Source: Escallonia rubra (taxonomy: Eukaryota > Streptophyta > Magnoliopsida > Escalloniales > Escalloniaceae). From it: a DNA stretch of 64,000 nt. Positions within the stretch are counted from its first letter, which is position 1. Every line of letters begins with the position of its first letter. The position numbers and the translations under genes were made by a program. Under the pieces are notes generated by a model. The model was given only the letters and a program-made list of their open reading frames with translations. It was not told where the DNA came from and did not search any database. Positions 1 to 64,000 of the stretch are shown here, piece by piece. The DNA lies in the NCBI GenBank assembly GCA_033065855.1, contig JAVXUO010002726.1, positions 124,001 to 188,000 on the forward strand. The letters run 5' to 3'.

Positions 1-339
1 TTACCATCTAAAAAGTGCTTCTTTTTCTAGTTTATGTATGCAGGCAGATCGATACTATCCTTAGTAGTTTCTTTAGGACTTGCGATGTTACAAAAAAAAA
101 AGAGTTTATTGGATGAATTGACACACTAATATTTTCGTAACCAAAAAAAAAAAAAAAACCAAGCATTGCTAGCCAAACAGAATTCGAAGATCCTTCTTGA
201 ACCCTCCTTCCTAGTGGCTTCTGCACTTCTAGCAAAAAATTTTTTTTTTTTTTCGACTTTTCACGGTGATGGAAGGGTATTTTGGTGGGTAGAGATATCA
301 TCGTCTAGGGCTTTGATGGCTCCGTTCCTCTAAGTAAAT

Positions 340-1105
340 CAGTTGATTGAAGTTGTGGCTGATCTAGGGAGTCTGGTATTCGATTGTGATTTCGTTAAAT
401 TTTCGAATCACATTTCCTTCAGTATTCTAGCTCATCACACTTCTTTTGCTGATTATGACAACAAACTAATATCGGATCTCACCGAGACTGGTCATTTCTC
501 AGTTACATCTGTATACCTTCTCATGTTCGAAGAAAAGAAATCACGCCGGCTACAATTTGGGAAACTTCAAGTGTTCGTTGACTCAATCCCTTTGGATGTT
601 GGAAGAAACTCTGGCCTTACCTATCCCTCACAAGCTCACAGGGTTCCTTTGGCAAGCTCTGCCGGACCACTTTCCTACTAAATCAGACCTCTTCAAATTT
701 TACTCTAGAAGTTATGGTGTTTGCCCCCTTTTGTTCAGCCCATGCTGAGACGGTTGGTCATCTTTTTCATCTTTTCCTCGAGTTCCTGTGTACAGGACTT
801 GTTTGGTTTGGTCTTTATCCAGGATTATATGCTTCGACACTAATGACTCAGCTTGAGCTCCCGTGGTAAGATACGATCCAAAGTCGGGTTTCACATTGTT
901 TCAACTTTGTGAAATATTTAGCTGCATCAAAATGAAAATGCATTGCGTAAGCATCCTTTGACCCTCATCATATTATTCAGCCAGCCACCCTTTTGATTAA
1001 CCAACTTGAGAAGTTAGTAGTTTCATTGAATTGTAATACTTGTAAATCGCTTATTTCTTTCTTTTCTCATGTTATCCTTTCTTTTGACGAAAAACAAAAG
1101 AATTG
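340..1105 (+). mobile_element. L1-type LINE relic, zf-RVT 3' end
   Basis: This is a decayed fragment of a plant L1 retrotransposon. The translation around 460-760 reads like the region after the reverse transcriptase: a segment with GHFSVTSVYLL, then an indispensable-looking IWE motif, a PLTSSQGSFGKLCRT-like stretch in another frame, and finally HAETVGHLFHLFLEF. This is the layout of the zf-RVT domain (G-FSVKSAY, W-P-K---F-W, C--C----ET--HL). The reading frame shifts at least twice, so it cannot be functional. Downstream DNA (about 1020-1100) is T-rich in the way plant L1 3' UTRs are. No target duplication was found. The family assignment is fairly safe and the ends are approximate. Confidence 0.55.
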
Positions 1106-1440
1106 CGTATATCTCACCAGTTTTGTGCTCTTATTAACACTTGGGGGTATATCTTAAAGCTGGCACGAGGTTGGTGATCACTCTTCCTTCAGGAAGAATC
1201 CTTGGACGCTTGGTCCGATCTTTTAAGTTTTTGAACCATCACATTGATCAAGCTACGACTATACCTTTAGCGTGTTGTTCGGCTCAAAATAGACACGTTA
1301 AGAACGTTATTCTCCGTACTGACCTCGCAGCTTATTATATCCCACATAATGGGTGCGGACAACCTAGCGGCCATGGAAACTCCAACATTCGTCAACACAT
1401 GTTTTTCTGTACAAATTTTCATAGTTTTTGTATAGATTTA
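1106..1440. other. Intergenic, nothing recognised
   Basis: This is intergenic sequence between the L1 relic and the next LINE insertion. A 107-codon open frame (1141-1464) resembles no family I know and runs into the following transposon, so I do not call it a gene. Confidence 0.4.
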
Positions 1441-1453
1441 GATGCAGAGAATT

Positions 1454-2721
1454 ATCACAAATGAACTTTCTCTCTCAAAATATCTCTCCTACTTCTCTCT
1501 AAGAAAACTTTCCCCAGCTAGCCACCGCGGCCGCCCCACCGTGCGATGGCGCGCGTGGGGCGGTGGCCGGAATCCGGCCTAGGACAGGTATACATCTTGT
1601 TTTCTTCTAGTGCGCTTTTACTTTGAGGGTGGTCGTCCTTCGGGGCCGGCGGCTGATCGCGGATGGAAGTCGATGGCAGATTACGGCGAGGTGGCCGGCG
1701 CCATCCTACCCAGCCACGATCGGGGACGATGATGTCCGTGCCTCCGCTGATTCGCCGGATCTCTTCATATCTGTGAAGATCGAGGGTTTTCCTTGATCTT
1801 CTAGATCTGATAGGTCTTGATCGGAATATTGATCATGGGTTTGCTTGGTTGTATTGTTGATTGAAGAGGTTTGGGTTTGCTAGGGTTAGATCTTTTATTG
1901 CGGAAGTGGCCGGATTTGAGTGGCCGGAATCTTACCGGCGGTGACTGGAATCCTACCGGCGGCGGCAGGAATTTTTGCCGGCAGTAATCAGGGCTTTTTA
2001 GTTGGCAGTAGGGTGTTTGTTTTGGTTTCTATGCTCAGTGTCTAGGGTTTTGGTGTAGTACGCCGTGATGTCCTGTGGTTGGGGGGGTTTGGGGCCTCGG
2101 GTGGGTTTTGGGGGTCTTAGGCGTGTTGGGGTGGGGAAGGGGGTTGAGGCCCTAGGGATGGAGGGGGGGAGGGTTTTCCAGGGTAATCTACTCTAGGGGT
2201 TTGGGTGTGGGGTAAGGTTGTTGGGGGGGGGGGGGGGAGTCAGTTACAGTCTAGTTGAAGCCTTGTTTGTGATTGTTGGTTTGATGCCTGGCTGATTGGT
2301 GCCGTGTTTTGGAGGGAAGTCGCCGATGAAATATTGTGAACCATACAAGGTTTCCTGCCTCTTATATTTGCATTGTGATCCCGTTGATTGCCGAGTACAT
2401 CTGTGATTTTCGTCGACTCCCGTCGGCTCCTCATTGTACTTTTTGTGTCGTTTAAATTTATAGTGTTTTCTTTTTAGTATACGTTGTGTGTTTATAACCT
2501 TTAGACTTAGGCTTATTACTTAAAGTTAATCTAAAGTGTAAGATATGTTATGCTTTAGTTTAATTGTAATCGGTTTTGAGTTTATAGGTTCGTTGTTAGT
2601 TTCTGACCTTTGTGGTCGTGTATACACAGAGTCACGGGAATGTCGTGACCTTTACTCGCCGTTGGGCAATTCTGTAACCTTTTAATTATCAATGCTATTA
2701 TCTTATTAACCAAAAAAAAAA
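1454..2721 (+). mobile_element. Non-autonomous L1-like LINE with TSD
   Basis: This is a retroposon of about 1.27 kb ending in a poly(A) tract (2712-2721). It is bracketed by a near-identical 13-bp direct repeat: gatgcagagaatt at 1441-1453 and gatgcagataatt at 2722-2734. The 5' part is pyrimidine-rich and then GC-rich, like a plant L1 5' UTR. The middle (2060-2240) is extremely G-rich, with a run of about 15 G near 2222-2237. The last 430 bp are shared, inverted, with 54281-54713. No reverse transcriptase or endonuclease is present, so it probably joins L1 5' and 3' UTR-like ends with the coding part missing, and was mobilised in trans. The family is inferred from structure. Confidence 0.65.
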
Positions 2722-2734
2722 GATGCAGATAATT

Positions 2735-3227
2735 TCCTTCAGGAGGCCAAAAACATTGTCTCGTTATCATGCCAAGCCAGATCTTTCTCACTTCAGGAAT
2801 AACTACTTCACGGCACTGCTACATATGGTTCTATCATCTTTGATTGATACTATCATCCATTAGGTGTTTTGGCCTTTGCTTTCAATTTGTTCTTTTTGTT
2901 AGTTTGTACGAGTCTTAAGAAATTCTATTATTTAAACAAAAGAAAAAAAAAGGAATTAACCAAATCTAAGCCCATATTGTGGTGGATGGATCATGGAAGT
3001 TGAGCCGACATTGGATTACAGTTTGGGAATTTTCAGTTTTGATAATTCAATGTCGGAGAAATTTAGGACTCGGTTTTGGGAGAAAGTCGATAGAAGGGTT
3101 TCAAGAAATTTCAGGGAGCCATGGCCTGGCCAAAGTTCTACTGTTTTGTTTTTTTGATTATGCACGCGACATATCGATCTCCTGGCCACAACTAAAGGCT
3201 GCAACATTCTTATTTAGAAAAGATTAA
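2735..3227. other. Intergenic, nothing recognised
   Basis: AT-rich intergenic DNA with no convincing gene or repeat structure. Overlapping open frames on both strands around 2979-3227 have no family resemblance. Confidence 0.35.
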
Positions 3228-3775
3228 GAGTGTGTTTGATAACGTAATTAAGCACTTAAAATTTAGAGCTTTCAATGATTTTCAATTAAGTGCGTTTGAT
3301 AACGCTAAACCTTGTATCACTTAAAAAATTAATTCCTACAAAAAATAGACTAAAATTTTAAGTCAGGGTGGACTTACTCCGTTTGACAACACCTTTTTTT
3401 TTTTCAGTTTCCAAAAAAAATAAAAAATTTAAAGAACAGTTTATTTTATTTTTTTACAAAAATAAGTGGGTGTTTGATAACCAAGTTTTTATTTTGGGGT
3501 GTTTGATAATCCAGTATTTATTTTGAGTTTTTTTTGTGGTGGTTTGCAGTGGCCAGCGGTGGTCGCTGGAGGTGGCAGCCTGACGGCGGTAGTCTAAAAA
3601 AAAAACCAAAACTGAAAAAAAAAAAAAACTCATTTTTAGGGTTTTTTTTCTTCTTCAGTTTTAAAACTTGTTTTATAAACTGAAAAAGAAAAAACGAAAA
3701 ATGGTTACCAAAAACGCAACTTTTTTTTCCAGTTTCCAAAACTGAAAAAAGAGAGTGTCAAATAGGGCCTTAATG
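3228..3775. mobile_element. MITE cluster with GTTTGATAAC ends
   Basis: The block starts with a GTGTTTGATAAC-like end near 3232 and finishes with the inverted counterpart (GTGTCAAATAGGGCC) near 3754-3769. Similar ends recur inside, at about 3290, 3378, 3470 and 3498, so several short elements seem to lie nested or side by side. Internal sequence is A/T tracts plus a GC-rich patch (3538-3595). The (G)GTGTTTGATAAC terminus is typical of small hAT-like MITEs. I could not settle individual boundaries or target duplications. Confidence 0.4.
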
Positions 3776-5082
3776 CTGATAACTTAATTCTAAGTGAGAT
3801 GGTTAAAATTTATTTAACATATTTTACATAAGAAAATAATTACCACCACCATGCCGCCTCAATTAATTTACTGGTAACACTGCCTCCGCCACAATATAAC
3901 CACCACCACAACCATTATTTTCTTTTGCTACCACCACCACAATTACCATGACTTAGCCACCACCGACACCACCACAAGGACACCGCCACCTCTACCATAC
4001 CGTCGATGTTGTCACCACGTCTATTTTTGCCAAACGGGGCAAAATTTTCATTTTCGTGGTAGCTTGCATGTTACCACAATTGGGTTATAAAGTTTCGTAA
4101 ACCAGTGATAAATGAGGAAATCAGTAAGTATAAATAGGATAGATAAGTGCCACTAAATCCAATTTATTTATTGCTCTTGTAGGATATACATCTACTTAAT
4201 TAATATCTCGTAATATCGACGATAATGGAGGTTGCTAGACTTCTATATAGGCTTCTTATGATGTGTTTCCAGGGGCACTTGTTAACATAACTTTAATTTA
4301 TCTGCAATACACGTTTAAAAAATATGCTTAACATTTGCATCTTGGGAGCAAATATTTTTTCATCTTGTATATTTAGTCTCAACCGTTTAAAACCGTTATA
4401 TCAGAGGAAGTTATCAAATAGGAGGAGAAGTGTGGAGAGACAAAAACTTATACTATAATACACTTCCTTCCTTCCTCCCTCCCAGATAATTCTATCAACT
4501 TTGATTTGCACTCAAATTAAGGATTCAAGTCATATATTGTGTATTTTCCATTTTACCCTTTAGAGAGAGGAAGGGAAGAGAGTGAGTTAGGAGAGAGAAA
4601 ATTCTTTAGTAGAATATTAAATATGGAGAGAGAAATAGAATAAAAAAGTGTTAAAAAGTGAGTCAATAAAGAGAAAATGAGTTGGTGCAGAGTTAAATGT
4701 GGAGAGAGAAATACAACAAAAAAGTGTAAATATGAAAAAATACTTATAGAATTTTTCTTAATTTGAAAAGGGAACAATTTTTGTGGAATGATAAAAAAAA
4801 AGATAATCAATTTATGTGAAACAGAAAGAGTATTAAATAATCTTAAATAGTGGGATCATTGATTTTGAATTATCATGTCAGGGGAAACCTTTGTCTTTTT
4901 GGATTCAAACTATGGGCAATGTTTAAGATTTCCATACAGACAAGCCCATGGTTTATATGTCCTTCCATAGAAGGGTGACCCTCTTACTTTGTCAATGGGC
5001 CTTCAAGTACTTCTTTTTTCAAGTACTTCCCTTAAAAAATGTCACTACTACTTTAAAATGTGTCCATATGGATATCCAACAT
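3776..5082. other. AT-rich intergenic DNA
   Basis: Simple-sequence-rich intergenic DNA with a CCACCA-rich patch (3841-4000) and a purine-rich patch (4555-4800) but no convincing gene. The open frames here consist of low-complexity sequence. Confidence 0.4.
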
Positions 5083-5345
5083 ATACGTCACGATAATTCT
5101 AGGAGAGGAAAAAATGAGACAATTCGTTGTTGGTTTCAATTTTCATTCTAACGAACCACATGAATTACAATTTTTACATTAAAAAAAGGAAGGAAAAAAA
5201 TCATATATATTGCACAATAGCAAAAGAAGATCACACTATATATTACGATAACTCCAAGAGAGACAAAATTGAGATAATTAGCTGCTAATTTCAATTCTCA
5301 TTCTAACAATTCATATAAATCACAGTGTTGACATTCAAAATAAGG
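5083..5345. repeat. Diverged ~105-bp direct repeat
   Basis: Two copies of about 105 bp, near 5083-5185 and 5238-5345, share the order ACGATAA-TC--(G)GAGAG, then GAGA-AATT, then TTTCAATT-TCATTCTAAC, then an ACAT-AA tail. They are separated by about 50 bp. It is either an old local duplication or the end repeats of a small degraded element. No coding content. Confidence 0.4.
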
Positions 5346-5447
5346 GGAAAAAATATATCATATAAGTACATCATCGGAGGGACCAGCAGGATGGTGATCA
5401 ATGCTTCTGCCAAACATAGTACCAGTTCCCCCTCAATGTTATGGGTC

Positions 5448-5457
5448 CCACGTGTCC
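5448..5457 (+). promoter_or_regulatory. G-box / ABRE upstream of DRM1
   Basis: CCACGTGTCC carries the palindromic CACGTG core at 5449-5454 in an ABRE context, about 450 bp before the DRM1 start codon. bZIP and bHLH factors bind such sites, and DRM1-type genes are known to respond to dormancy, sugar and abscisic acid cues. The functional link is inference from position. Confidence 0.4.
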
Positions 5458-5850
5458 TGTCAAGAGAACCCAAAATAATCCAATCCCATCCCATCCCATC
5501 CCATAAGTGAAAAAAGTGGGGCCCTCCACATATAATTTTTCCACAAAAGAAAAGGACAAATAATAATTCGGAGAGGTGACACTTGTACAGCAACCCTCGA
5601 TCCACTCTCATCTCAAGAAGAGATATTATCTCCGGGTCCCACGTACACCTACTCCTTCGTTCTTATCCACACCGATTTTCACTATTTCCACTTGCACTTT
5701 CCTACTGCCAGTCCCCTGATCCCAGATCCACGCAATAGTCGAGTCTTGCGGCTACTCTGTAGCCTTGGAAGTAGCAATGTAACTGTGTGGTAAGCGGTAA
5801 CTAAACTAATTATTTTTCCTGTGGGAGATATTTCAGCTGCAATCCACCTC

Positions 5851-5858
5851 TATTTATT
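5851..5858 (+). promoter_or_regulatory. Candidate TATA box of DRM1
   Basis: TATTTATT lies 58 bp before the ATG. That would put transcription start at about 5880-5885 and leave a short purine-rich 5' UTR. It is a plausible position but a weak motif. Confidence 0.35.
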
Positions 5859-5908
5859 CTAAGCATTGGGCATACGCCTTTGAGGGAGAAAGAGTGAGAG
5901 AGAAGAAG

Positions 5909-7679
5909 ATGGTTTTGCTAGACAAGCTTTGGGACGATGTTCTGGCCGGACCTCACCCTGAACGTGGCCTCGGCAGGCTCAGGAAGATCACCCCTAAACC
6001 CTTGAACACCAAAGGTGGTGGCTCTTTTAATTTCATCTTCTTCTTTCCAAGTGTAGAAAGTTCACATATGTAGTTCTACTTATATGCGCATGGACATGAA
6101 AAACACAGACATGTTGTACGTACAACCTCCTTACATGGGCGTTACTTTCTTGTCATGTTTATCGAAACTGTTAACTTGGTGTATAACCTATAAGAAACAT
6201 GCTCAAGGTCAAGAAGACGAGAAGCTCACTGAGTTATAAGAATCAATTTCGATCTCTGGCCGCTTAACGCTCGTTATCGCGTATTGCGTAGAGTATATGT
6301 GAGTGATTTCAAGATTCGAGTCGAGTAAAGCAAAGCAGACTGCAGTGGTAGAAATAACAAAATATGACTAAATCTGATAAATTCTTTTTGAAACATATCT
6401 TGAACACCAACAGCTCGGTACCACGCATGTGAAGCGTCGATCTCCCAGTAGTAGTAGTAGTGAATGTCTTGATCATATGCTGATTACATAACATGTATAA
6501 ATTTTTATTCTTTTTGGTGGATATATGTGTGATCTGAATGCTTATATAGCTAGTGTATCATTTTGGTCAGATGAGGGAGAGGGTAGCGGCAAGTACCAGA
6601 GGTCCGTGTCCATACCAGCGAGCCCGGTGACGCCGGCGACGCCCACGACCCCCACGACGCCGTCGCCAACAGCGGCGCGTAAGGAGAACGTCTGGAGGAG
6701 CGTGTTCCACCCGGGGAGTAACATAGCCACCAAGCGGATTGGCGGGGACATGTTTGACAAGCCACTGCCCAACAGTCCCACTGTGTATGACTGGTACGTG
6801 GACGCTTGCTAATTGAAACTTACACTTGCATGGAGCGGTGCGTCAGTTTCAAGCGCCGTTCCAAAACGTTTCACTCGTATTTCATTTACTTGGCAAAATA
6901 TTCGGGGTATCCTGCATCGGTTTGGCTATCGCCTTGTAAGTGACAATCCCTGTTACAGAGACTCGGTACGAGCATGAGTTCGGTCCGGGTTGTCAACTAT
7001 TGGGATCGGCTAATTTACAAAACTGTCTTGACGACACACTATAGGGTAATCATATTTGGTACTATGCTTTAGTTGTTTTTAAGGTAAAGTGGCGTATCAA
7101 TTGAAAAGCCTTGTCTCAACGCATTATAGGAAACACGATAAGATTCTATGACATGTGTTGAGCACATATTCATGTAGAGTGAAATATGATAAGGTATTGT
7201 TACATATACTATGGCATATGTCGAGCACATATTCCATGTCGGAGCCCTCCAGCGTCCGCTAGATACTTCGTGAATTTTGAAGAATCCGTAACCTGTGGAC
7301 TAACAAATGTTTTATGACGTCATTATTTTACCCAAGTATTCTAGCAAAATGGTAGCTTGGTCAAACGGGTAGATGGGATGTAAAGGTTATGAAATTTTGA
7401 TTTGATCCCTTATTTTAGGGTTTTTTTTTTAAACTTGCTTTGAATCCGTACATTGGTTCTATTAACATGCTCTTATATGGGTTGGTGGTATAACTGTACT
7501 GGGAGTACCATTAGCCAAAACAAGGAGTGTTAATAGACCAGCCTACATGGTCTTTTGGATGCAAGCCGTTGGATCTGATTTCTTAATTATTTGACGGCTA
7601 GGATTACCATTACTGACTGGGTTTTGGCATGCTTGATTACAGGCTCTACAGTGGGGAGACTAAGAGCAATCATCGCTGA
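5909..7679 (+). CDS. DRM1: Dormancy-associated / auxin-repressed protein (DRM1-like)
   Basis: Three exons (5909-6014, 6571-6793, 7643-7679) join in frame to 121 residues, close to Arabidopsis DRM1/DYL1. The protein opens [20 protein letters not shown] and continues GLGRLRK, the most conserved block of the dormancy/auxin-associated family. A Thr/Pro-rich linker with [13 protein letters not shown] follows, then the second conserved block [14 protein letters not shown]...FDKP, and the end [14 protein letters not shown]. Both introns obey GT-AG, and the last codon of exon 2 (Trp) is split across intron 2. The family is small, disordered and plant-specific. It marks dormant buds and starved or ABA-treated tissue, but its biochemical role is not settled. 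It is transcribed away from the RING1 gene's 3' end. I chose the first ATG because the family begins with this motif. Confidence 0.95.
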
Positions 7680-8453
7680 GCTACCGGTCACCGGCGGTTC
7701 CATGTAAATAAGTGTCCTTTTTGTTTCAGTGCCGGCCACGTTGGGTTTCTTTCAATGGTTCTGTGACCTTGTTTTCCCTACTTACTTAACTAAGCCCTAG
7801 TTGTAAGACAGTAAATGGAACGATGTACCCTGTTCTGTTTATTTAATGGTGATGCTTATCATTTGGGAAGTTTGTTTCTTATTTTATTAAATGGTGATGC
7901 TTTCATTACTTCGTTACTGTAAGATACGATAAGATTGTATGTAATCCGGATTTGCAAGATACCGTGTTCAATTGGTGCGAGACGAATATGAATGTCAATA
8001 AATTAGTGAATGATAGTATTTTAAATCCCGTCGGACTTGAGATTTGGATGCTCGACAGCTCGCTTACTGGAAAACTTGGCGGAGTATGCAAAAAAGCAAA
8101 CGAAGAAAAAAAAAATTAAACCCTAAATAATCAACATGGAATAAGAAACAAGCACATAGAAGTTTTGACTATTTTTACAAAGAAATAAGGATCTTTTGAT
8201 GGAATCCTAAGGAACTATTGGTCACTATTCAGGATATTAATTTCATCATACACGTCACCCCCAGTTTGGATGTTGATATTTTGTACTTAAAAACAGAGAC
8301 TTAAGAGAGCACAAGCAATGCTAATTAACTACTCTTAAACATTTCTTTCTTCATGCGAGGAGTAAGGTTTGGAGTTGCATTTTTGTATGTATGTGAATGG
8401 TATCGACTTCATTGGGCTGTTAGTGAACTTTAAAGCCCAAAAGTGTCGAGAGT
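7680..8453. other. DRM1 3' UTR and intergenic DNA
   Basis: The first roughly 200 bp are the likely DRM1 3' UTR. The rest is AT-rich intergenic DNA in which I see no further gene. Confidence 0.4.
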
Positions 8454-8470
8454 TTAGTCATGTGCTATTT

Positions 8471-8582
8471 TTTTATATTTTATTTTTTGGAGGTTGTGAA
8501 CTGTAATTGTATATGATTCTGTCGGTGTAGAGATTCGAACTCGGGACCTCGAGACCCTTTGCCATCTCTACCATCCCTTGGA
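8471..8582 (-). mobile_element. tRNA-derived SINE with 17-bp TSD
   Basis: Read on the minus strand, this short element carries a pol III B-box-like GAGTTCGAATC after a GGTAGAGATGG A-box-like start, and ends in an A-rich tail next to 8471. It is flanked by direct repeats of 17 bp (8454-8470 and 8583-8599, starting ttagtcatgtgc), differing at one position. The layout (tRNA-like head, A-rich tail, long target duplication) is that of a plant SINE. The near-intact target repeat suggests a fairly recent insertion. Confidence 0.7.
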
Positions 8583-8599
8583 TTAGTCATGTGCCATTT

Positions 8600-9434
8600 A
8601 TACGTTCCTTTGTTTTCGAATAATGCAGAACTTTTATCTCCAAGGACAAACATGGCATAAAATTTCATTATTCTACTATAAGGGGAAAAAAAAAATCGAT
8701 CAAAAGATTCTTATTTTATTTTTCTTTTTAGGTCTAACTGATAAGAACGGAATGACGGATAGGCCGTCTTGGCCTGAGTATCACGTGGGCGGCTGCTTAT
8801 ATAATGGCAAATAGCAGTGCTCCTCATCCTTGATAAACAAGAAAAAGAAAAAAAAGAAACAATTTTTCCTAATCATTTAAAAGTTTTTAAATGTTAATGT
8901 CCGAACAATGTCCAACTGTTGTTGTATCATGAACAACCTGACCTTATGCTCTATCATTCAGCAACTTTAGAAATGCCGAACGTGCAGGCTGCATCATTTA
9001 GTCTCTTGAATCACAGAAGGCTTAAAGCAAAAAGGGAATGCACGGAAAAGGGAACGTAGTAGAACCTTCAAATATAGTAAAGTTGCAAGTGAGTTTTGAG
9101 GAGGATACTGAGAACAATGAGACGTAGCCTTTCTTGAGACAACCGCTGCCCAAGATAAAGCAGGCCAATACATAACCATTTCTTACTGTCACTCTTTTCC
9201 ACTAGGACAGAGGAGGATAGTGTTTTAATTGTATGACGTGTTTGGGGTGGACATCGGATTACAAGCTCGATAGTTCTACTATTCAACCAAATCACCACTT
9301 CAGCCACTCACCATACCACTCATCGCAACCCGGCACTACCACCACCACTGCACAGTTCACACCTCAACCACCCCACTAGCTTCCCCACCGATTGCCACCC
9401 CCCCACTCCCACCCTCACACACAGAGACTATTCA
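8600..9434. other. Intergenic, nothing recognised
   Basis: AT-rich intergenic DNA. A CACCACC-rich stretch at 9290-9420 may belong to the interrupted element whose other end lies near 10163. No supported gene. Confidence 0.35.
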
Positions 9435-9870
9435 AGTAGGTACTTAGGAGTTCATGGGTTGGGTCTTATAAAGTCAATCACAAATCATTTCACATCCGAT
9501 GTCGGATGTCACAATCTCCCCACCTTATGCCTTAAATTCCGTTCTAAAGCTCGATCACACATAGTCTGGAATCTTCCTCTCTAACTGATTTGGGATACAC
9601 TCGGCTCACCCTTCGTTGCCCCAATCATCCTCTTGATGTGGGATATACCCGGACTTGCCTTCATTTTTCCCGACCATCGGCTACCCGACTGGATAGCCCA
9701 ACCTGAACTTTCAAGAGTCAGCTCTGATACCATCTATAACGACTCAATCCACGGCCCCAGCACATGGCAATTCCTTCTTTTGGGCTAACCAAGTAGGTAT
9801 TTATGAATTCATGGATATGGTCTTATAAAGCTAATCACAAATGATCTCACATCCGATGTCGGATGTTACA
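9435..9870 (-). mobile_element. TRIM-type LTR fossil (minus strand)
   Basis: A terminal-repeat retrotransposon in miniature, non-coding. On the minus strand it opens with an LTR beginning TGTAACATCCGACATCGG at 9870. Next comes a primer-binding site TGGTATCAGAGC at 9732-9721, complementary to initiator methionine tRNA. An internal region of about 200 bp follows, then a purine-rich tract at 9527-9514, and the second LTR from 9513 beginning TGTGACATCCG. The two LTR copies are clearly related but unequal in length, and the element looks broken. It may sit inside an older transposon whose end is near 10163. Confidence 0.65.
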
Positions 9871-10163
9871 AGGTCGGCGACTGCTATGGGTTGCATGCAA
9901 GTGGTGATGTGCCGGCGGTGCATGTTGTGCGATAGTGGGTGTTGTGCTGCCGCTGGTGGGTGCTGTGCTATTTCCAAATGCCTGGACAAAAATAATACCA
10001 CCTACCCCCCCACCCCTACCTCCGGTGTAGAATTATCCCACTGAAGTGAGATAAAATCAGTCCAAATGATAACTTATCCATCTCTTGTATGCGTAGCTAA
10101 ATGCCAGACATAATTATTTTTATCTTATCCAGAGCCCTTATCCCGCACGCCAAACAATACCCT
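9871..10163 (-). mobile_element. End of a TGTTTGGCG-family DNA transposon
   Basis: The inverted end GGGTATTGTTTGGCGTGC lies at 10163 on the minus strand. It is followed by GGATAAG, a TATC/GATA-rich stretch, the CACTTCAGTGGGATAATTC block and a G-rich tract. The same order of blocks occurs at 38827-39010 in the opposite orientation, so both belong to one family. It is most likely a hAT-like non-autonomous element. The other end of this copy is not resolved and is probably disrupted by the TRIM. Confidence 0.5.
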
Positions 10164-10823
10164 TCAATCTCAAAACTCGAAACATAATGACAAGCGAGAA
10201 AAAGGAAAGAGAAGGGAAGTGAGAATCACCGCTCCAAATTTAAACTCACCCACTCTAAATGGCTTTCTTTGTCACTCCTATAAAATGTGCCTTCGATCTG
10301 TAATACATAAATGGAATGGAGTGGTATCAATTTCAAAAAAGCTACCACAAGATTGTAAACACTACGATGTAGAGGCAGCTCATCTGATTTATGCCATTCT
10401 TTAGACTCCTAGAGATCGAATGTTCTTGCATCCAAAATAGAATTGCACTTAACAAATACACGGGAGTGAAGACTCCTATGGTAAATCAGTGGATCAGTCA
10501 ATCTAGTTGTATTCCTGGCAAATGGGGTATGCGCAATTATGAGATAAGTATTATCAATTTCTCCTAAGTCCTAACAGCTTAACAAAAGTTGTATCGATGT
10601 TGAAACACGGCAAGCCTTTTGTGTTCTTGTATTACAGTTTCTTTGTGTAGTAACACAATTCCTGAACTTTTGCACTTAAATAGACAAACTACATCAAACA
10701 CTGCCAGAATCTAGACCTACAACTAATTTCCTTTTGCAAAATCACAAGTATACCTGTATTTACCTTCCTCTGACGAAACCGATAAAACATCATTCGTTCT
10801 TCATGAGAAAACCGTGCAATTCA
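10164..10823. other. Intergenic / RING1 3' flank
   Basis: AT-rich DNA between the transposon end and the RING1 stop codon on the minus strand. Its upper part should hold the RING1 3' UTR. Nothing else is recognised. Confidence 0.35.
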
Positions 10824-13800
10824 TCACGACTCTACTAAACCTGAAAACTTCTGCCGGTATGCAAGAAGCTGAAAACAGTGTCATATATACGAGTAAAAAA
10901 TGGGGTCAAAATGTTGAAGTATATAATGAAGAACGCACGTGAACCACTATAAACCAAAACATGCATAATTGCTGTGCGTGTGCATGGGTGTGTTCGTGGC
11001 ATCTGGAATAGAGCTCACCAGATAGTGCCGTCTAAAGTTGCACATAGCTTGAAGCCCCACCAGTGTTTCATGCTCCTCCAATATATGTAGCTCATCTTTG
11101 CATGGATCGATAACACAGCCGCCAGAAATGTAAGAACTCGGGGAAGATGACGGGTCATGATGGGAATGAAGCTCTTTCACCAACAACATTTCGACTTCGT
11201 CAGCTTGCACAGACGTCTGGAGAGCAACATACTGCACAGCCAGGTACATTTTACAGCAATTCTGGTGAGAAAAGCTAGTCAAACTATAATCATCTATCTT
11301 CATATGAGAACTAGGTTACCTGGCATAATTGCCTTACTGACAAGGAGGGCTTGCAGCAAATGTTTGGCCGCCTCAAACTGGGTATTCTTTGTTCATCCAA
11401 GGAGACAAGAAAGAGATGGATATCCAACTGAACAACAAGAAGCAGAATGTTACACATGCAGGCCCTACCTAGGCAGAGAACTAAGAAATAAACTACCCGA
11501 ATGGTATAGCAGCATCAGAGTTGACATTACAAGCACCACTGTCATTAAGGAAATAACAAATTTGGTTGCATACCATCTGTTAAATAGATCTAAAAAAATT
11601 TGCAACCAAATACGAGAAATCGCAATTCCATATGACAGTGGAGTCCACATGATCACATACCAAAACTGCATTTCAATATCAATATTACCCCATCATCATT
11701 TTCCTCTGAATTCCGAAGACAATCAAGCAGCTTAGATAGGCGGCCGTTCCTGGTATTCTTGCCATTGCTACCAATTAAACTGCCATGTCTTGTATGGCTC
11801 CGCATGCCACCTCTGCCCCAGGCAAGCATATCTGAGCTGCTAACAAGCCCAGCTGAAGCACCCGCTGATTCTTTGTTCACTTCTGAATCATTTTCATCAT
11901 AACCTCCGTCGGCACTGCTTGCTGCTAAAGATGCCTTAGAAAACCGAGCTCCTCCTGATCTTTTGTACCTTTTTGGTTTGGCTTCTGTGATGTGCTCATC
12001 AGCAGAAGAGGAATCTTTGCCTTTATCATGACCGTTATCAGTCTCCTCATTATCAGATCCTTGCAGTTCAGCAGCTCTATAGTTTTTTCTTCCCCTTAGC
12101 CTCCTAGTGGTACCCTGTGATCTCCTTACGAATGCAGCAGCTGTGGCTCTAGCAGTAGTGCGTTTTCTTCCCAGTGCTTCTGATTGTCGGCGCGAAGTTT
12201 GGGCAATCGAAGCTTGGATCTGTCCAATTAATCGAAAAATAAAGACTGGGAGCAACAGCATGAAAAAAAGGTAACCATGTACTTTATTATGATTAGTTAT
12301 CTGGCTTATGTCTACAGTAAGTGATCCTGCAGCCTTTATTACAAAAGAATGGCCAAATACCATATTTGGCATCACAATTAATACCCAAGTGCACCCGGCA
12401 AAAGACATTCCATGTGCAGCTGATTAAGGGTCCACTCTGAATATTGAGGCATATATCCCCTTCATTTTCACATTCACAGGACGGGACTCCATTTGTTTAA
12501 TTCCAGCAAATAAAATTGTAAAGTTAATCTTTGCTCGAAGACATACACAACAAATTGGAGAGGGGAAAGGGGAAAGCCTTGTCCCACGTAACTAGTTCTG
12601 CAGGAAACACCTTACCTGCTTATTGCGAGCCTTCTCCTCTTCATGAAAAGCCAATTCCTGCAAGCAGACTCGGAGAAGAAGAAGTTGACATTAAACTAAT
12701 TGTTGCAAAATTACTTGCCAATATGAGATGTAACATTTCACTCGCCAATATGAGATGCAAGAAGTTGGTCAGTCCATACCTCCTCCTCATACTTGTCTAT
12801 ATCCGGATATAAAGCTGCAATCAGAGCATCGTAGTTGGGATCATCTCTTAGAGAACGGCGACTAGCACAATGTGTGCGACAAGCAGGACACTCGTTGTTC
12901 CTGCATTAATGCCCACAAACCCATTTTGGAAAAATGAAAAAGAAAAGATCGTTGGGCAGCAGTCACGCAATGAAAGAAAAGCACTCGACAGTTTTAAGTC
13001 TTACCCCAGTCTCATAGATTTGTCAATGCATTCTCTGCAAAATCGATGCAGGCATTCCATCACCGTTCTTGTCTTTCTAATGATCCCTATCAATACAGGT
13101 AGCAATCAACGTTTGTTCCTAAAAGTTCATAATACAACAGCAGATAGCAGGAAAGAGTCGAGTGAAGCCAAGTGAAAATGATAAAGAAAGGACACTAGGA
13201 AAATATAGTTTACTGTATGTTCTCTTCCACCAGGAAGATATTATTTACTGCATTTTCTTCTTGCACATCAATATGAAGGAGGACGCTACTGGAAAGTTAA
13301 GGCACTTCATATATGTGGGTAAAGGTATTGGTATTTCGGTTGCCTAAGAACTTATATCAGAAATAATCCTTTGCCCCTCAATTGATCTAGTACAAAACTA
13401 GTATACACGTCTAACTAGAAGTGAATGCTGCTAATTCCATCCCAAACGAAGTTACAAGTTATAGGAAGGGCAAATTCAAGAAGAGGAAAAATGGGAAAGT
13501 GAAAATGTTCAATGCAGGCTGATTTTCTATTGGTTTGGTGTTTACTATCTGACAAAGGACTATTGTGCATCTCACCAGTTAGTTGTATAAACATGCCGAG
13601 AGTAGTTAATGATGAATATAAGGTTATTTCCAGACATGGATAACAGTTATCCCTGGAATTTTTTCTCTTAATATATTAGCTTATCATATGTCAGTCAGGG
13701 AATTACACAGTTCTATATTGGACTGTTGTTTTATCTTTTGCACAAACACGACCTGATTAAGAAATTTTCATGATATTACCGTTATCAAAGTTGCACAAGT

Positions 13801-16800
13801 TTAAGTCAAAATGTGCATCAGTTTTATTAAACTTACACAAGTTGGGACTAAAGGATATTTCTCTATAGGTTCAATCTTCTCCTGGAGATGGGTTGTTCAG
13901 TAGAAGTTACCAGTGGGTTCTGGTTATATTGATGGTTAGTAGATCTTTTTATACTAACGCTGAGTTCTGGTTAACCGAAGGTCATAGGTCATTTTTTCTG
14001 TTTTCTTTCTTTTTTTTCTGAAAGATATATTATTCACGAAAACCACCGAAAGGATTCAACCGTTTACAAAAAATCTACCAACTATGAACAGCAAGAGACT
14101 GTCCACAAACTCTACAAAGGCCTCAAAAATTCAAACCCCGCCTAAACCCAGCAAAAGAAGAGTTGACAAAAAGAAGCCCTTAAGCCTACTAATGATATAT
14201 TTTGCAGCCCTTAGAGAATTCTTCTATGCCTCTCTTTCTATATGCACCAAATTAGACAAAGAGGGATCAAACCTCATAACTTAGCTGCACTCCAATAAAG
14301 AAGTAAGAACAATGGACCCGACAGTATTCGTCTTTAATAGTTTCATAGCTTCATGTTCCCATGCATCAGGTTAAGGCTTCTCATTTCAGCGGATCTCCTA
14401 ACCCCGCTTACCGCAAAACTTAAAAGTTTTTAAAAGGGGAGTTGAGTGATTCGCAATGGTCCTTTTGAAAGCATCCAACTCAAAACCAATTGGCAAAGAG
14501 GAAAGAGGCTCACAAGGGTTATATATTGAATTGCTTATGATTATTTTCCTGGTGCGGGATTATATTCTCAACATATCCCTCCCCTCCCCCCCTTCCAAAA
14601 CGATCCTCCCTCTCACGTGTGGTCAGACGTCTTTTGAGTGGGCCAAGCACATGGATGAATTAAACTGGGTGACGGTGGGATTTCTGTTTAAATTGTCTGC
14701 TGGGTCTAGGTCGACCCGCTCTGCTACCGTTGAAAGCATCCAACTCAAAACCAACTGGCAATGAGGGGAGAGGCACAAGGCTTATATTAAACTGATTTTA
14801 TTTTCACGATGTGGGATTACATTCTCAACAGTCCTATATCAAATACAGCGATAGATGCAGCAAATTATTCCATGCACTAACACAAATGGAGTTACCAGTA
14901 GATTTTTTCTGCTACTTGAATCAGAGTATCAGCATTAACCAAAACGGCTAGGATACAATCTAATTGACTTGGGTGTAAATAATTATATTCGTAGCGCAGT
15001 GGACCCAAAACTTAATAACTTACTTGATATAGTAGGTTTTTTTATTTTTGAGTTTAATTGAAAAGTATGAATGCATATCTTTTCTTGAATCTATAACTGA
15101 GAGGTAAACTGTCAAGTCTGTTGGTGTCTTGAAGCACAAACCAACCCCCAAATGAAATACAATAGTATATAAGAAAGGACCCAAAGAAAATGAAGGGGTT
15201 ATGGTTAGGGCAGATGCTGCTAAGAATTTTCATCAGTTGGCAGATAGCTGATGAGAGCTTGTAGGAAATAGCTTCTAGATGATCGACTCTAATCAAAACA
15301 TCCATCGAGTTCAGCATAATACATATATCAACTTAGAGAGGTGCCAGTATATCATTTAGGAGCACTAGTTAATTTGAATATTATCACAACAAAAACAGAA
15401 TAGCTTGCATAACCTTCAGCAATTAAAGCACTGTGATTAGCTAAGCCAGTGCTTGCTCGTAATGAATAAGCAGTTTGTAAACCAATTACGACTATCCAGT
15501 GGTGAGCATACAATGTGCAATGAAGTATCCAGGATAAGACAGCTGGAAAAAAAATAGTTATCCAGAAACAGCACCTAAACAAATTGGACATTGTACTTCC
15601 TTGCGAATTTCTCCCAATTTTACGACGACATATCTGCAAATGGTCAATATCACAAACAAAAATTAGGGTATTGTATAACATAAGCTCCACGAAACATGTA
15701 GGCAATTGGATGCCTAACATGTACATCCTATTCTTATTGAATGCCGGAATATGATTAGAACTGGACGAAAAGGCAAGGCAGATACTCGTAGGAGGTGAAA
15801 CCTAGAGAAGCCATCTTTCATAACATATAGTCATGCCCCAGAAAACAGAAGACTTGAACATAACGAGACTCCCTCAAGCTCACATACAAAAATGGGGAGC
15901 CTTTTTCACCTTGCTACAAGGGTCTTTAATGGCGATTGTTGGCTTTTAAAACAAGTGAGGAAGATGAACCTCAAACCCCACCGACCAAAATTGACTAAAG
16001 GGTATACACTTATCAATATTAATGAAAAAGAGTACATGATTAAGAGAGTTTCCATCCTCGTTTAGAGAAACAGTTTCTGGAGAAGGAAGCCAACGGCCCA
16101 GGCTAACAAACCGCAATTTGTGATGTTGAAGGCATTTGGGTCCAGAAGTTACTTCGCGACATCCATGAGATTGCAACGAACAACATCAATTATCCCAAAA
16201 ACCTGGTAAGTTCCTAGCAATCATATCTTTTCTCATTACTTCTACCCATGTTCCTTAGTGACACCCCTGTATGGTTGGCCTCACCAGCGTCCTATAAAAT
16301 TTTCCCTTCAGCTTGAGAGGGATATTAGAGAAGCACAACACTCCAGAAGCACACCTACATTACACCATATATGCTCTTATTCTACGCGCAACATCCTTAT
16401 CGGTCTCCTCCTTGTGCATTATTGATCCAAGATACCCGATAATATCCTTCTTAGGTACTTTTTGCCCATCGATTTTAGTAGGTAGCTCGTACACAGACAC
16501 TGCCTCCAACACCGACAGTGGAAACCGCAATTTCCAGAAAGCCAAATTATGGACACCGCGAGACACCGCTATATATTTTATGTATGAATATGTTTATATA
16601 AGCTTCAAGCACGTCCCGCCCATAAAATAGTAAAGCACCAACCAATGAACCACAACTAAAAGTCATCCTTGTCAAGTTACACAACTTATACATTAAGGTA
16701 GTGCAAGACCCCATAAAAACAAGCCAAAAGGAAAACAAAACAACTTTCATCTCTTCCATCCACCAAGATTTAATCAACATCAATACCTCATCACTTTCAT

Positions 16801-18773
16801 TATCCTCGGAACTTCCATCATCAACCTCTTCCAAGCACATACTCATCAAGTAAGCGATTTGTATTCTTCATTAGATTGCCTTCCTTGAAGAGCCATGTCT
16901 CCCTATCGGTAAGGCAGAAGTCAAGTCGAACAAAAGATTCGAACTAAAATCTACCATTAGAGTTCGCCCTTTCGATTTGTAAGCTAACCCCAACTTTCCC
17001 TAAAATTCCATCATGACCCTCAAAGTAAAGTTTAAAGTTTTACTTACAGTTCTGCCACACAGGTCTGCATAAGGTGTCCGACAATCAAAAAAATGTCCGG
17101 ACACAGCCGAGAGGTGTCTGACATGTGTCCGAGAGTGTCCAATGGGTGTTTGGGTGTCAGATCTGATACCTCGACAAAGAAGAGGTGTCTGCGCTTCCTA
17201 TTTTTACTTCACCACTAATATTGCATTTGAAGTACTCCATATTAGTCATGCTTAACCCAAATCTTTTAGATTTTGAAGTAACTTTCCTTGGCTGACTTAA
17301 CATTTAGCACTATTCTATTTAACCCCTTTCCTAATCTCATAAATCAACACTACTACATCACGTATGCATAATATACACCATTTGACTTCATTCTAAATAT
17401 TGTTATTTAGCTCATTCACAAAAAGTAAAAGGATAGGGGCGAGGTGGAATTATTAAAGTCCAATCAGAGTTTGGAAGTCACTAGTAATGTCATTGATGGT
17501 CCCCACACTAGCTTACACTTCATCTTACCTGAACTTAATCACATCAACCTCTTTGGTAGCTAATCCTTTCTTCTCTAGATACTACCACACAACTTTCCTT
17601 GCCACCCTATCACACGTGTTTTTCAAATCTATAAAGACAGTGTGAAGATTCTCCATCAATCGCCTAACAGAACGTAAAAAATCCATATAATTCTCCTAGG
17701 CATGAGACCAAACTAATATTTAGATATTTTAGCCTTTTTCTCTAGTCTATGTTTAACTCCCAAAGCTTCATAATGTGACTCGTATGCTTGATTTCTTTAG
17801 GGTGGTTATTGTTAAATTACCAGTTGCTTTAAAAGCTTAAGTTATTAGAGAATGGGCTCAAGAATGTAGATCATGCTTAACACTAAGTTTGCTACATAGC
17901 CTGTTAGCTTGTTGGTACAAACTGACTTAGCCCCCAAGTTTGGAGGCTGCAGCATGAAGATACTCGACCCCTGCCTCAAAGTCCCAAAGTGAGGATAAGA
18001 AAAAATAGTAACTCCTCCTTAAGCCACACAAGCAAACCAATCACCAGGCTGAAATATGTCTAGCTGAACTGGTGAACTACATATGGCAGATTTTCAAGTC
18101 AACGCTTCACGCTACTGTACACCTCCAAGTGACAAAAATCCTAGGAAAGGCATGAATCCTACCTTGTTTATCGCTTAGAGTAAGCATTAGCGACAAATGT
18201 CAACCTTTTAGCGACGGAGCTAAACATATGCAAAAAGTCACCAATTAGCGAGTAGAAAAATCAGTAACGCAACAGGCCAAATAGTCCGCAAGAGCGCATA
18301 CAGCTCCATCTTCAACAATGCTTGTAATCGAGATTACCGAAAACAAACTAACGATGCAAAGCATGCAGATCGTAAACGGAAGTCATTCAAAACACACGCA
18401 ATACACTGATCAGCTCAACAATTACGACAATATAGTGAAACAGCAAAAGAAGGTTATAGAGAGAGCCAGAAAAAAAACTTACTCATCTTTTTCGCCGTCA
18501 GTGGCCGAACTAGGGCTGCTTTCTGAATCTGACGGGAGAGAAAGGTACAGATAAGTCAAAAACAGAATAAACGGTCAAATTTCGGCGAAATGTTGACTGA
18601 ATCACGTTATCGTTGAAATTTCGTGCATATTTTAAAAGCTGTGTGCAGTACGTACCGTGCTGTTTGTCTTCCGGCTGTTCGTTGTGAGTTTGGCTGCGTC
18701 GCGTGAAGTCATCGTCCGCTTTTTCCTGAGGAGGAGGAGGAGGAGAGTCGTGAGGAGGCTTTTGTGCCGGCAT
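10824..18773 (-). CDS. RING1: RING1-type Polycomb E3 ubiquitin ligase
   Basis: Ten exons on the minus strand (18773-18656, 18528-18483, 15633-15575, 13086-13005, 12900-12780, 12657-12616, 12219-11689, 11427-11320, 11231-11019, 10868-10824) give 454 residues with all junctions in phase. Plant RING1A and RING1B are about 460-520. The start MPAQK matches the family. An in-frame upstream ATG at 18863 would add a proline-rich leader but is less conserved. The C3HC4 RING finger has C70, C73, C86, H88, C91, C94, C106 and C109, with the signature [20 protein letters not shown] before NECPACR. A basic, Ser-rich middle follows (about 157-333), then the RAWUL-like C-terminus (about 334-440; [36 protein letters not shown]). 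Family members act in PRC1, monoubiquitinating histone H2A to hold developmental genes silent. Introns carry a TRIM and an RTE LINE relic. Confidence 0.95.
13990..14290 (-). mobile_element. Possible L1 3'-end fragment in RING1 intron
   Basis: A T-rich tract (about 13996-14020) is followed by ATATATTATTCACGAAAACC and CCGTTTACAAAAA blocks, as expected for a reversed LINE 3' UTR with its poly(A). No coding domain or target duplication was seen, so this is only a suggestion. Confidence 0.25.
14464..14830 (-). mobile_element. TRIM fossil with 5-bp TSD in RING1 intron
   Basis: A 367-bp non-coding LTR element with direct repeats at 14464-14573 and 14730-14830. On the minus strand the LTR begins TGTTGAGAATGTAATCCC and ends GGATGCTTTCAA. 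A primer-binding-site-like GGTAGCAGAGC follows at once, and a long purine tract (14574-14597, read GGGGGGGAGGGGAGGG) precedes the second LTR. The host repeat GTCCT flanks both sides (14459-14463 and 14831-14835). It is the best-delimited TRIM here. The LTRs differ at many positions, so it is not young. Confidence 0.75.
16350..17800 (-). mobile_element. RTE-clade LINE relic in RING1 intron
   Basis: In minus-strand reading, 17800-17400 resembles the RTE reverse transcriptase palm: KYxFGLMP, then [17 protein letters not shown] (family FIDLEKAYDRVPREV), then the VGTINDI---FQTLIGL region. Further on, 16500-16360 holds the thumb signature [18 protein letters not shown] followed by [10 protein letters not shown] (family YLGSI--DG-ID-DV-HRI-A). 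Several stops and shifts interrupt it, so it is long dead. About 800 bp in between match nothing I know. It has the same orientation as RING1. Confidence 0.65.
17812..17905 (-). mobile_element. Solo TRIM-type repeat
   Basis: The stretch AAAGCTTAAGTTATTAGAGA, ATGGGCTCAA and CATGCTTAACAC matches the terminal repeats of the element at 56820-57235. Only one copy exists here, so it looks like a solo LTR or a fragment of the same miniature family. Confidence 0.5.
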
Positions 18774-19087
18774 TGGCGGTGGTTGGAGGAGGACGTGCGG
18801 CGGTGGTGACGGCGGATGAGGTGGTGGTGGCGGCGGTGTGACGGTGGTTGTAGGAATGTGCACAGAGATTCTTCTATTGGAGTTGTTTGCTGGACGTACT
18901 GACAGAGGAGGAAGGAGGGGCGGATGGCCAGAGGCGTTAGCTCGTGCTCTTTTATTACCGAATTTCGATTGCTTTTGTGCAAGTTTGACTTGGTATATAT
19001 TCGTTTATTTTCTTGTCAAATTCAATTGACTTGCTTAATAAAAAGTGTCATTTTTTACTACTAATATAGTCTCACTTCATCTATTTA
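18774..19087. other. RING1 5' flank
   Basis: Upstream region of RING1 on the minus strand. It holds a proline-codon-rich 5' leader that is open in frame with the gene back to 18863, then AT-rich promoter DNA. No clear TATA box was identified. Confidence 0.35.
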
Positions 19088-19431
19088 AGGTGAGTACGGT
19101 TCGATTAATTTAGTTTGGAGGCTGAAATTCAAACCGGACCGACCATATCAGTTTTAAAAAAAAATCAAATCGTAGTTGAACGGTTCCGTTTCAACGGTTT
19201 GGACGGATCAAACTCATTAGTTTGGACGAATTGACCGTTTGAGCTTATATTAAATTTTTTTTTATCTTTTTGGGCATATCTGTTGACTATTTGATGTTTG
19301 TAATATACATAACTACGATTGTTTTTTGACCTACCTATTAAATTTTGGATAGTGTTTACTTATATATGTTGTGATTAAATCCTAAGTATGATAAAATCGA
19401 TACAAAAATTAGGATTAAATTAATAGGGAGC

Positions 19432-19540
19432 TGATTCGTTGCTAGCGCTAGCACCGTCCGCTACATAATGTAGCGGACGGTAAATTATCGTCCGCTACAT
19501 TATGTAGCGGATGGCAAAACAACGCTAGCAATGGATCACG
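19432..19540. repeat. Nested palindromes with CCGCTAC/GTAGCGG core
   Basis: An almost perfect palindrome at 19452-19481 (ACCGTCCGCTAC facing GTAGCGGACGGT) is followed directly by a second one at 19488-19514. An outer inverted pair, GATTCGTTGCTAGCG at 19434 and CGCTAGCAATGGATC near 19535, encloses both. The unit of about 105 bp looks like a tiny foldback element. Confidence 0.6.
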
Positions 19541-19542
19541 AC

Positions 19543-19543
<1 letters not shown>

Positions 19544-19614
<71 letters not shown>
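19544..19614. repeat. (TA)n(GT)n microsatellite
   Basis: About 22 AT repeats run directly into about 13 GT repeats. The flanks are part of the surrounding repeat element. Confidence 0.9.
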
Positions 19615-19618
<4 letters not shown>

Positions 19619-20154
19619 TCGGTTTGTTTCAGAATGATTTCAAAAAAATCAAACCAAATCAACCGGACCGCACGTCTGTTTGAAGAAAAAGATCAAATTG
19701 TCTATTTTTCAAAATCAGTTTGTGATCGACCGATTTGGTCGGTTCGGTTTGACCGGTTAAATTGGTTCCAACGGTTTAAATACTCAATCCTACATCTATT
19801 GACGACCATCGAATATCAGAAATAAGGACTAGAAATGTATAGCATCTCAGGGTTAAAGTATTTTAACGACAAAAGACTATTGCTATAAATTTTAGCAATA
19901 GCGACAGAACTTTTTTATTGACAATTTTTTATCTCTAAAATTGTTACAACAAATATGCTCCATAGCATAGGATCTTATCCGAAAAACAAACACAACTACT
20001 TAAAATTTGAACTCACCAAAATTAGCTTTTATTACTTTACAAGTATATGTATTACTTGAATTTCCATAAATGATGAGAGTAGATAGATTGTCCTTTTCAT
20101 TTCTATATGAGCCAAAATGTACTCAATTAGGTTGCCATCAAATTTTAACCTTTT

Positions 20155-20538
20155 AGGGTGTGTTTGGATATGAAATTTTGAAATATTGGGTATTTCTAAA
20201 TGCCTTCATTTCGAAATCCTTGATTTATAAATTCTATCATTTTGAAATATCTTGTTTGGAAGAAAGAAAGTAAAATGTTGTTAAAAAAGCTGGGAGGAAA
20301 GATTCCTAAAAAATACTAAGTAACTAGTTATTGTGGGTTTGTAAATTATTGATTGGAGTGAATTTGACAAATAACTAGTTCAAACTAGTGATTTAAACTT
20401 TGTCCATAATTCAAATCACTTCGAAATTTCAAAAATTTCCTTTTGAACTATCCAAACAAGATATTTTGTCCAAGTGATTTACAAATACCCTTTTAAAGTC
20501 AAATTTTCAGTTCAAATCCTATATCCAAACACACCCTT
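20155..20538. mobile_element. MITE with AGGGTGTGTTTGGATAT ends
   Basis: A 384-bp element with long imperfect inverted ends: AGGGTGTGTTTGGATAT at the left and its complement at 20521-20538. The resemblance reaches inward through GATTT and ATATCTTGTTTGGA blocks on both sides. It is AT-rich and non-coding. The (A)GGGTGTGTTTGG terminus is common in hAT- and Harbinger-like MITEs; the target duplication is not clear. Confidence 0.6.
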
Positions 20539-21545
20539 AAAGGGCATTGCAACCGCGAGACTTAAGCGGATGAAAGGATTCGAGGAAAGAATTTAACGAG
20601 CTATACTACACTTGTGACTTTTAAGAAGTTGAAACATCTTTAACAATAAGGAAGCATTTGACTTCATTTATAGCAAAGGAAAGTAAAGTTAAAAAATTTT
20701 GAATTGCATTCCAAAGTAGCCATGTAAACAAATATGGAGTATTTTAGAGTGCTTGACCTAAACTAAGTAAAAATTATTGGGATACTTAGCAGGGTGGTCG
20801 AAGACTTATTTTTTTTTTTAGAGCCCGAGTTTGAATGTCTCAACGACAATAATATAATTTAGGTTTAATTGCATTGTAAACCTTAACCTTGACTAAAATC
20901 TGCAATTAAAATCCCAACGTTTATAATTAGGCCGCCATAACTCCAAGGGTTTCCATCTATTTCAATCGAAGCATTTCACTTACAAGGGTTACACAATTCC
21001 CTTGTTTGTACAATTTATATATTTTTTAGTAATTAAAATTTTCAACCAAGTTCAACAGAGGAGATTGAGGTAGAAGAAGATATGATGGTCATTTGTCATT
21101 TTTTTTCCTTTTTCTTAGTCCTTCTCATTATCGTTCTCATTCTCATTCCCTAACCATTGCCCACCTCTGCCAAAGCTCGACTGTTCCTCCTCCACAAACC
21201 TACTGCCTACCAACCTTAAAACCCACCTCTACGACCTACCTCGGCCACTCGCCTATCCTTTGCCACCCCTACTTCACCTCTGTGAACCCACTACTGCTGA
21301 AACCACCAATTTGCAAACCTTATGTTGCTCGCCTCTCTCGTGTCGCCCGTCATTCACTTCTGCTAACCCATCGTCGTCGCAACCACCAATATGCAAACCC
21401 TCCACAGCTTTCTTCTCCCCTGTTGCCCCTTATTTTCCTCTGCGAACCTACTACCAACCAACCCACTACCACAACCAAGATGACGCTGCTTAAGGTGGCA
21501 TATTGGCGAGGTTGCCACTGTATGTATATTGATTGGTATTTTTTG
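20539..21545. other. Intergenic, nothing recognised
   Basis: AT-rich DNA followed by a CCA/CTC-rich stretch (21100-21480) that gives long but low-complexity open frames. I see no conserved domain. Confidence 0.35.
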
Positions 21546-22611
21546 TTTTTGAGTAATTACAGCAATGTCCCTAATGTTATGGTGAAATTGCAAGCATGTC
21601 CTTTAATTTGGACAAATTACATTTATGTCTATTGATCAAACGGAATACAAAAAAATACATGTCAATTTTGACCAAAAGACTTAATTGGTCTTGAGTAAAA
21701 TTGAAATTCATAATTTTCCCATGGTTTTACTCTTCATAACCTTCCACCACACATCACTACCGGCATGGCGCCGACACCACCTCCACCGTGCCTTCAACGT
21801 GAATTTTTTGTGCTTCTTTATGTTGAGTTTAGGTCAACCACCTCTCAGTGTTCCTACCTTTGCTCAGTGACACTAAAGGCTAATAGCACCATCACACACA
21901 AATAACCATGGGTGAAGATCAAATGCAGATGAAGAAATTCAAAAGAAGGCAAATATTAAGTTCTATAATGTTGAACACCAGAATGATAAATCAAGGCCAA
22001 GCCAGTAAGTGTACCCCATTCATGGAGGTAAGATCATATACATCAACGTATACGAGCACTGATCCACTCCGACCCTTTGTGTCTGACTAGTTTGGTTGTT
22101 AAAAAATGCGAGCTAGAATAATAAAATTTGAGAAGACGAGGGTTTTCTTTTGATGGGAAATCTAGTTGAGGTGGCGGTGGGAGATCTGGTTGCGGCGGCT
22201 GCAGGGGTGCGGTGAGAGTATGGGTTAGGGTGGCAGCAGTAGCGGGGGTGGGTGGAATGGGGGTGGGGTTAGGGGGAGGGGCAACAGTGGTGTGGGGGGG
22301 GGGGGGGGGTTAGCGGTTGGGGGAGAATGAAAACTAGGGTTTTTTTTGTTGAAATTTTGAAAGATTTTGTAATTAAAAGAAAATTCATATAAAATATACC
22401 AATTGTATATCGTATAAGGGCAGTATTGTCAATTTATGAATACGTGTTGATAACATAAGCAAAAAGTTACACTTTTCTAAAGGATTAACGACTGATGGAC
22501 ACAACTGAAGCCTTTTTACAATTGTTGGTCATGATCTGTTATAGTTTAAAACTTTTATCCTTGACTGTGATTTCACCTTAATTTCAGGGACATTACTATA
22601 ATTATTTCTTT
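21546..22611. mobile_element. Mutator-like non-autonomous element, 9-bp TSD
   Basis: A 1066-bp element flanked by a perfect 9-bp direct repeat TATTTTTTG (21537-21545 and 22612-22620). Its ends are inverted repeats of about 45 bp sharing TAATTA-AG-AATGTCCCT and then GGTGAAAT. The 9-bp duplication points to the Mutator superfamily. The inside is non-coding and includes a strongly G-rich strand (22160-22330, with a run of about 17 G at 22292-22308). No transposase, so it depends on a helper. Confidence 0.7.
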
Positions 22612-22890
22612 TATTTTTTGGTTACATAAGTGATTTGTGTATGTGACTTAAGGAAGGGATTGAGAATTACAGGAGCTGCTGAGTGGTGGTTGATGATGTG
22701 CATGTAGCTTTGGTGTGCACATGGACGATTAACCAATAGTAGTGATAATGGGGATATTTTTTTACTATATGGCCATGGTTATGATGCGATTTTCTTGTTA
22801 TATAGGTGGGTGCTAGGGGTATGTGGTGGTCAGAACGGAAGGAGGTGGACGAGGCTAGACTGGAGTTGAGTTGAGTAAGCGGGTGGTAGT

Positions 22891-24556
22891 CAGTGGCGGA
22901 CCTACACTTGTACGAAAGGGGGCTAATGTATCCCTTCAACTTCTGTTTTTTTTTTTTTTTTACATTTTACTGATGTCTAGGTCTGCGACTCTCTCTCTGT
23001 GTGACTTGTCCCTCACAGTCTCTCACCCATTCCCAAACCGCAGACGGCCGACGGCAGACACCACCTCCTCCAGTCGACTCTCTCTATTGAGCAGAGCTCA
23101 GATCTGTAAAGAGTGGCTGGAGTGGAGCCATGGAAGGAGACGACGAGTGGACCGGCAATGAGGTGTTCTTCTGTTCAGATCTGGAAGGATCAGTGACCGA
23201 CGAGTGATGACGGCGAGGCAAGGACTCCACAGGCCAAGAATCCACTGCAGGTGATGACACGGCAACGACAGGTGACTGGCGATTTAGGTACGCATTTTCA
23301 GATTGTAACCACTTCATTTCTCAAGTTCATATCCCTCCCCCTCCCCCCCCCCCCTTTCCTTCTATCTCTATTTGTGTTTTTAATTTCTGCCATTAGAGAT
23401 GTTGATTAGAGTTATACGTTTGGATGGATTTGTTTCTCCATCACTGGTGCATGCAGTATTAGAGACTATATTAAAGTTTGTAGTTAGATTTAGATTTGTT
23501 TATCTCGATTGCTATTTGGTGAGCAGTGTGGGTAACAGTTTTTTTTGCTGTTTTTCTACAATCGAAACCGTTAAAAATGTGGCTTTAGATGTAATTGATG
23601 GTGGTAATGAAGGTGGGCTCGTGGTTTATTTGTGGGTAACACGGTGGAGAGATGAAGATGGTGACCGGTGGTTGTTGGTGGTTTCAGACAAGATACAATT
23701 TTCATTGGTTAAATCTCTTTGCGGCAAAATTACTTAGTTTACTTTAACTTCTTTGTTGGATTGGAAATAATGGTTTACATAGATATGGTTGATTGGGTCA
23801 GAAGAAGGTGATTCGGGCAGTGGAAGTTTAGACGAAACCAATCATTTTTTTATGAATGGATTGTTGGTTGATCTAATGTAGGATGTGCATGATTGGTTAT
23901 TTGGTTCTACACTCGGTCCTCAGGGGACGCGATGTTCATGTCAGGACAAAAAGTGGGATGGGCAGCAGGGGTGGAGGAAAAGTTGTTGCAGAAAGAGCTA
24001 GAGAAGATTGAATTCTCATTGTTGATTTATGCATTATGCACGTAAGAGCCCATGGACAAATTTTGTGATTTCTTGGCTTTTCTTGTTCCATTATTTTAGC
24101 TCCTTCCTCGCTTATCTTCTTTTCATTAGTCTTACAAGGAATATATACTTATTCTACCCACGATATGATAAATTGTTAGGTATTCTTCATATTATCATGA
24201 ATGCATGTTCCTTAATTAGACTTTTTTATTGCTTTCAACTTTTCAGATGTAAAAGAGTGATGGTTCAGATTATAAATTGTTCAAAACTGATAGTCATTAA
24301 CTTTTCTTTTCTTGTATGTAAGAATATGGACTTCTTAGAATCAGAGTTTATGAAATTTAGAAAATTTAGAAGATTTATAAAAGAGTCTTTAGTGACTCTC
24401 ATAAACTTAAGAAGACCTTTTGGATATTTTTTAGTATATTTTTTTTGTATTATCAAAAAGTGAACTTTATTTTTGTGTACTATTTTACTTAAAAAAAAAA
24501 TATAGTGACTTTAATATATTTAGCACCCCTGAAGTAAAATCCTGATTCCGCCACTG
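22891..24556. mobile_element. hAT-family non-autonomous element, 8-bp TSD
   Basis: A 1666-bp element with terminal inverted repeats CAGTGGCGGA (left) and TCCGCCACTG (right), flanked by a perfect 8-bp duplication GTGGTAGT (22883-22890 and 24557-24564). End sequence and 8-bp duplication are diagnostic for hAT, probably the Tip100-like branch. The interior has no transposase: a T-rich left part, a GC-rich patch (22990-23290) and a C-run at about 23338-23354. The open frames inside look incidental. The exact target repeat suggests it is not ancient. Confidence 0.85.
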
Positions 24557-24564
24557 GTGGTAGT

Positions 24565-25010
24565 TAGTAACAGAAGAAGGGTCTGGCCAAAGAAGATTAA
24601 AAAAGACGGAAATCTTTAAAAATTAAAGGAATCGTTAACTTTTTTATTTGTGAAATTCTTTAATTGCAATAGATGAGAAGCATAAACATTGAATTTTAGT
24701 TGCAGATTTTAACTAAATTTTAGATTTACATTATAATTAGACCTATAAAATTAAAATGATCTCATCAGCTCGGCAGTCGATACACTCGACTCGAACCAAA
24801 TTGACGGAATTCGACCAACATTTTTCTCTTCAACAAAGAAAGAACATAAAAGAAAAGGGAATCCAAAAATAACCAACGGTATCTGTTGTTCATTCAGTTG
24901 CCTCGTAAATCGTGAACCTCACTCCCAAGATTTCTGCGTGCAAAACTTATAGAATTCGCTTCCCCTCCGATCCAGTACTGTTACACCCAAATTGGAACTC
25001 AAATTGCTAC
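24565..25010. other. DEG15 upstream region
   Basis: AT-rich promoter-proximal DNA between the hAT element and the DEG15 start. It would include the 5' UTR; an upstream ATG at 24912 opens a frame that ends at 25157. No other element recognised. Confidence 0.35.
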
Positions 25011-28000
25011 ATGGGTTTACCTGAAATCGTAGATGTTGCCCGTAATTTCTCTGTCATGGTCAGAGTTCAAGGCCCCGTGAGTTCCTTTTCCCTCTACATG
25101 CATAATCTACGCGTCTTTTTGTTTAGTGACAATTTACGTGCACTCAGCTCTGCCTAATTTCACCTGGGTTTCCAAACCTTCCCTTGATTTCAGGACCCAA
25201 AGGGCCTGAAGATGCGAAGACATGCTTTCCACCATTACAAGTGAGTCGTGTTTACACAAAGTAAAGGTCGACTTATTGTTTTTAACTAACATTAACTTGT
25301 CAAATAATGATTAAGATCTTTGAGTATTGTATGAATTTAATTCGATGTTTAGATGCTCAAAATAGTATTCTACACATTGGACGAACATTTTGATCACTTG
25401 ATCGCTTACTCTATAGCTTATTGTTGTGTGTTTGTGTTAGCTCTGGCAAAACAACACTATCAGCATCTGGAGTGCTTTTACCCAAGCAGAATTGTCGCGA
25501 TACCGATACCCAATTGTTGGTTATGACGGTTGCATCTGTTATTGAGCCATTTCTATCTCTACAACAGAGGGAGAACGTATCTGAGGTTGGCCACTCTACA
25601 TCCTAGAAAATAAAATTAGTCCCCCCTTTTTCATGGTTCGGGGCAGGTTTTTTTTGCTGTATTGGTGGGTATATGCATCTCAGTATTACTTTTGCTTTAC
25701 AGCACGCCAAACACGAGTTGATACCTGGTTCTCAGATTGATATAATGGTGGAGGTACTTGGTGCTATACAGTAATGCCCTTTATTTACCAGACTGAGTCG
25801 AGCTTAAACTTTTGGCTGCAGAATGATATAGTATGGATTTTGATGCACAGGGAAAGATAGGGGTGGAACGTATCACAGAACTTGAGGAGAAGGAAGATCC
25901 TAATTGGCTATCTGCACAACTTTTAACGTTGGTAGACACTTTATAACCCCAACCGTGGAATTGATCATTTTACATACAAAAATGTTTATTATCTTCTTTC
26001 TGCTCCTCTTTTTTTATCAGTGTAGATTTTTTATTTGGGTTACGCATACATAAATCATCAGCTCTCTGTCTCTATTTTGCAAATTTTTTTGGCAACAATA
26101 ATGTGGAGACTCACGCCATCTATGTGGTCTATTCTCAAGGTCGATATTCCTGAATCCGCTGTTGCTGTTCAATCACTAATTGACGCATCTTCAGGCTCAT
26201 CGGAGCATGGTTGGGAAGTTGGTTGGTCCTTAGCCTCGTATAGTAACAGTTCTCAACCTTTAATGGGTGCGCTTCGAACACAGGTACTTTACTCTCTCTC
26301 TCTCTCTCTCTCTCTGTCACATGCACACACACGATCGTAAAGCATTTGAACAGGAATGATTGTGGTCTTATTTGTAATTCTTTCAATATTTTGACTTTAT
26401 GGATCCAAAACTGTGACATGAACTATCAGCTTAACTCAGGTTCAGCAACCTTCCTTATGGACCCAGGGGCAAATAATAGGGAGAGAATCAAGCAATCCAA
26501 GTCTAATGGGAAAGGCAGCTACTAGAATTGCCGTACTTAAAGTTTCATCCGTACTGTGTGAGGTACTTATCTCCAGACTCCTAATAGACATTCTAATGGT
26601 AAACAATTCACAATATAAGCATATAGATGACCAGTAAGATCTAATTTTCTGCTTATCCTTTGTTTGCATAATTCAGTTGTGTATTCAGGAGAATGACAGT
26701 GTGAATGTATCTAGGGTCTGCCAAACATACGCATGTCACTCCATTATAAGCGGGGAGATATTCTCATGGCAATGGGTTCTCCTTTTGGTGTCCTGTCTCC
26801 TGTTCACTTCTTTAACAGGTAGCATTGCATATTCTCCATGCCACTTCTTTGAAAATTGCGTTTTAATAATCTAGAACTCCATCTTCTGGTATTTCGCCTC
26901 CTTTCTTTCTGCAATTTTGCTGCCAGTGGGTTGATGTTGTGTCATTTTCTTGATATTTGTAATTGATGTTACATTGCAGTTGCCATTACTTATTTGTTGT
27001 CCATCAGTTTTTGTAAAAATTGCGTCTTTACATAAGAATGATGATGTTTTCCTAACTGTTGTCTTTTCATAAACTTAAATTGTGGTTTTGATGTCTGATC
27101 ATTCTGTCTCTTGAACCAGTATATCAGTGGGATCGATTGCCAACTGCTATCCCGCTGGCTCCTCCAACAGGTCACTATTAATGGCTGACATACGGTGTCT
27201 TCCTGGTACGAGCTTTTTCCTAAGAGATTTTCCCTGCATGATTAATTAGTTCTGATTTTGTTCTAATTCTAATTTATCAGGGATGGAAGGTGGTGTAGTA
27301 TATGGGGAAAACGCAGAACTCATTGGTATCCTGGCAAGACCAATACGGCAAAAGACTAGTGGTGCTGAGATTCAGGTAATTAGGATATATTGAAGGCTTC
27401 TTTTGAATAAGTGGATTTTGAAAAGAAAGGATTGATAAAAATGAAAGATGATTACGAGATAGGAAACTTCAATAGGATCCATAGTGGAGGTATTGGTGAC
27501 TTGTGATGTTTATTACAAATTTCTAAACCAACAGGAAAATATAGTATCTTAAAAGTCCTCTTATGTACCGTGTTATGACAGCTGGTGATTCCATGGGAAG
27601 CCATTGCAACTGCTTGCAGCGAGTTTCTTCAGGAGTCTCAAAATGCGCAGAAAGGGTTTCGTAGCTGCACTGGAAATTTGAATGCTGATAAGAAAGCCTG
27701 CTTACCTAACAATCTTGATTTAGATGGATCTGTCAATTATACTTACGAGCATCCTAGTTTTGATAGCCATACAGTATCACCTCTTGATAAGGCAATGGCT
27801 TCTGTTTGTCTTGTCACCGTTGATGGTGGAGTATGGGCGACTGGTGTTCTACTGAACAATCAAGGTTTGATTCTTACAAATGCCCACCTTTTGGAGCCAT
27901 GGAGGTTCAGCAAAACAGCTGCAAATGGTGAAAATTGTGGAACCAAATCAGACGAAATTTTCATCCCTTCCAACAGATCTGCACCTCATGGACATGAAAT

Positions 28001-30473
28001 ATTTGGTGGCAGTAGGAGGGGTCAGGATTTGCTGCCAACAAAATTGAAGACTGCGGAAGATTCTGTGGATGATGAGCAAAGGAGATACAAATCTAGTTCA
28101 GCCAATATTCGCCAAAGCATACGGGTTCGATTGGATCATACTGACCCTTGGACATGGTGCGATGCTAGGGTACTGTATGTTTCTAAAGGATCTCTGGATA
28201 TTGCACTACTGCAGCTTGAGTTTGTTCCAGAAATGCTTTGTCCTATGGTTGTAGACTTCACTTGCCCTTCCCAAGGATCAAAAGCATATGTCATTGGACA
28301 TGGACTATTTGGACCTCGATGTGGTAAAATTGGTTTCCTTGTTTATCTGTTTCTGGCTGTTAGATGAAAACCGTTTCAGTGTTCTCACATAATATTCAGA
28401 TGTAGAACGATTTTTGGCGTGACACGATAATTTGACCAGTATTAACTGTACCTGGTACAGTTTATGCTCTTATTCTGTATAAGTACTTCTACTGGGTCTT
28501 GTTGATTGTTGGACTTTTCAATGTTCGTTACCTTGCTGGAGAATTGTTAGATTCGATTGTTACAGGTTACTTTTCTTGGTAATACTACTTCATTAATTAA
28601 GACCATAGGGCCTATAGTGCACACAGATATGTATGTGTATGTCAAAACGGTATGAGGTAGGATATGATGTTCGTTAGTGAACAGATGTACTTGTTTAGGC
28701 TATATTGATATGCTCTTTGTTCTTTCACATGACCTCTATTGACATCTCAGCATTCAATCCTACCAAGGTTGCTGAACTTCTTGTATCTGATCTGAATTTT
28801 ATTTGCAACAGATTTCTTTCCATCTGCTTGCCTTGGCGTAGTAGCAAAAGTTGTTGAAACAAAGAGGCCTCCAGCCCAGCAATCCAGCAGAGGAGAGAAT
28901 TGGCCAAAACGTATGCCAGTAATGATTGAAACAACAGCTTCTGTGCACCCAGGTGGTAGTGGGGGTGCCGTCGTCAATTCAGATGGTCGTATGATTGGCC
29001 TTGTCACGAGGTATATAAGTGAAAGTTTGGGTTTCTCTTTTTTCATCCAAAAGATTAATGCATCTTAATTATAAGTTCCAATTTGTCTTACTTTTAAAAG
29101 AGTTGGGTCAAGTGTTTCCATAATTGATAATTGATACTTGAACTAACTCAGAACATTTTGTTGAACCAATTGTTTCAAACATCAATCCATTCTCTTTTAC
29201 TGAATAATAATTTACATTTTATGCTGTCTTCGGGTGAAATTTAATACTGATATTGGAACTAGTGTGATTTGAACTTAAATTTTCATTGTCTCATATTGCT
29301 TTGTGTCTTATTTTTGATCGACCACAAAAGATTTTTGTCCCCTTTACCTTTTCTTCATGATATACAAACTAACGTATTCGCGTGTTTGGGATCGGTAAAC
29401 CTGTGTTGGAAAAAGCCCATTGTTGGACACAATTTTGTGTGAAGATTAACTTGATTTTAATGGTCGATTTCGGAACCCCCAGTCTGGCTCCACAGTGAAA
29501 GCGACTGTGGAGGGACCGGAGCCCTGGATCGTTTCCCACAGCAAAGTTAGGCAATGCTCGATGGTTGGCTTGTTTTTAGAAATTATTGTTTGCAAATTTG
29601 ATGTCTCAGTTGCAAGTATTTGAGACTTGGTACTAGGTTGAACTTCACCACCTTTCACCACTTCTTATGGTTTGCATACCATTTGTGAAACAATCTTGTT
29701 AGATCTCCCTCCTCTTGTCCTCTTCATCTCTGATATCACGGATATCTATATTTTTGCACTTGGAAATTGTTTTCTGATGAAATTGGCCAAGATGCTCATT
29801 TGTGATCTTCTTTTTCTACTTCGACATATCTATCTTATCTTCGTACTTGTAGATGGAACTTCGTACTTAACGATGTATTTGTTGATACAGCAATGCAAGA
29901 CATGGTGGAGGGACTGTTATACCCCATCTGAATTTCAGCATCCCATGCGCAGCCTTGAAGCCTATCTTCAATTTTTCAAAAGGTTTAAGTTTTATTTGGT
30001 ACTTATTATGTTGTTTAATCACCACAGAATTGGAGACCAGTCAAATAGTGTCAATCTTTCTTCACTGGGGAAAAACAAAGCAGTAATAGAGATACATTAA
30101 ATGGAACATATCTCTTAAATATTGTTTGGTCTCTTGTTTTTCCATTCTTTTTTTTGCTTTTAATGAAGGTCGCTAGTTTGATGACTTTGTACTTCTATTC
30201 CAAACAGACATGCATAATTTCTCTCTCTTAGAAGATCTCGACCAACCAAATGAGCACCTGTCTGCTATATGGGCGCTGATGCCACCATTATCTCCGAAGC
30301 CAGGCCCTTCCCTGCCTCTTATGCCGCCAGTCCTGTTAGGAGACAGTAACAAAGACGTGAAGGGCTCAAGATTTGCTAAATTTATAGCTGAAAGACAGGA
30401 ATTGGTGAAAAGCACAACTAGACTTGACAAAGAGGAAGGCGTTTCTACCAAGTTTATTCCGAGTAAGTTGTGA
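25011..30473 (+). CDS. DEG15: Glyoxysomal processing protease DEG15
   Basis: Fourteen exons (25011-25076, 25194-25240, 25441-25585, 25703-25753, 25851-25931, 26140-26283, 26440-26562, 26715-26818, 27120-27205, 27281-27375, 27582-28323, 28812-29010, 29891-29982, 30208-30473) assemble in frame to about 746 residues (Arabidopsis about 709). It starts [20 protein letters not shown]. Blocks [16 protein letters not shown] and [12 protein letters not shown] follow. The C-terminal trypsin-like half has a probable triad: His about 416 in [10 protein letters not shown], Asp about 520 in SLDIALLQ, and Ser about 611 in [10 protein letters not shown]. The last three residues are SKL, a classical PTS1 signal, so the enzyme enters peroxisomes. 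There it removes the PTS2 presequences of imported enzymes such as malate dehydrogenase and thiolase. The exon 8 acceptor (26714) is forced by an in-frame stop just upstream. Confidence 0.96.
26289..26315. repeat. (CT)n microsatellite in DEG15 intron 6
   Basis: About 13 CT repeats start a few bases after the splice donor of exon 6. Pyrimidine runs this close to a donor could affect splicing, but that is speculation. Confidence 0.8.
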
Positions 30474-31465
30474 CCAGGGGATATGATGGACAGCAGATGT
30501 TTCACTTGGACTGCCTCGGCTCCCACATGGAGAATGAATTGTGCTAGCTGCTCCCTCGTGATCAATTGAGAAAGAACATCACCAACAACGCGTATCATGT
30601 TCTATTGCACGAACGTAAAAGGGCATTGCCACTCACCGGCCAGTTGAATTATGTCCAAGTCCTGCCCTTTTTCCCAGGATTCCGGCCTTCTTGACCGTCT
30701 TGCGCGCTCACAACCCTGTAGAAGACTAGATATTAGCAGTCGAGTGGGTTTCTGTTAGAATTAGTTGTTGTAATATGGCATGAATTTTTGATCGGATAGA
30801 TAGTGTACAGAGGCCAAGCATTGAGACGACAGTAAGATGTTCCTGTATGCTAGCATTGGTTTTCTACTTTGTGACTGAGTGCAGCAATTCTAAAACTTTT
30901 CCTATCGGCGCTCTATGGACGTGACTGGTTCTTTGACATTCAGTTGTACATGGTCTAATCACAATTTCAGCTCGACGTAATTCTTCGATTAAAGTTTTCA
31001 GTTTTTCGGCTCAGTTTCAACCCAAAATGGCAAGATTTCTAGTATTACATTCACATGGAGACCGTAGATTTTATAATTAACTAGTAGGTTGCACGTGCAT
31101 CTCCTTATAAATGAAACCTAATTCAAAAGTATTTGTCAAATGATAACAACATTAGAGCTTAAAAGTATTATCACTAGATAATCGAGATTTCTTCTTTTCT
31201 TGTAAAGTAATACCAACTTATAGAATGTGCGATAAAGTTAATTTAAGGCCATGATAATGTTATTTTAAATAATTGTACTAGCTGACGTTACTGCCTTTGA
31301 TGACATTATGAAGTAACCAGTGGACATGAGCATGATTAACCAGCATTCGAGTCTCACTTAATCATAAAGGCAAATTTCTTTGCAGAATAAGTTAGTCAAT
31401 CAATTCCATAGGGTCGAGCGTATGGGGAGTAACCAGCATTCGACTCACTCAGTTAGACAGACTCA
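30474..31465. other. DEG15 3' flank and intergenic DNA
   Basis: Probable DEG15 3' UTR, then AT-rich DNA. Near 31320 and 31430 the phrase ACCAGCATTCGA(G)TCTCACT/ACTCACTCAG occurs twice, a short local duplication just upstream of the TRIM. Confidence 0.35.
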
Positions 31466-32213
31466 TGTGAAGGTAAATTATTTTGCTGTCTAACTGATGT
31501 AAAGGTTTCTATAAGCGTAACTTGACTTGCACTAACGGGTATCAGGTTGGTTTGCCTATATAAATTTACGCCATGAGCATATTTATAATTACAAGCAATT
31601 GGTATAAGAGCAGGTCACGAGTTCGAGTCCCCCGAGGTGAATCTGGGGAAGGGATTGTTGGCAGATCAGAGGTTGGCCGCGTCCATTTACTCCCTTGTGT
31701 ACTCGATCGTGTGCGCTGGCTGCTGTGCCAGGACTATAAGGAAATAAAGTTGCGCCCTTACTAATAGCAATTACTTTTTGTGCAGTGATAAGCGCTTGAT
31801 CCTAACACTATTAATTATAGAGTAATCATTCTTGAGGGTCATGTTTAAAAATGACATTAAATTAGTCATTTAATCTCATTCGTAAAGAAAAAATATCATG
31901 TGAGGGTAAATTATTTTGCTATCTACTAATGTAAAGACTTGTATAAGGGTAACTTGACCCTGCACTAAAGGGCTTCAAAGTCGGCTTTTGTATAAATAAA
32001 TAAATACATAAATTTGGGTGCACGGGTGTTAGCGGCACCAAGCTGTTTTATGTTTGTACGTATGTGTTTGCAGTATCCTTGTAAGGTCTCAAGGCCGTGT
32101 ATGTTTAAATTATGTATTCTTTTACTATAAATGTAAATTTTCTATTATCAAAAAATTAAAAAAAAGTCGACTTGTCTATATAAATCTAGGCCATGAGCAG
32201 ATTCATAATCACA
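31466..32213 (+). mobile_element. TRIM-like LTR fossil, plus strand
   Basis: The left repeat, 31466-31593, starts TGTGAAGGTAAATTATTTTG and ends ATAATTACA. The right repeat begins TGTGAGGGTAAATTATTTTG at 31899 and ends ATAATCACA at 32213. It holds a secondary insertion of about 170 bp (roughly 31993-32165, finishing in an A-rich run). A few bases after the left repeat comes TTGGTATAAGAGCAGG (31599), a methionine-tRNA-type primer site. It merges into a tRNA-like CACGAGTTCGAGTCC block. An A-rich purine tract precedes the right repeat. Non-coding, looks old; no target duplication seen. Confidence 0.55.
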
Positions 32214-33882
32214 TCATATTTATGATAATACGACTAATAGCATATGATATAGATATTCTTCTAGTAAGAGTTAAACTGCAAGGCCTGTCCGTTTGATTCA
32301 GGATGATAGTTCAAATTCAAGGACCAGTGGAATTCAAAGAACTTAAAGGAGCTTTATTCAAAAATAAGTATGGTGACAAGGTGTACAAATTACTCTAGTC
32401 TAGAATTTAAAAAGCTCTGGATATCCTTCGAGCTCCTTACATTTGCTTATATCATTCTTTCTTGTAATTTCTGAACTGCACCAGGTGAGGAACATGACAT
32501 GTAAATAAGGGTCTTTTGGGGTTCGTACTTCTTGTATTTAAAACAATTTTTTTTTACTAATTGTTAATCTTTTCCTTATTAATTGATTAACTTACACAAG
32601 AAAGGAAGTATTTATTGGTATGTTTGCTATGAAGCATTGAAATATATTAAGTATATCTTATGGAATGGAGTTAGTTCTCCAAATAATTAATAGTGGCAGA
32701 GATTATTAATTTATTGACTATTAATTATTAGAGGGTATAACCTTTTACATGAATTTTTGTTTGAGAGTAAAATAACCAGATACCCAACAACATTTTGCTT
32801 CGATATGAATATCTTTTGGTTTAGAGGTCTATAAACTACAATGTCCGACTAGATCACCTGTTAATTACATTGACATTGCAAATAAAACTTTTCAGAGACT
32901 GTTTGGAATTGATTGCCAAAATGAACGTTCTTAAATCTAGATTAAACTAGTTTGTTAAGCGTCTGGGTGCAAAGATACAAAACTGATTAAATTTGCTTTA
33001 CAAAAGCTGAAAGACCCAAGATACCCCAGTTAGTTACAAAAACCTTTAGCATATTTTATCAAAACACCATATTTTCTTGTCACGTTACCACATTAAAACT
33101 GATTTTAGTATAACTTTATTCAAATATCATTTATAACTTAATCTTATAAAAATATCTTAAAGCTAATTTTGGAAAATAATATAATGTAATTTAAATATTA
33201 ATTTTGAGAATTATATCTAAACAAACTTTTAGTATAAAAATTGTAACCACACGTATTCATAAATTAATTCAAATCGGGGTGCTAACGATTTAATATCTAT
33301 TACCTTAACCCCATGGATTGAATTTAATTCCCACTCGGACCAAGACATAATTTTTACTGCTACGGGGGTGGGTTGGTCCGAGTGGAGACTGTTATAGTTA
33401 CGGCCGCTGTTCATCGGGCACCCATTTTGTATTGTTTTGGCCTCATGGCCGAGTGGTATAATAAAAAATAGAAAGTGTTCAATTGGAACATAGTTTCTCC
33501 CTTTTCACCGACTCCTTAAAAAAATTATCTGATAAAACAAAGAAAAAAATAAAAAAAATTGAAAAATTAGATTCACATATCATGTGGTCATTTAGGTCGA
33601 TACCAAATATATATTACTTCGTATTCGTTAATCTTTGTATCGCGTTGTGCCACGTCATTTCAAAATTCGCGGTAAATGGTCGTTTTAGGTCGATCTCCTT
33701 AGAGTGACAGGTCAAACTGTCAGCAACTCACCAGTCTGACTCTGACTCCACATCCGTGAAACCTCCTCCCCGGGTTCTTGCCCCAAAGGGTATAACAGGA
33801 TCCGACCGGTTAGGGGAGGGGGGCACGGCGGCAAAGAATATCATTGGCCCGTCCGGAAAATCAGGCGCGAGTCTAGAGAGAT
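32214..33882. other. Intergenic and BAC1 upstream region
   Basis: AT-rich DNA without a supported gene. At 33441-33462 the phrase TGGCCTCATGGCCGAGTGGT resembles the first part of a tRNA or SINE A box but no tRNA body follows. The final 150 bp are GC-rich and probably form the BAC1 5' UTR. Confidence 0.35.
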
Positions 33883-36800
33883 ATGGGAGACAGTTCCGGT
33901 TACAAGGACTACGTAGCCGGTTTACTCGCCGGCGTCGCCACCGTCATCACCGGTCATCCCTTCGACACCGTCAAGGTCTGCCCCTCTGTTCCCCCCTTTC
34001 TTTCTAATTATTGTTTTCGCACAGGCAGGCACACAGAGAGACACTTAAATCCCCACTACACTCGCATACATTGACTACATTTGACTTTGTATGAAGAGAA
34101 CATTATGTACGTCTAATTTTTACATCTAAGTTTTAGGTTCAAGGAATCCCTGTTTTGAAAGATTACGAATGGTTTAGTTTACTGTTAGTGTTCCAAAACA
34201 TGGTTTGGTGTAACACCTCTTTGTGTTACATAACTACCAACCTACAATAATGACAAGTGTCATTCCAAGAATTTTTTTAAAAAGTGACACAATATAAAAA
34301 TCTTAATTGATAAGTAATTACCTATAAAATTATGTTTAGTTTTCACAAATTAAAATTCATCAAAAAATAGAGTTAAAGTAAAATTTAAAGGTAAGTTTGA
34401 TACGACAATAATACTTTGCTAAGTTATGTTTGGACACATATGACTATCTTATTTTTCTATAATTTAAGATTCATTTTACCGAATATAACAATAAACACGT
34501 ACACATGATTTTTTTTTATAACAAAATTTGTATTATTAATTTCATTTTCGCACACGCATCACGGTGACTCGTTACTATTACTACTATTGTTACTATTATT
34601 GTCATTATTGTTACAATGGGAAATGCTACTTTCCACCCCCTTTTTTGTCGCTTGTAATTACTTTCACGACAAATGTTCACTTTTAGCGACAAACAAGTGG
34701 GTGGATTAGTATATTAGTTGGCTTCTTGAGGAAGATGCCAACTTCCATTTGAAAGGGGTTATGAATACCTAGTAAACCCTCCATTTCATAATTCGTGCAT
34801 TTAACTTTTTCAGAATTTCTAGAATATATTTTGAACACTTGAAGAGTGATTTCATTCATTGTTTTTGCCCTAGTTTGACTCATCAGGTAATACCCGTATA
34901 ATATGGACTAACCATTTGAGTTCAATCTAGTGCTTCAAAGTTCGTGTTTTATTGTCGAAATTCGCAATGAGTCAAAGGGGACAGAAGTATAAAATGGGAG
35001 GAGTACATAATATCAAGGGTAAAATACGGTAACACCCCCTCAACCAACGATTTGTCGTGACTTGGTCCTAAAACTATTACTCATGTTGAGTTAGTACTTC
35101 CTATTACTCACTTTGGATGTTGGTAAACAGAATATACCAACGGTCACTTTTGTACTCCACTAAACCTCAAAATTAACGAACCCACTCCCAAACACCAGTG
35201 CCTAGTACTCCGATCCTCTCTTTCCTTTCTTTCTTCCCCCACCATTCCACAGTAACACATGGGGGGGGGGGGGGCCCCAAGCAAAATGGACATGCCTCAT
35301 GCTGAAATTAACCGGCCAGTCGGCTGCAGTCCACAAGGGGTGACCACGTCCCAAGCCTTCGCAAAAACCCTTACCCTCACTCTATAGTCACCACCTAAAA
35401 CCTCCACCATTTTGATTACAGCAATTGACCATGTCCATCAACCATACCTCAGCTCCTAGTTGCTACCCCCGTCGATGCTAATATGATCCCATCATGGGAT
35501 CACTAAGTAGTGGAAAAGACTTGACGTTAGGAACATCTATTGCAACATCAATGAAAGGGCTTTGAACGTGTTGCATGTTGTTCCCAACCTATCTTGACCG
35601 CACCCATAGGTCCACTATGGGTCCCGTTTTGCGCGACACGTCGACATGGTCAATGATTAATTTTCAACGCTCTCAAGCCGGTCAAACCAACACGCACGCT
35701 CAAGTCACATGCGCGCAACTCTTTTTCATAAAATCTCTAAGTGAGCAACGTTGGCGTGCCTTGGCCTTCGCCAAGGGTGGTCGGCCTCGGCCTTCACCCA
35801 AGGGTCGGGCCTTGGCCTCCCCCTTGGACCCCCATCACTCTCTTCAGACGACAACCATCGCCGCGCCGATGCGCCATTCATGCGTCACGTGCCCCAGGTG
35901 CGACATCCACTTCCGTGATAGACGTCGCCGCGCCTATGCGCCATTTATGCGTCACGTACCCCTGGCACGACGCCTACTTCCGCTACAGATGTCGCCACAC
36001 CCATGCGCCGTTCATGCGTCACGTGCCCCCGGCATGACACCTGACTTCACAACACCTGTCGGCGCTCCCGTGCGCCATTTGCATGTCACATGCCCCCGAC
36101 ACTGTACACACTCCGCCGCGCCCATGCGTCGCGCCACTGATACAGTTGCGCCCCCCCGGCTCTCTGTCACACTACCATGCTGCCGGCACCGCACTCACTC
36201 CGCCGCGCTGTTTATACAGTCGCGCCCCCTGGTATCCTATCACACTACCACGCCCCTTGCATTGGTCTATCCTTTCACCACACTATGCGCACCTTGCCTT
36301 GGTCATGAAACATGCTTCGACCCATTCCGTGGAGTGTGCAGCATCCCGCAGGGATAGGCGACTCCTACGGGACACTATCTCCGCTAGGGAGCTCTAAGTG
36401 CTCCAGCATGAAGACTCCCCTTCCGCCTGGTAGACGGCTCCTCTGGGATGGTACCTCGGCCCGTCGGGTAGACGACTTCTCCAGGACACTACATTGGTGC
36501 GCTCAGAGTGCTTTGGCATAAGGACTCGCATGGGGGGATAGGCGACTCCTCTGGGACACTATATCCGTCAGGGAGCTCTAAGTGCTCCGGCATGAAGACT
36601 CCCCTTCCGCCGGGTAGACGGCTCCTTCGGGATGCTATCTCGGCCCGTCGGGTAGGCGACTCCTCCGGGACACTACCTTGAAGTGCTCCAAGTGTTCCGG
36701 CACAAGGACTCACCCGCGAGGTGACTCCTCCGGGACACTATCTCCGCCAGGGAGCTCCAAGTGCTCTGGCATGAAGACTCCCCTTCCGCCAAGTAGACGG

Positions 36801-39800
36801 CTCCTCTAGGATGTTACCTCGGCCCATCGGGTAGGTGACTCCTCCGGGACACTACCTTGGCGCGCTCCGAGTACTCGGCACAAGGACTCACCCGCGGGAT
36901 AGGCGACTCCTCCGGGACACTATCTCCACCAGGGTGTCTGCGTGACTAGCCTATGTGCTCCGGCACTGGGGGCTTTCATCGGCATCCTTAGGGACTATGA
37001 CCCCCATGTCACTCTGAGACGGGAGCAGATTTTCGAAGGGAATCGCGCCTAGTCCGCCTGGCAGTTGGGCGTCGGGTCTTCCCCAGTGCTGCCAGGTCCT
37101 CGGCGTCTCTTCACGCCTTGTGGGATTCAGTAAAGGCTTTGGATCGGTGGCTAGGGCAGGGACTTACTCTGAGCGTGCCGATAATGTGTGGTCAGTCTTT
37201 TCAGACAGGTAGAGCGACGCTGTGTGGGGCAGGCAGAGCAAATATGGGAACCGACGGTCTAAAAGGAGCACCGACATTTGTGGACCCCTTGGTGACTTGT
37301 CACTCCCAGGGGATGCCACATGGCAATTGATGACACATGCATACTTTTGCCTATAAATAGAAGACCTTGGAGTTCATTTGGTACAGGAATTCTCATTCTG
37401 ACAAAAATCACTCACTCTAGAATCCAGAGCTACTGAATTCTAGAGAGAGAAACACAATTGGACCGTGACATTGGACATAACATCGACCGTGACGTTGGAC
37501 CTTGACTTGGACCCTAGCTTGGACTGTCGACTGTCGGTCTTGTTCGTTTTAGCCTCGTCTCCACAACACTGTCACTCATCATGGTCTGTCTAGGAAGCCT
37601 TGCTCTTTGCCCTTACTCCATCCTCATTGTGTCCCACTTTGTACATCTAGCAGCTAACTCGGACTGTATCTTTTGTGGCACTTCCACGTAGATATGAACC
37701 CACTTTCCTTGGCATCACATGTTTTTATCATTGATTATACCAATACATAGGAGAAATTTGTGTACATTTAGGAAGAACTTTGGGGGAAATATACTTTTAC
37801 ATCTAGGAGAAATTAGTGAAAGAGTAGGAAGAAATTGGGGAATTGTGGAACTATGAAATGTGGGAAGGAAGTTGATAAATTTTGGGAGAGTTGTAAATTT
37901 TGGGAAAATTATATGTCCTTAAACTTTGAAGAAATTGTATATATCGATATACACAAATGTGATGTACTGGGTGTTGGTACACGCCAAGATTGAGAGGCTT
38001 TGTAAGGCATTGCTTGATTTGCCAGAAAGTTATGTGTTGACATATATGAGATTTTGTTGTATACAAGGGAGAAGGGTGGTAGTCTTTGGCTCCAAATATC
38101 CAAGGGCATTTTTGTCTTAAAAGATGCATACAAGTGGCACTTGACAAGCACGTGCCTGTTTTCCATCGCTTTTTTATGGTAAACTAGCGGAGTGTGGATT
38201 ATAATTTTTGGGTTTGATGACCCGAAGAGGTGTTACCGTTGGGCGGACTACTTTATGGACCGAGTCGTCACGAGTGATTAGTTGAGGGGGTGCTACTCTA
38301 TTTTACCTTTATACCATTGTAGATTGGGGGCTAACTATTTCTAACACTAGCGTAGCCTCGGGTCAGTTTTTGGGCAGTAGGAACCAACTTGGTTCATTTG
38401 CAAATAATAAAAGAGTTTGTAATAAGCATCATGAGTGTGAAGAAAGTGAACTTAGCAATATGCTGGAACTAGGAAGCAACTAGATCCTAACCTGGACTTG
38501 GATATCCATGCCATATTATATCTAAAAATGCACTAGGTAATGGCTCTAGTTGATTTGTGTTGTGAGCGTCCTCCTTTTTGAATATAAGTGAGAAGATGGT
38601 AATCTTTGGTTCCAAATGTCCAAGGGTGTTTTTGTATTAAAAGATGCACACAAGTGGCACATAACAAGCACGTGCCTGTTTTTGCATTCGTTTTTACGTA
38701 AACTAGCGGAGGGGGTTGTAATGTTTGGGTTTGATGACCCAAAGGATGTAACCGTTGGGTAGAATACTTTATGAACCGAGTTACCTCGAGTAATTAGTTG
38801 AGGGGGTGTTACTGTATTTTACCTTTAGGTTATGTTTGGCGCGCCGGATAAGAGCTTCCATAGGATAAAAAAAATCCTATCTGGCGTTTGTTCACGCATT
38901 TAAAGAGAGGATAACATATCTGACGGACAGGTTGTATCCCACTTAGTTGGGATAATTCTGTACCCGGGGGTTGGGGTTGGGGGTGGGGGGGAGTGTGGTT
39001 TTATTTATATCCAAAGGTGGTGGGATAACAACCGGCGGGCCAAGGAGCACCCACAGCACCCACTGCCGGCTGCACAACAACCACCGTCAGCACAGAATCA
39101 CTGCTGGCGCAGGACCACCACCGGCAAAAGAACCATCGCCAGCACAGAACCCACCTCACATAACCCATTGCCGGCCTAGCAATTTGTGGTGGTGTATGTA
39201 AGTGTGTGTGTGTGTCGGGCATTGATGGTGGTGGATTGGGCAATTAGCGGGTAAGGTAATGATGTGTTCGGTTGTGGTTGAGGCGATCGGTGGTGGGTGC
39301 GATCTGTGGGTGATGGAGGTTGGTGGTGATCGCTTGTGGATGCGATCGGTGTGTAATGGAGGTTGGTAGCAATTGGTGGTGGGTGCGATATGTGGGCGGA
39401 GACTGGCCGCAATCTGTGGATGATGTGGTGGTGTGTTGTCGTTGGTGGTGGTTGTTGCTTGGGTTCTGCTAGGGTGGTAGTTGCAATGGTGGTTGCTGCC
39501 CGATGGTGAAGGCGGCAAGATAATCCTATCCGGCCTCTAATCTGGGTTTGGTCTAAACATGGTATAGGATATATACCTTACCCGGCCTTGTCCGCAAGGA
39601 TATGTTCGCTTATCCGACCATATCGCTATCCTACTCGACTGAGTTATTCGTGACACTAGCGTAGCCTCAGGCAGTTTTTGGGGAGTACGAATCAGCTAGG
39701 TTGATCTGCCCGAATGACAGAATAGTTTGCCATAAGCATCATGAGTGTGAAGAAATTGACTTGGCAATACGCTGGAACTAGGAAGCAACTAGAGCCTTAG

Positions 39801-42800
39801 CTGAACTTGGATTTTCATTTCGCATTATATTTAAAAATGCACTAGGTAATGGATTCTGTTGATTTTGGTTCTTGGCGCCCTCCTTTTTTGAAGTGGCATT
39901 CTTGTTTTTGAAAGGTTTTGATGTTTGAGTTGCAATGTGGAAAGTTGTGTGACTTGTGTCTTGCTAATATAGGCTAATTTGATAATGACTGTCGCTCCTA
40001 GTAGTTGGTTACGTAGATGACGTTAGGGTTACTTAGTAGCTCAGTAGTGTGGTTGCTGTCTTTATTTGTTAGCATATGTTTGAAGGAGCAATCATGAAAT
40101 TCAAAGAAAAGTTGAAATTAGTTCAATACTGAGTCAAGTGGGGTGTTGTACTTTCTACAGTGGGTTCTTATTCCTACTTTTTCATTGCTTAAGAAAAAGT
40201 TTTAAACATTGTTTCCCACTTTGGCAGCGGATTCTCATCACTGTATGATCCTTAAGTAATTAATATGTTGTATGTTAATGTGCCAAGTGGTATTTAGAGA
40301 AACAGAATAATACATTTGAAAAGAAAGGAGAAGGGTTTGGTGGGAGAAGATATGATATTCCATGGGGCTATTTAGGAGAGATAAGTTAAATTGGTCTTTG
40401 AAAATTATGGCTCGCCGTAGCCACTTCCTAGGTGCACATGGCAGTAGGTCGGTTGGGAATTAAATGACAAAAAGGATGAAGTATTCAATCACTACCATAG
40501 GAACATAAGTTTTCAGAATATCATGGAGAATTAACTACTATTAGGTAGATGTTTTATTTCATCGTAGCACGCATCATGAAATAGAACGATATATCTTCTT
40601 TTGCACCTTCCACTGATGTAGAACTCTTTTCCAACTTAATGTTACTTTTCTTGGAATCAGTTCAAGAATCAAGCTTACTTTGGTTGCTAGCATACATAAT
40701 GTTTTGCCACATCTTTCTCATTTGACCTGCTAATTTTGGAGCACTTACAGTAATATGTTGACGTAGAAGTACCACTCTAATAAGTCAGCATTTCTTACTA
40801 AAAAGGCAGAATGACACTCAGAGCTAGCAGAAATTGCTATTCTTTGGCATGTCTACGAATGGTTTCATGATAGTATTTATATGTGCATTTGTGTGTGTGT
40901 GTCACAGAAGTTCCTAATTTATCATATTGGAAGTCTTTAAACTGATTTTTCCTTTTAAAGACGGCTGCCTAGTGGTTAAGGCTACTGCTTTATGGGGTAG
41001 GTTCAAGTGGGCAACCTTACCTCTATCTTTGAAATGGCTGATTCCCAAGATTCAAACCTGCTAAATGGACGGAATCAGGACCACTTATATAGTTATATGG
41101 TCAGGTGGGATTAAACAAGTTGCGGCTACAGACCCTTTCACAATGCATCTCCTGCCATACATACCTTTAGCCACAAGCAAAAGAGGGTATGGATTTCGCT
41201 CCACCTTTCGATGATTTCCATCATATATGTAATGGGCTTTATGAAAATCTGTTTTGGACCGGGCTTCGATTCTTTTGAGTTGTTTCTTTGCCGTGGGTTG
41301 GCTTTTTTGTGAGCTATTGTATTCTTGTGTCTTATCCCTAATGCATAAGACTGAGCTGGATTATGGGCCTCTAGCACCTGAATCAGTTTTTATTGGTTTG
41401 CACATATATATATATATATACATACACTTTTCAGGTGAAGCTCCAAAAACACAACGCTGAAGCCAATAAAATGAAGTATAGGAATGGAATGCATTGTACT
41501 GCAAGGATACTGAAGACTGAAGGAGTATGCCTCTTGAACTTCTTGTGAGACACAACTTTAAGCTGTTAATCTTTCTCTCTATGAATGTGTTGTAATTAGA
41601 GGATTTTTTTTTTGATTTTTCCTCTATGTTTGTATATGTGAGTGTTTACACAACTAGTCATCATTATAAAAATTATTAGTTTGCTGGATTATGTTGCTAG
41701 CATCAGAATTTATTGAGGATTCTTAATTTATGCTGCCAAAGAGGAAATCGTCTTTACTGTTTGGACCTGTCGTGATCTAGATGAAGCATATAAAATTAAG
41801 GAACAACTTGTTTTAATCATCCTGAACACACATGAATCAGAGGTATTCCTTCTTTAGGTAATATGATTTATGCTTGTGATTGGTGAGGTGCAAACTCCGC
41901 CTCTGTCGAGCTCATTGATGCTAAAATGATATGTAAAATGTAGTGCCTTCTAAAATAAGGCGAGTTTTATATCAATGTCTCAAGGAAGGCTACTCAAAAC
42001 AAGATGTTCCAGTAGAGAAACTAGAAGCCACTATATTTGGGTTTTCCTTCTCCTATTAACCATTTCAAAGGAAGTAGAAATGAAAAAGGAAAAGGGGGAA
42101 TTATGCGTAGCAGGAAGCATAACAAAACTGAAGTAACTACCAGGAACAAAGATTGGATCAAGTGAAGACCCACCTCTAGATCTCAAAGTTACTAATATTC
42201 GTAATCTGTAGATTCAATTAGTACCCTGTTATGTTACCGTTTTTTCTGTTTTTATTTTCTCCCTTTTCACACTTACTTGTTTGGTTACGATTTTTTAACT
42301 TATTTTCAAAAACATATAATCCATTTTCTATTCCCCATTTTCACCCCAATTCTATCTGCTGTTAGGAAACAAATTGGCATGAGAGAAACCATTTCCCCCC
42401 TGCAAGAAACACCGCCTTCATCCACCGCTGCCAGCATTTCTCCACCCCACTCCTCTACAAATTCTAGTGTCACTGCTGGCACCACTTTTCCTCCCCACTC
42501 AGTTGCCACCACGTCTTCACCACTGCTGCGAGCATCCGGCTTTGTGCCTCGATGGTGGTATTATAGGGGTCAGTGTTGCGATCTAATGGTCGACCAATGT
42601 TTTAGGCTTGCAAAATGAGGCTAAAGTGGCAGGTTCTGGTTGGGACCATGAGGAGGGTTAGAGAAGCTTAGTGATTAGCTTGTGGGTGAATTCCGATCTA
42701 ACTATGTTTTTGGGGATTTATAATATTTGAGTTTGGGCGTATCACAGCTTAAGTGGATGGGTTCTGATCGAGAAGAAGAGTTGAGACAGCAAAGAATTTG

Positions 42801-44310
42801 ATGCTGTAGAGACGAAACCAAAGGAGAGAGGGGGTCAGGAAGTGAAGCAGAAGGGAGAGAAGAGGAGGAAATAGATGGTGACATCTATGAAGATTATAAG
42901 ATGAAATGATTCCAAACACAATGAAACTTTATGCATATTGTTGATAGTAAACATTATTTCTTAAACTTCCGATAAAGAATGCACTAAAGCTTATTCATCT
43001 TTGTTGGTTGCGTATGATTTCTCATTTGACGATGTGCTTGGTCCTTGGGGGGGCCTTTTTGACAGGTGAAAGGACTTTATCGAGGCGCAACATCGTCCTT
43101 TGTGGGGGTGGCCTTTGAAAGTTCACTTATTTTTGGCATTTATTCCCAAGCAAAACAAGCACTGCAGGTTTGTGTATTAGTACTTCTGTTTGAAGAAACT
43201 GCCTCTAGCAGAGGCTGGATGCAATTGGAATTGAGCTGCTTTTGCTTCTGTGTGTTGGTATTAATGGATACTTCTGGCCATTTTTTCTTTCACTTGAAGG
43301 GAGGAGTTCAAAATGGTAAGCCGCAGCCCCACGTGATAATCCCTTCAGCAGCTTTTGGCGGAGCACTTATCAGCTTTGTACTATGTCCATCAGAGCTGAT
43401 GAAGGTACGTGACATTTGAAAGTCATGCACCGCACTTGTTTTGTTTATCATGCTTATGACACTGAGACTTTCCAGTGTAGAATGCAAGTTCAAGGAACTG
43501 ACTCTTTGGTTAACTCGCGGGCATACAGAAGTCCTCTCGATTGTGCAATTAAAACCATAAAAGCCGAAGGGGTAAGAGATCCCTGGTCATTGTCAACTAG
43601 CTATCTGATGTAGTTTCTAGCTGATAGGTGCCTTTCCAGGTTCCAGGCATTTTTCGAGGAGGGTTCACGACCTTGTTAAGAGAATCCATCGGGAACGCAG
43701 TGTTCTTTAGCACGTATGAGTATGTACGCTATTTCATGCACCGAAAACTGAAAGATGCTTCATCTGATTCGACCAATCTGATGGATGTTGGAGTTGGAAT
43801 AATGAGCGGTGGTCTTGGTGGTATAGCAGTAAGTAGTTTTGTCACTAGGAGTCCTGAAGACAACCACTGCATTTAATTTGAGAAAACTACCCTCCTTCCC
43901 CCCCCCCCCCCCCCACTTTTGCATTATTTGTGTGCTTGTGGTTTTCTTTCTAAAGTCTCCTTTCCACCATTTCACTTTTGCCAGTTCTGGTTTGCTGTTC
44001 TGCCCTTAGATGTGGCAAAGACGATAATTCAAACTGCTCCAGATAAAAGCTCGACTAGAAATCCATTCCAAGTTTTGAAGTCGGTAAGAGATTCTATTCA
44101 TTTATTTGTTTGACCAAATTTCCATTAAAAGAGAGTGAAGTGCCTGATCTAGGCTTATCCGGCTCTTCGTGATAGATTTACCGGAGGTCAGGCCTTGGAG
44201 GATGCTATACAGGTTTAGGTCCTACAATAGTAAGGGCATTTCCTGCTAATGCTGCTGCAATTGTCACATGGGAGTTGGCTGTGAAAGTTTTGGGGATCAA
44301 GCGAGACTAA
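33883..44310 (+). CDS. BAC1: Mitochondrial basic amino acid carrier (BAC1-like)
   Basis: Eight exons (33883-33975, 41435-41524, 43066-43167, 43300-43404, 43476-43571, 43640-43828, 43985-44083, 44176-44310) join to 302 residues, close to Arabidopsis BAC1 (311). The start MGDSSGYKDYVAGLLAGVAT is nearly that of BAC1. The three-fold mitochondrial carrier repeat is visible through its P-x-(D/E)-x-x-(K/R) signatures: PFDTVK (26-31), PSELMK and PLDVAK. Other hallmarks are GLYRGATSSF, KCRMQVQGTDSL, FRGG and RAFPANAAAIVTWE, and it ends LGIKRD. The protein should sit in the inner mitochondrial membrane with six helices and exchange arginine, ornithine and related cations, important when seed storage protein is mobilised. 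Intron 1 (7459 bp) is swollen by nested transposons, yet its splice sites remain canonical. Confidence 0.96.
35865..36110. repeat. ~70-bp tandem repeats in the LTR
   Basis: About four diverged units centred on ATGCGCCATTCATGCGTCAC followed by a GTGCCCC-GGC block. A related pair of about 80 bp follows (36120-36240). GC-rich and non-coding, part of the U3 region. Confidence 0.6.
36350..36935. repeat. ~180-bp tandem array in the LTR
   Basis: Just over three units of about 179-184 bp (GCTCTAAGTGCTCC recurs at 36391, 36575 and 36754). Each is itself built from shorter blocks around GGCGACTCCTCCGGGACACT. Units differ at scattered positions. Such higher-order arrays are typical of LTR enhancer regions. 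Confidence 0.75.
37351..37360 (+). promoter_or_regulatory. LTR TATA box
   Basis: CTATAAATAG lies about 365 bp before the LTR end, a normal place for the U3/R border of a plant LTR. As a fossil promoter inside BAC1 intron 1, in the sense direction, it could in principle start intronic transcripts. Confidence 0.45.
38058..39890. repeat. Tandem duplication of TIR end plus host intron
   Basis: Unit 1 (38058-38578) holds about 255 bp of the TIR element's right end and about 240 bp of flanking intron. Unit 2 repeats both parts (38579-38826 and about 39654-39890), split by an insertion. Shared landmarks are GATGCA-ACAAGTGGCAC, GTAAACTAGCGGAG, ACACTAGCGTAGCCTC and AAAAATGCACTAGGTAATGG. The two units have drifted by roughly a tenth to a fifth by eye. 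Confidence 0.7.
38827..39652 (+). mobile_element. TGTTTGGCG-family element inside unit 2
   Basis: It begins GGTTATGTTTGGCGCGCCGG and contains GATAACATATC and CCCACTTAGTTGGGATAATT followed by a G-rich tract, in the same order as the copy ending at 10163. The interior is GT/GGTGG-rich. Near the right end, GGATA/TATCC-rich blocks (39525-39640) repeat. The right boundary is inferred from where the duplicated host intron resumes. Likely hAT-like and non-autonomous. Confidence 0.55.
40961..41115 (+). mobile_element. Possible tRNA-like SINE fragment
   Basis: The A-box-like GGCTGCCTAGTGGTTAAGGC is followed by GGGTAGGTTCAAGT, a degraded B box. The head resembles the SINE at about 47872. Neither an A tail nor a target repeat was identified. 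In BAC1 intron 1. Confidence 0.35.
41525..43065. other. BAC1 intron 2
   Basis: A 1.5 kb intron. A block at 42240-42900 has a C-rich then G-rich composition unlike its surroundings and may be another small transposon, but I could not define ends. No gene inside. Confidence 0.3.
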
Positions 44311-47241
44311 CAATGGTGCGCGCCGTTTGACTACCTAGTGCTGCTAATCATTTCTTCTCATTGCTGTTGCCATGTGCTTTGGTGCTTGTCATCAAGCTTA
44401 TCCAATTAGTTCATGCGACATGTCCTGGCAGCAATCTACTAATCCAATACAATACCTTCCATGGTTTTCATAAGAAGATTGGAACTACACATTTGTTTCT
44501 TACCCAATAATTGTGCGGCTGACAAATTGAATATGGTTGTTTCAAGTTTTTTTGAGCCCATTTTCTTTTTAGTTTTGGGAGGATTGGAGAAGAAATATAT
44601 TTAGACTGTTGGTTTGGTTAAAAGCTTTGCACAAGCATGCTTAGTAGAGTTGAGTGCTTAGGATAAGAATTATGTTTTGTTTATATGGTCAGCTGGCCCA
44701 AATTTGTGGCTATTTTCCATGCTGGGACAAGTCTGTAGCAGAGTAATTTACCTGCAATTTCTGATGCAGTAAAATAATCATTCGAGTGATTCGACCAACA
44801 ATTGTCGACATGACTTGTTCAATAATGTTTTTTACCTGCCATATTGTTTCTTAGTACATCCTGTTTTAATGAGTTTGAGAAGATGCTCTTGGTCGTTGAT
44901 ATAAATAGATGCAAGTCACATAGTCAAAATCCATTGATTACAACATGTAAATATCATGTGATGAGGCAGGTTCACTTGTGTGCTGATGCAGCCTGAATAT
45001 ATTTTTATTGAAGTATGCTAACCCCGGAGACACTGCAGTGGAGGATATCCATGAGCATTTATCATTTTGTAACTTTTTTCAATGTATGAAATCTTGCTGA
45101 ATCCATTCTTTGTAATGTGGATAGAGGATAATTCTAGAATCTTTTGAATCTGATTATTTTGTACACCAGGTGTTTCTATCACCAAGTATTCAACGGTAGA
45201 AAGACTTCTTATTTAGGTCTGCTCTTAGCTTATAGAGATGTTTGAGTTGCCCTATGCTATGGTGACAACAGAGATTCTTGAAGTTATAGATATCTTACAC
45301 TACCCATCGAGAAGGAAACTAGATAAGTTGTTAACAAAGCCACGAAGAGGACACCAAACTTGATTACTGCTACCAAGATGTGTAAATTCAAATTTAAGCT
45401 CTGACGGCTGGGATGTGGAAAGTATTCTAAGCTTCTAAAATCAATTTGTAGATCATTGCATTTATGTGTCTTGTGTAACAGGGCTGAGACACGCTTACGT
45501 CGGTAGAAATCTACTAGTTTACATGGCTGAAACACCATATATGGCGAAGCAGTCTTATTAAATTGCACCAGACTATCATCCATTGCATATGCTTTGGACC
45601 GCGGAAAATGTGTTAAGTTCCCTCATTAATGGCTTCCTGTGGGTGGCACAATTGAACATAGCTATGCAGAGCATCAATGTTGTTTAAGTGGTGTCTTGCT
45701 TAGTACATGGATGGAAAACTATCTGCTGCTCTTGTTGCATAGAGGTTATTTCTTTGAAAGCAGTGTTTTTGGTGCTGTTGCATCTTTTCTCTTGATTTAA
45801 CTTTTCAGAAGGAAGGATAAAGGCCAAGCTGAAAAGGGTTCCTGGGTTCAAAAGTTTCATGAGATTCTGGTATGATTCTTTCCTTGCCTTTTCTGTTTCC
45901 ATTCCAGTTCCAGACTGAAGTTGCACGCTAACCTATGAAAATTGTATTAACCGTATAACGTTGATGTTTGTTGTTATCGTTTAGTTACTGCCGGATAGTT
46001 TTATGGCTTCTTTTTTTTTCATTTCACTTGCATAACTGAATTCTGGAATTTGGCAGTGGCTGTATGCTTCAACATTTAGCTTTTTCTGATTGGTACTAGG
46101 ACACAGCTTGTGTTACTTATGTGAGTTTGAGGGAGGTAGGAACCCCCTTCCGCCTCCATCCAGCCTCTTTTGTGGGAAAGTAAGCTTTATAAGCATAAAG
46201 AATTAGCCAGAAACGCAACCAGCAAATGAACATACTTCGGATGCCTTATAGGCTTTCAAACACCAACCTGCAGCTCTCACTACCTCACACAACAGTAGTT
46301 TACATGTCACGGCATCTTCACGACTGCTCACTCTGCTGAAAGGCTCACCAAGTTGACTCAAAACTCATGCCTACAGACCTCACTATCTCATTCAGGTGCA
46401 TTGGAATCATTTTTGCTTACATATTCTGAAAATATCGCATGCGAAAAATGTCACTAATAACCCCCACCCACCCACACCTATATACAGAGACAACGACAAA
46501 GTTGAAAGGAAGAAAAAAAAAATTGCAATATTGTATATATTGTATATCCCAAATTTGTAGACATGTTAGAAACCCTGTAACCAGCAATAGGTAGTCCATG
46601 AAGTTCAAAGACCTACACAGTCTAAAGGCAACTAGGGAAGTATTAAAATTTTCATCACGACAAAACATGTAAAATTCATGCTTGAAACTTGTATAGTGTG
46701 AACAACTACAGCTGTGACTAAAAATTTTCTGTAACTCACGAGCAAATTCAGGTCATACAGCTGTTGGCCTTCTTTAAGTTTATTATTTCAATTCTTCAAA
46801 AGCTGACTTATATTTGTGTTGTGTACGATTCCCTAAAATATGATGCGCGTATTGTCTAATCCAGAAAGGATGGACTAGCAAATGAGGCTGTAACAGTAGG
46901 TAGGATTAGTCAAAATTTTGACAAATAAATGTAAACTCAATGAAGAACCCTCACAGAACAGATTGACGAGCAAATCTAGGCTCAACCAGTGCTAAGAGAA
47001 AAGGTTATGCGTGTGACCTTCCAGAGATGAGAAAAATGCACGTGGACTGATTCAAAAATGAAAACCAAATCATAGAATGATTTAAAAGGCCAGAACCTCT
47101 TATACGCAGATTATCTATGCCCAGACACCAACAAAACACAGAACTGCAATAGATGGTGCCAGTGCTGTTTACCCTTTTAGCTTAAAGTACGATGCTAAAA
47201 GAGAATATATCGTGCATTAAGACATTAGTAGCTCCTGGGAT
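44311..47241. other. BAC1-SPL3 intergenic region
   Basis: The 3' flanks of two convergent genes. Short open frames (for example 45284-45583 on the minus strand) resemble no family. A 70-bp stretch at about 45810-45870 preceded by CTTTTCAG looks exon-like but has no match I recognise; it might be a BAC1 3' UTR exon. Confidence 0.35.
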
Positions 47242-47261
47242 TGACAGAAGAGAGAGAGCAC
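47242..47261 (-). promoter_or_regulatory. miR156/157 target site in SPL3 3' UTR
   Basis: On the minus strand the 20-mer GTGCTCTCTCTCTTCTGTCA starts 104 nt after the SPL3 stop codon. It is the standard miR156 recognition sequence of plant SPL transcripts, in the 3' UTR as in Arabidopsis SPL3, SPL4 and SPL5. Pairing with miR156 represses the gene during the juvenile phase. The plus strand here resembles miR156 itself, but no precursor hairpin surrounds it. Confidence 0.93.
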
Positions 47262-47365
47262 GCTAGTGATCACAATGTAACATTATTTGCTTTAGATTGG
47301 AAGAGGCGCCTCCTGAGAGAGTTATTGGGATTCTTCCTCTCTTAAGCCCAGTTGAAGTGACCTTG

Positions 47366-48828
47366 TCAACTTGAGCCTTCTCCATGAGAATCATATGAGC
47401 TTTTGCGACGGCGCTCGTTGTGTCCAAGCAAACGCCTACGGCAGCTCCTTTTAGCTTCATCGAACTCTGATAGGTCATGAAACCTGCGGAACACCAAAAT
47501 GGAATGCAATCAAAGGATGAACTTTAGATATATCACCCTCTTCCTCGTCTTATTATCCCAATTCTTCTTCTAGCTTCATTTAACTATCCTAGAATTTTCT
47601 TGTACTTTTCCAGTAATTATAATGGCATTTCTTCAAAAGTCGACCTAACTCTGAACTTTTTGCCCCATATTTTACTAAGAGTAAAACTGATTATGATGCC
47701 ACAAAAAGATAGTATACGGGTTCTTAGGTACATTTGGACATCCTATTCGTGCCTTTTAAAATGCTTTTTGTCTTAATCTGTCCCGAGGAAATTCTGTTGA
47801 AGAAATTGTAGTAGTCACCATTTTTGAGTGTTGAAAGGATATGAAACAGGAGCTAATCTTGGCCAAGACCAAGGTGATAGCCTAGTGGTAAAGGCCTCTC
47901 TCCCTTCCCTGTGCAAGGTCACGGGTTTGAGTCCCGGGGGTGTTGGCATGAATGAGGTAAATGATATGGCAAATTGAACAAAAAAGTTGTTAAAACAAAT
48001 GAATGTTCTGTGTCGATATGGGACCCCCAACTTAATTCCTCATTATTAGTAGAAAATATTTGTAAATTGTCTAACACTTTAGTTTTTAGGTACATTGGGT
48101 GTTTGTGTTATTATGCAGAGCTATGCGTATGTTGGATTGAATGCCAAATTGTGGTTCACTACAAAATTTATCAAGACGAGGCTTTGATCTAAAGGGGAAA
48201 CTAGTAAGGATGTTAGCTCAATGCTCCTTGTCCAAGTTCTCCTGCCTTATTTCTATATTGCTTCGTTACTCGTGATGATAACTGAAATTTTACTTAGGTT
48301 GACTCTTTCTGTTTCTGCGGATTTTTCCTAGTGCCCTTGACAATTAGCTTCTTGCTTTGTTATAGATTTGGCAGAGAAGTTAATTATGTGGTCACTATCT
48401 TGTAGTTTACGACTAGAAACCCTCTAATTGAGCATCATCAAAACCTATGCTAACAGAACTACATGAGAACAATAAAAGAAATTATATGGAAATATATCGT
48501 TCGCTAACCTGCTGCATTGCTGACAGAAACGTTGTCGCAGTCCAGCAACCATTACAGTTGAAGCCTTAGCATGAAGCTCACAGACTTTGTGACGACGGTG
48601 GTAGGGCTTCGCATTGGTCATGTTGGCCCTGCAATCCTCCACCTGACAAGAAGTCTGCGTTGACCCTACTCCGCCAGATCCTTTACTGCCAGAGTAAGTA
48701 ATTTGTTTTTTCTTCTTGTTATCCTCCCCAACATATTCCTCCGCCTCATCTTCCTCCTCGTCCATCAGCACTTCTTCCTTCATCTTGTTCTCCATTCTCC
48801 GCTTCCCCTCAGCTTTGCTTCTTTCCAT
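47366..48828 (-). CDS. SPL3: SBP-box transcription factor, SPL3 type
   Basis: Two exons on the minus strand (48828-48509 and 47483-47366) make 145 residues; Arabidopsis SPL3 has 131. An acidic, lysine-rich N-terminus precedes the SBP domain (about 59-134). Zinc ligands begin [11 protein letters not shown], then [13 protein letters not shown] and [12 protein letters not shown]. The bipartite nuclear signal overlaps the end ([18 protein letters not shown]). The intron interrupts the Arg codon of CQQCSR-FHDL, the conserved intron site of SBP genes. The short length with almost nothing after the SBP domain, and the miR156 site in the 3' UTR, place it in the SPL3/4/5 group. These bind GTAC cores and promote the vegetative-to-reproductive transition. 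The intron carries a SINE-like insertion. Confidence 0.95.
47868..47990 (+). mobile_element. tRNA-derived SINE in SPL3 intron
   Basis: GATAGCCTAGTGGTAAAGGC (A-box region) is followed 40 bp later by GGGTTTGAGTCCCGGG (B box), then a short unique part ending near an A-rich stretch. It is antisense to SPL3. No clean target repeat was found, so the 3' boundary is approximate. Confidence 0.55.
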
Positions 48829-50320
48829 AAGAAATGAAGAGATAATAGGCAGGAAGAGAGAAGGTTAAGTGACAGTTCGAGGAAAAGGTGTAAAAGAGAA
48901 CAAATGCAAGTGAGGACCACAAGCTCCATTCTTTTTCCTTCGTTTTTAAGGTAAATAGTGGGGGTAGGATGCTGAGTTAAAGATTAGCTCACACTCTAGT
49001 ATCTGTAGGTGCATAATACAGCATCATAAATAATTATCACATACACACGAACAAGCGTTGCACTTGCATACACACACATAGACACATACAGACACTCGTG
49101 CCAACTCCTAAGCCTGCGCCTCAAACTGAGGATGTTTTTAATTAACCTCAAGCCATGCACATTGGTCTAGCTGTGACTCTCTAACTCATGACCCTCCCTG
49201 AGACTTCTCACTTAAGCAAATACACAATCAGCAAAAGTAGCTACAGTGACCCCCTACCACACACAAAGGGTCACTTGACAGATTTCTGTGACAGGAATTC
49301 TTTATGGTGGACAGATTTTTGTATCATTTTCTTTCATTGACATAATGCCAGAACCTAGGTTGTTTCCTTTTCTCCCTTGTAAATCCAATGTAAGTCTTTA
49401 TGTTTCAGCTGTTGGTAAAATTTTGCTACCTAGGATGACTTCCATATATAGTTGCAATTGCAGCTATACCCAAGCCATTGCCATTACACCCTCACTTCTA
49501 CCTTAAACCATTTTTTTTCTCCCTCTCGTGTCCCCACACACACTCAAGAAATATTAGTTCTTGTACTGCCCATTGTACAGAGATGACTCTCCCCTCTCTC
49601 CTCTCTCACGTTGGTAGTCCATTTCCTAGTCAATTTCCTGAGAGAGACGATACCTGTCATCTTTGGTCTATTATTGAAAAGTGAATGGTGAAAACTTGTA
49701 TAGTCCAATGATTTCATGAAGCTTTCCAGTTGTGCTTTGACACGTCGTATGTCTGACAAGTTTACCTCTATTTGCTCCTATTTTTTTTAATTCTGTAATT
49801 CTTTTTCTTTTGGTTGTAGCCAATTACTTCGAAGCAAAGTGGCCAGCTAACTATGTGCTTGATAGTACTGCATCTATCATCAGATAGGGCCAGTTGGTAC
49901 ATTAGCACGACCATATTTAGATGCCTTACAGGGATATAGTTTGGTCCCCTCCTTGTAGGAGAATAGGTCTTTTGGCCAATGGCCATAAAAAATTAGTGTG
50001 AAGTTCTTTTTGAAAATGAGCAGTGATCGCATATTTTGAAGTTTCAACCACCCTCGGTTGAAGGTCTATGTTTGATTGCTCTATACCTTGCCTCCTTGTT
50101 GACCTCTTTTAGTAGGTAAGAACGAGGTTGGTCTAAGCTTTACTTTATCCAACAGCAACCCACAGCCACCATACATTGGTGGGCATGGCAGGAGAGTTGC
50201 ATGGTTTTTTTTTTGTTGGTAAATAGCGAATAGCATTTTGATAAAATTAAGATGCAGAGTTTTGACAGGTTAGCCTTATGGCCTTATATAGTTGATCCAT
50301 ATCTAAAGCAAGATCTCCCC
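48829..50320. other. SPL3 upstream and intergenic DNA
   Basis: Promoter-side DNA of SPL3, with a CACA-rich patch (49040-49090), then AT-rich intergenic sequence. No gene or delimited repeat recognised. Confidence 0.35.
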
Positions 50321-50530
50321 AACTCCCCATCTAACCGCTACTAACAGTAGCGGTTAGCGGTTAGCGGTTAGTCAACCTTGAATCCCTTCGCTTCGTGGGC
50401 CTCTAACCGCTACTGTTAGACGGGAAAATAAAAAAATAAAAAAAAGTAATCTGGGCCGTCCTTGATCATTCATGGACGGCAGATGACAGTTAGAGAAATA
50501 ATTATTTCTCCACCGGATCGGCCCCATAGT
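50321..50530. repeat. Palindromic TAACCGCTA repeat
   Basis: CTAACCGCTACT faces AGTAGCGGTTAG across three bases (50331-50357). Two further GCGGTTA copies follow, then an inverted CTAACCGCTACTGTTAG at 50402. A looser inverted pair, GGGCCGTCC and GGACGGC, lies at 50454-50481. The CCGCTA core recalls the palindromes at 19.45 kb. Confidence 0.5.
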
Positions 50531-51194
50531 AAATATCATCGTGACATGCCATGATATATCATGTAGTACTTGCAGTTATCAAAACTACTGCAGGCTACAC
50601 AAGAACACAAAATAAAAAAGGATTAAGAGATCTCTTTACAACAGTCATGTATTGTGGAATGTCTTTTTACTTTGTCTTCACATAGTGAAATGTCTATTTT
50701 TATTGCACTAGGACAGCTCCTTCATAAAAAAGCAAACCTTTGTACTTATAATAAGCGTTGTGATGATAATTACGATAACAACGGCGTAATACTCTAATTG
50801 GCGAACCAAATGAAATATTTAATCTTTACCGACCTGTAATTATCATTTCATATAATAAAAAAGAAGACTAACACCCTCCAAAAAGAGGACCAAAAGAACT
50901 AACTCGTGAAGGACAATTATATCATGTCGATTTCTTTACAATAAGAAAGCAACATGATCATTTTCTAGCACATAGTTATGTCGAATATAGATCAATAGTG
51001 AACCTCCTCGCAAGTACAAGCACCCCAAAATCAACGATCAACGACATATTTTTTTTCAAATCTATCTCCTTGGGTACGAAAGGAGATTTACAAACAACTT
51101 CCGCTAGAAAGATAGCATAAACTCAAGCAATAAGATTGCAAATATCAAGAAGAGAGATTATCTTCATCCTTCCTGTGATGAAGCCAACAAGTCT

Positions 51195-51910
51195 CACTTC
51201 TTTTTTTTTTCTTTTTTTCGGTGCTTTAAGAATGATACATAGACACTACACCTTAATCCCTCGTGCACGGTGTGTGTGACGAGCATCTACTGCTAGAGCA
51301 CCAGAAAGATTTGAAGGTGGAGCACTTAAGATTTGGACCCATAAGCTCCAATCTTGCTTGATTGGGGTCGGCACAAGCATTAGATTCCCACCAAATGAAT
51401 ATTAATCTGCAGTCCTATTCATTTTCAAGCAAGTTCCGTATTCGGAGAATCAGGTTTCTGTCTGAATCCATAGAGGAGTTATTTGTAATGGCTTCAATTG
51501 CCTCTAAAGTATCGGATTCCAAAATTACTTTTTTGAGCTCCTTATCCCAAGAAAGCTGCCGTTCCTGCCATATAGCCCATAGTTCCACCGTGTGGCTATT
51601 TGTGACCCCAATGTGATAATATGCTGAAGAAAACCAATTAACCATTGGCTGCAGTGATCACGCCCTAATCCAGCTACACCAGCTCGACCTGGATTTCCTT
51701 CAGAAGTTCCATCTACGTTAACTTTCATCCAATCAAAATTTGTAGGTGACCAACGACATACAAGTGGTTGAGATGGTGCAATAATTGTGGTCTGACTTAT
51801 GAATATGTTTGCCTCCTTAACTTTTGATAGATTGATTTGTGCTAGATTGTTAGGTAACACACCAGCTTGCTCGTGTACAACTTTATTCCTCCAATACCAC
51901 AACTATCACT
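51195..51910 (-). mobile_element. L1-type LINE relic, RNase H end
   Basis: On the minus strand, frames at 51900-51650 and 51645-51415 read WMKVNVDGTSEGNPGRAG followed, after a shift, by FSSAYYHIGVTNSHTVELWA and LESDTLEAI. This is the RVT_3/RNase H-like domain at the C-terminus of plant L1 elements (K-N-DG, G-G, E--A, DS). A T-rich tract at 51198-51218 would be its poly(A). One or more frame breaks; dead. Confidence 0.65.
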
Positions 51911-54240
51911 TTAGTCACCAGAGCGTATCCCCTTAAATTAGTGACCTACACAGATGAGTTGTGGGATCTAAGTCAAGATGGGAACGAAATGTAAACAACT
52001 CTTCTTTACCTATTATTATATGCGTGCTAGAAATATGGTGGCGCTATATTAACGCTCTTTTCAATTAAACCCGCAACTTCACGGAAAATCCACATCTTCT
52101 TTTTGCAAGATTTGCTCTCTTTTATACTTCTAGCGACAAAAAAGTACAAAATTTCACCAAAAATAGCGTGAATGCATTTTTGCGTGTTACGGCCAAAGCT
52201 GAAAACAAGGCCGCTTCTTTGGGCAGTTTTTAGCGATCTTTTTCAATATCTTTTGGGAGGCATTTTAGCCTTAAGGAAGAATTAGAAATCATTCATCCAT
52301 AAGAAGGAAGGAAAAAAAAAGAAAAAAAAAAACTTAGGAACCAATTTGGGATGCAATTAAAGGGCATCATCAGAATCTCAACAGCTGAGAATCGCAATTG
52401 ATAAGAAACGCATCTTTTTGTTTTTTGGCCTTTTCACTTTCAACAGAGGATGGATAAAAGATTTGATGCGGAGGGGGCTTATCAAGAATCTCAAGAGGTG
52501 ACATCCCCTGTTTTTGTTACTCAATTTCTAATTGACCTGTGATATTTTTTTTAGAGATTTTTAATCAAAATTTAGCAACAATTGTCAGCAAAAGTCTACA
52601 AAAATTGACATTGAAAATTTTAGCGACGATTATTAGCAGTAAGTTGGCCCAGCCCGTCTGTATGGACACAAGCCCACAATTGGCCTGAGGCTTTTCAGAG
52701 CGGAGTTGGGCCACAAATATGATGTCTGTGGGCGGGTCCCATTTCTCTACTCTGGCTATTTGGCCCTGCTAAGCCTGATTTCCTTCAATCCACATAGTAC
52801 TCTGTAGACTGTTTTGAGCCCAAAACTTTGTGTGAATAGCTCTGTTATGTCTAATAATTTGATGTTTTGAACCTAAAAACTATTTTTGTGAGCAATCTTC
52901 TAGGTTCGAATTTACCACTACTATGATATAACTTGAGGACTCGTGGGATAGCCTAGTGGTTGAGACTGCATTGGGTGAGTCATAAACTCGGATGTTTTGT
53001 GTTTGTTTGACTCTCCCTAGTAGGTGTAGTTTAGGGTGAGCCATCAGCAATTAATGGACGATGTCACGCATGGGACGAGGCAAGATGCCATGTGGTGTAA
53101 CTCCTTAACGGTATTTGACAAGATGTCGGGTGGCCATGCTGTATGTATGAAGGGTGATTAGTCGAGCCTATGAATTCCAAACGCCTCCGTTTTTACTTAT
53201 AAAAATTAGAGGGAATAATGAATTGTTGCGATTGCAGACAACTGAAATGGTTAGTCGTGCTTGTATGCTTTTCTACCTCGTGATGAATCTGGTGGCGGGT
53301 TCTAGAGACGAGAAAGTGGAAGCCTCGTTTGCGCTCATCCATCTTGTCGCTAACTCACGCTCGCTGCATCGTCGAATCAAGCTCGTCTAAATGCTTGCAA
53401 GTGACATAAATTTCACTCTCCTCGTATCCCTAAGGTCAATATGACATCTCACAGTTTATAGAATGGTCCTCCTTTCACCTTTGGTAAGTCCTAGTTTTTA
53501 TGTGCTAGATTAAAACTCATAAACTTCACTAAAAAAACGTTACGTCTTCTTTTCTGGAAATCAAGGGATTTTATATAATCCACAGTTCTTTGATACCCGA
53601 TACGCAGCAGGTTGAGCTAAAACATCAGCTCGTGATTCCATGTCTAATATCTACTTTGCTGATGCTCCAATTTAATTAAAATCTCTCTCTCTCTCTCTCT
53701 CTTGTGTGTGTGTGCATGCGCGCGCAAACGAATTAATTGTGGCAACAAATTAAAATACGCAGAAGTTGTTGGCCAACATTCTGAAGACCCCACAGAACCT
53801 ACTGTGTACGAAAATTCCACAAGCAAGACTCCATTTCTTTGTAACCACATGTGAACAGAATGGAGTGGAAGATTACTTTAATAGCACGGAATGCAGTGGA
53901 ACTCTTGACATGAGGCATGATTCTTTGTATAACATAATGTATACTACATTGAATGTGTTAATGACTAGTTTCATAAACTTTAGTATCCTTTCAGAGGGCC
54001 ATATATCTGTGAAATAGTACAAATAAAGAGTGTCTTTGTTTGTTTGTTTTTGAGTATACATCCGAAGAAAGTCATTTCATAAGTATAGCAAATGAAATTA
54101 AGTTATATTCTTTAGGTTCCTGTTTGTACTTCTACCATTCTAGAAAACCATGGCCGATGCAATACGATACGATACGATATGATATTTGTTTTCATTTACT
54201 ATAAAACAAGTTACTATAAGTTTTAGTTATTCATACTTAG
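51911..54240. other. Intergenic DNA with SINE-like patch
   Basis: No gene recognised. At 52945-52970 GGGATAGCCTAGTGGTTGAG resembles a SINE head like the one at 47.87 kb, with a CTAGTAGGTG-rich continuation to about 53060, but box B is unclear. A (CT)n tract lies at 53682-53703. Confidence 0.35.
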
Positions 54241-54280
54241 GAAGTCTCATTTTTTTTTTACTAATTTAATTTCTTTTTTT

Positions 54281-54713
54281 TTTTGGTTAATAATTAAAAG
54301 GGTTACAGAATTGCCCAACGGCGAGTAAAGGTCACGACATTCCCGTGACTCTGTGTATACACGACCACAAAGGTCAGAAACTAACAACGAACCTATAAAC
54401 TCAAAACCGATTACAATTAAACTAAAGCAGAGCATATCTTACACTTTAGATTAACTTTAAGTAATAAGCCTAAGTCTAAAGGTTATAAACACAACGTATA
54501 CTAAAAAGAAAACACTATAAATTTAAACGACACAAAAAGTACAATGAGGAGCCAACGGGAGTCGACGAAAATCACAGATGTACTCGGCAATCAACGGGAT
54601 CACAATGCAAATATAAGAGGTAGGAAACCATGCATGGTTCACAATATTTCATCGGCGACTTCCGTCCAAAACGCGGCACCAATCAGCCGGGCATCAAACC
54701 AAGAATCATTTAT
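54281..54713 (-). mobile_element. 5'-truncated copy of the 1.45 kb L1-like element
   Basis: In reverse orientation this matches the last 430 bp of the element at 1454-2721, with its poly(A) as a T run at 54273-54284. Corresponding open frames translate almost identically (TKITDVLGNQRDHNANIRG in both). Homology stops abruptly near 54713, as expected of incomplete reverse transcription. Flanks show a rough ATTTAATTTC / ATTTATATTTC similarity that could be a decayed target repeat. Confidence 0.7.
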
Positions 54714-56819
54714 ATTTCACATTATTGTCAATGTATGGTTGCCTTTACCAAGGGATTGGTCCGGTGGTTATGGAGGTTTGTTGCCTTGATTTCTTCGGTT
54801 CAAACTAAAATACTATTTTCTATGCACTAGACCGACGTGGGTGTGTGTTGTGGACTTTAAAAATCGCACAAGGAAGAAACTTAATATCGATTGACGCTAT
54901 AGCTGACACGAAGATACTTTTATCGTCTAACCAAAAATAATAAAATCGTGAGGGTGTGCCATCATTGGAATTGACTGAAAAAGCCATTGTAGACCCGCCG
55001 CTTGCATCCATTTTTCAGCTATAATTTCTCCTTAACTTATTATGAAGTACAGTGTGAGGTACATCATATGGAGTTCATTGAAATCTTCTCGGACACCACA
55101 TAATTCTTTTGTTTTTGATTGATGACATAGATGTTTATAGAATATATATGGATCTTTTAGGGGTAATATCATATTTGCAGGCACTATGAAGTGTTGTTTT
55201 CCACATAACTCAATGGGGTATGCAACGATCTCATGAGCCGTACAACACTTCTTTCTTGCTTTTTACAAGTAGACTATGTACAGATGCCACTCATAGTAAT
55301 TTTTGAACACTAGATTGATGTCACTTAACATAATTTCATTGTCTTGTTCTAATTGTGCAGCATAATTATCATCTGCTAATCTTTAGTCCGTCTGGAATTC
55401 AAGTTACTTCAACTTTATAAAACTAGGCCACAAGCTGCGTTCGTGGAATGACTAAAGATGTAATCCTTGACAGTATATAATAAGATCTTATAAGCTACGT
55501 CTTGTTCAAACGAGTATATATTGTATATGGTCCTGATCATTAGTCCCGATTATTTAGGACAGTTGAGTGAGAGGACGCCGTCAGGATGATAGGCTAAAGG
55601 AGACCGAAAGTTATCATACAATATTAATCTACCTAATTGTTCTAGATACCTGAGACTATTAGTTTTGATATGTATAACTACAAATTCTACTTTACTATGT
55701 GAAAGCAAAACAAAATTCTGGTATTGAAACTGATGTAAAGGTATTAGAACTTCCCTTATAAGTATGTGGCAGCCTGAGAACGATATACTTGCTTAGTAAA
55801 ATATTTTGCTAAGTTGATTGGCGGATAAACGATTCCCAGTTATCTCTTTTGGCCATCCACTGATTTTTTTCGTTGACTGGGCAATTTTGTTATGATGAAG
55901 TTTGACTAATTGGACCGTCGTACACCTCCCACTTTTTCTTAACTAATTATAAAGTACAGCGTGTTAGCCTGTTAGGTGCACATACAAAAATGTAGAGTGC
56001 TTGATTAGGATTTTATTTTGAACGCAGCGTAATGATATTTGTATTTACTATCAGTTTGACGTGACATTTATCCAACAATTTTAAACTTTTGAACACTAAT
56101 TTGACTCGTTTAAGACGCTCAAGTGTTGAGTATCTTCAAGATCATGTAAAATACTCGAGTCGTGCTTTAGTTCGATGTAACCTTGTACGCTCTTAACCAT
56201 ACTTTTCTCATAAACGTAAAAAATCACAATGCGGCCGCCCGAGTGAGACATTTTTCTATATCTACGGATGAAAACTTACCCATAAAATCCAAATCTTTGT
56301 GAATTGGAAAGCCATGATGAATTATCAAAAGATCAAGAGTGACCAAAGCTAGGTCAGCCTAGAAAAAAATGAGCATTACAACCAAAAGCCAAATCAAATG
56401 GTGGGAGATCTTTGTCTGCACGTTGTTGGAGGTGCAATCTGGTCAGCCTTTGATGGCTATAGCTGGCTTGGATTTGATGCTTTGGTCCCCCTCCTCGTCT
56501 GTATATGCATCTGTATGTAGATGGGATCAGTGGGCGAGTGCCTTCTTCTGCATCACTTGATTGAGTCAACAGCAAAACTTCCTTTTAACGTGCGCGTTGG
56601 GTTTCTTTCATGCTTTGCCAATTTGAAATGTCTCATTTCAGTGGTGGAGATAGTGAGCAAATGAGTGACACTCATGTGGCTGCCTATGTGACCCAGCACC
56701 TCCATTTTGGCTTATATAATACCACCCCTGCGGACCCAATTACCTTGTTGAAGAGGGTGTGAGTGAGTAAAAGTGATTGATTATTCTTGTCACTTCTTTT
56801 CAAAATAAATGAACCAAAT
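54714..56819. other. Intergenic, nothing recognised
   Basis: AT-rich intergenic DNA. Small open frames on both strands near 56354-56575 overlap each other and match nothing I know. Confidence 0.35.
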
Positions 56820-57235
56820 TCCAGCTAGTTAGGATAGTCTTAATACGATATTTAGTGATACTATCTGCTCTAAAAGCTTAAACTATTAGAAAATGAGTTT
56901 ATTAATGTTATCATGCTTCAACACATTGTCTCACATACAAGCCCTCGATCGGGGCACGTGGAGAGAAAAATTGCCTCACGTACAGGCCCTTGATATATGG
57001 CACGTTGAGTGATAAATTGACGATTAATAATAAGTGCGCTATCACCAACATGTACAAATAAACAGTGCGTAAATTGCATTATACTAAAGGGGCGATTAAA
57101 GCGGAAAAAATCGAACTCAAGACCTTCTACAACAAGAGCTCTTATACCATGTTAAGTTACCAAATACTCTAAAAATTTATGCTATTAGAGAATAGGCTCA
57201 ATAATATTTGCATCCTAATATAATACGTAGTGAGA
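56820..57235 (-). mobile_element. TRIM-like LTR fossil (minus strand)
   Basis: Two diverged direct repeats, about 56865-56935 and 57160-57232, share CTCTAAAA--TTA--CTATTAGA, ATG/TAGG-CTCA and a CATGCTT/CATCCTA tail. Just inside the right repeat, minus-strand TGGTATAAGAGCTC (57156 downward) matches a methionine-tRNA primer site. The internal part holds two copies of a GCCC(T)TGAT--GGCACGT-GAG phrase. Non-coding, old; a related lone repeat is at 17812. Confidence 0.55.
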
Positions 57236-58459
57236 CTTGTGATTGAGGTATATGCTACTTTTTCATAATACTTATCTAGGCTACTGGTGAAATTTGGTTG
57301 GACAACCTGACTCTAGCCAAAGCAAGCTCGATTGTTCCGGATTTCTTTCTTTTCTCAAGTGGGATCGAGGAGGAGCAAATCCTTAGTAGTAGAAGATTAC
57401 TACGCAGTAATGGATTTTAATGCCCCAGAGCTATCAAATTATTACGGAGAAGTTTATGCGTCACAAAAAAAAAAAAAAACTCAATATATCTCGATCGTTC
57501 ATAGGTATAAAGAGCATCACATGATCAGCAAAGAATTTTTCCTCTGGGAACTAGGTCAAATGACATTTTTCATCCTCGTACACGTTACATAAGTAATTCT
57601 TAGGTGTGACGGCCATGTTACGTCATCTTTAGTACCGGTGAGAAAGGACTTGCCATCTAAATCAAAGTGCAACGACTATTAATGATGCAACCACACCTCG
57701 TAAACTATCACCAGATATATCATCTTTACCGGAATGTCACTCCGCATGGTATCACCCATGGAGTGCCAACAATTTTATAGCCAAAGTTTCGGGCGGTACA
57801 ATTAAAATACCACTTGACAAGTCCTTTACAGTAATCTAAAGGACTATGCAGTTAGATTATAGTAAGGAAGAAGGACTGAAAGGCATAATGATGGGAAAAT
57901 ATAGTTAGGGGGAGGAGAAAATCCCTCGGGAGACTACAAAATCCGTTTGTTCCCTTAACAACTCCTGCTTGCTTTTTCCTTCTTTAACCTTAGCAGCTGA
58001 GCTGCACACCACATGGGTCCTGGTGAGTCTGGTGGTCGAATGCCTTTGGTTCCTGTTCAAAACTGGTTCTGCATAATTTTATTCTAAGACTGACAGCGTT
58101 AACGGTTTACTCCTCCAAACCAAAGGGAAGGGAGAGAACTGAGGAAGAAGCAGCAGAACAAAGTGAGCCCGCGGGAATAAAGCGTGGTCTAAGCCATGTT
58201 TGATTCTGAGTTGTAGACTCCCCACATGCTCCCTCTTGTCCTTTTTCTCTTGGCATTCTCAGTCTCTGCGTAATGTTTATTACTGTATTTGTTGAATCCT
58301 GATGCAGAATATATACACGCGCACACTATCATATACAAATCAAGATATGGTGTTTGTCATCAGATTCACGTAGAATATTTGCACGTTGTTTTAGTTACCA
58401 AAACCCTAAAAAAAGATAAAACATTTTATTGCAGAATGAAACGTAGCAAAATTCTAGAG
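57236..58459. other. Intergenic, nothing recognised
   Basis: AT-rich DNA upstream of the Dof gene. The short open frame at 57332-57592 has no recognisable domain. Confidence 0.35.
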
Positions 58460-58556
58460 CGAAATCGTGTCGTCGAGCAGAGGTGCAATCGTCAAATTAG
58501 GAGATCTAGCAAAATCGTGTCGTCGAGCAGACGAGTAATCGTTAAATTAGAAAATC
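58460..58556. repeat. ~53-bp tandem duplication
   Basis: AAATCGTGTCGTCGAGCAGA followed by a -TAATCGT-AAATTAG block occurs twice in direct tandem (about 58462 and 58512). Small local duplication with a few differences. Confidence 0.7.
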
Positions 58557-60025
58557 TTAACGAGTGAAAGAAATATTTAAGGGTTTGTAAGCATATCTAT
58601 CCTCGAAAATCATAAGTTTTGGTCTTGGTACGCACGGACGTTGTTATTAGAATTAGACTTTATTTTATAAACAAGACTTCATGATGATTTAACATAGTTT
58701 GGATATTATAACTTTGAAGTAAAGTTTTGAGAATGACATGAGCTTGGCAAAAAATTACATTTATGGACTGACTTATTGATGGGTGGGAGAGCCCAGACAA
58801 ATTGTTACTCATGGAATGCACCACTTACAGTTCGGTACAATAATGTCACTGATTGGGCTAGCTAGCTACTTGATGAAAGCATCAAAATATGAAAAGTGGG
58901 ATTTGCTACAAATTAATTACAATAATGTGCCTGTCTGTGATCGAATTATTACACTATTGTTTAATGGAGAAATAATTTGCCATAAAGAAAGTGGAAGTGG
59001 GATTTGCCGTGTGACTGCCTCGGGTACTGAGTCCTAGGGATTCCCTCTTATCTTTTATGTCTATCTATCTATCCCATCTATCTGTATATATCTTAAGCAA
59101 AGGAATGTATGTTTTTGATGTTGGGTTCTGCAGTGTCATGTAGTTGTTCTCTTTCTTGGACCTCTCGAGATTCATTCTGCAAACATGCTGCTTTAAGTCT
59201 TTAACCCTCTCTCCTCTTCTTCTTCTTCTTCTTCTTAGTTAGAATGTCCTTCATTTCTTCTCTTTCCATAAAAAAAAAAACTTTCCCAGTTTCACTTTAT
59301 AGACCAGATCTATCATGTGAAAATGAAGTAGAAGATTGTGTGAGACCATCTGAGTAATAGTAAATTTTTTGTCCACAGCACATGAAAGTGAGTAAAATGT
59401 GGCATTTTTGGGAGAAAAAATTAGAGCCGCGGACGACTTTAACCCATTAATGTGTTTGACCCATTCAAATAAGTTTTGCAACAAACCAGAACTTATTAGA
59501 TATAAATCCAGATCAAAGTAATCTTGCCTAATAGTTAGCTTATATACGTCACTCCCTCCGTTCAATGCAAATTGGTCTGATATACTAGCTTCCTTTATAC
59601 CATGTGTTCTTTTTACTATGTTCCCGCTCCCATCGCTGCTCTAAGCACTTTAGAACTAACCCGTGTAAGCACAGTCATGGGCAAATCTTATGTACGTTTT
59701 CTCGACAAAAAATAATTGGATTAATGGCTGCGACATCGCAAATTTTACACGATCAACGCTAACCATATAACTGGAAGCATCTATTTTGTCGGTGAAAGAA
59801 ACAAAACTTGTTCTAATTACGAGTGTTGTAAAGTAAATGTATAGCATTATTAGTGTAAAAGTAGATAGACTATCCCGTGAAACTTTGCCACAACATGATC
59901 CCAATTCTATTTTCTGTTTCTCTTTGTCAATATTTAAAATTTCAACCTATCAAAGAAAGGCTAGCGTCGCCACCTGCTCTTTGTCCGTTTACTCTTTGTT
60001 TCAACGATTCCTTTGGGAGAAGAAA
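58557..60025. other. Dof upstream region
   Basis: Promoter-side DNA with simple repeats: TCTA repeats at 59061-59085 and (CTT)n at 59217-59236. A clear TATA box was not assigned. No other gene seen. Confidence 0.35.
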
Positions 60026-61152
60026 ATGCTGGGTAACTGTGATGACAAGATGCTACTCATCTCTTCAACTCCTAACCAATGGCCACAGGTTCACTGAGCG
60101 CACCCCCCCCCCCCCCCCCCACCACCACCACCACCACAACACCCCACACACACCTCTCAATCAATTATTAGACAAAGCCTGACCCCATTTTTGTTTCTTA
60201 GCTTTTGGATGTGAATATTTCCCTTGTGTTGTTATTTTTACCCTAAGAAACACCACCTTTGAGCTCTTTCTTTCCTCTTCTTTGTGTTTTCCATTTTGTG
60301 CAGAATCACATCGATGAGAAGCAAAGCTTGATGGCTTCAACAACTTCTTCTAGGGTTATGGAAAACCAAACCCAGCAGCAGCAAGTTCAACAACAACAAG
60401 TCCAGCTCAAATGTCCGAGATGTGATTCATCAAACACAAAGTTTTGTTATTACAACAACTACAGCTTGTCTCAGCCAAGGCACTTTTGCAAAGCTTGTAA
60501 GCGGTATTGGACTAGGGGTGGAACCCTAAGAAACGTTCCCGTTGGTGGCGGCTGCAGGAAGAACAAGAGAGTCAAAAGACCAGCCACGTCGGCCGCACCT
60601 TCATCAATATCATCATCAACTTCAAACCCTAATAGTGTTCAAGTTAATGCTCAAGCTCAACCTCAGATGGATCTATCCTCTTCCACTTTGTTTTATGGCT
60701 TACCCACTAATCCTTTCAATTCTCGGGTTTCAAATGTTGAAAATGTTTGTGGGTATGATCTGCAACCTCATGTGAACGGTCTTGGATTAGGGTTTGATGG
60801 TAGTACTGCTTCAAATCCACTTCTTTCAAGCTACCCTATTTTTGGGTCTTCTACTTCAGCTTCTCCTACAATGGCTTCTTTAATTGCTTCCAGTTTTCAG
60901 CAACAAAAGCTTGTTAGAGGAGGCAATGGTAATTTTCTGGGACTCGTACCTTATGAAGACATGCAAATGCAAGGGATGAAGGAAGTAAAAATGGAGGGAA
61001 ATGGAAATAGGTTCGATTGGAATGTCCCGAATTCGCAGAATCAGATCCACCAAATGGGTTCATCAGATCCTTCTCTTTTGTGGAATTCGACTGGTGTTGG
61101 TGCTTGGCTAGATCCTGCAAATCTTGGTTCTTCAGTTCCTTCCTTGATCTAG
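60026..61152 (+). CDS. Dof zinc-finger transcription factor (Dof1.4-like)
   Basis: Two exons (60026-60088 and 60304-61152) give 303 residues. Exon 1 encodes [20 protein letters not shown] plus Q and joins in frame to [16 protein letters not shown]. The alternative start at 60259 lies before the splice acceptor and would add an unrelated leader. The Dof finger has C58, C61, C83 and C86 (C-x2-C-x21-C-x2-C). It lies in [20 protein letters not shown] and is followed by [20 protein letters not shown] and a basic KNKRVKRP. A Gln-rich patch precedes the finger and a Ser/Asn-rich region follows. The C-terminus [17 protein letters not shown] closely matches that of Arabidopsis Dof1.4, supporting orthology. 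Dof proteins bind AAAG in plant promoters; the targets of this one are not evident. Confidence 0.95.
60103..60137. repeat. C run and (CAC)n in the Dof intron
   Basis: About 18 C followed by ACC/CAC repeats inside the 215-bp intron, shortly after the donor. Homopolymer length may be an assembly or sequencing soft spot. Confidence 0.8.
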
Positions 61153-62452
61153 CTAAAACCTTAGTACATGATCACTTCTTTTTTTTTTTTCCCTCCATTT
61201 CGTCTCTTGATCTCCCTCCTTTTAATTTGTCCTTTACAGGGAGAAACGTCTAGTACGTAGGATGTTTGGTGATACTTCCACTCTGAAGCAGTATTGACTA
61301 GTAGGTCAAGTGATTGATAGTAGCATAATTAGGATGGAAGTACAAGCAAACATCCTATTCACAAGACTTTTTTCCCCCTACTTCTAGTTCTCTTCTTGTT
61401 AGCTTCCCTTTTACGGTTTACTTTTTTCTAGTGATCAATGTGCTAAGGCCACGGAGGATTCGATTACCGTAAAAATCATACCTAAGATCTATGTTTGGAG
61501 CACTTATGGGAGGAGTTCGAATCGGATCGGAGCGATCATGTCAGCTGCAAGAAAATATTCAGCCTGTTAGTTTTTGCCATTCAAGGTTGAGCATTCCATC
61601 TGCTCTGAGAGGAACCTCGGATCCTCTTCGTCTCGTCGTCCCCAGTTTCGATCCATCATCTACTAATGACCAGAGCTCCCTTGAAGAACTTGGGGTCCAA
61701 AATCTTGCTCAAGTGAGTTGGTCTTCTCTTTGAAATAATGTATATATATCCATGACACTCTTTTCTTTTGTGTCTTTTAGGTTGGGTTGGGGGTTTTGTT
61801 CAGAATACATTTGGTATACCTCAGAGAAAAACTTTCTGATGATGGGGAAGTACTAATTTTTTTTCCTCTTTTTTTTTCTTTTTTCTTTCCTTGTTTTATG
61901 GTTCAAGATGGGAAAGGGTTGGGTACAATGGTATAGAAGAGAGGGGGATTTGTTACTGCAATGTGGATGTCAATTTGGTCTTTTTGGGGTCATGGGTTAT
62001 ATGTTGTTAACTTTGTACTTCTCATTTTGTTGTTAAGGAATCGAACTTTGGTTTTTGAGAAATGACGCAGTCACATTAACCGAACAAAACTTTGCTAGCC
62101 TTGCTGGTTAATACCATGCATATCAACATTGTGCTAGTATTGCGCTCAACCATCTTCCTTCTTTGATTTTTGTACCTTTAAATAAAAAAACTTGAAGTAA
62201 AGCATGAATTGAATGAACTTGTACTTTTATTGGGAGGTACGTACATTGTAATTGGAGTTGTGGATTGGATTGGATTAGTGTGCAGGGTGGATAGTTCATT
62301 CTGTACCTAGTGCACTCAGAGAGCGAGCGAGAGAGAGTGACGCAAGTGCAACTCTCATCCTGGCCAGAACTGACATTAAAATGGTCTTGAAGTTTGTGTG
62401 TTGCATTCTAGTTTACTTGGCTTTACTTCAAAGTTCGCTGTCCCAGTACATT

Positions 62453-62453
<1 letters not shown>
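61153..62453. other. Dof 3' flank and intergenic DNA
   Basis: Probable 3' UTR of the Dof gene, then AT-rich sequence. An 80-codon frame at 61491-61733 has balanced composition but no domain I recognise; it could be chance or a spliced 3' UTR piece. Confidence 0.35.

Positions 62454-62491
<38 letters not shown>
62454..62491. repeat. (CA)n microsatellite
   Basis: About 19 uninterrupted CA repeats, likely polymorphic. Confidence 0.95.
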
Positions 62492-62493
<2 letters not shown>

Positions 62494-62540
62494 GGCGTTG
62501 CCAATCTCATAAACCCAGCAAGAAGATGCAAACAAATTGG

Positions 62541-62672
62541 TTTTGAAATGGTTGGTCTGCTGCAAGAACAATCACTCGAGTTCCAAAATTTGTAGCTCAC
62601 TAGAGAGCTACAAATTTTGGAAGGTCTGATGTTCTTGGCTGCTCACTCTCATCTCCGCAACCATTTTGAAAA
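62541..62672. repeat. Hairpin-forming inverted repeat
   Basis: The core is perfect: TTCCAAAATTTGTAGCTC (62581-62598), a 6-base loop, and its exact complement (62605-62622). Pairing resumes farther out: GCTGCAAGAACAATC on the left against the complement of GATGTTCTTGGCTGC, and TTTTGAAATGGTTG against CAACCATTTTGAAAA. The stem is about 65 nt per arm with bulges, a size compatible with a small-RNA precursor or a tiny foldback element. Confidence 0.7.
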
Positions 62673-63102
62673 ACTACTGTATTTTAAATTTGTCTCAATT
62701 TTGTAAAAAGATCGTTAGACCGATTAATTAGCATGTACTTAATATTTCAGACTTTTTAAAGGTTAGCAGTTATCCAAAAGTAAAATTTTAATGTAACTTC
62801 TCAGTGTGAGCGTATTTATCCAAGAAAAGCAATAAAAAAAAATGTCTATGTTGACAAGCCTTAGTCCCTTGTCCTTGATATCGTATTGAACCTGATATTT
62901 GTTCCTTGGACCTTATGGTCTGCTCATTTATTACAATATATATATTGAACGTGTATATTGTTCTCTTCTGCTGCACACAATGATGAATTTCTTCAAAAAG
63001 CGCTGTGATTATTCTTCATCATTGTCCCAGCTTTGAATTGTACCGCCACTTCACTTTAATTGCATGCCTAGTTGATAACCCTATTATATGATCACTTCAC
63101 TT

Positions 63103-63182
63103 GATTTCATAAAGCCACCTGGGCAGAATTTTTAAATAGGACTGTAGTAGGAACTGATTTCATAAAGCCACCTGGGCAGAAT
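63103..63182. repeat. 51-bp-spaced direct repeat
   Basis: TGATTTCATAAAGCCACCTG plus GGCAGAAT occurs twice, identical, at 63103 and 63154. A recent short duplication in non-coding DNA. Confidence 0.8.
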
Positions 63183-63542
63183 CAATATAAAGATTAACCA
63201 GAGACCATCATCAACTTTGGGCTATTCTCTCCTCCATATCATCCATCCTTGCACATTATGTTTTTTGACAGACAAAAAGTTTCAATAGCGGAGTGTATAT
63301 TATCAAGTCTTTGCTTAACAAGTATTATAGGACATTGCCTGGTGGATTGTAAATTGTAAACGCGACAATCTTAACATAACAAGGTACATAGAAAAATTGG
63401 ATATTCATAAAGCAGATATTAAAGTTTATATGGGATGTTTAAAAGTCAATCCTTTTGTTTTTTTTTTTTATTCATAAAGCATCCCTATGTCATCCACGCC
63501 ATTGTCATTCCATTACTGTGATTAGGTTCATATTATTGTCAT

Positions 63543-63658
63543 GAGTCAAGACAATACTAAGGTATGGATTAATTAGGTTCATGTTATAAGCCTTAATTTC
63601 CTCAGCAAGGCTTATAACATGAACCTAATTCATCCATACCTTACTATAGTCTCGACTC
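63543..63658. repeat. 52-bp-arm inverted repeat
   Basis: The left arm (63543-63594) and right arm (63607-63658) are reverse complements at 48 of 52 positions, around a 12-base spacer. The inner 24 pairs from AATTAGGTTCATG to GCCTT are perfect. No TIR-type ends or target repeats were seen. Confidence 0.8.
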
Positions 63659-63663
63659 AATTC

Positions 63664-64000
63664 AGTGGCAGAGCTGATGGGTGGCACCGGTGGGCCGGTG
63701 CCCACCTGCTCCTTCAAAAAATTTCCTTCTTATGTAGTACTCCGTATATTTTACCCACAATGATAAAAGTGCCCACCTAAAAATTTTAAAATTACTTAAA
63801 TGAGATATTTTTTTAATTATTTTACATGTTAAAGTATCTAAAAATTTTAACGAAAGTTAAAAGAAATGCCCTTTTAGTCATTTAAAAAGCTAAACTTATA
63901 CAAATAAACACAAAAAAAAAATATAAAGTTCAAACTCCATTTAAGTAAACAAATAAAGTCAACGTATTTAACCTAACAGTTTAGACTTTACAAGGCGACA
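63664..64000 (+). mobile_element. Start of a second hAT-like element (cut by window end)
   Basis: CAGTGGCAGAGC at 63665 closely resembles the left end of the hAT element at 22891. The GGTGGGCCGGTGCCCACC phrase that follows is typical of such repeats in plants. AT-rich sequence runs to the end of the window, so the right end and target repeat cannot be seen. Confidence 0.45.

Follow-up and report, generated by a model that had tools for sequence, protein, structure and literature searches.

The closest described counterparts of the locus analysed here lie in Arabidopsis. In published gene assignments, DRM1 is At1g28330, DEG15 is At1g28320, and At1g28310 is a DOF gene, while DRM2 is At2g33830, BAC1 is At2g33820, and At2g33810 is an SBP gene. 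Published numbers also give AtRING1a as At5g44280 and DRM5 as At5g44300, with one locus number separating the two. We take the At1g28 and At2g33 segments to be duplicates of each other. Related gene runs are found in other eudicots. In tomato, Solyc02g077880 encodes an auxin-repressed protein (DRM1, paired with AT1G28330), Solyc02g077890 is Ring1A, Solyc02g077910 is an arginine/ornithine transporter, and Solyc02g077920 is CNR/SPL; a second tomato Ring1 gene, Solyc07g053800, lies elsewhere, and a DEG15 orthologue is predicted in this species, given with no locus number. Grape SPL3 and DRM1 are VIT_10s0003g00050 and VIT_10s0003g00090, respectively, and two further DRM-like genes are present in that genome. 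In poplar, one number lies between the SPL gene POPTR_0004s04630 and the DEG15 gene POPTR_0004s04650, and two numbers lie between SPL 0011s05480 and DEG15 POPTR_0011s05510; the two SPL genes form a duplicate pair of the AtSPL3/4 group.

The window (the whole stretch of DNA that was analysed, 64 kb, from the 566-Mb genome of Escallonia rubra) contains at least these six genes, in the order DRM1 (+), RING1 (-), DEG15 (+), BAC1 (+), SPL3-type SPL (-), and Dof (+), with the following features.

5909-7679, plus strand: DRM1-type dormancy/auxin-associated gene; CDS model, 3 exons, 121 aa
5909-6014, 6571-6793, and 7643-7679, plus strand: exons of the DRM1-type CDS model
15611 to about 10947, minus strand: RING1-type PRC1 RING-finger gene; model, between DRM1 and DEG15
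about 25011-30473, plus strand: DEG15-type peroxisomal processing protease; ORFs, unspliced, with C-terminal SKL
33883-44310, plus strand: BAC1-type mitochondrial basic amino acid carrier; CDS model, 8 exons, 302 aa
48828-47366, minus strand: SPL3/CNR-type SBP gene; model, 2 exons (48828-48509 and 47483-47366), 145 aa
47242-47261, minus strand: miR156 target site of the SPL gene, presumably within its 3' UTR; exact pattern match
60331-61152, plus strand: Dof-type zinc-finger gene; one open frame, 273 aa, Dof1.4 label by eye

A preliminary description of this DNA had listed genes of the DRM1, DEG15, BAC1, SPL3, and Dof1.4 types in this order, and all five were located by gene models or open frames and by Pfam domains; the list omitted RING1, however, which lies between DRM1 and DEG15. 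The check proposed in that description speaks of "six proteins," whereas the order that it gives names five. The labels DEG15, BAC1, and Dof1.4 are by-eye subfamily assignments made from known Arabidopsis proteins, and the computed evidence consists of domain families. The splice models of DRM1, RING1, BAC1, and SPL were anchored on expected peptides and are stop-free by requirement; that they stay open is therefore in part a product of how they were built.

The DRM1-type product, with its exons joined by eye, matches Pfam family PF05564 (Auxin_repressed) at 1.1e-48. In the RING1-type product a RING finger is recognized by Pfam; the top ten PDB matches of this finger are all RING2/RING1B chains (two of them fusions), which places it closest to RING1/RING2, as in PRC1 RING1 proteins. 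Its C-terminal end is RAWUL-like by eye, with no Pfam RAWUL match; Pfam returned no family for the large RING1 exon taken alone, and NCBIfam, a prokaryote library, returned nothing for the RING1-type end. The RING1-type model takes in the exons from 15611 onward, upstream of which further 5' exons would lie; its exon borders are approximate, and the sequence after the RAWUL-like part is uncertain. The DEG15-type gene has Trypsin_2 matches on two exons and a C-terminal PTS1 (SKL, 30462-30470), giving it both the protease domain and the targeting signal of the DEG15 class. The BAC1-type product, in a partial by-eye join that leaves out exon 2, matches Mito_carr at 1.3e-37; the first intron of this gene occupies 33976-41434. 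Its PDB matches are mitochondrial carriers generally, headed by mitochondrial uncoupling protein 2 and not singling out BAC1, and the prokaryotic NCBIfam library gave nothing for it. The Dof-type frame contains a Dof domain (3.6e-34, Pfam).

The SPL3/CNR-type product contains an SBP domain (3.7e-33, Pfam), and the miR156 site lies 104 bases past the stop codon of its gene. The miR156-target pattern was searched with up to 3 mismatches allowed, and its sole match in the window is exact (0/100 shuffles). A miR156 site in the 3' UTR is carried by AtSPL3-5, according to the published record; the small SBP protein and the site in the presumed 3' UTR fit the window gene to the SPL3/4/5 (CNR) group. 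Elsewhere in the window, Pfam found no family in the ten open frames chosen for the search (334-681, 582-869, 1518-1832, 21069-21632, 35566-36354, 37001-37330, 42205-42615, 51525-51902, 57317-57589, and 58274-58564). Across the whole window, Rfam at gathering scores gave no match, and ARAGORN found no tRNA.

Both Arabidopsis segments named in the preliminary description keep part of this order. By published locus numbers, At1g28330-At1g28310 resembles the window in its collinear DRM1, DEG15, and Dof genes but has no spare number for RING1, BAC1, or SPL3, and At2g33830-At2g33810 resembles it in its collinear DRM2, BAC1, and SPL3 genes but has no spare number for RING1 or DEG15. The locus numbers given earlier for the two segments agree with these assignments, and the complementary collinear subsets that the Arabidopsis copies were said to keep are seen in them, over three segments. 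The claim that the block combines two segments held only in that both are as stated there; by the same numbers RING1 is in neither, and AtRING1a is found near DRM5 instead. Because RING1 is absent from both, two Arabidopsis segments are insufficient for the block. At5g44300-At5g44280, which the preliminary description did not include, has DRM5 close to RING1a, as DRM1 is to RING1 in the window, and the published numbers suggest that it is a third Arabidopsis remnant, although the closeness could be coincidence. Our literature search, which was not exhaustive, found no paper on these Arabidopsis loci whose title or opening abstract lines describe a three-segment relation.

In the CNR region of tomato chromosome 2, four of the six genes can be placed, and by locus numbers, not sequence, all four stand in the window's order; a single number (Solyc02g077900) is left at the place expected for DEG15. 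For this slot, and for tomato numbers beginning 07790, 07795, or 07796, we found no published assignment. With four genes out of the block's first five thus matching the window in tomato, the unbroken order is older than the split between the lineages of tomato and Arabidopsis. Grape chromosome 10 allows two of the six genes to be placed, with three numbers between SPL3 and DRM1, as in the window; no published mention of VIT_10s0003g00060-00080 was found. Poplar has an SPL gene near DEG15 at two loci, comparable to the arrangement in the window. Outside Arabidopsis, the place of the Dof gene is presumably beyond the SPL gene; no published mention of its position in tomato or grape was found.

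The window therefore very probably holds, unbroken, an ancestral eudicot block that in Arabidopsis has come to lie in at least three segments through duplication and loss. We infer that each gene is orthologous to its Arabidopsis counterparts, and duplication followed by loss would be what made the Arabidopsis pattern. The ancestral neighbourhood would have been DRM1-RING1-DEG15-BAC1-SPL3-Dof, kept here without a break; from the Arabidopsis order, ARF3 and tyrosyl-tRNA synthetase genes would be expected upstream of the part analysed here. Rounds of whole-genome duplication in the lineage leading to Arabidopsis would have multiplied the block, and loss would then have trimmed the copies unequally, leaving at least three remnants, each still with a DRM gene: At1g28330-28310 (DRM1, DEG15, Dof), At2g33830-33810 (DRM2, BAC1, SPL3), and At5g44300-44280 (DRM5, RING1a). 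Scattering of neighbourhoods is the usual result of genome doubling and subsequent gene loss. The gene order would simply have been inherited, and no joint mechanism among the six genes is proposed. The earlier suggestion that the order predates the Arabidopsis losses is borne out by the tomato order, but the statement that this plant lacks that loss was overstated: the plant is nothing special in this respect, because the same holds for any eudicot outside the gene-losing lineage, and tomato keeps the order too.

Recent genome duplications are common among plants, and the SPL-DEG15 pair is present twice in poplar, so this plant too may have undergone a later duplication of its own, the window being the less pruned of two copies; we consider this possible but unlikely. 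Searched genome-wide, the large DEG15 exon has a single match, which speaks against a second copy. The whole-genome search with PF05564 gave four matches, two of which are the exons of the window's own DRM1-type gene, and the other two loci span just positions 1-35 and 1-34 of 117. By eye, one of these loci outside the window resembles a different DRM subtype.

It is improbable that the block corresponds to the two named Arabidopsis segments only, with RING1 an independent arrival in the block and the proximity of DRM5 to RING1a a matter of chance. Both named runs of consecutive numbers do lack RING1; however, Ring1A directly follows the DRM1-type gene in tomato, and a DRM-RING1 neighbourhood is thus seen in the window, in tomato, and on Arabidopsis chromosome 5. 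Chance assembly was rejected as the main explanation, as tomato keeps the order.

The DRM, PRC1-type RING1, carrier, and SPL genes lie close together in the window and in tomato at least, as they might if selection on shared regulation had held them together beyond mere inheritance, but this reading is very unlikely: the same gene types lie apart in Arabidopsis, the protease and the carrier have no evident link, and many eudicot blocks last equally long. A functional cluster was likewise rejected as the main explanation, the six products having no evident common pathway. Also very unlikely is the idea that shared regulatory DNA keeps the block whole, with distal elements inside or between DEG15, BAC1, and RING1 (in introns or in gaps) controlling SPL, Dof, or DRM1, and that the Arabidopsis lineage could break it only since duplication gave spare copies.

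On the preferred reading of an inherited ancestral order, the block leaves the general view of plant genome evolution unchanged and offers a clear worked example of a plant neighbourhood scattered through duplication and loss. Rebuilding the old order suggests the need for a third Arabidopsis segment (DRM5-RING1a), and by position, the tomato ripening locus CNR is tied to its Arabidopsis counterparts.

The window takes in 124001-188000 of the 192386-base contig C3173, from a plant genome of 566129122 bases and 3222 contigs, and its gene block reads DRM1(+), RING1(-), DEG15(+), BAC1(+), SPL(-), and Dof(+). The five genes named in the preliminary description (DRM1, DEG15, BAC1, SPL3, and Dof1.4 types) are all present in the order stated there, as judged from open frames and Pfam matches in the window, but a RING1-type gene between DRM1 and DEG15 had been omitted. 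The labels DEG15, BAC1, and Dof1.4 are narrower than the domain families matched and are putative, assigned by eye after the Arabidopsis proteins. Splice models (DRM1, BAC1, SPL, RING1) were anchored on expected peptides with stops disallowed; these establish an open reading for each gene but may not match the true transcript.

Genes of the block, in window order
DRM1, plus strand: 3 exons, 121 aa; Pfam Auxin_repressed 1.1e-48 (exons joined by eye)
15611 down to 10947, minus strand: RING1-type gene, exons; model without first exons, one acceptor site doubtful
~25011-30473, plus strand: DEG15, as separate exons; two match Trypsin_2, C-terminal SKL
BAC1, plus strand: 8 exons, 302 aa; Mito_carr 1.3e-37 (join without exon 2)
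SPL, minus strand: 2 exons, 145 aa; SBP 3.7e-33
Dof, plus strand: open frame of 273 aa; Dof domain 3.6e-34

A pattern search of the window located an exact miR156-target match 104 bases past the SPL stop, the arrangement described for AtSPL3-5 (PMC4035897). The minus-strand gene between DRM1 and DEG15 contains a C3HC4 RING finger (Pfam), and its ten leading PDB matches are RING2/RING1B chains; its RAWUL-like end, assigned by eye, was unconfirmed by Pfam. From its sequence, this gene is taken as a RING1-type PRC1 gene.

BAC1 intron 1 (33976-41434, 7.5 kb) contains a G+C-rich, insert-like stretch, possibly a mobile element, which carries the two tandem arrays and the inverted pair listed below. 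Several diverged direct repeats at 38077-39888, ~520 and 1310 bases apart, would belong to the same insert or adjoin it. Open frames at 334-869 and 51525-51902 resemble, by eye, remnants of a LINE-type element; Pfam gave no family for the frames within the former interval or at the latter.

Repeats in the window
35858-36079: tandem array, 67-base units, BAC1 intron 1
36351-36934: tandem array, 184-base units, BAC1 intron 1
35015-35078 and 38763-38826: 64-base inverted pair, 77% complementary, BAC1 intron 1
19545-19615: (AT)22 then (TG)14, possible marker
62454-62491: (CA)19, possible marker

By annotation convention, adjacent locus numbers denote adjacent genes. In published Arabidopsis passages, DRM1, DRM2, and DRM5 are At1g28330, At2g33830, and At5g44300 (PMC3596386), DEG15 is At1g28320 (PMC3473262), BAC1 is At2g33820 (PMC4099941), and a DOF and an SBP gene are At1g28310 and At2g33810 (PMC3485569). 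Both runs of locus numbers given in the preliminary description are correct by these passages, but its two-segment count was incomplete: RING1a (AT5G44280; RING1b is AT1G03770; PMC9083068), listed with RING1b as a PRC1 RING gene (PMC2447854), lies outside both runs and near DRM5, with one locus number between. By the published numbers, three Arabidopsis segments, with one DRM gene each, between them cover all six gene types. The first two are presumably a recent duplicate pair and the DRM5-RING1a segment an older relative.

Tomato passages give Solyc02g077880 as an auxin-repressed protein listed alongside AT1G28330 (PMC12227991), Solyc02g077890 as Ring1A (PMC8364250), Solyc02g077910 as an arginine/ornithine transporter (PMC11354283), and Solyc02g077920 as CNR (PMC4784954); these numbers run DRM1, RING1, one unread number, BAC1-type, and SPL, as in the window. 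A DEG15 orthologue is predicted in tomato, in a passage stating no locus number (PMC9328179), and a second Ring1 gene, Solyc07g053800, lies elsewhere (PMC8364250). Grape SPL3, which its authors liken to LeSPL-CNR, is VIT_10s0003g00050 (PMC4507754), and DRM1, among three DRM-like genes named in grape (PMC7449092), is VIT_10s0003g00090 (PMC7449092, PMC7698159). Three numbers lie between them, with no mention found in the parts of the literature searched, and three genes likewise separate DRM1 from SPL in the window. In poplar, SPL and DEG15 (PMC3473262) have one number between them on chromosome 4 (POPTR_0004s04630 and POPTR_0004s04650) and two on chromosome 11 (0011s05480 and 0011s05510); the two SPLs form a duplicate pair grouped with AtSPL3/4 (PMC4035897).

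Part of the block may also exist as a second copy elsewhere in this genome. Genome-wide copy searches covered a 219-aa DEG15 stretch, which gave a single match, and PF05564, which gave four, two being exons of the window DRM1. The others, at loci L003 (1501-1602, contig C2538; profile positions 1-35 of 117) and L004 (1501-1599, contig C2539; positions 1-34), are matches confined to the N-terminal end of the DRM family; by eye, the L003 open frame resembles a different DRM subtype.

The gene order was very probably inherited from a eudicot ancestor and, in Arabidopsis, scattered by duplication and then loss. The earlier reading of the order was right in substance, apart from the number of segments; since the tomato passages show the same order, to treat it as a trait of this plant was generous. 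As an instance of a known process, the gene neighbourhood here is ordinary and well formed.
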